Assembly (NCBI GenBank): GCA_037893245.1
Contig: JBAIAA010000543.1
Coordinates: 1,240,001-1,304,000, forward strand
From: Crossaster papposus
Lineage: Eukaryota; Echinodermata; Asteroidea; Velatida; Solasteridae
DNA length: 64,000 bases
Direction of reading: 5' to 3'
In this document: positions 1 to 64,000 of the stretch, one piece after another
How the letters are laid out: every line of letters starts with the position of its first letter
Position numbering within the stretch: the first letter of the stretch is position 1
Made by a program: the position numbers and the translations under genes
Notes under the pieces: model-generated
What the model was told of the DNA's origin: nothing
The model's database searches: none
What the model saw: the letters and a program-made list of their open reading frames with translations, nothing else

Positions 1-31
1 TAAGAAATATGTAAAGGGAAAGAAGTGTGCA
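1..31 (+). repeat. Exemplar of the 31-bp S module
   Basis: First full S unit of the window, shown here in the phase beginning TAAG. Taken in the phase used for the array, S is AAATA followed by 26 bp: TGT, the purine block AAAGGGAAAGAAG, then GTGTGCATAAG (the last G precedes the next AAATA). It contains the mirror-symmetric AAAGGGAAA, no CpG and a single C. Frequent variants are GTATGCAT for GTGTGCAT (creating an NsiI site), CATCAG or CATACG for CATAAG, and GGGTAAG for GGGAAAG. The unit at about 32-62 carries AAAGCGAAAG. Roughly three quarters to four fifths of all modules in the window are S. Confidence 0.97.
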
Positions 32-97
32 TAAGAAATATGTAAAGCGAAAGAAGTGTGCATAAGAAATATGTAAAGGGAAAGAAGTGTGCATAAG

Positions 98-133
98 AAA
101 TAAACACCTGATGTCGGAACAAGCCCTCGAGTT
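98..133 (+). repeat. Exemplar of the 36-bp L module
   Basis: First L module. It is AAATA (98-102) plus a 31-bp core (103-133) that starts AACACCTGATG and ends CTCGAGTT; the next AAATA (134-138) begins the following S. The core shows no similarity by eye to S. It holds the only CpGs of the array (in GTCGG and CTCGAG) and an XhoI site. Variants: GGAACAGGCCC for GGAACAAGCCC (several domains), TAGACACC for TAAACACC (mostly beyond 57 kb), GGAGC (52-55 kb) and GATGTTGG (24-29 kb). The XhoI site is lost in a few copies, for example near 1266, 39435 and 56488. Confidence 0.96.
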
Positions 134-484
134 AAATATGTAAAGGGAAAGAAGTGTGCATAAGAAATAAACACCTGATGTCGGAACAAGCCCTCGAGTT
201 AAATATGTAAAGGGAAAGAAGTGTGCATAAGAAATATGTAAAGGGAAAGAAGTGTGCATAAGAAATATGTAAAGGGAAAGAAGTGTGCATAAGAAATATG
301 TAAAGGGAAAGAAGTGTGCATAAGAAATATGTAAAGGGAAAGAAGTGTGCATAAGAAATAAACACCTGATGTCGGAACAAGCCCTCGAGTTAAATATGTA
401 AAGGGATAGAAGTGTGCATAAGAAATATGTAAAGGGAAAGAAGTGTGCATAAGAAATATGTAAAGGGAAAGAAGTGTGCATAAG

Positions 485-820
485 AAATAAACACCTGATG
501 TCGGAACAAGCCCTCGAGTTAAATATGTAAAGGGAAAGAAGTGTGCATAAGAAATAAACACCTGATGTCGGAACAAGCCCTCGAGTTAAATATGTAAAGG
601 GAAAGAAGTGTGCATAAGAAATAAACACCTGATGTCGGAACAGGCCCTCGAGTTAAATATGTAAAGGGAAAGAAGTGTGCATAAGAAATAAACACCTGAT
701 GTCGGAACAAGCCCTCGAGTTAAATATGTAAAGGGAAAGAAGTGAGCATAAGAAATAAACACCTGATGTCGGAACAAGCCCTCGAGTTAAATATGTAAAG
801 GGAAAGAAGTGTGAATAAGA
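485..820 (+). repeat. Run of consecutive 67-bp L-S units
   Basis: Here L and S alternate strictly, giving a 67-bp periodicity over five successive units. Similar runs of five lie at about 1,036-1,372 and 2,079-2,414, with others at 5,887-6,220, 15,625-15,960 and 18,120-18,455. They are the densest L clusters and are nearly confined to domain A. They behave as fixed landmarks of the higher-order unit, because the same run recurs at the same place in each copy. Confidence 0.9.
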
Positions 821-1828
821 AATATGTAAAGGGAAAGAAGTGTGCATAAGAAATATGTAAAGGGAAAGAAGTGTGCATAAGAAATATGTAAAGGGAAAGA
901 AGTGTGCATAAGAAATATGTAAAGGGAAAGAAGTGTGCATAAGAAATATGTAAAGGGAAAGAAGTGTGCATAAGAAATATGTAAAGGGAAAGAAGTGTGC
1001 ATAAGAAATATGTAAAGGGAAAGAAGTGTGCATAAGAAATAAACACCTGATGTCGGAACAAGCCCTCGAGTTAAATATGTAAAGGGAAAGAAGTGTGCAT
1101 AAGAAATAAACACCTGATGTCGGAACAAGCCCTCGAGTTAAATATGTAAAGGGAAAGAAGTGTGCATAAGAAATAAACACCTGATGTCGGAACAAGCCCT
1201 CGAGTTAAATATGTAAAGGGAAAGAAGTGTGCATAAGAAATAAACACCTGATGTCGGAACAAGCCCCCGAGTTAAATATGTAAAGGGAAAGAAGTGTGCA
1301 TAAGAAATAAACACCTGATGTCGGAACAAGCCCTCGAGTTAAATATGTAAAGGGAAAGAAGTGTGCATAAGAAATATGTAAAGGGAAAGAAGTGTGCATA
1401 AGAAATATGTAAAGGGAAAGAAGTGTGCATAAGAAATATGTAAAGGGAAAGAAGTGTGCATAAGAAATAAACACCTGATGTCGGAACAAGCCCTCGAGTT
1501 AAATATGTAAAGGGAAAGAAGTGTGCATAAGAAATATGTAAAGGGAAAGAAGTGTGCATAAGAAATATGTAAAGGGAAAGAAGTGTGCATAAGAAATAAA
1601 CACCTGATGTCGGAACAAGCCCTCGAGTTAAATATGTAAAGGGAAAGAAGTGTGCATAAGAAATAAACACCTGATGTCGGAACAAGCCCTCGAGTTAAAT
1701 ATGTAAAGGGAAAGAAGTGTGCATAAGAAATAAACACCTGATGTCGGAACAGGCCCTCGAGTTAAATATGTAAAGGGAAAGAAGTGTGCATAAGAAATGA
1801 ACACCTGATGTCGGAACAAGCCCTCGAG

Positions 1829-4800
1829 TTAAATATGTAAAGGGAAAGAAGTGTGCATAAGAAATATGTAAAGGGTAAGAAGTGTGCATAAGAAATATGT
1901 AAAGGGAAAGAAGTGTGCATAAGAAATATGTAAAGGGAAAGAAGTGTGCATAAGAAATATGTAAAGGGAAAGAAGTGTGCATAAGAAATATGTAAAGGGA
2001 AAGAAGTGTGCATAAGAAATATGTAAAGGGAAAGAAGTGTGCATAAGAAATATGTAAAGGGAAAGAAGTGTGCATAAGAAATAAACACCTGATGTCGGAA
2101 CAAGCCCTCGAGTTAAATATGTAAAGGGAAAGAAGTGTGCATAAGAAATAAACACCTGATGTCGGAACAAGCCCTCGAGTTAAATATGTAAAGGGAAAGA
2201 AGTGTGCATAAGAAATAAACACCTGATGTCGGAACAAGCCCTCGAGTTAAATATGTAAAGGGAAAGAAGTGTGCATAAGAAATAAACACCTGATGTCGGA
2301 ACAAGCCCTCGAGTTAAATATGTAAAGGGAAAGAAGTGTGCATAAGAAATACACACCTGATGTCGGAACAAGCCCTCGAGTTAAATATGTAAAGGGAAAG
2401 AAGTGTGCATAAGAAATATGTAAAGGGAAAGAAGTGTGCATAAGAAATATGTAAAGGGAAAGAAGTGTGCATAAGAAATATGTAAAGGGAAAGAAGTGTG
2501 CATAAGAAATAAACACCTGATGTCGGAACAAGCCCTCGAGTTAAATATGTAAAGTGAAAGAAGTGTGCATAAGAAATATGTAAAGGGAAAGAAGTGTGCA
2601 TAAGAAATATGTAAAGGGAAAGTAGTGTGCATAAGAAATAAACACCTGATGTCGGAACAAGCCCTCGAGTTAAATATGTAAAGGGAAAGAAGTGTGCATA
2701 AGAAATATGTAAAGGGAAAGAAGTGTGCATAAGAAATAAACACCTGATGTCGGAACAAGCCCTCGAGTTAAATATGTAAAGGGAAAGAAGTGTGCATAAG
2801 AAATAAACACCTGATGTCGGAACAAGCCCTCGAGTTAAATATGTAAAGGGAAAGAAGTGTGCATAAGAAATAAACACCTGATGTCGGAACAAGCCCTCGA
2901 GTTAAATATGTAAAGGGAAAGAAGTGTGCATAAGAAATAAACACCTGATGTCGGAACAGGCCCTCGAGTTAAATATGTAAAGGGAAAGAAGTGTGCATAA
3001 GAAATAAACACCTGATGTCGGAACAGGCCCTCGAGTTAAATATGTAAAGGGAAAGAAGTGTGCATAAGAAATAAACACCTGATGTCGGAACAAGCCCTCG
3101 AGTTAAATATGTAAAGGGAAAGAAGTGTGCATAAGAAATATGTAAAGGGAAAGAAGTGTGCATAAGAAATAAACACCTGATGTCGGAACAAGCCCTCGAG
3201 TTAAATATGTAAAGGGAAAGAAGTATGCATAAGAAATATGTAAAGGGAAAGAAGTGTGCATAAGAAATAAACACCTGATGTCGGAACAAGCCCTCGAGTT
3301 AAATATGTAAAGGGAAAGAAGTATGCATAAGAAATATGTAAAGGGAAAGAAGTGTGCATAAGAAATAAACACCTGATGTCGGAACAAGCCCTCGAGTTAA
3401 ATATGTAAAGGGAAAGAAGTGTGCATAAGAAATATGTAAAGGGAAAGAAGTGTGCATAAGAAATAAACACCTGATGTCGGAACAAGCCCTCGAGTTAAAT
3501 ATGTAAAGGGAAAGAAGTGTGCATAAGAAATATGTAAAGGGAAAGAAGTGTGCATAAGAAATAAACACCTAATGTCGGAACAAGCCCTCGAGTTAAATAT
3601 GTAAAGGGAAAGAAGTGTGCATAAGAAATATGTAAAGGGAAAGAAGTGTGCATAAGAAATATGTAAAGGGAAAGAAGTGTGCATAAGAAATATGTAAAGG
3701 GAAAGAAGTGTGCATAAGAAATAAACACCTGATGTCGGAACAAGCCCTCGAGTTAAATATGTAAAGGGAAAGAAGTGTGCATAAGAAATATGTAAAGGGA
3801 AAGAAGTGTGCATAAGAAATATGTAAAGGGAAAGAAGTGTGCATAAGAAATATGTAAAGGGAAAGAAGTGTGCATAAGAAATATGTAAAGGGAAAGAAGT
3901 GTGCATAAGAAATAAACACCTGATGTCGGAACAAGCCCTCGAGTTAAATATGTAAAGGGAAAGAAGTGTGCATAAGAAATATGTAAAGGGAAAGAAGTGT
4001 GCATAAGAAATAAACACCTGATGTCGGAACAGGCCCTCGAGTTAAATATGTAAAGGGAAAGAAGTGTGCATAAGAAATATGTAAAGGGAAAGAAGTGTGC
4101 ATAAGAAATAAACACCTGATGTCGGAACAAGCCCTCGAGTTAAATATGTAAAGGGAAAGAAGTGTGCATAAGAAATATGTAAAGGGAAAGAAGTGTGCAT
4201 AAGAAATATGTAAAGGGAAAGAAGTGTGCATAAGAAATATGTAAAGGGAAAGAAGTGTGCATAAGAAATACACACCTGATGTCGGAACAAGCCCTCGAGT
4301 TAAATATGTAAAGGGAAAGAAGTATGCATAAGAAATATGTAAAGGGAAAGAAGTGTGCATAAGAAATATGTAAAGGGAAAGAAGTGTGCATAAGAAATAT
4401 GTAAAGGGAAAGAAGTGTGCATAAGAAATAAACACCTGATGTCGGAACAAGCCCTCGAGTTAAATATGTAAAGGGAAAGAAGTGTGCATAAGAAATATGT
4501 AAAGGGAAAGAAGTGTGCATAAGAAATAAACACCTGATGTCGGAACAAGCCCTCGAGTTAAATATGTAAAGGGAAAGAAGTGTGCATAAGAAATATGTAA
4601 AGGGAAAGAAGTGTGCATAAGAAATAAACACCTGATGTCGGAACAAGCCCTCGAGTTAAATATGTAAAGGGAAAGAAGTGTGCATAAGAAATATGTAAAG
4701 GGAAAGAAGTGTGCATAAGAAATATGTAAAGGGAAAGAAGTGTGCATAAGAAATATGTAAAGGGAAAGAAGTGTGCATAAGAAATATGTAAAGGGAAAGA

Positions 4801-5636
4801 AGTGTGCATAAGAAATATGTAAAGGGAAAGAAGTGTGCATAAGAAATATGTAAAGGGAAAGAAGTGTGCATAAGAAATATGTAAAGGGAAAGAAGTGTGC
4901 ATAAGAAATATGTAAAGGGAAAGAAATGTGCATAAGAAATATGTAAAGGGAAAGAAGTGTGCATAAGAAATATGTAAAGGGAAAGAAGTGTGCATCAGAA
5001 ATAAACACCTGATGTCGGAACAAGCCCTCGAGTTAAATATGTAAAGGGAAAGAAGTGTGCATAAGATATATGTAAAGGGAAAGAAGTGTGCATAAGAAAT
5101 ATGTAAAGGGAAAGAAGTGTGCATAAGAAATAAACACCTGATGTCGGAACAAGCCCTCGAGTTAAATATGTAAAGGGAAAGAAGTATGCATAAGAAATAT
5201 GTAAAGGGAAAGAAGTGTGCATAAGAAATATGTAAAGGGAAAGAAGTGTGCATAAGAAATATGTAAAGGGAAAGAAGTGTGCATAAGAAATATGTGAAGG
5301 GAAAGAAGTGTGCATAAGAAATATGTAAAGGGAAAGAAGTGTGCATACGAAATATGTAAAGGGAAAGAAGTGTGCATAAGAAATATGTAAAGGGAAAGAA
5401 GTGTGCATAAGAAATAAACACCTGATGTCGGAACAAGCCCTCGAGTTAAATATGTAAAGGGAAAGAAGTATGCATAAGAAATATGTAAAGGGAATGAAGT
5501 GTGCATAAGAAATATGTAAAGGGAAAGAAGTGTGCATAAGAAATATGTAAAGGGAAAGAAGTGTGCATAAGAAATATGTAAAGGGAAAGAAGTGTGCATA
5601 AGAAATAAACACCTGATGTCGGAACAAGCCCTCGAG
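1829..5636 (+). repeat. 3,808-bp higher-order unit, copy 1 (domain A)
   Basis: The pattern of L spacings starting here recurs from 5637 at an offset of 3808, with the GGGTAAG and AGTAG variants at matching positions. The collinearity holds until about 6.5 kb, where the second copy carries 98 extra bp (one L and two S), after which the offset is 3906. About the first 3.1 kb of this unit also recurs at 17,871-21,000 at a constant offset of 16,042. Confidence 0.87.
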
Positions 5637-6054
5637 TTAAATATGTAAAGGGAAAGAAGTGTGCATAAGAAATATGTAAAGGGTAAGAAGTGTGCATAAG
5701 AAATATGTAAAGGGAAAGAAGTGTGCATAAGAAATATGTAAAGGGAAAGAAGTGTGCATAAGAAATATGTAAAGGGAAAGAAGTGTGCATAAGAAATATG
5801 TAAAGGGAAAGAAGTGTGCATAAGAAATATGTAAAGGGAAAGAAGTGTGCATAAGAAATATGTAAAGGGAAAGAAGTGTGCATAAGAAATAAACACCTGA
5901 TGTCGGAACAAGCCCTCGAGTTAAATATGTAAAGGGAAAGAAGTGTGCATACGAAATAAACACCTGATGTCGGAACAAGCCCTCGAGTTAAATATGTAAA
6001 GGGAAAGAAGTGTGCATAAGAAATAAACACCTGATGTCGGAACAAGCCCTCGAG

Positions 6055-8561
6055 TTAAATATGTAAAGGGAAAGAAGTGTGCATAAGAAATAAACACCTG
6101 ATGTCGGAACAAGCCCTCGAGTTAAATATGTAAAGGGAAAGAAGTGTGCATAAGAAATAAACACCTGATGTCGGAACAAGCCCTCGAGTTAAATATGTAA
6201 AGGGAAAGAAGTGTGCATAAGAAATATGTAAAGGGAAAGAAGTGTGCATAAGAAATATGTAAAGGGAAAGAAGTGTGCATAAGAAATATGTAAAGGGAAA
6301 GAAGTGTGCATAATAAATAAACACCTGATGTCGGAACAAGCCCTCGAGTTAAATATGTAAAGGGAAAGAAGTGTGCATAAGAAATATGTAAAGGGAAAGA
6401 AGTGTGCATAAGAAATATGTAAAGGGAAAGTAGTGTGCATAAGAAATAAACACCTGATGTCGGAACAAGCCCTCGAGTTAAATATGTAAAGGGAAAGAAG
6501 TGTGCATAAGAAATATGTAAAGGGAAAGAAGTGTGCATAAGAAATAAACACCTGATGTGGGAACAAGCCCTCGAGTTAAATATGTAAAGGGAAAGAAGTG
6601 TGCATAAGAAATAAACACCTGATGTCGGAACAAGCCCTCGAGTTAAATATGTAAAGGGAAAGAAGTGTGCATAAGAAATAAACACCTGATGTCGGAACAA
6701 GCCCTCGAGTTAAATATGTAAAGGGAAAGAAGTGCGCATAAGAAATATGTAAAGGGAAAGAAGTGTGCATAAGAAATAAACACCTGATGTCGGAACAAGC
6801 CCTCGAGTTAAATATGTAAAGGGAAAGAAGTGTGCATAAGAAATAAACACCTGATGTCGGAACAGGCCCTCGAGTTAAATATGTAAAGGGAAAGAAGTGT
6901 GCATAAGAAATAAACACCTGATGTCGGAACAGGCCCTCGAGTTAAATATGTAAAGGGAAAGAAGTGTGCATAAGAAATAAACACCTGATGTCGGAACAAG
7001 CCCTCGAGTTAAATATGTAAAGGGAAAGAAGTGCGCATAAGAAATATGTAAAGGGAAAGAAGTGTGCATAAGAAATAAACACCTGATGTCGGAACAAGCC
7101 CTCGAGTTAAATATGTAAAGGGAAAGAAGTATGCATAAGAAATATGTAAAGGGAAAGAAGTGTGCATAAGAAATAAACACCTGATGTCGGAACAAGCCCT
7201 CGAGTTAAATATGTAAAGGGAAAGAAGTATGCATAAGAAATATGTAAAGGGAAAGAAGTGTGCATAAGAAATAAACACCTGATGTCGGAACAAGCCCTCG
7301 AGTTAAATATGTAAAGGGAAAGAAGTGTGCATAAGAAATATGTAAAGGGAAAGAAGTGTGCATAAGAAATAAACACCTGATGTCGGAACAAGCCCTCGAG
7401 TTAAATATGTAAAGGGAAAGAAGTGTGCATAAGAAATATGTAAAGGGAAAGAAGTGTGCATAAGAAATAAACACCTGATGTCGGAACAAGCCCTCGAGTT
7501 AAATATGTAAAGGGAAAGAAGTGTGCATAAGAAATATGTAAAGGGAAAGAAGTGTGCATAAGAAATATGTAAAGGGAAAGAAGTGTGCATAAGAAATATG
7601 TAAAGGGAAAGAAGTGTGCATAAGAAATAAACACCTGATGTCGGAACAAGCCCTCGAGTTAAATATGTAAAGGGAAAGAAGTGTGCATAAGAAATATGTA
7701 AAGGGAAAGAAGTGTGCATAAGAAATATGTAAAGGGAAAGAAGTGTGCATAAGAAATATGTAAAGGGAAAGAAGTGTGCATAAGAAATATGTAAAGGGAA
7801 AGAAGTGTACATAAGAAATAAACACCTGATGTCGGAACAAGCCCTCGAGTTAAATATGTAAAGGGAAAGAAGTGTGCATAAGAAATATGTAAAGGGAAAG
7901 AAGTGTGCATAAGAAATAAACACCTGATGTCGGAACAGGCCCTCGAGTTAAATATGTAAAGGGAAAGAAGTGTGCATAAGAAATATGTAAAGGGAAAGAA
8001 GTGTGCATAATAAATAAACACCTGATGTCGGAACAAGCCCTCGAGTTAAATATGTAAAGGGAAAGAAGTGTGCATAAGAAATATGTAAAGGGAAAGAAGT
8101 GTGCATAAGAAATATGTAAAGGGAAAGAAGTGTGCATAAGAAATATGTAAAGGGAAAGAAGTGTGCATAAGAAATAAACACCTGATGTCGGAACAAGCCC
8201 TCGAGTTAAATATGTAAAGGGAAAGAAGTATGCATAAGAAATATGTAAAGGGAAAGAAGTGTGCATAAGAAATATGTAAAGGGAAAGAAGTGTGCATAAG
8301 AAATATGTAAAGGGAAAGAAGTGTGCATAAGAAATAAACACCTGATGTCGGAACAAGCCCTCGAGTTAAATATGTAAAGGGAAAGAAGTGTGCATAAGAA
8401 ATATGTAAAGGGAAAGAAGTGTGCATAAGAAATAAACACCTGATGTCGGAACAAGCCCTCGAGTTAAATATGTAAAGGGAAAGAAGTGTGCATAAGAAAT
8501 ATGTAAAGGGAAAGAAGTGTGCATAAGAAATAAACACCTGATGTCGGAACAAGCCCTCGAG
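6055..8561 (+). repeat. 2,507-bp higher-order unit, left copy (domain A)
   Basis: Tandem partner of 8562-11068. All L positions from 6055 to about 8350 recur 2507 bp downstream, and private variants are shared: TAATAAATAAAC near 6311 and 8818, GATGTGGG near 6556 and 9063, GTGCGCAT near 6733 and 9240, GTGTACAT near 7807 and 10314. Sharing many rare variants means the duplication is recent compared with the age of the array. Unit edges are set by repeat phase and are arbitrary by one or more modules. Confidence 0.9.
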
Positions 8562-11068
8562 TTAAATATGTAAAGGGAAAGAAGTGTGCATAAGAAATAA
8601 ACACCTGATGTCGGAACAAGCCCTCGAGTTAAATATGTAAAGGGAAAGAAGTGTGCATAAGAAATAAACACCTGATGTCGGAACAAGCCCTCGAGTTAAA
8701 TATGTAAAGGGAAAGAAGTGTGCATAAGAAATATGTAAAGGGAAAGAAGTGTGCATAAGAAATATGTAAAGGGAAAGAAGTGTGCATAAGAAATATGTAA
8801 AGGGAAAGAAGTGTGCATAATAAATAAACACCTGATGTCGGAACAAGCCCTCGAGTTAAATATGTAAAGGGAAAGAAGTGTGCATAAGAAATATGTAAAG
8901 GGAAAGAAGTGTGCATAAGAAATATGTAAAGGGAAAGTAGTGTGCATAAGAAATAAACACCTGATGTCGGAACAAGCCCTCGAGTTAAATATGTAAAGGG
9001 AAAGAAGTGTGCATAAGAAATATGTAAAGGGAAAGAAGTGTGCATAAGAAATAAACACCTGATGTGGGAACAAGCCCTCGAGTTAAATATGTAAAGGGAA
9101 AGAAGTGTGCATAAGAAATAAACACCTGATGTCGGAACAAGCCCTCGAGTTAAATATGTAAAGGGAAAGAAGTGTGCATAAGAAATAAACACCTGATGTC
9201 GGAACAAGCCCTCGAGTTAAATATGTAAAGGGAAAGAAGTGCGCATAAGAAATATGTAAAGGGAAAGAAGTGTGCATAAGAAATAAACACCTGATGTCGG
9301 AACAAGCCCTCGAGTTAAATATGTAAAGGGAAAGAAGTGTGCATAAGAAATAAACACCTGATGTCGGAACAGGCCCTCGAGTTAAATATGTAAAGGGAAA
9401 GAAGTGTGCATAAGAAATAAACACCTGATGTCGGAACAGGCCCTCGAGTTAAATATGTAAAGGGAAAGAAGTGTGCATAAGAAATAAACACCTGATGTCG
9501 GAACAAGCCCTCGAGTTAAATATGTAAAGGGAAAGAAGTGCGCATAAGAAATATGTAAAGGGAAAGAAGTGTGCATAAGAAATAAACACCTGATGTCGGA
9601 ACAAGCCCTCGAGTTAAATATGTAAAGGGAAAGAAGTATGCATAAGAAATATGTAAAGGGAAAGAAGTGTGCATAAGAAATAAACACCTGATGTCGGAAC
9701 AAGCCCTCGAGTTAAATATGTAAAGGGAAAGAAGTATGCATAAGAAATATGTAAAGGGAAAGAAGTGTGCATAAGAAATAAACACCTGATGTCGGAACAA
9801 GCCCTCGAGTTAAATATGTAAAGGGAAAGAAGTGTGCATAAGAAATATGTAAAGGGAAAGAAGTGTGCATAAGAAATAAACACCTGATGTCGGAACAAGC
9901 CCTCGAGTTAAATATGTAAAGGGAAAGAAGTGTGCATAAGAAATATGTAAAGGGAAAGAAGTGTGCATAAGAAATAAACACCTGATGTCGGAACAAGCCC
10001 TCGAGTTAAATATGTAAAGGGAAAGAAGTGTGCATAAGAAATATGTAAAGGGAAAGAAGTGTGCATAAGAAATATGTAAAGGGAAAGAAGTGTGCATAAG
10101 AAATATGTAAAGGGAAAGAAGTGTGCATAAGAAATAAACACCTGATGTCGGAACAAGCCCTCGAGTTAAATATGTAAAGGGAAAGAAGTGTGCATAAGAA
10201 ATATGTAAAGGGAAAGAAGTGTGCATAAGAAATATGTAAAGGGAAAGAAGTGTGCATAAGAAATATGTAAAGGGAAAGAAGTGTGCATAAGAAATATGTA
10301 AAGGGAAAGAAGTGTACATAAGAAATAAACACCTGATGTCGGAACAAGCCCTCGAGTTAAATATGTAAAGGGAAAGAAGTGTGCATAAGAAATATGTAAA
10401 GGGAAAGAAGTGTGCATAAGAAATAAACACCTGATGTCGGAACAGGCCCTCGAGTTAAATATGTAAAGGGAAAGAAGTGTGCATAAGAAATATGTAAAGG
10501 GAAAGAAGTGTGCATAATAAATAAACACCTGATGTCGGAACAAGCCCTCGAGTTAAATATGTAAAGGGAAAGAAGTGTGCATAAGAAATATGTAAAGGGA
10601 AAGAAGTGTGCATAAGAAATATGTAAAGGGAAAGAAGTGTGCATAAGAAATATGTAAAGGGAAAGAAGTGTGCATAAGAAATAAACACCTGATGTCGGAA
10701 CAAGCCCTCGAGTTAAATATGTAAAGGGAAAGAAGTATGCATAAGAAATATGTAAAGGGAAAGAAGTGTGCATAAGAAATATGTAAAGGGAAAGAAGTGT
10801 GCATAAGAAATATGTAAAGGGAAAGAAGTGTGCATAAGAAATAAACACCTGATGTCGGAACAAGCCCTCGAGTTAAATATGTAAAGGGAAAGAAGTGTGC
10901 ATAAGAAATATGTAAAGGGAAAGAAGTGTGCATAAGAAATAAACACCTGATGTCGGAACAAGCCCTCGAGTTAAATATGTAAAGGGAAAGAAGTGTGCAT
11001 AAGAAATATGTAAAGGGAAAGAAGTGTGCATAAGAAATAAACACCTGATGTCGGAACAAGCCCTCGAG
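8562..11068 (+). repeat. 2,507-bp higher-order unit, right copy (domain A)
   Basis: Right-hand copy of the 2,507-bp tandem duplication (53 S + 24 L). It matches the left copy in L pattern and in rare variants up to about 10.86 kb. After that the sequence moves into an S-rich stretch that instead matches 13.3-13.8 kb, marking the far edge of the duplicated block. Confidence 0.9.
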
Positions 11069-13360
11069 TTAAATATGTAAAGGGAAAGAAGTGTGCATAA
11101 GAAATATGTAAAGGGAAAGAAGTGTGCATAAGAAATATGTAAAGGGAAAGAAGTGTGCATAAGAAATATGTAAAGGGAAAGAAGTGTGCATAAGAAATAT
11201 GCAAAGGGAAATAAGTGTGCATAAGAAATATGTAAAGGGAAAGAAGTGTGCATAAGAAATATGTAAAGGGAAAGAAGTGTGCATAAGAAATATGTAAAGG
11301 GAAAGAAGTGTGCATAAGAAATATGTAAAGGGAAAGAAATGTGCATAATAAATATGTAAAGGGAAAGAAGTGTGCATAAGAAATATGTAAAGGGAAAGAA
11401 GTGTGCATAAGAAATAAACACCTGATGTCGGAACAAGCCCTCGAGTTAAATATGTAAAGGGAAAGAAGTGTGCATAAGAAATATGTAAAGGGAAAGAAGT
11501 GTGCATAAGAAATATGTAAAGGGAAAGAAGTGTGCATAAGAAATATGTAAAGGGAAAGAAGTGTGCATAAGAAATATGTAAAGGGAAAGAAGTGTGCATA
11601 AGAAATATGTAAAGGGAAAGAAGTGTGCATAAGAAATATATAAAGGGAAAGAAGTGTGCATCAGAAATAAACACCTGATGTCGGAACAAGCCCTCGAGTT
11701 AAATATGTAAAGGGAAAGAAGTGTGCATAAGAAATATGTAAAGGGAAAGAAGTGTGCATAAGAAATATGTAAAGGGAAAGAAGTGTGCATAAGAAATAAA
11801 CACCCGATGTCGGAACAAGCCCTCGAGTTAAATATGTAAAGGGAAAGAAGTGTGCATCAGAAATAAACACCTGATGTCGGAACAAGCCCTCGAGTTAAAT
11901 ATGTAAAGGGAAAGAAGTGTGCATAAGAAATATGTAAAGGGAAAGAAGTGTGCATAAGAAATAAACACCTGATGTCGGAACAAGCCCTCGAGTTAAATAT
12001 GTAAAGGGAAAGAAGTGTGCATAAGAAATATGTAAAGGGAAAGAAGTGTGCATAAGAAATATGTAAAGGGAAAGAAGTGTGCATAAGAAATATGTAAAGG
12101 GAAAGAAGTGTGCATAAGGAATATGTAAAGGGAAAGAAGTGTGCATAAGAAATATGTAAAGGGAAAGAAGTGTGCATAAGAAATATGTAAAGGGAAAGAA
12201 GTGTGCATCAGAAATAAACACCTGATGTCGGAACAAGCCCTCGAGTTAAATATGTAAAGGGAAAGAAGTGTGCATAAGAAATATGTAAAGGGAAAGAAGT
12301 GTGCATAAGAAATATGTAAAGGGAAAGAAGTGTGCATAAGAAATATGTAAAGGGAAAGAAGTGTGCATAAGAAATAAACACCTGATGTCGGAACAAGCCC
12401 TCGAGTTAAATATGTAAAGGGAAAGAAGTGTGCATCAGAAATAAACACCTGATGTCGGAACAAGCCCTCGAGTTAAATATGTAAAGGGAAAGAAGTGTGC
12501 ATAAGAAATATGTAAAGGGAAAGAAGTGTGCATAAGAAATATGTAAAGGGAAAGAAGTGTGCATAAGAAATAAACACCTGATGTCGGAACAAGCCCTCGA
12601 GTTAAATATGTAAAGGGAAAGAAGTATGCATAAGAAATATGTAAAGGGAAAGAAGTGTGCATAAGAAATATGTAAAGGGAAAGAAGTGTGCATAAGAAAT
12701 ATGTAAAGGGAAAGAAGTGTGCATAAGAAATATGTGAAGGGAAAGAAGTATGCATAAGAAATATGTAAAGGGAAAGAAGTGTGCATACGAAATATGTAAA
12801 GGGAAAGAAGTGTGCATAAGAAATATGTAAAGGGAAAGAAGTGTGCATAAGAAATAAACACCTGATGTCGGAACAAGCCCTCGAGTTAAATATGTAAAGG
12901 GAAAGAAGTATGCATAAGAAATATGTAAAGGGAATGAAGTGTGCATAAGAAATATGTAAAGGGAAAGAAGTGTGCATAAGAAATATGTAAAGGGAAAGAA
13001 GTGTGCATAAGAAATATGTAAAGGGAAAAAAGTGTGCATAAGAAATAAACACCTGATGTCGGAACAAGCCCTCGAGTTAAATATGTAAAGGGAAAGAAGT
13101 GTGCATAAGAAATATGTAAAGGGTAAGAAGTGTGCATAAGAAATATGTAAAGGGAAAGAAGTGTGCATAAGAAATATGTAAAGGGAAAGAAGTGTGCATA
13201 AGAAATATGTAAAGGGAAAGAAGTGTGCATAAGAAATATGTAAAGGGAAAGAAGTGTGCATAAGAAATATGTAAAGGGAAAGAAGTGTGCATAAGAAATA
13301 TGTAAAGGGAAAGAAGTGTGCATAAGAAATAAACACCTGATGTCGGAACAAGCCCTCGAG
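10971..13360 (+). repeat. 2,390-bp higher-order unit, left copy (domain A)
   Basis: L positions from 10,971 to about 12,000 recur 2390 bp downstream (62 S + 13 L). From about 12,200 the offset becomes 2297, so the right copy has lost 93 bp, exactly three S modules, between roughly 14,400 and 14,500. Shared rare variants include ATATATAAAG near 11,638 and 14,028 and CACCCGATG near 11,811 and 14,201. Confidence 0.87.
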
Positions 13361-15657
13361 TTAAATATGTAAAGGGAAAGAAGTGTGCATAAGAAATATG
13401 TAAAGGGAAAGAAGTGTGCATAAGAAATAAACACCTGATGTCGGAACAAGCCCTCGAGTTAAATATGTAAAGGGAAAGAAGTGTGCATAAGAAATATGTA
13501 AAGGGAAAGAAGTGTGCATAAGAAATATGTAAAGGGAAAGAAGTGTGCATAAGAAATATGTAAAGGGAAAGAAGTGTGCATAAGAAATATGTAAAGGGAA
13601 ATAAGTGTGCATAAGAAATATGTAAAGGGAAAGAAGTGTGCATAAGAAATATGTAAAGGGAAAGAAGTGTGCATAAGAAATATGTAAAGGGAAAGAAGTG
13701 TGCATAAGAAATATGTAAAGGGAAAGAAATGTGCATAATAAATATGTAAAGGGAAAGAAGTGTGCATAAGAAATATGTAAAGGGAAAGAAGTGTGCATAA
13801 GAAATAAACACCTGATGTCGGAACAAGCCCTCGAGTTAAATATGTAAAGGGAAAGAAGTGTGCATAAGAAATATGTAAAGGGAAAGAAGTGTGCATAAGA
13901 AATATGTAAAGGGAAAGAAGTGTGCATAAGAAATATGTAAAGGGAAAGAAGTGTGCATAAGAAATATGTAAAGGGAAAGAAGTGTGCATAAGAAATATGT
14001 AAAGGGAAAGAAGTGTGCATAAGAAATATATAAAGGGAAAGAAGTGTGCATCAGAAATAAACACCTGATGTCGGAACAAGCCCTCGAGTTAAATATGTAA
14101 AGGGAAAGAAGTGTGCATAAGAAATATGTAAAGGGAAAGAAGTGTGCATAAGAAATATGTAAAGGGAAAGAAGTGTGCATAAGAAATAAACACCCGATGT
14201 CGGAACAAGCCCTCGAGTTAAATATGTAAAGGGAAAGAAGTGTGCATCAGAAATAAACACCTGATGTCGGAACAAGCCCTCGAGTTAAATATGTAAAGGG
14301 AAAGAAGTGTGCATAAGAAATATGTAAAGGGAAAGAAGTGTGCATAAGAAATAAACACCTGATGTCGGAACAAGCCCTCGAGTTAAATATGTAAAGGGAA
14401 AGAAGTGTGCATAAGAAATATGTAAAGGGAAAGAAGTGTGCATAAGAAATATGTAAAGGGAAAGAAGTGTGCATAAGAAATATGTAAAGGGAAAGAAGTG
14501 TGCATCAGAAATAAACACCTGATGTCGGAACAAGCCCTCGAGTTAAATATGTAAAGGGAAAGAAGTGTGCATAAGAAATATGTAAAGGGAAAGAAGTGTG
14601 CATAAGAAATATGTAAAGGGAAAGAAGTGTGCATAAGAAATATGTAAAGGGAAAGAAGTGTGCATAAGAAATAAACACCTGATGTCGGAACAAGCCCTCG
14701 AGTTAAATATGTAAAGGGAAAGAAGTGTGCATCAGAAATAAACACCTGATGTCGGAACAAGCCCTCGAGTTAAATATGTAAAGGGAAAGAAGTGTGCATA
14801 AGAAATATGTAAAGGGAAAGAAGTGTGCATAAGAAATATGTAAAGGGAAAGAAGTGTGCATAAGAAATAAACACCTGATGTCGGAACAAGCCCTCGAGTT
14901 AAATATGTAAAGGGAAAGAAGTATGCATAAGAAATATGTAAAGGGAAAGAAGTGTGCATAAGAAATATGTAAAGGGAAAGAAGTGTGCATAAGAAATATG
15001 TAAAGGGAAAGAAGTGTGCATAAGAAATATGTGAAGGGAAAGAAGTATGCATAAGAAATATGTAAAGGGAAAGAAGTGTGCATACGAAATATGTAAAGGG
15101 AAAGAAGTGTGCATAAGAAATATGTAAAGGGAATGAAGTGTGCATAAGAAATAAACACCTGATGTCGGAACAAGCCCTCGAGTTAAATATGTAAAGGGAA
15201 AGAAGTATGCATAAGAAATATGTAAAGGGAATGAAGTGTGCATAAGAAATATGTAAAGGGAAAGAAGTGTGCATAAGAAATATGTAAAGGGAAAGAAGTG
15301 TGCATAAGAAATATGTAAAGGGAAAGAAGTGTGCATAAGAAATAAACACCTGATGTCGGAACAAGCCCTCGAGTTAAATATGTAAAGGGAAAGAAGTGTG
15401 CATAAGAAATATGTAAAGGGTAAGAAGTGTGCATAAGAAATATGTAAAGGGAAAGAAGTGTGCATAATAAATATGTAAAGGGAAAGAAGTGTGCATAAGA
15501 AATATGTAAAGGGAAAGAAGTGTGCATAAGAAATATGTAAAGGGAAAGAAGTGTGCATAAGAAATATGTAAAGGGAAAGAAGTGTGCATAAGAAATATGT
15601 AAAGGGAAAGAAGTGTGCATAAGAAATAAACACCTGATGTCGGAACAAGCCCTCGAG
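13361..15657 (+). repeat. 2,297-bp partner unit, right copy (domain A)
   Basis: Copy of 10,971-13,360 shortened by three S modules. It keeps the CATCAG and CACCCGATG markers of the left copy. Its right part (14,732-15,374) is also collinear with 17,229-17,871 at an offset of 2497, linking it to the next unit of the domain. Confidence 0.85.
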
Positions 15658-17870
15658 TTAAATATGTAAAGGGAAAGAAGTGTGCATAAGAAATAAACAC
15701 CTGATGTCGGAACAAGCCCTCGAGTTAAATATGTAAAGGGAAAGAAGTGTGCATAAGAAATAAACACCTGATGTCGGAACAAGCCCTCGAGTTAAATATG
15801 TAAAGGGAAAGAAGTGTGCATAAGAAATAAACACCTGATGTCGGAACAAGCCCTCGAGTTAAATATGTAAAGGGAAAGAAGTGTGCATAAGAAATAAACA
15901 CCTGATGTCGGAACAAGCCCTCGAGTTAAATATGTAAAGGGAAAGAAGTGTGCATAAGAAATATGTAAAGGGAAAGAAGTGTGCATAAGAAATATGTAAA
16001 GGGAAAGAAGTGTGCATAAGAAATATGTAAAGGGAAAGAAGTGTGCATAAGAAATAAACACCTGATGTCGGAACAAGCCCTCGAGTTAAATATGTAAAGG
16101 GAAAGAAGTGTGCATAAGAAATATGTAAAGGGAAAGAAGTGTGCATAAGAAATATGTAAAGGGAAAGTAGTGTGCATAAGAAATAAACACCTGATGTCGG
16201 AACAAGCCCTCGAGTTAAATATGTAAATGGAAAGAAGTGTGCATAAGAAATATGTAAAGGGAAAGAAGTGTGCATAAGAAATAAACACCTGATGTCGGAA
16301 CAAGCCCTCGAGTTAAATATGTAAAGGGAAAGAAGTGTGCATAAGAAATAAACACCTGATGTCGGAACAAGCCCTCGAGTTAAATATGTAAAGGGAAAGA
16401 AGTGTGCATAAGAAATAAACACCTGATGTCGGAACAAGCCCTCGAGTTAAATATGTAAAGGGAAAGAAGTGTGCATAAGAAATAAACACCTGATGTCGGA
16501 ACAGGCCCTCGAGTTAAATATGTAAAGGGAAAGAAGTGTGCATAAGAAATAAACACCTGATGTCGGAACAGGCCCTCGAGTTAAATATGTAAAGGGAAAG
16601 AAGTGTGCATAAGAAATAAACACCTGATGTCGGAACAAGCCCTCGAGTTAAATATGTAAAGGGAAAGAAGTGTGCATAAGAAATATGTAAAGGGAAAGAA
16701 GTGTGCATAAGAAATAAACACCTGATGTCGGAACAAGCCCTCGAGTTAAATATGTAAAGGGAAAGAAGTATGCATAAGAAATATGTAAAGGGAAAGAAGT
16801 GTGCATAAGAAATAAACACCTGATGTCGGAACAAGCCCTCGAGTTAAATATGTAAAGGGAAAGAAGTATGCATAAGAAATATGTAAAGGGAAAGAAGTGT
16901 GCATAAGAAATAAACACCTGATGTCGGAACAAGCCCTCGAGTTAAATATGTAAAGGGAAAGAAGTGTGCATAAGAAATATGTAAAGGGAAAGAAGTGTGC
17001 ATAAGAAATAAACACCTGATGTCGGAACAAGCCCTCGAGTTAAATATGTAAAGGGAAAGAAGTGTGCATAAGAAATATGTAAAGGGAAAGAAGTGTGCAT
17101 AAGAAATATGTAAAGGGAAAGAAGTGTGCATAAGAAATATGTAAAGGGAAAGAAGTGTGCATAAGAAATAAACACCTGATGTCGGAACAAGCCCTCGAGT
17201 TAAATATGTAAAGGGAAAGAAGTGTGCATCAGAAATAAACACCTGATGTCGGAACAAGCCCTCGAGTTAAATATGTAAAGGGAAAGAAGTGTGCATAAGA
17301 AATATGTAAAGGGAAAGAAGTGTGCATAAGAAATATGTAAAGGGAAAGAAGTGTGCATAAGAAATAAACACCTGATGTCGGAACAAGCCCTCGAGTTAAA
17401 TATGTAAAGGGAAAGAAGTATGCATAAGAAATATGTAAAGGGAAAGAAGTGTGCATAAGAAATATGTAAAGGGAAAGAAGTGTGCATAAGAAATATGTAA
17501 AGGGAAAGAAGTGTGCATAAGAAATATGTGAAGGGAAAGGAGTATGCATAAGAAATATGTAAAGGGAAAGAAGTGTGCATACGAAATATGTAAAGGGAAA
17601 GAAGTGTGCATAAGAAATATGTAAAGGGAAAGAAGTGTGCATAAGAAATAAACACCTGATGTCGGAACAAGCCCTCGAGTTAAATATGTAAAGGGAAAGA
17701 AGTATGCATAAGAAATATGTAAAGGGAATGAAGTGTGCATAAGAAATATGTAAAGGGAAAGAAGTGTGCATAAGAAATATGTAAAGGGAAAGAAGTGTGC
17801 ATAAGAAATATGTAAAGGGAAAGAAGTGTGCATAAGAAATAAACACCTGATGTCGGAACAAGCCCTCGAG

Positions 17871-20800
17871 TTAAATATGTAAAGGGAAAGAAGTGTGCAT
17901 AAGAAATATGTAAAGGGTAAGAAGTGTGCATAAGAAATATGTAAAGGGAAAGAAGTGTGCATAAGAAATATGTAAAGGGAAAGAAGTGTGCATAAGAAAT
18001 ATGTAAAGGGAAAGAAGTGTGCATAAGAAATATGTAAAGGGAAAGAAGTGTGCATAAGAAATATGTAAAGGGAAAGAAGTGTGCATAAGAAATATGTAAA
18101 GGGAAAGAAGTGTGCATAAGAAATAAACACCTGATGTCGGAACAAGCCCTCGAGTTAAATATGTAAAGGGAAAGAAGTGTGCATAAGAAATAAACACCTG
18201 ATGTCGGAACAAGCCCTCGAGTTAAATATGTAAAGGGAAAGAAGTGTGCATAAGAAATAAACACCTGATGTCGGAACAAGCCCTCGAGTTAAATATGTAA
18301 AGGGAAAGAAGTGTGCATAAGAAATAAACACCTGATGTCGGAACAAGCCCTCGAGTTAAATATGTAAAGGGAAAGAAGTGTGCATAAGAAATAAACACCT
18401 GATGTCGGAACAAGCCCTCGAGTTAAATATGTAAAGGGAAAGAAGTGTGCATAAGAAATATGTAAAGGGAAAGAAGTGTGCATAAGAAATATGTAAAGGG
18501 AAAGAAGTGTGCATAAGAAATATGTAAAGGGAAAGAAGTGTGCATAAGAAATAAACACCTGATGTCGGAACAAGCCCTCGAGTTAAATATGTAAAGGGAA
18601 AGAAGTGTGCATAAGAAATATGTAAAGGGAAAGAAGTGTGCATAAGAAATATGTAAAGGGAAAGTAGTGTGCATAAGAAATAAACACCTGATGTCGGAAC
18701 AAGCCCTCGAGTTAAATATGTAAATGGAAAGAAGTGTGCATAAGAAATATGTAAATGGAAAGAAGTGTGCATAAGAAATAAACACCTGATGTCGGAACAA
18801 GCCCTCGAGTTAAATATGTAAAGGGAAAGAAGTGTGCATAAGAAATAAACACCTGATGTCGGAACAAGCCCTCGAGTTAAATATGTAAAGGGAAAGAAGT
18901 GTGCATAAGAAATAAACACCTGATGTCGGAACAAGCCCTCGAGTTAAATATGTAAAGGGAAAGAAGTGTGCATAAGAAATAAACACCTGATGTCGGAACA
19001 GGCCCTCGAGTTAAATATGTAAAGGGAAAGAAGTGTGCATAAGAAATAAACACCTGATGTCGGAACAGGCCCTCGAGTTAAATATGTAAAGGGAAAGAAG
19101 TGTGCATAAGAAATAAACACCTGATGTCGGAACAAGCCCTCGAGTTAAATATGTAAAGGGAAAGAAGTGTGCATAAGAAATATGTAAAGGGAAAGAAGTG
19201 TGCATAAGAAATAAACACCTGATGTCGGAACAAGCCCTCGAGTTAAATATGTAAAGGGAAAGAAGTATGCATAAGAAATATGTAAAGGGAAAGAAGTGTG
19301 CATAAGAAATAAACACCTGATGTCGGAACAAGCCCTCGAGTTAAATATGTAAAGGGAAAGAAGTATGCATAAGAAATATGTAAAGGGAAAGAAGTGTGCA
19401 TAAGAAATAAACACCTGATGTCGGAACAAGCCCTCGAGTTAAATATGTAAAGGGAAAGAAGTGTGCATAAGAAATATGTAAAGGGAAAGAAGTGTGCATA
19501 AGGAATAAACACCTGATGTCGGAACAAGCCCTCGAGTTAAATATGTAAAGGGAAAGAAGTGTGCATAAGAAATATGTAAAGGGAAAGAAGTGTGCATAAG
19601 AAATAAACACCTGATGTCGGAACAAGCCCTCGAGTTAAATATGTAAAGGGAAAGAAGTGTGCATAAGAAATATGTAAAGGGAAAGAAGTGTGCATAAGAA
19701 ATATGTAAAGGGAAAGAAGTGTGCATAAGAAATATGTAAAGGGAAAGAAGTGTGCATAAGAAATAAACACCTGATGTCGGAACAAGCCCTCGAGTTAAAT
19801 ATGTAAAGGGAAAGAAGTGTGCATAAGAAATATGTAAAGGGAAAGAAGTGTGCATAAGAAATATGTAAAGGGAAAGAAGTGTGCATAAGAAATATGTAAA
19901 GGGAAAGAAGTGTGCATAAGAAATATGTAAAGGGAAAGAAGTGTACATAAGAAATAAACACCTGATGTCGGAACAAGCCCTCGAGTTAAATATGTAAAGG
20001 GAAAGAAGTGTGCATAAGAAATATGTAAAGGGAAAGAAGTGTGCATAAGAAATAAACACCTGATGTCGGAACAGGCCCTCGAGTTAAATATGTAAAGGGA
20101 AAGAAGTGTGCATAAGAAATATGTAAAGGGAAAGAAGTGTGCATAAGAAATAAACACCTGATGTCGGAACAAGCCCTCGAGTTAAATATGTAAAGGGAAA
20201 GAAGTGTGCATAAGAAATATGTAAAGGGAAAGAAGTGTGCATAAGAAATATGTAAAGGGAAAGAAGTGTGCATAAGAAATATGTAAAGGGAAAGAAGTGT
20301 GCATAAGAAATAAACACCTGATGTCGGAACAAGCCCTCGAGTTAAATATGTAAAGGGAAAGAAGTATGCATAAGAAATATGTAAAGGGAAAGAAGTGTGC
20401 ATAAGAAATATGTAAAGGGAAAGAAGTGTGCATAAGAAATATGTAAAGGGAAAGAAGTGTGCATAAGAAATAAACACCTGATGTCGGAACAAGCCCTCGA
20501 GTTAAATATGTAAAGGGAAAGAAGTGTGCATAAGAAATATGTAAAGGGAAAGAAGTGTGCATAAGAAATAAACACCTGATGTCGGAACAAGCCCTCGAGT
20601 TAAATATGTAAAGGGAAAGAAGTGTGCATAAGAAATATGTAAAGGGAAAGAAGTGTGCATAAGAAATAAACACCTGATGTCGGAACAAGCCCTCGAGTTA
20701 AATATGTAAAGGGAAAGAAGTGTGCATAAGAAATATGTAAAGGGAAAGAAGTGTGCATAAGAAATATGTAAAGGGAAAGAAGTGTGCATAAGAAATATGT

Positions 20801-21000
20801 AAAGGGAAAGAAGTGTGCATAAGAAATATGTAAAGGGAAAGAAGTGTGCATAAGAAATATGTAAAGGGAAAGAAGTGTGCATAAGAAATATGTAAAGGGA
20901 AAGAAGTGTGCATAAGAAATATGTAAAGGGAAAGAAGTGTGCATAAGAAATATGTAAAGGGAAAGAAATGTGCATAAGAAATATGTAAAGGGAAAGAAGT
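17871..21000 (+). repeat. Distant copy of the 1.8-5.0 kb block (domain A)
   Basis: More than twenty successive L positions here match those of 1829-4960 at a constant offset of 16,042 bp with no net insertion or loss. It lacks the 98-bp extra block seen in the 6.1-6.8 and 8.6-9.3 kb copies. This is the longest-range exact collinearity I found in the window. Confidence 0.87.
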
Positions 21001-22339
21001 GTGCATAAGAAATATGTAAAGGGAAAGAAGTGTGCATAAGAAATAAACACCTGATGTCGGAACAAGCCCTCGAGTTAAATATGTAAAGGGAAAGAAGTGT
21101 GCATAAGAAATATGTAAAGGGAAAGAAGTGTGCATAAGAAATATGTAAAGGGAAAGAAGTGTGCATAAGAAATATGTAAAGGGAAAGAAGTGTGCATAAG
21201 AAATATGTAAAGGGAAAGAAGTGTGCATAAGAAATATGTAAAGGGAAAGAAGTGTGCATAAGAAATATATAAAGGGAAAGAAGTGTGCATCAGAAATAAA
21301 CACCTGATGTCGGAACAAGCCCTCGAGTTAAATATGTAAAGGGAAAGAAGTGTGCATAAGAAATATGTAAAGGGAAAGAAGTGTGCATAAGAAATATGTA
21401 AAGGGAAAGAAGTGTGCATAAGAAATATGTAAAGGGAAAGAAGTGTGCATAAGAAATAAACACCCGATGTCGGAACAAGCCCTCGAGTTAAATATGTAAA
21501 GGGAAAGAAGTGTGCATCAGAAATAAACACCTGATGTCGGAACAAGCCCTCGAGTTAAATATGTAAAGGGAAAGAAGTGTGCATAAGAAATATGTAAAGG
21601 GAAAGAAGTGTGCATAAGAAATATGTAAAGGGAAAGAAGTGTGCATAAGAAATAAACACCTGATGTCGGAACAAGCCCTCGAGTTAAATATGTAAAGGGA
21701 AAGAAGTATGCATAAGAAATATGTAAAGGGAAAGAAGTGTGCATAAGAAATATGTAAAGGGAAAGAAGTGTGCATAAGAAATATGTAAAGGGAAAGAAGT
21801 GTGCATAAGAAATATGTAAAGGGAAAGAAGTGTGCATAAGAAATATGTAAAGGGAAAGAAGTGTGCATAAGAAATATGTAAAGGGAAAGAAGTGTGCATA
21901 AGAAATATGTAAAGGGAAAGAAGTGTGCATAAGAAATATGTAAAGGGAAAGAAGTGTGCATACGAAATATGTAAAGGGAAAGAAGTGTGCATAAGAAATA
22001 TGTAAAGGGAAAGAAGTGTGCATAAGAAATAAACACCTGATGTCGGAACAAGCCCTCGAGTTAAATATGTAAAGGGAAAGAAGTGTGCATAAGAAATATG
22101 TAAAGGGAAAGAAGTGTGCATAAGAAATAAACACCTGATGTCGGAACAAGCCCTCGAGTTAAATATGTAAAGGGAAAGAAGTGTGCATCAGAAATATGTA
22201 AAGGGAAAGAAGTGTGCATAAGAAATATGTAAAGGGAAAGAAGTGTGCATAAGAAATAAACACCTGATGTCGGAACAAGCCCTCGAGTTAAATATGTAAA
22301 GGGAAAGAAGTGTGCATAAGAAATAAACACCTGATGTCG

Positions 22340-23000
22340 GAACAAGCCCTCGAGTTAAATATTTAAAGGGAAAGAAGTGTGCATAAGAAATATGTAAAGG
22401 GAAAGAAGTGTGCATAAGAAATATGTAAAGGGAAAGAAGTGTGCATAAGAAATATGTAAAGGGAAAGAAGTGTGCATAATAAATAGGTAAAGGGAAAGAA
22501 GTGTGCATAAGAAATATGTAAAGGGAAAGAAGTGTGCATAAGAAATATGTAAAGGGAAAGAAGTGTGCATAGGAAATATGTAAAGGGAAAGAAGTGTGCA
22601 TAAGAAATATGTAAAGGGAAAGAAGTGTGCATAAGAAATAAACACCTGATGTCGGAACAAGCCCTCGAGTTAAATATGTAAAGGGAAAGAAGTGTGCATA
22701 AGAAATATGTAAAGGGAAAGAAGTGTGCATCAAAAATAAACACCTGATGTCGGAACAAGCCCTCGAGTTAAATATGTAAAGGGAAAGAAGTGTGCATAAG
22801 AAATATGTAAAGGGAAAGAAGTGTGCATAAGAAATATGTAAAGGGAAAGAAGTGTGCATAAGAAGTATGTAAAGGGAAAGAAGTGTGCATAAGAAATATG
22901 TAAAGGGAAAGAAGTGTGTATAAGAAATATGTAAAGGGAAAGAAGTGTGCATAAGAAATATGTAAAGGGAAAGAAGTGTGCATACAAAATAAACACCTGA
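22340..23000 (+). repeat. Diverged S/L stretch at the A-B junction
   Basis: This short stretch keeps the module lengths but carries several variants I did not notice elsewhere or only rarely: ATATTTAAAG near 22,361, AAATAGGTAAAG near 22,482, CATAGGAAAT near 22,569, CATCAAAAAT near 22,728, AGAAGTATGTAAAG near 22,862, GTGTGTATAAG near 22,915 and CATACAAAAT near 22,981. The higher-order pattern of domain A ends just to its left. Confidence 0.75.
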
Positions 23001-24300
23001 TGTCGGAACAAGCCCTCGAGTTAAATATGTAAAGGGAAAGAAGTGTGCATAAGAAATATGTAAAGGGAAAGAAGTGTGCATAAGAAATATGTAAAGGGAA
23101 AGAAGTGTGCATAAGAAATATGTAAAGGGAAAGAAGTGTGCATAAGAAATAAACACCTGATGTCGGAACAAGCCCTCGAGTTAAATATGTAAAGGGAAAG
23201 AAGTATGCATAAGAAATATGTAAAGGGAAAGAAGTGTGCATAAGAAATATGTAAAGGGAAAGAAGTGTGCATAAGAAATATGTAAAGGGAAAGAAGTGTG
23301 CATAAGAAATATGTAAAGGGAAAGAAGTGTGCATAAGAAATATGTAAAGGGAAAGAAGTGTGCATAAGAAATATGTAAAGGGAAAGAAGTGTGCATAAGA
23401 AATAAACACCTGATGTCGGAACAAGCCCTCGAGTTAAATATGTAAAGGGAAATAAGTGTGCATAAGAAATAAACACCTGATGTCGGAACAAGCCCTCGAG
23501 TTAAATATGTAAAGGGAAAGAAGTGTGCATAAGAAATAAACACCTGATGTCGGAACAAGCCCTCGAGTTAAATATGTAAAGGGAAATAAGTGTGCATAAG
23601 AAATAAACACCTGATGTCGGAACAAGCCCTCGAGTTAAATATGTAAAGGGGAAGAAGTGTGCATAAGAAATAAACACCTGATGTCGGAACAAGCCCTCGA
23701 GTTAAATATGTAAAGGGAAAGAAGTGTGCATAAGAAATATGTAAAGGGAAAGAAGTGTGCATAAGAAATATGTAAAGGGAAAGAAGTGTGCATAAGAAAT
23801 ATGTAAAGGGAAAGAAGTGTGCATAAGAAATAAACACCTGATGTCGGAACAAGCCCTCGAGTTAAATATGTAAAGGGAAAGAAGTATGCATAAGAAATAT
23901 GTAAAGGGAAAGAAGTGTGCATAAGAAATATGTAAAGGGAAAGAAGTGTGCATAAGAAATATGTAAAGGGAAAGAAGTGTGCATAAGAAATATGTAAAGG
24001 GAAAGAAGTGTGCATAAGAAATATGTAAAGGGAAAGAAGTGTGCATAAGAAATATGTAAAGGGAAAGAAGTGTGCATAAGAAATATGTAAAGGGAAAGAA
24101 GTGTGCATAAGAAATATGTAAAGGGAAAGAAGTGTGCATAAGAAATATGTAAAGGGAAAGAAGTGTGCATAAGAAATATGTAAAGGGAAAGAAGTGTGCA
24201 TAAGAAATATGTAAAGGGAAAGAAGTGTGCATAAGGAATATGTAAAGGGAAAGAAGTGTGCATAAGAAATAAACACCTGATGTCGGAACAAGCCCTCGAG

Positions 24301-27300
24301 TTAAATATGTAAAGGGAAAGAAGTATGCATAAGAAATATGTAAAGGGAAAGAAGTGTGCATAAGAAATATGTAAAGGGAAAGAAGTGTGCATAAGAAATA
24401 TGTAAAGGGAAAGAAGTGTGCATAAGAAATATGTAAAGGGAAAGAAGTGTGCATAAGAAATATGTAAAGGGAAAGAAGTGTGCATAAGAAATAAACACCT
24501 GATGTCGGAACAAGCCCTCGAGTTAAATATGTAAAGGGAAAGAAGTGTGCATAAGAAATATGTAAAGGGAAAGAAGTGTGCATAAGAAATATGTAAAGGG
24601 AAAGAAGTGTGCATAAGAAATATGTAAAGGGAAAGAAGTGTGCATAAGAAATAAACACCTGATGTTGGAACAAGCCCTCGAGTTAAATATGTAAAGGGAA
24701 AGAAGTGTGCATAAGAAATAAACACCTGATGTCGGAACAAGCCCTCGAGTTAAATATGTAAAGGGAAAGAAGTGTGCATAAGAAATATGTAAAGGGAAAG
24801 AAGTGTGCATAAGAAATATGTAAAGGGAAAGAAGTGTGCATAAGAAATATGTAAAGGGAAAGAAGTGTGCATAAGAAATAAACACCTGATTTTGGAACAA
24901 GCCCTCGAGTTAAATATGTAAAGGGAAAGAAGTGTGCATAAGAAATAAACACCTGATGTTGGAACAAGCCCTCGAGTTAAATATGTAAAGGGAAAGAAGT
25001 GTGCATAAGAAATATGTAAAGGGAAAGAAGTGTGCATAAGAAATATGTAAAGGGAAAGAAGTGTGCATAAGAAATAAACACCTGATGTCGGAACAAGCCC
25101 TCGAGTTAAATATGTAAAGGGAAAGAAGTGTGCATAAGAAATAAACACCTGATGTCGGAACAAGCCCTCGAGTTAAATATGTAAAGGGAAAGAAGTGTGC
25201 ATAAGAAATATGTAAAGGGAAAGAAGTGTGCATAATAAATATGTAAAGGGAAAGAAGTGTGCATAAGAAATATGTAAAGGGAAAGAAGTGTGCATAAGAA
25301 ATATGTAAAGGGAAAGAAGTGTGCATAAGAAATAAGTAAAGGGAAAGAAGTGTGCATAAGAAATAAACACCTGATGTCGGAACAAGCCCTCGAGTTAAAT
25401 ATGTAAAGGGAAAGAAGTGTGCATAAGAAATAAACACCTGATGTCGGAACAAGCCCTCGAGTTAAATATGTAAAGTGAAAGAAGTGTGCATAAGAAATAA
25501 ACACCTGATGTCGGAACAAGCCCTCGAGTTAAATATGTAAAGGGAAAGAAGTGTGCATAAGAAATATGTAAAGGGAAAGAAGTGTGCATAAGAAATATGT
25601 AAAGGGAAAGAAGTGTGCATAAGAAATAAACACCTGATGTCGGAACAAGCCCTCGAGTTAAATATGTAAAGGGAAAGAAGTGTGCATAAGAAATATGTAA
25701 AGGGAAAGAAGTGTGCATAAGAAATATGTAAAGGGAAAGAATTGTGCATAAGAAATATGTAAAGGGAAAGAAGTGTGCATAAGAAATAAACACCTGATGT
25801 CGGAACAAGCCCTCGAGTTAAATATGTAAAGGGAAAGAAGTGTGCATAAGAAATAAACACCTGATGTCGGAACAAGCCCTCGAGTTAAATATGTAAAGGG
25901 AAAGAAGTGTGCATAAGAAATATGTAAAGGGAAAGAAGTGTGCATCAGAAATAAACACCTGATGTCGGAACAAGCCCTCGAGTTAAATATGTAAAGGGAA
26001 AGAAGTGTGCATAAGAAATATGTAAAGGGGAAGAAGTGTGCATAAGAAATATGTAAAGGGAAAGAAGTGTGCATAAGAAATATGTAAAGGGAAAGAAGTG
26101 TGCATAAGAAATAAACACCTGATGTCGGAACAAGCCCTCGAGTTAAATATGTAAAGGGAAAGAAGTATGCATAAGAAATATGTAAAGGGAAAGAAGTGTG
26201 CATAAGAAATATGTAAAGGGAAAGAAGTGTGCATAAGAAATATGTAAAGGGAAAGAAGTGTGCATAAGAAATATGTAAAGGGAAAGAAGTGTGCATAAGA
26301 AATATGTAAAGGGAAAGAAGTGTGCATAAGAAATATGTAAAGGGAAAGAAGTGTGCATAAGAAATATGTAAAGGGAAAGAAGTGTGCATAAGAAATATGT
26401 AAAGGGAAGAAGTGTGCATAAAAAATATGTAAAGGGAAAGAAGTGTGCATAAGAAATATGTAAAGGGAAAGAAGTGTGCATCAGGAATATGTAAAGGGAA
26501 AGAAGTGTGCATAAGAAATAAACACCTGATGTCGGAACAAGCCCTCGAGTTAAATATGTAAAGGGAAAGAAGTATGCATAAGAAATATGTAAAGGGAAAG
26601 AAGTGTGCATAAGAAATATGTAAAGGGAAAGAAGTGTGCATAAGAAATATGTAAAGGGAAAGAAGTGTGCATAAGAAATATGTAAAGGGAAAGAAGTGTG
26701 CATAAGAAATATGTAAAGGGAAAGAAGTGTGCATAAGAAATAAACACCTGATGTCGGAACAAGCCCTCGAGTTAAATATGTAAAGGGAAAGAAGTGTGCA
26801 TAAGAAATATGTAAAGGGAAAGAAGTGTGCATAAGAAATATGTAAAGGGAAAGAAGTGTGCATAATAAATATGTAAAGGGAAAGAAGTGTGCATAAGAAA
26901 TAAACACCTGATGTCGGAACAAGCCCTCGAGTTAAATATGTAAAGGGAAAGAAGTGTGCATAAGAAATAAACACCTGATGTCGGAACAAGCCCTCGAGTT
27001 AAATATGTAAAGGGAAAGAAGTGTGCATAAGAAATATGTAAAGGGAAAGAAGTGTGCATAAGAAATATGTAAAGGGAAAGAAGTGTGCATAAGAAATATG
27101 TAAAGGGAAAGAAGTGTGCATAAGAAATAAACACCTGATGTCGGAACAAGCCCTCGAGTTAAATATGTAAAGGGAAATAAGTGTGCATAAGAAATAAACA
27201 CCTGATGTCGGAACAAGCCCTCGAGTTAAATATGTAAAGGGGAAGAAGTGTGCATAAGAAATAAACACCTGATGTCGGAACAAGCCCTCGAGTTAAATAT

Positions 27301-27952
27301 GTAAAGGGAAAGAAGTGTGCATAAGAAATATGTAAAGGGAAAGAAGTGTGCATAAGAAATATGTAAAGGGAAAGAAGTGTGCATAAGAAATATGTAAAGG
27401 GAAAGAAGTGTGCATAAGAAATAAACACCTGATGTCGGAACAAGCCCTCGAGTTAAATATGTAAAGGGAAAGAAGTATGCATAAGAAATATGTAAAGGGA
27501 AAGAAGTGTGCATAAGAAATATGTAAAGGGAAAGAAGTGTGCATAAGAAATATGTAAAGGGAAAGAAGTGTGCATAAGAAATATGTAAAGGGAAAGAAGT
27601 GTGCATAAGAAATATGTAAAGGGAAAGAAGTGTGCATAAGAAATATGTAAAGGGAAAGAAGTGTGCATAAGAAATATGTAAAGGGAAAGAAGTGTGCATA
27701 AGAAATATGTAAAGGGAAAGAAGTGTGCATAAGAAATATGTAAAGGGAAAGAAGTGTGCATAAGAAATATGTAAAGGGAAAGAAGTGTGCATAAGAAATA
27801 TGTAAAGGGAAGAAGTGTGCATAAAAAATATGTAAAGGGAAAGAAGTGTGCATAAGAAATATGTAAAGGGAAAGAAGTGTGCATAAGGAATATGTAAAGG
27901 GAAAGAAGTGTGCATAAGAAATAAACACCTGATGTCGGAACAAGCCCTCGAG
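24301..27952 (+). repeat. 3,652-bp higher-order unit, left copy (domain B)
   Basis: L positions from 24,301 to about 27,226 recur at an offset of 3652 (90 S + 24 L, counting two one-base deletions). The deletion marker (26401 and 30053), AATAAGTAAAG (25331 and 28983) and the CpG variant GATGTTGG (near 24,955 and 28,607) all fall at the same offset. Confidence 0.9.
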
Positions 27953-30900
27953 TTAAATATGTAAAGGGAAAGAAGTATGCATAAGAAATATGTAAAGGGA
28001 AAGAAGTGTGCATAAGAAATATGTAAAGGGAAAGAAGTGTGCATAAGAAATATGTAAAGGGAAAGAAGTGTGCATAAGAAATATGTAAAGGGAAAGAAGT
28101 GTGCATAAGAAATATGTAAAGGGAAAGAAGTGTGCATAAGAAATAAACACCTGATGTCGGAACAAGCCCTCGAGTTAAATATGTAAAGGGAAAGAAGTGT
28201 GCATAAGAAATATGTAAAGGGAAAGAAGTGTGCATAAGAAATATGTAAAGGGAAAGAAGTGTGCATAAGAAATATGTAAAGGGAAAGAAGTGTGCATAAG
28301 AAATAAACACCTGATGTTGGAACAAGCCCTCGAGTTAAATATGTAAAGGGAAAGAAGTGTGCATAAGAAATAAACACCTGATGTCGGAACAAGCCCTCGA
28401 GTTAAATATGTAAAGGGAAAGAAGTGTGCATAAGAAATATGTAAAGGGAAAGAAGTGTGCATAAGAAATATGTAAAGGGAAAGAAGTGTGCATAAGAAAT
28501 ATGTAAAGGGAAAGAAGTGTGCATAAGAAATAAACACCTGATGTCGGAACAAGCCCTCGAGTTAAATATGTAAAGGGAAAGAAGTGTGCATAAGAAATAA
28601 ACACCTGATGTTGGAACAAGCCCTCGAGTTAAATATGTAAAGGGAAAGAAGTGTGCATAAGAAATATGTAAAGGGAAAGAAGTGTGCATAAGAAATATGT
28701 AAAGGGAAAGAAGTGTGCATAAGAAATAAACACCTGATGTCGGAACAAGCCCTCGAGTTAAATATGTAAAGGGAAAGAAGTGTGCATAAGAAATAAACAC
28801 CTGATGTCGGAACAAGCCCTCGAGTTAAATATGTAAAGGGAAAGAAGTGTGCATAAGAAATATGTAAAGGGAAAGAAGTGTGCATAAGAAATATGTAAAG
28901 GGAAAGAAGTGTGCATAAGAAATATGTAAAGGGAAAGAAGTGTGCATAAGAAATATGTAAAGGGAAAGAAGTGTGCATAAGAAATAAGTAAAGGGAAAGA
29001 AGTGTGCATAAGAAATAAACACCTGATGTCGGAACAAGCCCTCGAGTTAAATATGTAAAGGGAAAGAAGTGTGCATAAGAAATAAACACCTGATGTCGGA
29101 ACAAGCCCTCGAGTTAAATATGTAAAGTGAAAGAAGTGTGCATAAGAAATAAACACCTGATGTCGGAACAAGCCCTCGAGTTAAATATGTAAAGGGAAAG
29201 AAGTGTGCATAAGAAATATGTAAAGGGAAAGAAGTGTGCATAAGAAATATGTAAAGGGAAAGAAGTGTGCATAAGAAATAAACACCTGATGTCGGAACAA
29301 GCCCTCGAGTTAAATATGTAAAGGGAAAGAAGTGTGCATAAGAAATATGTAAAGGGAAAGAAGTGTGCATAAGAAATATGTAAAGGGAAAGAAGTGTGCA
29401 TAAGAAATATGTAAAGGGAAAGAAGTGTGCATAAGAAATAAACACCTGATGTCGGAACAAGCCCTCGAGTTAAATATGTAAAGGGAAAGAAGTGTGCATA
29501 AAAAATAAACACCTGATGTCGGAACAAGCCCTCGAGTTAAATATGTAAAGGGAAAGAAGTGTGCATAAGAAATATGTAAAGGGAAAGAAGTGTGCATCAG
29601 AAATAAACACCTGATGTCGGAACAAGCCCTCGAGTTAAATATGTAAAGGGAAAGAAGTGTGCATAAGAAATATGTAAAGGGAAAGAAGTGTGCATAAGAA
29701 ATATGTAAAGGGAAAGAAGTGTGCATAAGAAATATGTAAAGGGAAAGAAGTGTGCATAAGAAATAAACACCTGATGTCGGAACAAGCCCTCGAGTTAAAT
29801 ATGTAAAGGGAAAGAAGTATGCATAAGAAATATGTAAAGGGAAAGAAGTGTGCATAAGAAATATGTAAAGGGAAAGAAGTGTGCATAAGAAATATGTAAA
29901 GGGAAAGAAGTGTGCATAAGAAATATGTAAAGGGAAAGAAGTGTGCATAAGAAATATGTAAAGGGAAAGAAGTGTGCATAAGAAATATGTAAAGGGAAAG
30001 AAGTGTGCATAAGAAATATGTAAAGGGAAAGAAGTGTGCATAAGAAATATGTAAAGGGAAGAAGTGTGCATAAAAAATATGTAAAGGGAAAGAAGTGTGC
30101 ATAAGAAATATGTAAAGGGAAAGAAGTGTGCATAAGGAATATGTAAAGGGAAAGAAGTGTGCATAAGAAATAAACACCTGATGTCGGAACAAGCCCTCGA
30201 GTTAAATATGTAAAGGGAAAGAAGTATGCATAAGAAATATGTAAAGGGAAAGAAGTGTGCATAAGAAATATGTAAAGGGAAAGAAGTGTGCATAAGAAAT
30301 ATGTAAAGGGAAAGAAGTGTGCATAAGAAATATGTAAAGGGAAAGAAGTGTGCATAAGAAATATGTAAAGGGAAAGAAGTGTGCATAAGAAATAAACACC
30401 TGATGTCGGAACAAGCCCTCGAGTTAAATATGTAAAGGGAAAGAAGTGTGCATAAGAAATATGTAAAGGGAAAGAAGTGTGCATAAGAAATATGTAAAGG
30501 GAAAGAAGTGTGCATAAGAAATATGTAAAGGGAAAGAAGTGTGCATAAGAAATAAACACCTGATGTCGGAACAAGCCCTCGAGTTAAATATGTAAAGGGA
30601 AAGAAGTGTGCATAAGAAATAAACACCTGATGTCGGAACAAGCCCTCGAGTTAAATATGTAAAGGGAAAGAAGTGTGCATAAGAAATATGTAAAGGGAAA
30701 GAAGTGTGCATAAGAAATATGTAAAGGGAAAGAAGTGTGCATAAGAAATATGTAAAGGGAAAGAAGTGTGCATAAGAAATAAACACCTGATGTCGGAACA
30801 AGCCCTCGAGTTAAATATGTAAAGGGAAAGAAGTGTGCATAAGAAATAAACACCTGATGTCGGAACAAGCCCTCGAGTTAAATATGTAAAGGGAAAGAAG

Positions 30901-31604
30901 TGTGCATAAGAAATATGTAAAGGGAAAGAAGTGTGCATAAGAAATATGTAAAGGGAAAGAAGTGTGCATAAGAAATATGTAAAGGGAAAGAAGTGTGCAT
31001 AAGAAATATGTAAAGGGAAAGAAGTGTGCATAAGAAATATGTAAAGGGAAAGAAGTGTGCATAAGAAATATGTAAAGGGAAAGAAGTGTGCATAAGAAAT
31101 ATGTAAAGGGAAAGAAGTGTGCATAAGAAATAAACACCTGATGTCGGAACAAGCCCTCGAGTTAAATATGTAAAGGGAAAGAAGTATGCATAAGAAATAT
31201 GTAAAGGGAAAGAAGTGTGCATAAGAAATATGTAAAGGGAAAGAAGTGTGCATAAGAAATATGTAAAGGGAAAGAAGTGTGCATAAGAAATATGTAAAGG
31301 GAAAGAAGTGTGCATAAGAAATATGTAAAGGGAAAGAAGTGTGCATAAGAAATATGTAAAGGGAAAGAAGTGTGCATAAGAAATATGTAAAGGGAAAGAA
31401 GTGTGCATAAGAAATATGTAAAGGGAAGAAGTGTGCATAAAAAATATGTAAAGGGAAAGAAGTGTGCATAAGAAATATGTAAAGGGAAAGAAGTGTGCAT
31501 AAGGAATATGTAAAGGGAAAGAAGTGTGCATAAGAAATAAACACCTGATGTCGGAACAAGCCCTCGAGTTAAATATGTAAAGGGAAAGAAGTATGCATAC
31601 AAAA
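27953..31604 (+). repeat. 3,652-bp higher-order unit, right copy (domain B)
   Basis: Right copy of the 3,652-bp tandem duplication. Its collinearity with the left copy fades after about 30,900, where shorter 1,367- and 1,996-bp repeats of the same material begin. The GATTTTGG variant near 24,889 of the left copy is absent from the matching site here, so the copies have since diverged slightly. Confidence 0.88.
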
Positions 31605-32873
31605 TATGTAAAGGGAAAGAAGTGTGCATAAGAAATATGTAAAGGGAAAGAAGTGTGCATAAGAAATATGTAAAGGGAAAGAAGTGTGCATAAGAAATAT
31701 GTAAAGGGAAAGAAGTGTGCATAAGAAATATGTAAAGGGAAAGAAGTGTGCATAAGAAATAAACACCTGATGTCGGAACAAGCCCTCGAGTTAAATATGT
31801 AAAGGGAAAGAAGTATGCATAAGAAATATGTAAAGGGAAAGAAGTGTGCATAAGAAATATGTAAAGGGAAAGAAGTGTGCATAAGAAATATGTAAAGGGA
31901 AAGAAGTGTGCATAAGAAATATGTAAAGGGAAAGAAGTGTGCATAAGAAATATGTAAAGGGAAAGAAGTGTGCATAAGAAATATGTAAAGGGAAAGAAGT
32001 GTGCATAAGAAATATGTAAAGGGAAAGAAGTGTGCATAAGAAATATGTAAAGGGAAGAAGTGTGCATAAAAAATATGTAAAGGGAAAGAAGTGTGCATAA
32101 GAAATATGTAAAGGGAAAGAAGTGTGCATAAGGAATATGTAAAGGGAAAGAAGTGTGCATAAGAAATAAACACCTGATGTCGGAACAAGCCCTCGAGTTA
32201 AATATGTAAAGGGAAAGAAGTATGCATAAGAAATATGTAAAGGGAAAGAAGTGTGCATAAGAAATATGTAAAGGGAAAGAAGTGTGCATAAGAAATATGT
32301 AAAGGGAAAGAAGTGTGCATAAGAAATATGTAAAGGGAAAGAAGTGTGCATAAGAAATATGTAAAGGGAAAGAAGTGTGCATAAGAAATAAACACCTGAT
32401 GTCGGAACAAGCCCTCGAGTTAAATATGTAAAGGGAAAGAAGTGTGCATAAGAAATATGTAAAGGGAAAGAAGTGTGCATAAGAAATATGTAAAGGGAAA
32501 GAAGTGTGCATAAGAAATATGTAAAGGGAAAGAAGTGTGCATAAGAAATAAACACCTGATGTCGGAACAAGCCCTCGAGTTAAATATGTAAAGGGAAAGA
32601 AGTGTGCATAAGAAATAAACACCTGATGTCGGAACAAGCCCTCGAGTTAAATATGTAAAGGGAAAGAAGTGTGCATAAGAAATATGTAAAGGGAAAGAAG
32701 TGTGCATAAGAAATATGTAAAGGGAAAGAAGTGTGCATAAGAAATATGTAAAGGGAAAGAAGTGTGCATAAGAAATAAACACCTGATGTCGGAACAAGCC
32801 CTCGAGTTAAATATGTAAAGGGAAAGAAGTGTGCATAAGAAATAAACACCTGATGTCGGAACAAGCCCTCGAG
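30878..32873 (+). repeat. 1,996-bp higher-order unit (domain B)
   Basis: The pattern from 30,878 recurs from 32,874 (offset 1996 = 629 + 1367). Inside it, a 629-bp sub-block carrying the deletion marker is doubled (31420 and 32049). Blocks at 31,791-32,647 recur 1367 bp downstream at 33,158-34,014. The stretch therefore shows at least two nested duplication steps. Confidence 0.85.
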
Positions 32874-34240
32874 TTAAATATGTAAAGGGAAAGAAGTGTG
32901 CATAAGAAATATGTAAAGGGAAAGAAGTGTGCATAAGAAATATGTAAAGGGAAAGAAGTGTGCATAAGAAATATGTAAAGGGAAAGAAGTGTGCATAAGA
33001 AATATGTAAAGGGAAAGAAGTGTGCATAAGAAATATGTAAAGGGAAAGAAGTGTGCATAAGAAATATGTAAAGGGAAAGAAGTGTGCATAAGAAATATGT
33101 AAAGGGAAAGAAGTGTGCATAAGAAATAAACACCTGATGTCGGAACAAGCCCTCGAGTTAAATATGTAAAGGGAAAGAAGTATGCATAAGAAATATGTAA
33201 AGGGAAAGAAGTGTGCATAAGAAATATGTAAAGGGAAAGAAGTGTGCATAAGAAATATGTAAAGGGAAAGAAGTGTGCATAAGAAATATGTAAAGGGAAA
33301 GAAGTGTGCATAAGAAATATGTAAAGGGAAAGAAGTGTGCATAAGAAATATGTAAAGGGAAAGAAGTGTGCATAAGAAATATGTAAAGGGAAAGAAGTGT
33401 GCATAAGAAATATGTAAAGGGAAGAAGTGTGCATAAAAAATATGTAAAGGGAAAGAAGTGTGCATAAGAAATATGTAAAGGGAAAGAAGTGTGCATAAGG
33501 AATATGTAAAGGGAAAGAAGTGTGCATAAGAAATAAACACCTGATGTCGGAACAAGCCCTCGAGTTAAATATGTAAAGGGAAAGAAGTATGCATAAAAAA
33601 TATGTAAAGGGAAAGAAGTGTGCATAAGAAATATGTAAAGGGAAAGAAGTGTGCATAAGAAATATGTAAAGGGAAAGAAGTGTGCATAAGAAATATGTAA
33701 AGGGAAAGAAGTGTGCATAAGAAATATGTAAAGGGAAAGAAGTGTGCATAAGAAATAAACACCTGATGTCGGAACAAGCCCTCGAGTTAAATATGTAAAG
33801 GGAAAGAAGTGTGCATAAGAAATATGTAAAGGGAAAGAAGTGTGCATAAGAAATATGTAAAGGGAAAGAAGTGTGCATAAGAAATATGTAAAGGGAAAGA
33901 AGTGTGCATAAGAAATAAACACCTGATGTCGGAACAAGCCCTCGAGTTAAATATGTAAAGGGAAAGAAGTGTGCATAAGAAATAAACACCTGATGTCGGA
34001 ACAAGCCCTCGAGTTAAATATGTAAAGGGAAAGAAGTGTGCATAAGAAATATGTAAAGGGAAAGAAGTGTGCATAAGAAATATGTAAAGGGAAAGAAGTG
34101 TGCATAAGAAATATGTAAAGGGAAAGAAGTGTGCATAAGAAATAAACACCTGATGTCGGAACAAGCCCTCGAGTTAAATATGTAAAGGGAAAGAAGTGTG
34201 CATAAGAAATAAACACCTGATGTCGGAACAAGCCCTCGAG
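32874..34240 (+). repeat. 1,367-bp higher-order unit (domain B)
   Basis: Last clear copy of the deletion-marked unit, with the 30-bp S at 33416, 1367 bp after the one at 32049. Beyond about 34.2 kb the sequence matches the 28.4-29.5 kb region instead and includes the third AATAAGTAAAG marker at 34595. Confidence 0.83.
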
Positions 34241-35248
34241 TTAAATATGTAAAGGGAAAGAAGTGTGCATAAGAAATATGTAAAGGGAAAGAAGTGTGCA
34301 TAAGAAATATGTAAAGGGAAAGAAGTGTGCATAAGAAATAAACACCTGATGTCGGAACAAGCCCTCGAGTTAAATATGTAAAGGGAAAGAAGTGTGCATA
34401 AGAAATAAACACCTGATGTCGGAACAAGCCCTCGAGTTAAATATGTAAAGGGAAAGAAGTGTGCATAAGAAATATGTAAAGGGAAAGAAGTGTGCATAAG
34501 AAATATGTAAAGGGAAAGAAGTGTGCATAAGAAATATGTAAAGGGAAAGAAGTGTGCATAAGAAATATGTAAAGGGAAAGAAGTGTGCATAAGAAATAAG
34601 TAAAGGGAAAGAAGTGTGCATAAGAAATAAACACCTGATGTCGGAACAAGCCCTCGAGTTAAATATGTAAAGGGAAAGAAGTGTGCATAAGAAATAAACA
34701 CCTGATGTCGGAACAAGCCCTCGAGTTAAATATGTAAAGGGAAAGAAGTGTGCATAAGAAATAAACACCTGATGTCGGAACAAGCCCTCGAGTTAAATAT
34801 GTAAAGGGAAAGAAGTGTGCATAAGAAATATGTAAAGGGAAAGAAGTGTGCATAAGAAATATGTAAAGGGAAAGAAGTGTGCATAAGAAATAAACACCTG
34901 ATGTCGGAACAAGCCCTCGAGTTAAATATGTAAAGGGAAAGAAGTGTGCATAAGAAATATGTAAAGGGAAAGAAGTGTGCATAAGAAATATGTAAAGGGA
35001 AAGAAGTGTGCATAAGAAATATGTAAAGGGAAAGAAGTGTGCATAAGAAATAAACACCTGATGTCGGAACAAGCCCTCGAGTTAAATATGTAAAGGGAAA
35101 GAAGTGTGCATAAGAAATAAACACCTGATGTCGGAACAAGCCCTCGAGTTAAATATGTAAAGGGAAAGAAGTGTGCATAAGAAATATGTAAAGGGAAAGA
35201 AGTGTGCATCAGAAATAAACACCTGATGTCGGAACAAGCCCTCGAGTT

Positions 35249-35775
35249 AAATATGTAAAGGGAAAGAAGTGTGCATAAGAAATATGTAAAGGGAAAGAAG
35301 TGTGCATAAGAAATATGTAAAGGGAAAGAAGTGTGCATAAGAAATATGTAAAGGGAAAGAAGTGTGCATAAGAAATATGTAAAGGGAAAGAAGTGTGCAT
35401 AAGAAATATGTAAAGGGAAAGAAGTGTGCATAAGAAATATGTAAAGGGAAAGAAGTGTGCATAAGAAATATGTAAAGGGAAAGAAGTGTGCATAAGAAAT
35501 ATGTAAAGGGAAAGAAGTGTGCATAAGAAATATGTAAAGGGAAAGAAGTGTGCATAAGAAATATGTAAAGGGAAAGAAGTGTGCATAAGAAATATGTAAA
35601 GGGAAAGAAGTGTGCATAAGAAATATGTAAAGGGAAAGAAGTGTGCATAAGAAATATGTAAAGGGAAAGAAGTGTGCATAAGAAATATGTAATGGGAAAG
35701 AAGTGTGCATCAGAAATATGTAAAGGGAAAGAAGTGTGCATCAGAAATATGTAAAGGGAAAGAAGTGTGCATCAG
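35249..35775 (+). repeat. Long pure run of 17 S modules
   Basis: The L modules flanking this stretch begin at 35,213 and 35,776. The 527 bp between them are exactly 17 S units with no L. Runs of exactly 17 also occur between the L modules starting near 41,835 and 42,398, and near 45,990 and 46,553. Runs of 16 occur around 44.5-45.0, 49.1-49.6 and 49.95-50.48 kb. These are the longest L-free runs I measured. Confidence 0.88.
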
Positions 35776-36005
35776 AAATAAACACCTGATGTCGGAACAA
35801 GCCCTCGAGTTAAATATGTAAAGGGAAAGAAGTGTGCATAAGAAATAAACACCTGATGTCGGAACAGGCCCTCGAGTTAAATATGTAAAGGGAAAGAAGT
35901 GTGCATAAGAAATATGTAAAGGGAAAGAAGTGTGCATAAGAAATATGTAAAGGGAAAGAAGTGTGCATAAGAAATAAACACCTGATGTCGGAACAAGCCC
36001 TCGAG

Positions 36006-37615
36006 TTAAATATGTAAAGGGAAAGAAGTGTGCATACGAAATATGTAAAGGGAAAGAAGTGTGCATAAGAAAAATGTAAAGGGAAAGAAGTGTGCATAAG
36101 AAATATGTAAAGGGAAAGAAGTGTGCATAAGAAATATGTAAAGGGAAAGAAGTGTGCATAAGAAATATGTAAAGGGAAAGAAGTGTGCATAAGAAATATG
36201 TAAAGGGAAAGAAGTGTGCATAAGAAATATGTAAAGGGAAAGAAGTGTGCATAATAAATAAACACCTGATGTCGGAACAAGCCCTCGAGTTAAATATGTA
36301 AAGGGAAAGAAGTATGCATAAGAAATAAACACCTGATGTCGGAACAAGCCCTCGAGTTAAATATGTAAAGGGAAAGAAGTGTGCATAAGAAATAAACACC
36401 TGATGTCGGAACAGGCCCTCGAGTTAAATATGTAAAGGGAAAGAAGTGTGCATAAGAAATATGTAAAGGGAAAGAAGTGTGCATAAGAAATATGTAAAGG
36501 GAAAGAAGTGTGCATAAGAAATATGTAAAGGGAAAGAAGTGTGCATAAGAAATATGTAAAGGGAAAGAAGTGTGCATAAGAAATAAACACCTGATGTCGG
36601 AACAAGCCCTCGAGTTAAATATGTAAAGGGAAAGAAGTATGCATAAGAAATAAACACCTGATGTCGGAACAAGCCCTCGAGTTAAATATGTAAAGGGAAA
36701 GAAGTGTGCATAAGAAATATGTAAAGGGAAAGAAGTGTGCATAAGAAATATGTAAAGGGAAAGAAGTGTGCATAAGAAATAAACACCTGATGTCGGAACA
36801 AGCCCTCGAGTTAAATATGTAAAGGGAAAGAAGTGTGCATACGAAATATGTAAAGGGAAAGAAGTGTGCATAAGAAATATGTAAAGGGAAAGAAGTGTGC
36901 ATAAGAAATATGTAAAGGGAAAGAAGTGTGCATAAGAAATATGTAAAGGGAAAGAAGTGTGCATAAGAAATATGTAAAGGGAAAGAAGTGTGCATAAGAA
37001 ATATGTAAAGGGAAAGAAGTGTGCATAAGAAATATGTAAAGGGAAAGAAGTGTGCATAATAAATAAACACCTGATGTCGGAACAAGCCCTCGAGTTAAAT
37101 ATGTAAAGGGAAAGAAGTATGCATAAGAAATAAACACCTGATGTCGGAACAAGCCCTCGAGTTAAATATGTAAAGGGAAAGAAGTGTGCATAAGAAATAA
37201 ACACCTGATGTCGGAACAGGCCCTCGAGTTAAATATGTAAAGGGAAAGAAGTGTGCATAAGAAATATGTAAAGGGAAAGAAGTGTGCATAAGAAATATGT
37301 AAAGGGAAAGAAGTGTGCATAAGAAATATGTAAAGGGAAAGAAGTGTGCATAATAAATATGTAAAGGGAAAGAAGTGTGCATAAGAAATAAACACCTGAT
37401 GTCGGAACAAGCCCTCGAGTTAAATATGTAAAGGGAAAGAAGTATGCATAAGAAATAAACACCTGATGTCGGAACAAGCCCTCGAGTTAAATATGTAAAG
37501 GGAAAGAAGTGTGCATAAGAAATAAACACCTGATGTCGGAACAGGCCCTCGAGTTAAATATGTAAAGGGAAAGAAGTGTGCATAAGAAATATGTAAAGGG
37601 AAAGAAGTGTGCATA
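36006..37615 (+). repeat. Tandem pair of 805-bp units (domain C)
   Basis: L positions at 36,006, 36,290, 36,357, 36,424 and 36,615 recur 805 bp downstream. Both copies carry GTATGCAT and GGAACAGGCCC at matching sites and a TAATAAATAAAC variant near 36,253 and 37,058. A shortened further copy continues to about 37,900. Confidence 0.87.
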
Positions 37616-40600
37616 AGAAATATGTAAAGGGAAAGAAGTGTGCATAAGAAATAAACACCTGATGTCGGAACAAGCCCTCGAGTTAAATATGTAAAGGGAA
37701 AGAAGTATGCATAAGAAATAAACACCTGATGTCGGAACAAGCCCTCGAGTTAAATATGTAAAGGGAAAGAAGTGTGCATAAGAAATAAACACCTGATGTC
37801 GGAACAGGCCCTCGAGTTAAATATGTAAAGGGAAAGAAGTGTGCATAAGAAATATATAAAGGGAAAGAAGTGTGCATAAGAAATATGTAAAGGGAAAGAA
37901 GTGTGCATCAGAAATAAACCCCTGATGTCGGAACAAGCCCTCGAGTTAAATATGTAAAGGGAAAGAAGTGTGCATAAGAAATATGTAAAGGGAAAGAAGT
38001 GTGCATAAGAAATATGTAAAGGGAAAGAAGTGTGCATAAGAAATATGTAAAGGGAAAGAAGTGTGCATAAGAAATATGTAAAGGGATAGAAGTGTGCATA
38101 AGAAATATGTAAAGGGAAAGAAGTGTGCATAAGAAATATGTAAAGGGAAAGAAGTGTGCATAAGAAATATGTAAAGGGAAAGAAGTGTGCATAAGAAATA
38201 TGTAAAGGGAAAGAAGTGTGCATAAGAAATATGTAAAGGGAAAGAAGTGTGCATAAGAAATATGTAAAGGGAAAGAAGTGTGCATAAGAAATATGTAAAG
38301 GGAAAGAAGTGTGCATAAGAAATATGTAAAGGGAAAGAAGTGTGCATAAGAAATATGTAAAGGGAAAGAAGTATGCATAAGAAATAAACACCTGATGTCG
38401 GAACAAGCCCTCGAGTTAAATATGTAAAGGGAAAGAAGTGTGCATAAGAAATAAACACCTGATGTCGGAACAGGCCCTCGAGTTAAATATGTAAAGGGAA
38501 AGAAGTGTGCATAAGAAATATGTAAAAGGAAAGAAGTGTGCATAAGAAATATGTAAAGGGAAAGAAGTGTGCATCAGAAATAAACACCTGATGTCGGAAC
38601 AAGCCCTCGAGTTAAATATGTAAAGGGAAAGAAGTGTGCATAAGAAATATGTAAAGGGAAAGAAGTGTGCATAAGAAATATGTAAAGGGAAAGAAGTGTG
38701 CATAAGAAATATGTAAAGTGAAAGAAGTGTGCATAAGAAATATGTAAAGGGAAAGAAGTGTGCATAAGAAATATGTAAAGGGAAAGAAGTGTGCATAAGA
38801 AATATGTAAAGGGAAAGAAGTGTGCATAAGAAATATGTAAAGGGAAAGAAGTGTGCATAAGAAATATGTAAAGGGAAAGAAGTGTGCATAAGAAATATGT
38901 AAAGGGAAAGAAGTGTGCATAAGAAATATGTAAAGGGAAAGAAGTGTGCATAAGAAATAAACACCTGATGTCGGAACAAGCCCTCGAGTTAAATATGTAA
39001 AGGGAAAGAAGTGTGCATAAGAAATATGTAAAGGGAAAGAAGTGTGCATAAGAAATATGTAAAGGGAAAGAAGTGTGCATCAGAAATAAACACCTGATGT
39101 CGGAACAAGCCCTCGAGTTAAATATGTAAAGGGAAAGAAGTGTGCATAAGAAATAAACACCTGATGTCGGAACAAGCCCTCGAGTTAAATATGTAAAGGG
39201 AAAGAAGTGTGCATAAGAAATATGTAAAGGGAAAGAAGTGTGCATAAGAAATATGTAAAGGGAAAGAAGTGTGCATAAGAAATATGTAAAGGGAAAGAAG
39301 TGTGCATAAGAAATATGTAAAGGGAAAGAAGTGTGCATAAGAAATATGTAAAGGGAAAGAAGTGTGCATAATAAATATGTAAAGGGAAAGAAGTGTGCAT
39401 AAGAAATAAACACCTGATGTCGGAACAAGCCCTCGATTTAAATATGTAAAGGGAAAGAAGTGTGCATAAGAAATAAACACCTGATGTCGGAACAGGCCCT
39501 CGAGTTAAATATGTAAAGGGAAAGAAGTGTGCATAAGAAATATGTAAAGGGAAAGAAGTGTGCATAAGAAATATGTAAAGGGAAAGAAGTGTGCATCAGA
39601 AATAAACACCTGATGTCGGAACAAGCCCTCGAGTTAAATATGTAAAGGGAAAGAAGTGTGCATAAGAAATATGTAAAGGGAAAGAAGTGTGCATAAGAAA
39701 TATGTAAAGGGAAAGAAGTGTGCATAAGAAATATGTAAAGGGAAAGATGTGTGCATAAGAAATATGTAAAGGGAAAGAAGTGTGCATAAGAAATATGTAA
39801 AGGGAAAGAAGTGTGCATAAGAAATATGTAAAGGGAAAGAAGTGTGCATAAGACATATGTAAAGGGAAAGAAGTGTGCATAAGAAATATGTAAAGGGAAA
39901 GAAGTGTGCATAAGAAATATGTAAAGGGAAAGAAGTGTGCATAAGAAATATGTAAAGGGAAAGAAGTGTGCATAAGAAATATGTAAAGGGAAAGAAGTGT
40001 GCATAAGAAATATGTAAAGGGAAAGAAGTGTGCATAAGAAATATGTAAAGGGAAAGAAGTGTGCATAAGAAATATGTAAAGGGAAAGAAGTGTGCATCAG
40101 AAATAAACACCTGATGTCGGAACAAGCCCTCGAGTTAAATATGTAAAGGGAAAGAAGTGTGCATAAGAAATAAACACCTGATGTCGGAACAGGCCCTCGA
40201 GTTAAATATGTAAAGGGAAAGAAGTGTGCATAAGAAATATGTAAAGGGAAAGAAGTGTGCATAAGAAATATGTAAAGGGAAAGAAGTGTGCATAAGAAAT
40301 AAACACCTGATGTCGGAACAAGCCCTCGAGTTAAATATGTAAAGGGAAAGAAGTGTGCATAAGAAATATGTAAAGGGAAAGAAGTGTGCATAAGAAATAT
40401 GTAAAGGGAAAGAAGTGTGCATAAGAAATATGTAAAGGGAAAGAAGTGTGCATAAGAAATATGTAAAGGGAAAGAAGTGTGCATAAGAAATATGTAAAGG
40501 GAAAGAAGTGTGCATAAGAAATATGTAAAGGGAAAGAAGTGTGCATAAGAAATATGTAAAGGGAAAGAAGTGTGCATAAGAAATAAACACCTGATGTCGG

Positions 40601-40877
40601 AACAAGCCCTCGAGTTAAATATGTAAAGGGAAAGAAGTATGCATAAGAAATAAACACCTGATGTCGGAACAAGCCCTCGAGTTAAATATGTAAAGGGAAA
40701 GAAGTGTGCATAAGAAATAAACACCTGATGTCGGAACAGGCCCTCGAGTTAAATATGTAAAGGGAAAGAAGTGTGCATAAGAAATATGTAAAGGGAAAGA
40801 AGTGTGCATAAGAAATATGTAAAGGGAAAGAAGTGTGCATAAGAAATAAACACCTGATGTCGGAACAAGCCCTCGAG

Positions 40878-43800
40878 TTAAATATGTAAAGGGAAAGAAG
40901 TATGCATAAGAAATAAACACCTGATGTCGGAACAAGCCCTCGAGTTAAATATGTAAAGGGAAAGAAGTGTGCATAAGAAATAAACACCTGATGTCGGAAC
41001 AGGCCCTCGAGTTAAATATGTAAAGGGAAAGAAGTGTGCATAAGAAATATGTAAAGGGAAAGAAGTGTGCATAAGAAATATGTAAAGGGAAAGAAGTGTG
41101 CATCAGAAATAAACACCTGATGTCGGAACAAGCCCTCGAGTTAAATATGTAAAGGGAAAGAAGTGTGCATAAGAAATATGTAAAGGGAAAGAAGTGTGCA
41201 TAAGAAATATGTAAAGGGAAAGAAGTGTGCATAAGAAATATGTAAAGGGAAAGAAGTGTGCATAAGAAATATGTAAAGTGAAAGAAGTGTGCATAAGAAA
41301 TATGTAAAGGGAAAGAAGTGTGCATAAGAAATATGTAAAGGGAAAGAAGTGTGCATAAGAAATATGTAAAGGGAAAGAAGTGTGCATAAGAAATATGTAA
41401 AGGGAAAGAAGTGTGCATAAGAAATATGTAAAGGGAAAGAAGTGTGCATAAGAAATATGTAAAGGGAAAGAAGTGTGCATAAGAAATATGTAAAGGGAAA
41501 GAAGTGTGCATAAGAAATATGTAAAGGGAAAGAAGTGTGCATAAGAAATATGTAAAGGGAAAGAAGTGTGCATAAGAAATATGTAAAGGGAAAGAAGTGT
41601 GCATAAGAAATATGTAAAGGGAAAGAAGTGTGCATCAGAAATAAACACCTGATGTCGGAACAAGCCCTCGAGTTAAATATGTAAAGGGAAAGAAGTGTGC
41701 ATAAGAAATAAACACCTGATGTCGGAACAGGCCCTCGAGTTAAATATGTAAAGGGAAAGAAGTGTGCATAAGAAATATGTAAAGGGAAAGAAGTGTGCAT
41801 AAGAAATATGTAAAGGGAAAGAAGTGTGCATAAGAAATAAACACCTGATGTCGGAACAAGCCCTCGAGTTAAATATGTAAAGGGAAAGAAGTGTGCATAA
41901 GAAATATGTAAAGGGAAAGAAGTGTGCATAAGAAATATGTAAAGGGAAAGAAGTGTGCATAAGAAATATGTAAAGGGAAAGAAGTGTGCATAAGAAATAT
42001 GTAAAGGGAAAGAAGTGTGCATAAGAAATATGTAAAGGGAAAGAAGTGTGCATAAGAAATATGTAAAGGGAAAGAAGTGTGCATAAGAAATATGTAAAGG
42101 GAAAGAATTGTGCATAAGAAATATGTAAAGGGAAAGAAGTGTGCATAAGAAATATGTAAAGGGAAAGAAGTGTGCATAAGAAATATGTAAAGGGAAAGAA
42201 GTGTGCATAAGAAATATGTAAAGGGAAAGAAGTGTGCATAAGAAATATGTAAAGGGAAAGAAGTGTGCATAAGAAATATGTAAAGGGAAAGAAGTGTGCA
42301 TAAGAAATATGTAAAGGGAAATAAGTGTGCATAAGAAATATGTAAAGGGAAAGAAGTGTGCATAATAAATATGTAAAGGGAAAGAAGTATGCATAAGAAA
42401 TAAACACCTGATGTCGGAACAAGCCCTCGAGTTAAATATGTAAAGGGAAAGAAGTGTGCATCAGAAATAAACACCTGATGTCGGAACAGGCCCTCGAGTT
42501 AAATATGTAAAGGGAAAGAAGTGTGCATAAGAAATATGTAAAGGGAAAGAAGTGTGCATAAGAAATATGTAAAGGGAAAGAAGTGTGCATCAGAAATAAA
42601 CACCTGATGTCGGAACAAGCCCTCGAGTTAAATATGTAAAGGGAAAGAAGTGTGCATAAGAAATATGTAAAGGGAAAGAAGTGTGCATAAGAAATATGTA
42701 AAGGGAAAGAAGTGTGCATAAGAAATATGTAAAGGGAAAGAAGTGTGCATAATAAATATGTAAAGGGAAAGAAGTGTGCATAAGAAATATGTAAAGGGAA
42801 AGAAGTGTGCATAAGAAATATGTAAAGGGAAAGAAGTGTGCATAAGAAATATGTAAAGGGAAAGAAGTGTGCATAAGAAATATGTAAAGGGAAAGAAGTG
42901 TGCATAAGAAATATGTAAAGGGAAAGAAGTGTGCATAAGAAATATGTAAAGGGAAAGAAGTGTGCATAAGAAATAAACACCTGATGTCGGAACAAGCCCT
43001 CGAGTTAAATATGTAAAGGGAAAGAAGTGTGCATAAGAAATATGTAAAGGGAAAGAAGTGTGCATAAGAAATATGTAAAGGGAAAGAAGTGTGCATAAGA
43101 AATATGTAAAGGGAAAGAAGTGTGCATAAGAAATATGTAAAGGGAAAGAAGTGTGCATAAGAAATATGTAAAGGGAAAGAAGTGTGCATAAGAAATATGT
43201 AAAGGGAAAGAAGTGTGCATAAGAAATAAACACCTGATGTCGGAACAAGCCCTCGAGTTAAATATGTAAAGGGAAAGAAGTGTGCATAAGAAATAAACAC
43301 CTGATGTCGGAACAGGCCCTCGAGTTAAATATGTAAAGGGAAAGAAGTGTGCATAAGAAATATGTAAAGGGAAAGAAGTGCGCATAAGAAATATGTAAAG
43401 GGAAAGAAGTGTGCATCAGAAATAAACACCTGATGTCGGAACAAGCCCTCGAGTTAAATATGTAAAGGGAAAGAAGTGTGCATAAGAAATATGTAAAGGG
43501 AAAGAAGTGTGCATAAGAAATATGTAAAGGGAAAGAAGTGTGCATAAGAAATATGTAAAGGGAAAGAAGTGTGCATAAGAAATATGTAAAGGGAAAGAAG
43601 TGTGCATAAGAAATATGTAAAGGGAAAGAAGTGTGCATAAGAAATATGTAAAGGGAAAGAAGTGTGCATAAGATATATGTAAAGGGAAAGAAGTGTGCAT
43701 AAGAAATATGTAAAGGGAAAGAAGTGTGCATAAGAAATATGTAAAGGGAAAGAAGTGTGCATACGAAATATGTAAAGGGAAAGAAGTGTGCATAAGAAAT

Positions 43801-44253
43801 ATGTAAAGGGAAAGAAGTGTGCATAAGAAATATGTAAAGGGAAAGAAGTGTGCATAAGAAATAAACACCTGATGTCGGAACAAGCCCTCGAGTTAAATAT
43901 GTAAAGGGAAAGAAGTGTGCATAAGAAATAAACACCTGATGTCGGAACAAGCCCTCGAGTTAAATATGTAAAGGGAAAGAAGTGTGCATAAGAAATATGT
44001 AAAGGGAAAGAAGTGTGCATAAGAAATAGACACCTGATGTCGGAACAAGCCCTCGAGTTAAATATGTAAAGGGAAAGAAGTGTGCATAAGAAATAAACAC
44101 CTGATGTCGGAACAGGCCCTCGAGTTAAATATGTAAAGGGAAAGAAGTGTGCATAAGAAATATGTAAAGGGAAAGAAGTGTGCATAAGAAATATGTAAAG
44201 GGAAAGAAGTGTGCATAAGAAATAAACACCTGATGTCGGAACAAGCCCTCGAG
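40878..44253 (+). repeat. 3,376-bp higher-order unit (domain C)
   Basis: L positions at 40,878, 40,945, 41,103, 41,141, 41,673 and 41,869 recur at an offset of 3376 (from 44,254). The first four also recur 1507 bp after that (from 45,761), giving three copies of the core block. Between the repeats, 43,258-43,454 is collinear with 47,609-47,805 at an offset of 4351. Confidence 0.87.
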
Positions 44254-47200
44254 TTAAATATGTAAAGGGAAAGAAGTATGCATAAGAAATAAACACCTGA
44301 TGTCGGAACAAGCCCTCGAGTTAAATATGTAAAGGGAAAGAAGTGTGCATAAGAAATAAACACCTGATGTCGGAACAGGCCCTCGAGTTAAATATGTAAA
44401 GGGAAAGAAGTGTGCATAAGAAATATGTAAAGGGAAAGAAGTGTGCATAAGAAATATGTAAAGGGAAAGAAGTGTGCATCAGAAATAAACACCTGATGTC
44501 GGAACAAGCCCTCGAGTTAAATATGTAAAGGGAAAGAAGTGTGCATAAGAAATATGTAAAGGGAAAGAAGTGTGCATAAGAAATATGTAAAGGGAAAGAA
44601 GTGTGCATAAGAAATATGTAAAGGGAAAGAAGTGTGCATAAGAAATATGTAAAGGGAAAGAAGTGTGCATAAGAAATATGTAAAGGGAAAGAAGTGTGCA
44701 TAAGAAATATGTAAAGGGAAAGAAGTGTGCATAAGAAATATGTAAAGGGAAAGAAGTGTGCATAAGAAATATGTAAAGGGAAAGAAGTGTGCATAAGAAA
44801 TATGTAAAGGGAAAGAAGTGTGCATAAGAAATATGTAAAGGGAAAGAAGTGTGCATAAGAAATATGTAAAGGGAAAGAAGTGTGCATAAGAAATATGTAA
44901 AGGGAAAGAAGTGTGCATAAGAAATATGTAAAGGGAAAGAAGTGTGCATAAGAAATATGTAAAGGGAAAGAAGTGTGCATAAGAAATATGTAAAGGGAAA
45001 GAAGTGTGCATCAGAAATAAACACCTGATGTCGGAACAAGCCCTCGAGTTAAATATGTAAAGGGAAAGAAGTGTGCATAAGAAATAAACACCTGATGTCG
45101 GAACATGCCCTCGAGTTAAATATGTAAAGGGAAAGAAGTGTGCATAAGAAATATGTAAAGGGAAAGAAGTGTGCATAAGAAATATGTAAAGGGAAAGAAG
45201 TGTGCATAAGAAATAAACACCTGATGTCGGAACAAGCCCTCGAGTTAAATATGTAAAGGGAAAGAAGTGTGCATAAGAAATATGTAAAGGGAAAGAAGTG
45301 TGCATAAGAAATATGTAAAGGGAAAGAAGTGTGCATAAGAAATATGTAAAGGGAAAGAAGTGTGCATAAGAAATATGTAAAGGGAAAGAAGTGTGCATAA
45401 GAAATATGTAAAGGGAAAGAAGTGTGCATAAGAAATATGTAAAGGGAAAGAAGTGTGCATAAGAAATAAACACCTGATGTCGGAACAAGCCCTCGAGTTA
45501 AATATGTAAAGGGAAAGAAGTATGCATAAGAAATAAACACCTGATGTCGGAACAAGCCCTCGAGTTAAATATGTAAAGGGAAAGAAGTGTGCATAAGAAA
45601 TAAACACCTGATGTCGGAACAGGCCCTCGAGTTAAATATGTAAAGGGAAAGAAGTGTGCATAAGAAATATGTAAAGGGAAAGAAGTGTGCATAAGAAATA
45701 TGTAAAGGGAAAGAAGTGTGCATAAGAAATAAACACCTGATGTCGGAACAAGCCCTCGAGTTAAATATGTAAAGGGAAAGAAGTATGCATAAGAAATAAA
45801 CACCTGATGTCGGAACAAGCCCTCGAGTTAAATATGTAAAGGGAAAGAAGTGTGCATAAGAAATAAACACCTGATGTCGGAACAGGCCCTCGAGTTAAAT
45901 ATGTAAAGGGAAAGAAGTGTGCATAAGAAATATGTAAAGGGAAAGAAGTGTGCATAAGAAATATGTAAAGGGAAAGAAGTGTGCATCAGAAATAAACACC
46001 TGATGTCGGAACAAGCCCTCGAGTTAAATATGTAAAGGGAAAGAAGTGTGCATAAGAAATATGTAAAGGGAAAGAAGTGTGCATAAGAAATATGTAAAGG
46101 GAAAGAAGTGTGCATAAGAAATATGTAAAGGGAAAGAAGTGTGCATAAGAAATATGTAAAGGGAAAGAAGTGTGCATAAGAAATATGTAAAGGGAAAGAA
46201 GTGTGCATAAGAAATATGTAAAGGGAAAGAAGTGTGCATAAGAAATATGTAAAGGGAAAGAATTGTGCATAAGAAATATGTAAAGGGAAAGAAGTGTGCA
46301 TAAGAAACATGTAAAGGGAAAGAAGTGTGCATAAGAAATATGTAAAGGGAAAGAAGTGTGCATAAGAAATATGTAAAGGGAAAGAAGTGTGCATAAGAAA
46401 TATGTAAAGGGAAAGAAGTGTGCATAAGAAATATGTAAAGGGAAAGAAGTGTGCATAAGAAATATGTAAAGGGAAAGAAGTGTGCATAAGAAATATGTAA
46501 AGGGAAAGAAGTGTGCATAAGAAATATGTAAAGGGAAAGAAGTATGCATAAGAAATAAACACCTGATGTCGGAACAAGCCCTCGAGTTAAATATGTAAAG
46601 GGAAAGAAGTGTGCTTCAGAAATAAACACCTGATGTCGGAACAGGCCCTCGAGTTAAATATGTAAAGGGAAAGAACTGTGCATAAGAAATATGTAAAGGG
46701 AAAGAATTGTGCATAAGAAATATGTAAAGGGAAAGAAGTGTGCATCAGAAATAAACACCTGATGTCGGAACAAGCCCTCGAGTTAAATATGTAAAGGAAA
46801 AGAAGTGTGCATAAGAAATATGTAAAGGGAAAGAAGTGTGCATAAGAAATATGTAAAGGGAAAGAAGTGTGCATAAGAAATATGTAAAGGGAAAGAAGTG
46901 TGCATAAGAAATATGTAAAGGGAAAGAAGTGTGCATAAGAAATATGTAAAGGGAAAGAAGTGTGCATAAGAAATATGTAAAGGGAAAGAAGTGTGCATAA
47001 GAAATATGTAAAGGGAAAGAAGTGTGCATAAGAAACATGTAAAGGGAAAGAAGTGTGCATAAGAAATATGTAAAGGGAAAGAAGTGTGCATAAGAAATAT
47101 GTAAAGGGAAAGAAGTGTGCATAAGAAATAAACACCTGATGTCGGAACAAGCCCTCGAGTTAAATATGTAAAGGGAAAGAAGTGTGCATAAGAAATATGT

Positions 47201-47800
47201 AAAGGGAAAGAAGTGTGCATAAGAAATATGTAAAGGGAAAGAAGTGTGCATCAGAAATAAACACCTGATGTCGGAACAAGCCCTCGAGTTAAATATGTAA
47301 AGGGAAAGAAGTGTGCATAAGAAATAAACACCTGATGTCGGAACAAGCCCTCGAGTTAAATATGTAAAGGGAAAGAAGTGTGCATAAGAAATATGTAAAG
47401 GGAAAGAAGTGTGCATAAGAAATATGTAAAGGGAAAGAAGTGTGCATAAGAAATATGTAAAGTGAAAGAAGTGTGCATAAGAAATATGTAAAGGGAAAGA
47501 AGTGTGCATAAGAAATATGTAAAGGGAAAGAAGTGTGCATAAGAAATATGTAAAGGGAAAGAAGTGTGCATAAGAAATAAACACCTGATGTCGGAACAAG
47601 CCCTCGAGTTAAATATGTAAAGGGAAAGAAGTGTGCATAAGAAATAAACACCTGATGTCGGAACAGGCCCTCGAGTTAAATATGTAAAGGGAAAGAAGTG
47701 TGCATAAGAAATATGTAAAGGGAAAGAAGTGCGCATAAGAAATATGTAAAGGGAAAGAAGTGTGCATCAGAAATAAACACCTGATGTCGGAACAAGCCCT
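44254..47800 (+). repeat. Second and third copies of the domain C unit
   Basis: Starts at the 3,376-bp offset from 40,878. The core block repeats again at 45,761 after 1507 bp. The segment from 46,587 matches 42,432 at an offset of 4155. Private changes include AATTGTGCAT and AAACATGTAAAG modules and GTGCTTCAG near 46,612. Confidence 0.83.
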
Positions 47801-48279
47801 CGAGTTAAATATGTAAAGGGAAAGAAGTGTGCATAAGAAATATGTAAAGGGAAAGAAGTGTGCATAAGAAATATGTAACGGGAAAGAAGTGTGCATAAGA
47901 AATATGTAAAGGGAAAGAAGTGTGCATAAGAAATATGTAAAGGGAAAGAAGTGTGCATAAGAAATATGTAAAGGGAAAGAAGTGTGCATAAGAAATATGT
48001 AAAGGGAAAGAAGTGTGCATAAGAAATATGTAAAGGGAAAGAAGTGTGCATAAGAAATATGTAAAGGGAAAGAAGTGTGCATAAGAAATATGTAAAGGGA
48101 AAGAAGTGTGCATACGAAATATGTAAAGGGAAAGAAGTGTGCATAAGAAATATGTAAAGGGAAAGAAGTGTGCATAAGAAATATGTAAAGGGAAAGAAGT
48201 GTGCATAAGAAATAAACACCTGATGTCGGAACAAGCCCTCGAGTTAAATATGTAAAGGGAAAGAAGTGTGCATAAGAAA

Positions 48280-49510
48280 TAAACTCCTGATGTCGGAACA
48301 AGCCCTCGAGTTAAATATGTAAAGGGAAAGAAGTGTGCATAAGAAATATGTAAAGGGAAAGAAGTGTGCATAAGAAATATGTAAAGGGAAAGAAGTGTGC
48401 ATAAGAAATATGTAAAGGGAAAGAAGTGTGCATAAGAAATATGTAAAGGGAAAGAAGTGTGCATAAGAAATATGTAAAGGGAAAGAAGTGTGCATAAGAA
48501 ATATGTAATGGGAAAGAAGTGTGCATAAGAAATATGTAAAGGGAAAGAAGTGTGCATAAGAAATATGTAAAGGGAAAGAAGTGTGCATAAGAAATAGACA
48601 CCTGATGTCGGAACAAGCCCTCGAGTTAAATATGTAAAGGGAAAGAAGTGTGCATAAGAAATAAACACCTGATGTCGGAACAAGCCCTCGAGTTAAATAT
48701 GTAAAGGGAAAGAAGTGTGCATAAGAAATATGTAAAGGGAAAGAAGTGTGCATAAGAAATAGACACCTGATGTCGGAACAAGCCCTCGAGTTAAATATGT
48801 AAAGGGAAAGAAGTGTGCATAAGAAATAAACACCTGATGTCGGAACAAGCCCTCGAGTTAAATATGTAACGGGAAAGAAGTGTGCATAAGAAATATGTAA
48901 AGGGAAAGAAGTGTGCATAAGAAATAAACACCTGATGTCGGAACAAGCCCTCGAGTTAAATATGTAAAGGGAAAGAAGTGTGCATAAGAAATAAACACCT
49001 GATGTCGGAACAAGCCCTCGAGTTAAATATGTAAAGGGAAAGAAGTGTGCATAAGAAATATGTAAAGGGAAAGAAGTGTGCATAAGAAATAAACACCTGA
49101 TGTCGGAACAAGCCCTCGAGTTAAATATGTAAAGGGAAAGAAGTGTGCATAAGAAATATGTAAAGGGAAAGAAGTGTGCATAATAAATATGTAAAGGGAA
49201 AGAAGTGTGCATAAGAAATATGTAAAGGGAAAGAAGTGTGCATAAGAAATATGTAAAGGGAAAGAAGTGTGCATAAGAAATATGTAAAGGGAAAGAAGTG
49301 TGCATAAGAAATATGTAAAGGGAAAGAAGTGTGCATAAGAAATATGTAAAGGGAAAGAAGTGTGCATAAGAAATATGTAAAGGGAAAGAAGTGTGCATAA
49401 GAAATATGTAAAGGGAAAGAAGTGTGCATAAGAAATATGTAAAGGGAAAGAAGTGTGCATAAGAAATATGTAAAGGGAAAGAAGTGTGCATAAGAAATTT
49501 GTAAAAGGAA
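48280..49510 (+). repeat. Diverged stretch at the C-D junction
   Basis: Modules remain in phase but rare variants cluster: AAACTCCTG in an L near 48,281, AATGGGAAAG near 48,508, TAGACACC in L modules near 48,595 and 48,760, AACGGGAAAG near 48,868 and AAATTTGTAAAAGG near 49,496. No clean higher-order copy of this block is visible elsewhere in the window. Confidence 0.7.
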
Positions 49511-51727
49511 AGAAGTGTGCATAAGAAATATGTAAAGGGAAAGAAGTGTGCATAAGAAATATGTAAAGGGAAAGAAGTGTGCATAAGAAATATGTAAAGG
49601 GAAAGAAGTGTGCATAAGAAATAAACACCTGATGTCGGAACAAGCCCTCGAGTTAAATATGTAAAGGGAAAGAAGTGTGCATAAGAAATAAACACCTGAT
49701 GTCGGAACAAGCCCTCGAGTTAAATATGTAAAGGGAAAGAAGTGTGCATAAGAAATAAACACCTGATGTCGGAACAAGCCCTCGAGTTAAATATGTAAAG
49801 GGAAAGAAGTGTGCATAAGAAATATGTAAAGGGAAAGAAGTGTGCATAAGAAATATGTAAAGGGAAAGAAGTGTGCATAAGAAATAAACACCTGATGTCG
49901 GAACAAGCCCTCGAGTTAAATATGTAAAGGGAAAGAAGTGTGCATAAGAAATAAACACCTGATGTCGGAACAAGCCCTCGAGTTAAATATGTAAAGGGAA
50001 AGAAGTGTGCATAAGAAATATGTAAAGGGAAAGAAGTGTGCATACGAAATATGTAAAGGGAAAGAAGTGTGCATAAGAAATATGTAAAGGGAAAGAAGTG
50101 TGCATAAGAAATATGTAAAGGGAAAGAAGTGTGCATAAGAAATATGTAAAGGGAAAGAAGTGTGCATAAGAAATATGTAAAGGGAAAGAAGTGTGCATAA
50201 GAAATATGTAAAGGGAAAGAAGTGTGCATAAGAAATATGTAAAGGGAAAGAAGTGTGCATAAGAAATATGTAAAGGGAAAGAAGTGTGCATAAGAAATAT
50301 GTAAAGGGAAAGAAGTGTGCATAAGAAATATGTAAAGGGAAAGAAGTGTGCATAAGAAATATGTAAAGGGAAAGAAGTGTGCATAAGAAATATGTAAAGG
50401 GAAAGAAGTGTGCATAAGAAATATGTAAAGGGAAAGAAGTGTGCATAAGAAATATGTAAAGGGAAAGAAGTGTGCATAAGAAATAAACACCTGATGTCGG
50501 AACAAGCCCTCGAGTTAAATATGTAAAGGGAAAGAAGTGTGCATAAGAAATAAACACCTGATGTCGGAACAAGCCCTCGAGTTAAATATGTAAAGGGAAA
50601 GAAGTGTGCATAAGAAATATGTAAAGGGAAAGAAGTGTGCATCAGAAATATGTAAAGGGAAAGAAGTGTGCATAAGAAATATGTAAAGGGAAAGAAGTGT
50701 GCATAAGAAATATGTAAAGGGAAAGAAGTGTGCATAAGAAATATGTAAAGGGAAAGAAGTGTGCATAAGAAATATGTAAAGGGAAATAAGTGTGCATAAG
50801 AAATAAACACCTGATGTCGGAACAAGCCCTCGAGTTAAATATGTAAAGGGAAAGAAGTGTGCATAAGAAATATGTAAAGGGAAAGAAGTGTGCATCAGAA
50901 ATAAACACCTGATGTCGGAACAAGCCCTCGAGTTAAATATGTAAAGGGAAAGAAGTGTGCATAAGAAATATGTAAAGGGAAAGAAGTGTGCATAAGAAAT
51001 ATGTAAAGGGAAAGAAGTGTGCATAAGAAATATGTAAAGGGAAAGAAGTGTGCATAAGAAATATGTAAAGGGAAATAAGTGTGCATAAGAAATAAACACC
51101 TGATGTCGGAACAAGCCCTCGAGTTAAATATGTAAAGGGAAAGAAGTGTGCATAAGAAATATGTAAAGGGAAAGAAGTGTGCATAAGAAATATGTAAAGG
51201 GAAAGAAGTGTGCATCAGAAATAAACACCTGATGTCGGAACAAGCCCTCGAGTTAAATATGTAAAGGGAAAGAAGTGTGCATAAGAAATATGTAAAGGGA
51301 AAGAAGTGTGCATAAGAAATATGTAAAGGGAAAGAAGTGTGCATAAGAAATATGTAAAGGGAAAGAAGTGTGCATAAGAAATATGTAAAGGGAAAGAAGT
51401 GTGCATAAGAAATATGTAAAGGGAAAGAAGTGTGCATACGAAATATGTAAAGGGAAAGAAGTGTGCATAAGAAATAAACACCTGATGTCGGAACAAGCCC
51501 TCGAGTTAAATATGTAAAGGGAAAGAAGTGTGCATAAGAAATATGTAAAGGGAAAGAAGTGTGCATCAGAAATATGTAAAGGGAAAGAAGTGTGCATAAG
51601 AAATATGTAAAGGGAAAGAAGTGTGCATAAGAAATATGTAAAGGGAAAGAAGTGTGCATAAGAAATATGTAAAGGGAAAGAAGTGTGCATAAGAAATAAA
51701 CACCTGATGTCGGAACAAGCCCTCGAG

Positions 51728-53301
51728 TTAAATATGTAAAGGGAAAGAAGTGTGCATAAGAAATAAACACCTGATGTCGGAACAAGCCCTCGAGTTAAAT
51801 ATGTAAAGGGAAAGAAGTGTGCATAAGAAATAAACACCTGATGTCGGAACAAGCCCTCGAGTTAAATATGTAAAGGGAAAGAAGTGTGCATAAGAAATAT
51901 GTAAAGGGAAAGAAGTGTGCATAAGAAATATGTAAAGGGAAAGAAGTGTGCATAAGAAATATGTAAAGGGAAAGAAGTGTGCATAAGAAATATGTAAAGG
52001 GAAAGAAGTGTGCATAAGAAATATGTAAAGGGAAAGAAGTGTGCATAAGAAATAAACACCTGATGTCGGAACAAGCCCTCGAGTTAAATATGTAAAGGGA
52101 AAGAAGTGTGCATAAGAAATAAACACCTGATGTCGGAGCAAGCCCTCGAGTTAAATATGTAAAGGGAAAGAAGTGTGCATAAGAAATATGTAAAGGGAAA
52201 GAAGTGTGCATAAGAAATATGTAAAGGGAAAGAAGTGTGCATAAAAAATAAACACCTGATGTCGGAACAAGCCCTCGAGTTAAATATGTAAAGGGAAAGA
52301 AGTGTGCATAAGAAATATGTAAAGGGAAAGAAGTGTGCATAAGAAATATGTAAAGGGAAAGAAGTGTGCATAAGAAATATGTAAAGGGAAAGAAGTGTGC
52401 ATAAGAAATATGTAAAGGAAAAGAAGTGTGCATAAGAAATAAACACCTGATGTCGGAACAAGCCCTCGAGTTAAATATGTAAAGGGAAAGAAGTGTGCAT
52501 AAGAAATAAACACCTGGTGTCGGAACAAGCCCTCGAGTTAAATATGTAAAGGGAAAGAAGTGTGCATAAGAAATATGTAAAGGGAAAGAAGTGTGCATAA
52601 GAAATATGTAAAGGGAAAGAAGTGTGCATAAGAAATATGTAAAGGGAAAGAAGTGTGCATAAGAAATATGTAAAGGGAAAGAAGTGTGCATAAGAAATAA
52701 ACACCTGATGTCGGAACAAGCCCTCGAGTTAAATATGTAAAGGGAAAGAAGTGTGCATAAGAAATAAACACCTGATGTCGGAACAAGCCCTCGAGTTAAA
52801 TATGTAAAGGGAAAGAAGTGTGCATAAGAAATATGTAAAGGGAAAGAAGTGTGCATAAGAAATATGTAAAGGGAAAGAAGTGTGCATAAGAAATATGTAA
52901 AGGGAAAGAAGTGTGCATAAGAAATATGTAAAGGGAAAGAAGTGTGCATAAGAAATATGTAAAGGGAAAGAAGTGTGCATAAGAAATATGTAAAGGGAAA
53001 GAAGTGTGCATAAGAAATATGTAAAGGGAAAGAAGTGTGCATAAGAAATAAACACCTGATGTCGGAACAAGCCCTCGAGTTAAATATGTAAAGGGAAAGA
53101 AGTGTGCATAAGAAATATGTAAAGGGAAAGAAGTGTGCATCAGAAATATGTAAAGGGAAAGAAGTGTGCATAAGAAATATGTAAAGGGAAAGAAGTGTGC
53201 ATAAGAAATATGTAAAGGGAAAGAAGTGTGCATAAGAAATATGTAAAGGGAAAGAAGTGTGCATAAGAAATAAACACCTGATGTCGGAACAAGCCCTCGA
53301 G
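51728..53301 (+). repeat. Domain D higher-order unit, copy 1 (1,574 bp)
   Basis: First of four successive copies of one unit (38 S + 11 L). Three private markers identify it: GTCGGAGC in L (52134), AAAGGAAAAG in S (near 52,415) and CCTGGTGTC in L (52513). All three recur in copies 2 and 3 at offsets of 1574 and then 1285. Confidence 0.92.
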
Positions 53302-54586
53302 TTAAATATGTAAAGGGAAAGAAGTGTGCATAAGAAATAAACACCTGATGTCGGAACAAGCCCTCGAGTTAAATATGTAAAGGGAAAGAAGTGTGCATAA
53401 GAAATAAACACCTGATGTCGGAACAAGCCCTCGAGTTAAATATGTAAAGGGAAAGAAGTGTGCATAAGAAATATGTAAAGGGAAAGAAGTGTGCATAAGA
53501 AATATGTAAAGGGAAAGAAGTGTGCATAAGAAATATGTAAAGGGAAAGAAGTGTGCATAAGAAATATGTAAAGGGAAAGAAGTGTGCATAAGAAATATGT
53601 AAAGGGAAAGAAGTGTGCATAAGAAATAAACACCTGATGTCGGAACAAGCCCTCGAGTTAAATATGTAAAGGGAAAGAAGTGTGCATAAGAAATAAACAC
53701 CTGATGTCGGAGCAAGCCCTCGAGTTAAATATGTAAAGGGAAAGAAGTGTGCATAAGAAATATGTAAAGGGAAAGAAGTGTGCATAAGAAATATGTAAAG
53801 GGAAAGAAGTGTGCATAAAAAATAAACACCTGATGTCGGAACAAGCCCTCGAGTTAAATATGTAAAGGGAAAGAAGTGTGCATAAGAAATATGTAAAGGG
53901 AAAGAAGTGTGCATAAGAAATATGTAAAGGGAAAGAAGTGTGCATAAGAAATATGTAAAGGGAAAGAAGTGTGCATAAGAAATATGTAAAGGAAAAGAAG
54001 TGTGCATAAGAAATAAACACCTGATGTCGGAACAAGCCCTCGAGTTAAATATGTAAAGGGAAAGAAGTGTGCATAAGAAATAAACACCTGGTGTCGGAAC
54101 AAGCCCTCGAGTTAAATATGTAAAGGGAAAGAAGTGTGCATAAGAAATATGTAAAGGGAAAGAAGTGTGCATAAGAAATATGTAAAGGGAAAGAAGTGTG
54201 CATAAGAAATATGTAAAGGGAAAGAAGTGTGCATAAGAAATATGTAAAGGGAAAGAAGTGTGCATAAGAAATATGTAAAGGGAAAGAAGTGTGCATAAGA
54301 AATAAACACCTGATGTCGGAACAAGCCCTCGAGTTAAATATGTAAAGGGAAAGAAGTGTGCATAAGAAATATGTAAAGGGAAAGAAGTGTGCATAAGAAA
54401 TATGTAAAGGGAAAGAAGTGTGCATAAGAAATATGTAAAGGGAAAGAAGTGTGCATAAGAAATATGTAAAGGGAAAGAAGTGTGCATAAGGAATATGTAA
54501 AGGGAAAGAAGTGTGCATAAGAAATATGTAAAGGGAAAGAAGTGTGCATAAGAAATAAACACCTGATGTCGGAACAAGCCCTCGAG
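53302..54586 (+). repeat. Domain D higher-order unit, copy 2 (1,285 bp)
   Basis: Carries the same three markers (GTCGGAGC at 53708, AAAGGAAAAG near 53,989, CCTGGTGTC at 54087). It is shorter than copy 1 by 289 bp (seven S and two L modules), lost after the shared block. Confidence 0.92.
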
Positions 54587-55938
54587 TTAAATATGTAAAG
54601 GGAAAGAAGTGTGCATAAGAAATAAACACCTGATGTCGGAACAAGCCCTCGAGTTAAATATGTAAAGGGAAAGAAGTGTGCATAAGAAATAAACACCTGA
54701 TGTCGGAACAAGCCCTCGAGTTAAATATGTAAAGGGATAGAAGTGTGCATAAGAAATATGTAAAGGGAAAGAAGTGTGCATAAGAAATATGTAAAGGGAA
54801 AGAAGTGTGCATAAGAAATATGTAAAGGGACAGAAGTGTGCATAAGAAATATGTAAAGGGAAAGAAGTGTGCATAAGAAATATGTAAAGGGAAAGAAGTG
54901 TGCATAAGAAATAAACACCTGATGTCGGAACAAGCCCTCGAGTTAAATATGTAAAGGGAAAGAAGTGTGCATAAGAAATAAACACCTGATGTCGGAGCAA
55001 GCCCTCGAGTTAAATATGTAAAGGGAAAGAAGTGTGCATAAGAAATATGTAAAGGGAAAGAAGTGTGCATAAGAAATATGTAAAGGGAAAGAAGTGTGCA
55101 TAAAAAATAAACACCTGATGTCGGAACAAGCCCTCGAGTTAAATATGTAAAGGGAAAGAAGTGTGCATAAGAAATATGTAAAGGGAAAGAAGTGTGCATA
55201 AGAAATATGTAAAGGGAAAGAAGTGTGCATAAGAAATATGTAAAGGGAAAGAAGTGTGCATAAGAAATATGTAAAGGAAAAGAAGTGTGCATAAGAAATA
55301 AACACCTGATGTCGGAACAAGCCCTCGAGTTAAATATGTAAAGGGAAAGAAGTGTGCATAAGAAATAAACACCTGGTGTCGGAACAAGCCCTCGAGTTAA
55401 ATATGTAAAGGGAAAGAAGTGTGCATAAGAAATATGTAAAGGGAAAGAAGTGTGCATAAGAAATATGTAAAGGGAAAGAAGTGTGCATAAGAAATATGTA
55501 AAGGGAAAGAAGTGTGCATAAGAAATATGTAAAGGGAAAGAAGTGTGCATAAGAAATATGTAAAGGGAAAGAAGTGTGCATAAGAAATAAACACCTGATG
55601 TCGGAACAAGCCCTCGAGTTAAATATGTAAAGGGAAAGAAGTGTGCATAAGAAATAAACACCTGATGTCGGAACAAGCCCTCGAGTTAAATATGTAAAGG
55701 GAAAGAAGTGTGCATAAGAAATATGTAAAGGGAAAGAAGTGTGCATAAGAAATATGTAAAGGGAAAGAAGTGTGCATAAGAAATATGTAAAGGGAAAGAA
55801 GTGTGCATAAGAAATATGTAAAGGGAAAGAAGTGTGCATAAGGAATATGTAAAGGGAAAGAAGTGTGCATAAGAAATATGTAAAGGGAAAGAAGTGTGCA
55901 TAAGAAATAAACACCTGATGTCGGAACAAGCCCTCGAG
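54587..55938 (+). repeat. Domain D higher-order unit, copy 3 (1,352 bp)
   Basis: Markers at 54993, near 55,273 and at 55372. It is longer than copy 2 by 67 bp, one L and one S. The CATAAGGAATATG variant near 55,842 matches one near 54,490 in copy 2 at an offset of 1352. It also has GGGATAG near 54,735 and GGGACAG near 54,829. Confidence 0.92.
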
Positions 55939-57156
55939 TTAAATATGTAAAGGGAAAGAAGTGTGCATAAGAAATAAACACCTGATGTCGGAACAAGCCC
56001 TCGAGTTAAATATGTAAAGGGAAAGAAGTGTGCATAAGAAATAAACACCTGATGTCGGAACAAGCCCTCGAGTTAAATATGTAAAGGGATAGAAGTGTGC
56101 ATAAGAAATATGTAAAGGGAAAGAAGTGTGCATAAGAAATATGTAAAGGGAAAGAAGTGTGCATAAGAAATATGTAAAGGGAAAGAAGTGTGCATAAGAA
56201 ATATGTAAAGGGAAAGAAGTGTGCATAAGAAATATGTAAAGGGAAAGAAGTGTGCATAAGAAATAAACACCTGATGTCGGAACAAGCCCTCGAGTTAAAT
56301 ATGTAAAGGGAAAGAAGTGTGCATAAGAAATAAACACCTGATGTCGGAACAAGCCCTCGAGTTAAATATGTAAAGGGAAAGAAGTGTGCATAAGAAATAT
56401 GTAAAGGGAAAGAAGTGTGCATAAGAAATATGTAAAGGGAAAGAAGTGTGCATAAGAAATAAACACCTGATGTCGGAACAAGCCCTCGAATTAAATATGT
56501 AAAGGGAAAGAAGTGTGCATAAGAAATATGTAAAGGGAAAGAAGTGTGCATAAGAAATATGTAAAGGGAAAGAAGTGTGCATAAGAAATATGTAAAGGGA
56601 AAGAAGTGTGCATAAGAAATATGTAAAGGGAAAGAAGTGTGCATAAGAAATAAACACCTGATGTCGGAACAAGCCCTCGAGTTAAATATGTAAAGGGAAA
56701 GAAGTGTGCATAAGAAATAAACACCTGATGTCGGAACAAGCCCTCGAGTTAAATATGTAAAGGGAAAGAAGTGTGCATAAGAAATATGTAAAGGGAAAGA
56801 AGTGTGCATAAGAAATATGTAAAGGGAAAGAAGTGTGCATAAGAAATATGTAAAGGGAAATAAGTGTGCATAAGAAATATGTAAAGGGAAAGAAGTGTGC
56901 ATAAGAAATATGTAAAGGGAAAGAAGTGTGCATAAGAAATATGTAAAGGGAAAGAAGTGTGCATAAGAAATATGTAAAGGGAAAGAAGTGTGCATAAGAA
57001 ATATGTAAAGGGAAAGAAGTGTGCATAAGAAATATGTAAAGGGAAAGAAGTGTGCATAAGAAATATGTAAAGGGAAAGAAGTGTGCATAATAAATATGTA
57101 AAGGGAAAGAAGTGTGCATAAGAAATAGACACCTGATGTCGGAACAAGCCCTCGAG
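55939..57156 (+). repeat. Domain D higher-order unit, copy 4 (partial)
   Basis: L positions at 55,939, 56,006, 56,073, 56,295, 56,491, 56,682 and 56,749 match copy 3 at an offset of 1352. It lacks all three markers of copies 1 to 3 and has the common sequence at those sites. It shares GGGATAG (near 56,087) with copy 3. After about 56,800 the sequence passes into domain E. Confidence 0.88.
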
Positions 57157-57925
57157 TTAAATATGTAAAGGGAAAGAAGTGTGCATAAGAAATAAACACC
57201 TGATGTCGGAACAAGCCCTCGAGTTAAATATGTAAAGGGAAAGAAGTGTGCATAAGAAATATGTAAAGGGAAAGAAGTGTGCATAAGAAATATGTAAAGG
57301 GAAAGAAGTGTGCATAAGAAATATGTAAAGGGAAAGAAGTGTGCATAAGAAATATGTAAAGGGAAAGAAGTGTGCATAAGAAATATGTAAAGGGAAAGAA
57401 GTGTGCATAAGAAATATGTAAAGGGAAAGAAGTGTGCATAATAAATAGACACCTGATGTCGGAACAAGCCCTCGAGTTAAATATGTAAAGGGAAAGAAGT
57501 GTGCATAAGAAATATGTAAAGGGAAAGAAGTGTGCATAAGAAATATGTAAAGGGAAAGAAGTGTGCATAAGAAATAAACACCTGATGTCGGAACAAGCCC
57601 TCGAGTTAAATATGTAAAGGGAAAGAAGTGTGCATAAGAAATATGTAAAGGGAAAGAAGTGTGCATAAGAAATATGTAAAGGGAAAGAAGTGTGCATAAG
57701 AAATATGTAAAGGGAAAGAAGTGTGCATAAGAAATATGTAAAGGGAAAGAAGTGTGCATACGAAATAGACACCTGATGTCGGAACAAGCCCTCGAGTTAA
57801 ATATGTAAAGGGAAAGAAGTGTGCATAAGAAATATGTAAAGGGAAAGAAGTGTGCATAAGAAATATATAAAGGGAAAGAAGTGTGCATAAGAAATAAACA
57901 CCTGATGTCGGAACAAGCCCTCGAG

Positions 57926-60614
57926 TTAAATATGTAAAGGGAAAGAAGTGTGCATAAGAAATATGTAAAGGGAAAGAAGTGTGCATAAGAAATATGTAAA
58001 GGGAAAGAAGTGTGCATAAGAAATATGTAAAGGGAAAGAAGTGTGCATAAGAAATATGTAAAGGGAAAGAAGTGTGCATAAGAAATATGTAAAGGGAAAG
58101 AAGTGTGCATAAGAAATATGTAAAGGGAAAGAAGTGTGCATAAGAAATATGTAAAGGGAAAGAAGTGTGCATAAGAAATAGACACCTGATGTCGGAACAA
58201 GCCCTCGAGTTAAATATGTAAAGGGAAAGAAGTGTGCATAAGAAATATGTAAAGGGAAAGAAGTGTGCATAAGAAATAAACACCTGATGTCGGAACAAGC
58301 CCTCGAGTTAAATATGTAAAGGGAAAGAAGTGTGCATCAGAAATAAACACCTGATGTCGGAACAAGCCCTCGAGTTAAATATGTAAAGGGAAAGAAGTGT
58401 GCATAAGAAATAAACACCTGATGTCGGAACAAGCCCTCGAGTTAAATATGTAAAGGGAAAGAAGTGTGCATAAGAAATAAACACCTGATGTCGGAACAAG
58501 CCCTCGAGTTAAATATGTAAAGGGAAAGAAGTGTGCATAAGAAATATGTAAAGGGAAAGAAGTGTGCATAAGAAATATGTAAAGGGAAAGAAGTGTGCAT
58601 AAGAAATATGTAAAGGGAAAGAAGTGTGCATAAGAAATATGTAAAGGGAAAGAAGTGTGCATAAGAAATAGACACCTGATGTCGGAACAAGCCCTCGAGT
58701 TAAATATGTAAAGGGAAAGAAGTGTGCATAAGAAATATGTAAAGGGAAAGAAGTGTGCATAAGAAATATATAAAGGGAAAGAAGTGTGCATAAGAAATAA
58801 ACACCTGATGTCGGAACAAGCCCTCGAGTTAAATATGTAAAGGGAAAGAAGTGTGCATAAGAAATATGTAAAGGGAAAGAAGTGTGCATAAGAAATATGT
58901 AAAGGGAAAGAAGTGTGCATAAGAAATATGTAAAGGGAAAGAAGTGTGCATAAGAAATATGTAAAGGGAAAGAAGTGTGCATAAGAAATATGTAAAGGGA
59001 AAGAAGTGTGCATAAGAAATATGTAAAGGGAAAGAAGTGTGCATAAGAAATATGTAAAGGGAAAGAAGTGTGCATAAGAAATATACACCTGATGTCGGAA
59101 CAAGCCCTCGAGTTAAATATGTAAAGGGAAAGAAGTGTGCATAAGAAATAAACACCTGATGTCGGAACAAGCCCTCGAGTTAAATATGTAAAGGGAAAGA
59201 AGTGTGCATAAGAAATATGTAAAGGGAAAGAAGTGTGCATAAGAAATAAACACCTGATGTCGGAACAAGCCCTCGAGTTAAATATGTAAAGGGAAAGAAG
59301 TGTGCATCAGAAATAAACACCTGATGTCGGAACAAGCCCTCGAGTTAAATATGTAAAGGGAAAGAAGTGTGCATAAGAAATAAACACCTGATGTCGGAAC
59401 AAGCCCTCGAGTTAAATATGTAAAGGGAAAGAAGTGTGCATAAGAAATAAACACCTGATGTCGGAACAAGCCCTCGAGTTAAATATGTAAAGGGAAAGAA
59501 GTGTGCATAAGAAATATGTAAAGGGAAAGAAGTGTGCATAAGAAATATGTAAAGGGAAAGAAGTGTGCATAAGAAATATGTAAAGGGAAAGAAGTGTGCA
59601 TAAGAAATATGTAAAGGGAAAGAATTGTGCATCAGAAATATGTAAAGGGAAAGAAGTGTGCATCAGAAATATGTAAAGGGAAAGAAGTGTGCATAAGAAA
59701 TATGTAAAGGGAAAGAAGTGTGCATAAGAAATATGTAAAGGGAAAGAAGTGTGCATAGGAAATATGTAAAGGGAAAGAAGTGTGCATAAGAAATATGTAA
59801 AGGGAAAGAAGTGTGCATAAGAAATATGTAAAGGGAAAGAAGTGTGCATAAGAAATATGTAAAGGGAAAGAAGTGTGCATAAGAAATATGTAAAGGGAAA
59901 GAAGTGTGCATAAGAAATAAACACCTGATGTCGGAACAAGCCCTCGAGTTAAATATGTAAAGGGAAATAAGTGTGCATAAGAAATATGTAAAGGGAAAGA
60001 AGTGTGCATAAGAAATATGTAAAGGGAAAGAAGTGTGCATACGAAATAAACACCTGATGTCGGAACAAGCCCTCGAGTTAAATATGTAAAGGGAAAGAAG
60101 TGTGCATAAGAAATATGTAAAGGGAAAGAAGTGTGCATAAGAAATATGTAAAGGGAAAGAAGTGTACATAAGAAATATGTAAAGGGAAAGAAGTGTGCAT
60201 AAGAAATATGTAAAGGGAAAGAAGTGTGCATAAGAAATATGTAAAGGGAAAGAAGTGTGCATAAGAAATATGTAAAGGGAAAGAAGTGTGCATAAGAAAT
60301 ATGTAAAGGGAAAGAAGTGTGCATAAGAAATATGTAAAGGGAAAGAAGTGTGCATAAGAAATATGTAAAGGGAAAGAAGTGTGCATAAGAAATATGTAAA
60401 GGGAAAGAAGTGTGCATTTGAAATATGTAAAGGGAAAGAAGTGTGCATACGAAATAGACACCTGATGTCGGAACAAGCCCTCGAGTTAAATATGTAAAGG
60501 GAAAGAAGTGTGCATAAGAAATATGTAAAGGGAAAGAAGTGTGCATCAGAAATATATAAAGGGAAAGAAGTGTGCATAAGAAATAAACACCTGATGTCGG
60601 AACAAGCCCTCGAG
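57926..60614 (+). repeat. 2,689-bp higher-order unit, left copy (domain E)
   Basis: Contains 67 S + 17 L. L positions at 57,926, 58,308, 58,375, 58,442, 58,509, 58,829, 59,278, 59,345, 59,412 and 60,078 all recur 2689 bp downstream, as do TAGACACC (58179, 58669), TATACACC near 59,092 and the paired CATCAG modules near 59,632 and 59,663. A CATTTGAAAT module near 60,416 is private to this copy. Confidence 0.91.
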
Positions 60615-63303
60615 TTAAATATGTAAAGGGAAAGAAGTGTGCATAAGAAATATGTAAAGGGAAAGAAGTGTGCATAAGAAATATGTAAAGGGAAAGAAGT
60701 GTGCATAAGAAATATGTAAAGGGAAAGAAGTGTGCATAAGAAATATGTAAAGGGAAAGAAGTGTGCATAAGAAATATGTAAAGGGAAAGAAGTGTGCATA
60801 AGAAATATGTAAAGGGAAAGAAGTGTGCATAAGAAATATGTAAAGGGAAAGAAGTGTGCATAAGAAATAGACACCTGATGTCGGAACAAGCCCTCGAGTT
60901 AAATATGTAAAGGGAAAGAAGTGTGCATAAGAAATATGTAAAGGGAAAGAAGTGTGCATAAGAAATAAACACCTGATGTCGGAACAAGCCCTCGAGTTAA
61001 ATATGTAAAGGGAAAGAAGTGTGCATCAGAAATAAACACCTGATGTCGGAACAAGCCCTCGAGTTAAATATGTAAAGGGAAAGAAGTGTGCATAAGAAAT
61101 AAACACCTGATGTCGGAACAAGCCCTCGAGTTAAATATGTAAAGGGAAAGAAGTGTGCATAAGAAATAAACACCTGATGTCGGAACAAGCCCTCGAGTTA
61201 AATATGTAAAGGGAAAGAAGTGTGCATAAGAAATATGTAAAGGGAAAGAAGTGTGCATAAGAAATATGTAAAGGGAAAGAAGTGTGCATAAGAAATATGT
61301 AAAGGGAAAGAAGTGTGCATAAGAAATATGTAAAGGGAAAGAAGTGTGCATAAGAAATAGACACCTGATGTCGGAACAAGCCCTCGAGTTAAATATGTAA
61401 AGGGAAAGAAGTGTGCATAAGAAATATGTAAAGGGAAAGAAGTGTGCATAAGAAATATATAAAGGGAAAGAAGTGTGCATAAGAAATAAACACCTGATGT
61501 CGGAACAAGCCCTCGAGTTAAATATGTAAAGGGAAAGAAGTGTGCATAAGAAATATGTAAAGGGAAAGAAGTGTGCATAAGAAATATGTAAAGGGAAAGA
61601 AGTGTGCATAAGAAATATGTAAAGGGAAAGAAGTGTGCATAAGAAATATGTAAAGGGAAAGAAGTGTGCATAAGAAATATGTAAAGGGAAAGAAGTGTGC
61701 ATAAGAAATATGTAAAGGGAAAGAAGTGTGCATAAGAAATATGTAAAGGGAAAGAAGTGTGCATAAGAAATATACACCTGATGTCGGAACAAGCCCTCGA
61801 GTTAAATATGTAAAGGGAAAGAAGTGTGCATAAGAAATAAACACCTGATGTCGGAACAAGCCCTCGAGTTAAATATGTAAAGGGAAAGAAGTGTGCATAA
61901 GAAATATGTAAAGGGAAAGAAGTGTGCATAAGAAATAAACACCTGATGTCGGAACAAGCCCTCGAGTTAAATATGTAAAGGGAAAGAAGTGTGCATCAGA
62001 AATAAACACCTGATGTCGGAACAAGCCCTCGAGTTAAATATGTAAAGGGAAAGAAGTGTGCATAAGAAATAAACACCTGATGTCGGAACAAGCCCTCGAG
62101 TTAAATATGTAAAGGGAAAGAAGTGTGCATAAGAAATAAACACCTGATGTCGGAACAAGCCCTCGAGTTAAATATGTAAAGGGAAAGAAGTGTGCATAAG
62201 AAATATGTAAAGGGAAAGAAGTGTGCATAAGAAATATGTAAAGGGAAAGAAGTGTGCATAAGAAATATGTAAAGGGAAAGAAGTGTGCATAAGAAATATG
62301 TAAAGGGAAAGAATTGTGCATCAGAAATATGTAAAGGGAAAGAAGTGTGCATCAGAAATATGTAAAGGGAAAGAAGTGTGCATAAGAAATATGTAAAGGG
62401 AAAGAAGTGTGCATAAGAAATATGTAAAGGGAAAGAAGTGTGCATAGGAAATATGTAAAGGGAAAGAAGTGTGCATAAGAAATATGTAAAGGGAAAGAAG
62501 TGTGCATAAGAAATATGTAAAGGGAAAGAAGTGTGCATAAGAAATATGTAAAGGGAAAGAAGTGTGCATAAGAAATATGTAAAGGGAAAGAAGTGTGCAT
62601 AAGAAATAAACACCTGATGTCGGAACAAGCCCTCGAGTTAAATATGTAAAGGGAAATAAGTGTGCATAAGAAATATGTAAAGGGAAAGAAGTGTGCATAA
62701 GAAATATGTAAAGGGAAAGAAGTGTGCATACGAAATAAACACCTGATGTCGGAACAAGCCCTCGAGTTAAATATGTAAAGGGAAAGAAGTGTGCATAAGA
62801 AATATGTAAAGGGAAAGAAGTGTGCATAAGAAATATGTAAAGGGAAAGAAGTGTGCATAAGAAATATGTAAAGGGAAAGAAGTGTGCATAAGAAATATGT
62901 AAAGGGAAAGAAGTGTGCATAAGAAATATGTAAAGGGAAAGAAGTGTGCATAAGAAATATGTAAAGGGAAAGAAGTGTGCATAAGAAATATGTAAAGGGA
63001 AAGAAGTGTGCATAAGAAATATGTAAAGGGAAAGAAGTGTGCATAAGAAATATGTAAAGGGAAAGAAGTGTGCATAAGAAATAGACACCTGATGTCGGAA
63101 CAAGCCCTCGAGTTAAATATGTAAAGGGAAAGAAGTGTGCATAAGAAATAAACACCTGATGTCGGAACAAGCCCTCGAGTTAAATATGTAAAGGGAAAGA
63201 AGTGTGCATAAGAAATATGTAAAGGGAAAGAAGTGTGCATAAGAAATATGTAAAGGGAAAGAAGTGTGCATAAGAAATATGTAAAGGGAAAGAAGTGTGC
63301 ATA
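60615..63303 (+). repeat. 2,689-bp higher-order unit, right copy (domain E)
   Basis: Right copy of the domain E duplication, with TAGACACC at 60868 and 61358, TATACACC near 61,772 and paired CATCAG modules near 62,321 and 62,352. Collinearity with the left copy holds at least to about 62,770. Confidence 0.9.
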
Positions 63304-64000
63304 AGAAATATGTAAAGGGAAAGAAGTGTGCATAAGAAATATGTAAAGGGAAAGAAGTGTGCATAAGAAATATGTAAAGGGAAAGAAGTGTGCATAAGAA
63401 ATAGACACCTGATGTCGGAACAAGCCCTCGAGTTAAATATGTAAAGGGAAAGAAGTGTGCATAAGAAATATGTAAAGGGAAAGAAGTGTGCATAAGAAAT
63501 ATGTAAAGGGAAAGAAGTGTGCATAAGAAATAAACACCTGATGTCGGAACAAGCCCTCGAGTTAAATATGTAAAGGGAAAGAAGTGTGCATAAGAAATAT
63601 GTAAAGGGAAAGAAGTGTGCATAAGAAATATGTAAAGGGAAAGAAGTGTGCATAAGAAATATGTAAAGGGAAAGAAGTGTGCATAAGAAATAAACACCTG
63701 ATGTCGGAACAAGCCCTCGAGTTAAATATGTAAAGGGAAAGAAGTGTGCATAAGAAATATGTAAAGGGAAAGAAGTGTGCATAAGAAATATGTAAAGGGA
63801 AAGAAGTGTGCATAAGAAATATGTAAAGGGAAAGAAGTGTGCATAAGAAATATGTAAAGGGAAAGAAGTGTGCATAAGAAATAGACACCTGATGTCGGAA
63901 CAAGCCCTCGAGTTAAATATGTAAAGGGAAAGAAGTGTGCATAAGAAATATGTAAAGGGAAAGAAGTGTGCATAAGAAATATATAAAGGGAAAGAAGTGT

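Follow-up and report, generated by a model that had tools for sequence, protein, structure and literature searches.

A satellite of Crossaster papposus composed of two modules, one of which never adjoins another copy of itself

The window, a stretch of 64,000 nucleotides of contig C543 (C543:1240001-1304000) in the Crossaster papposus assembly, is occupied from end to end by tandem copies of two short modules, here called S and L. A dynamic programming parse, in which the next module was chosen freely and an LL junction carried no penalty, accounted for 64,000/64,000 bases as 1,995 modules, 1,556 of them S (31 bp) and 439 L (36 bp, 22%), all in one orientation and without interruption (Table 1). 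This agrees with a preliminary description of the same DNA, which had read it as a string of some 2,000 modules, both kinds beginning with AAATA and about one in five being L. No module of the window diverges from its consensus at more than three places, and 1,295 of the 1,556 S and 361 of the 439 L are identical to it. Truncated modules are absent, the sole internal length change being that of six S of 30 bp.

Table 1. Features of the two-module array in the window (positions are those of the window)
Feature	Position	Strand	Basis
Two-module satellite array, uninterrupted, 1,995 modules	1..64000	+	Dynamic-programming parse
Module L, example, 36 bp, AAATAAACACCTGATGTCGGAACAAGCCCTCGAGTT, CTCGAG at 126-131	98..133	+	Sequence; consensus used in the parse
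Module S, example, 31 bp, AAATATGTAAAGGGAAAGAAGTGTGCATAAG	134..164	+	Sequence; 1,295 S of the window identical
80-module block, exact second copy at 8497, 77 modules on	5990..8594	+	Module-identity scan
61-module block, exact second copy from 31633	29637..31570	+	Module-identity scan
39-module block, exact second copy from 53015	51441..52694	+	Module-identity scan
71-module block, exact second copy from 60550	57861..60141	+	Module-identity scan

AAATA opens both S and L and again follows both. On sequence comparison the two modules have no detectable similarity beyond these first five bases: 1,421 of 2,000 shuffles reach the score of the alignment of S with L, and 1,928 of 2,000 do so when AAATA is left out. 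An alignment no better than shuffles leaves a common ancestry of S and L unsupported. The array is satellite DNA, made of near-identical units arranged head to tail, present in high copy number and homogenised within arrays; exact S alone occurs 1,081,420 times (606,437 + 474,983) in the 1.02-Gb genome. It is not a HOR in the alpha-satellite sense, the window having no single fixed multi-monomer unit throughout, and the best lag in the window, 77 modules, matches 7.6% of the rarer variants.

The 1,994 junctions of the window comprise 1,116 SS, 439 SL, 439 LS and no LL, whereas random order would give 96.4 LL and the lowest of 2,000 permutations contains 70. Spacings between CTCGAG sites agree, since their minimum, 67 bp, is also the commonest (163 of 435), so that no 36-bp spacing exists in the window. 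The preliminary description had remarked both that LL was missing where dozens would be expected and that the smallest L-to-L distance was 67 bp; both remarks hold, and the first applies to the entire genome, in which the LL junction was found neither with a 30-base pattern at up to one mismatch nor with a 27-base pattern at up to three mismatches that also accepts a C/A variant of L. By comparison, 30 bases of the LS junction at up to one mismatch occur 140,442 times (77,198 + 63,244). Genome counting of this kind may skip very common words; the LS pattern, equally common, was counted. LL is also absent from the 2,887 junctions, involving 476 L, of 24 stretches beyond the window, which total 95,168 bases; samples L045 and L046 have about 290 of these in common, and sample L020 includes a poorly matching L of 28 bp. 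This set excludes samples L001-L008, which lie within L019, the overlapping samples L037, L040 and L044, and L035, which contains only a third module, M. The absence of LL is thus confirmed as real, and it extends past the window to the whole genome. Counting copies overstates the surprise because the copies are not independent; the relevant quantity is the rate at which new neighbour pairs are created.

Several apparent sources of LL were rejected. The end of L plus AAATA precedes a non-T base in 672 copies genome-wide, and the ten of these 672 that were read are S modules with an altered sixth base. Spurious LL pairs appeared in samples L026 and L032, where other satellites had been forced into S and L, in L051, which had been parsed with too few modules, and in L046, which had been read on the wrong strand; these samples were dropped or re-parsed.

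The 438 internal runs of S depart from the geometric model against which the preliminary description had proposed to compare them (chi-square 57.1, and no more than 42.0 in any of 2,000 simulations), with an excess of runs of 1 (166, 123.9 expected), of 8 (20, 12.1 expected) and of 11 or more (30, about 15 expected), and a deficit of runs of 2 (64, 88.8 expected) and of 9 and 10 (3, 14.9 expected). Neighbouring runs are correlated, their mutual information being 0.56 as compared with a mean of 0.28 and a maximum of 0.36 in 500 shuffles. Successive runs being correlated and large blocks duplicated (Table 1), a special run-length rule is unneeded, and block copying would be enough to account for the non-geometric runs. 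S variants adjoining L travel together with it: G23A stands immediately after L in 46 of its 49 copies and A29C immediately before L in 35 of 44. The preliminary description had proposed that L does not spread freely by slippage or recombination at AAATA and that it travels as an L-S pair or larger block. Both parts of this proposal stand: L does not spread freely at the 5-bp AAATA, and its movement in larger blocks is visible in the linked variants and the exact block copies. A nucleosome rule, suggested by L modules lying about 146 bp apart on average (64,000/439), was discarded, as the density of L varies widely among arrays.

In contig C543 the S/L array was found in eight samples, at 1.10, 1.15, 1.20, 1.23-1.314, 1.35 and 1.40 Mb (the window plus samples L015, L016 and L027-L031). 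Among the S copies of these samples are some of 33 bp that start with ATATATATG (nine in L015, one in L028 and two in L029), and two L copies in L029 end with an additional AT. A 219-bp satellite lies on both sides of the array in the samples, at 1.05 Mb and at the contig end; its period was obtained by TRF in L014, and it was recognised in L026 and L032 by reading. An 86-bp satellite was seen in samples L014 and L022. The contig starts (C543:1-10000, sample L009) with a tandem repeat, about 1.8 kb, whose open frame we take, from its reading, to encode histone H1.

The same contig carries another satellite, with units of two lengths intermingled, which we read in three 10-kb stretches (L010-L012, at 0.2, 0.4 and 0.6 Mb). 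Its 75-bp unit consists of the 64-bp unit plus 11 bp, the 64 bp being common to both, and for this reason unlike units can exchange. Pairs of long units make up 119 of its 433 junctions. Their numbers, compared with 1,000 shuffles of each stretch, fall short of the mean in L010, where they equal the minimum (55; mean 62.1, range 55-69), and exceed the maximum in both L011 (23; mean 13.3, range 6-21) and L012 (41; mean 30.6, range 19-40). The order of this satellite is therefore non-random too, but long-long pairs are common in it, and so the missing LL is not a general feature of the mixed-length satellites of this genome. Short and long units form locally regular patterns in these stretches.

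Other arrays of the S/L family were read in contigs chosen, non-randomly, from search matches for S or L, and each has its own set of neighbours. C12 is almost pure S with rare L, and C57 contains S runs plus L. C10 and C27 have the structure (M+ K (SL)+)n, in which M has 43 bp and K has 45 bp; C10 opens with a stretch of M alone. C123 (sample L050), mostly M-K-S-L alternating with M-K-S-L-S-L, is closer to a HOR than the window is. The pairs of C10, C27 and C123 are LM, MK, KS, SL and LS, together with MM in C10 and C27; SS is absent, S never being doubled in the samples of these three contigs. In the four stretches with M and K, SS numbers 0, as against 1.5 to 4.4 in each by shuffling, and KK, MS, ML, SM, LK, KM, KL and SK are likewise all 0. 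C146 and one part of C158 contain only SL and LS pairs, the other part of C158 has SL with a 54-bp module q between S and L at intervals, and C82 (sample L051) is built of a unit of about 195 bp, S-Q-L. Sample L048 combines in one stretch SL units with and without q, which is a short form of Q. Judging from these sequences, the S-Q-L unit of C82 may either have given rise to the 67-bp SL unit or have been derived from it. Altogether, 12 of the 36 ordered pairs of the six module forms were seen in the 24 stretches outside the window.

L is present in all nine contigs compared, contigs that had been picked by their matches to S or L, and its consensus divides them into four groups: C543; C57 and C12; C10, C27 and C123; and C146, C158 and C82 (that of C12 being based on two 3-kb samples). 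SS occurs in two of these groups, namely C543 and the pair C57 and C12. Since it is found in contigs with two consensus forms of L, SS is either old or has arisen more than once.

Junctions of unlike modules share a short common motif of 5-6 bp: S and L are flanked by copies of AAATA, and Q by two copies of AGAAAT. Pairs of a new kind appear to have formed at such borders. The SM pair is not in the arrays that we read, yet it has 101 copies genome-wide (up to two mismatches), and would be derivable from S-L-M by loss of L between AAATA copies. The 100 SM matches listed fall in 10 contigs, and among them one series of spacings (3583, 1648, 2035, 1992, 2311, in either direction) is common to C555, C625, C922 and C965 and a second one to C878 and C1025, as expected from few origins followed by block copying; contigs with common spacings may be haplotypes of a single place or the outcome of large, recent duplication. 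C82 contributes a further kind of new pair, two Q-S junctions without L and without the start of S.

Taken with the small sets of neighbours in the other arrays, these data lead us to consider it quite probable that LL is missing by history, in a satellite copied by exchange between like modules. Arrays would turn over by unequal crossing-over or conversion, with S pairing with S and L with L because the two have no usable homology outside AAATA. Such exchange would alter module numbers, and every neighbour pair in its product would already have existed, so that neighbour pairs would be passed on like inherited characters. From its beginnings L probably formed part of a larger unit (SL, S-Q-L or M-K-S-L) and would therefore never have had L as its right neighbour. 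New pairs would come only from rare events at the 5-6 bp direct repeats on module borders, to be copied afterwards: L lost between two AAATA would yield S-S or S-M, and Q lost between AGAAAT repeats would convert S-Q-L into SL. S-S probably arose by a loss of this kind, which would have allowed runs of S, whereas L-L would never have arisen, or would not have survived. What we infer is that the copying takes place by exchange, which way the changes went, and that LL is missing by history rather than by selection.

Simulations are consistent with this historical reading. They were abstract, with parameters of our own choice, and started with one L in an array of S, conditioned on the survival of L; runs were kept if they ended with an L fraction of 0.12-0.35 and at least 60 L. 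With exchange between like modules only, LL was 0 in all 13 runs kept out of 300, the mean S run being 3.05 with 48% runs of 1 (3.54 and 38% observed). With type-blind exchange, LL was 0 in none of the 19 runs kept out of 300. Accepting 1% of unlike exchanges gave LL = 0 in 13 of 19 kept runs, and 0.3% in 16 of 19; therefore, LL = 0 in one array excludes frequent, though not rare, exchange at AAATA. An earlier simulation that started from (SL)n gave LL = 0 in 12 of 12 runs with like-only exchange and LL in 10 of 12 with type-blind exchange, and was set aside in favour of the single-L start, as the founding S-S was lost in all 12 like-only runs.

The new pairs themselves weigh against history. 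Pairs without the intervening L can form at AAATA (SM and probably SS), and the mirror event, dropping S, should be possible as well; it is unseen beside some 140,000 L. Two pair-making events to none fits a historical origin of the gap, without amounting to proof, and does not call for selection. The same asymmetry speaks for an active exclusion of LL, in which adjacent L modules would be harmful or unstable, for example as a putative protein-binding site in L whose spacing matters and that must not be doubled, or as a fragile tract, and would be removed by instability or selection: LL numbers 0 beside the 140,442 LS, while SM, derivable by loss of L at the very same 5-bp repeat, has 101 copies. 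The array would then obey a functional spacing rule and not just an inherited order. We think such exclusion unlikely. Selection against LL, which the preliminary description had held out as an alternative, is unneeded given the outcome of the like-only simulations (13 of 13 kept runs); missing pairs are usual in this family, as SS, KK and the other pairs absent from the M/K stretches illustrate; and L modules 31 bp apart are evidently tolerated, the 67-bp L-to-L spacing being the commonest of the window.

Slightly less probable still is an origin of L, as also of Q or M-K, by insertion of a short element with target-site duplication (AAATA for L, AGAAAT for Q), LL being missing because the element did not insert beside itself. 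The position of L between two AAATA and of Q between two AGAAAT is what insertion with duplication leaves behind, and sample L048 has SL units that contain the short form of Q beside others that lack it. However, loss of a segment between direct repeats predicts the same marks, and the ends of the L insert pair weakly as inverted repeats (by reading); the presence of L in all nine contigs also speaks against insertion, weakly so because these contigs were picked by S or L matches. Loss and the gain of an insert with duplication leave identical marks, for Q as well as for L, so that the change may have gone in either direction. Collapse or mis-joining of the repeat array during assembly is very improbable as the origin of the missing pair: in its favour are the 1,841 contigs of the assembly and the length and homogeneity of the array, but mis-joins would add new pairs rather than remove one, LL is missing throughout the assembly, and the window contains just six S of 30 bp and not a single truncated module.

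Partial parallels exist in other animals. In the nematodes Meloidogyne chitwoodi and M. fallax, the published account describes unrelated short satellites combined in HOR arrays with short conserved junction motifs of 17 and about 20 bp, one of them CENP-B-box-like, and simple and composite arrays that coexist; it proposes the motifs as sites of illegitimate recombination and of cut-and-paste insertion (PMC3694981). The Crossaster arrays resemble these in having unlike modules in one array and a short common junction motif; the motif at the module borders measures by our reading only 5-6 bp, and in the window, instead of one fixed HOR, the runs vary while the neighbours stay fixed. In Cercopithecus solatus, the alpha-satellite families C3 and C4 are found only in dimers (PMC5109768), which is likewise a case of monomer families occurring only in mutual association; alpha monomers belong to one homologous family, whereas S and L, of 31 and 36 bp, are not detectably homologous. 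The Ac4p1 satellite of the scallop Adamussium colbecki has a repeat of about 33 bp with some longer units, which are ascribed to exchange or slippage among subrepeats (PMC5874043). It shares with the S/L array a short repeat with longer units interspersed, although its longer units contain more subrepeat copies and those of the S/L array are a second, unrelated module. The preliminary description had not seen this mixed-string organisation described for a named satellite; arrays of mixed modules with restricted neighbours do have precedents (PMC3694981, PMC5109768), although exact pieces of the modules, sought as unbroken strings, occur in none of the paper texts searched, in which sequences that are broken or placed in figures or supplements would escape. 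A literature search requiring several terms jointly, for 31-bp, 36-bp, 67-bp or XhoI satellites, gave no match, and a 27-base piece of S had no exact match in viral and prokaryote collections.

With modules that have fixed sets of neighbours specific to each array, and with apparent intermediates (S-Q-L, S-q-L, SL and runs of S), the creation of satellite units may be readable step by step in this family. Two processes that are usually mixed would here be separated, a frequent like exchange that keeps the order and rare events at 5-6 bp that make it, and counts of neighbour pairs could provide an estimate of the rare border-repeat events relative to like exchange.

Some observations were made elsewhere in the assembly. 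COX1 of the mitochondrial contig reads best with NCBI code 9, the echinoderm code, so that an echinoderm host is most likely on this evidence as well; judged by conserved residues, AAA presumably stands for Asn, AGA for Ser, ATA for Ile and TGA for Trp. A cluster of tRNA genes directly precedes this COX1, an arrangement reminiscent of the inverted gene order found in sea stars and brittle stars. Contig C8, of more than 5.2 Mb, has two COX1-type places that the standard code reads without meeting an internal stop, one of them in two overlapping pieces, and is perhaps that of a bacterial associate or a contaminant. Sample L021 (C50:50001-60000) contains open frames that by their reading presumably encode histones H2A and H2B, with a long reverse-transcriptase-like frame, also recognised by reading, near them.
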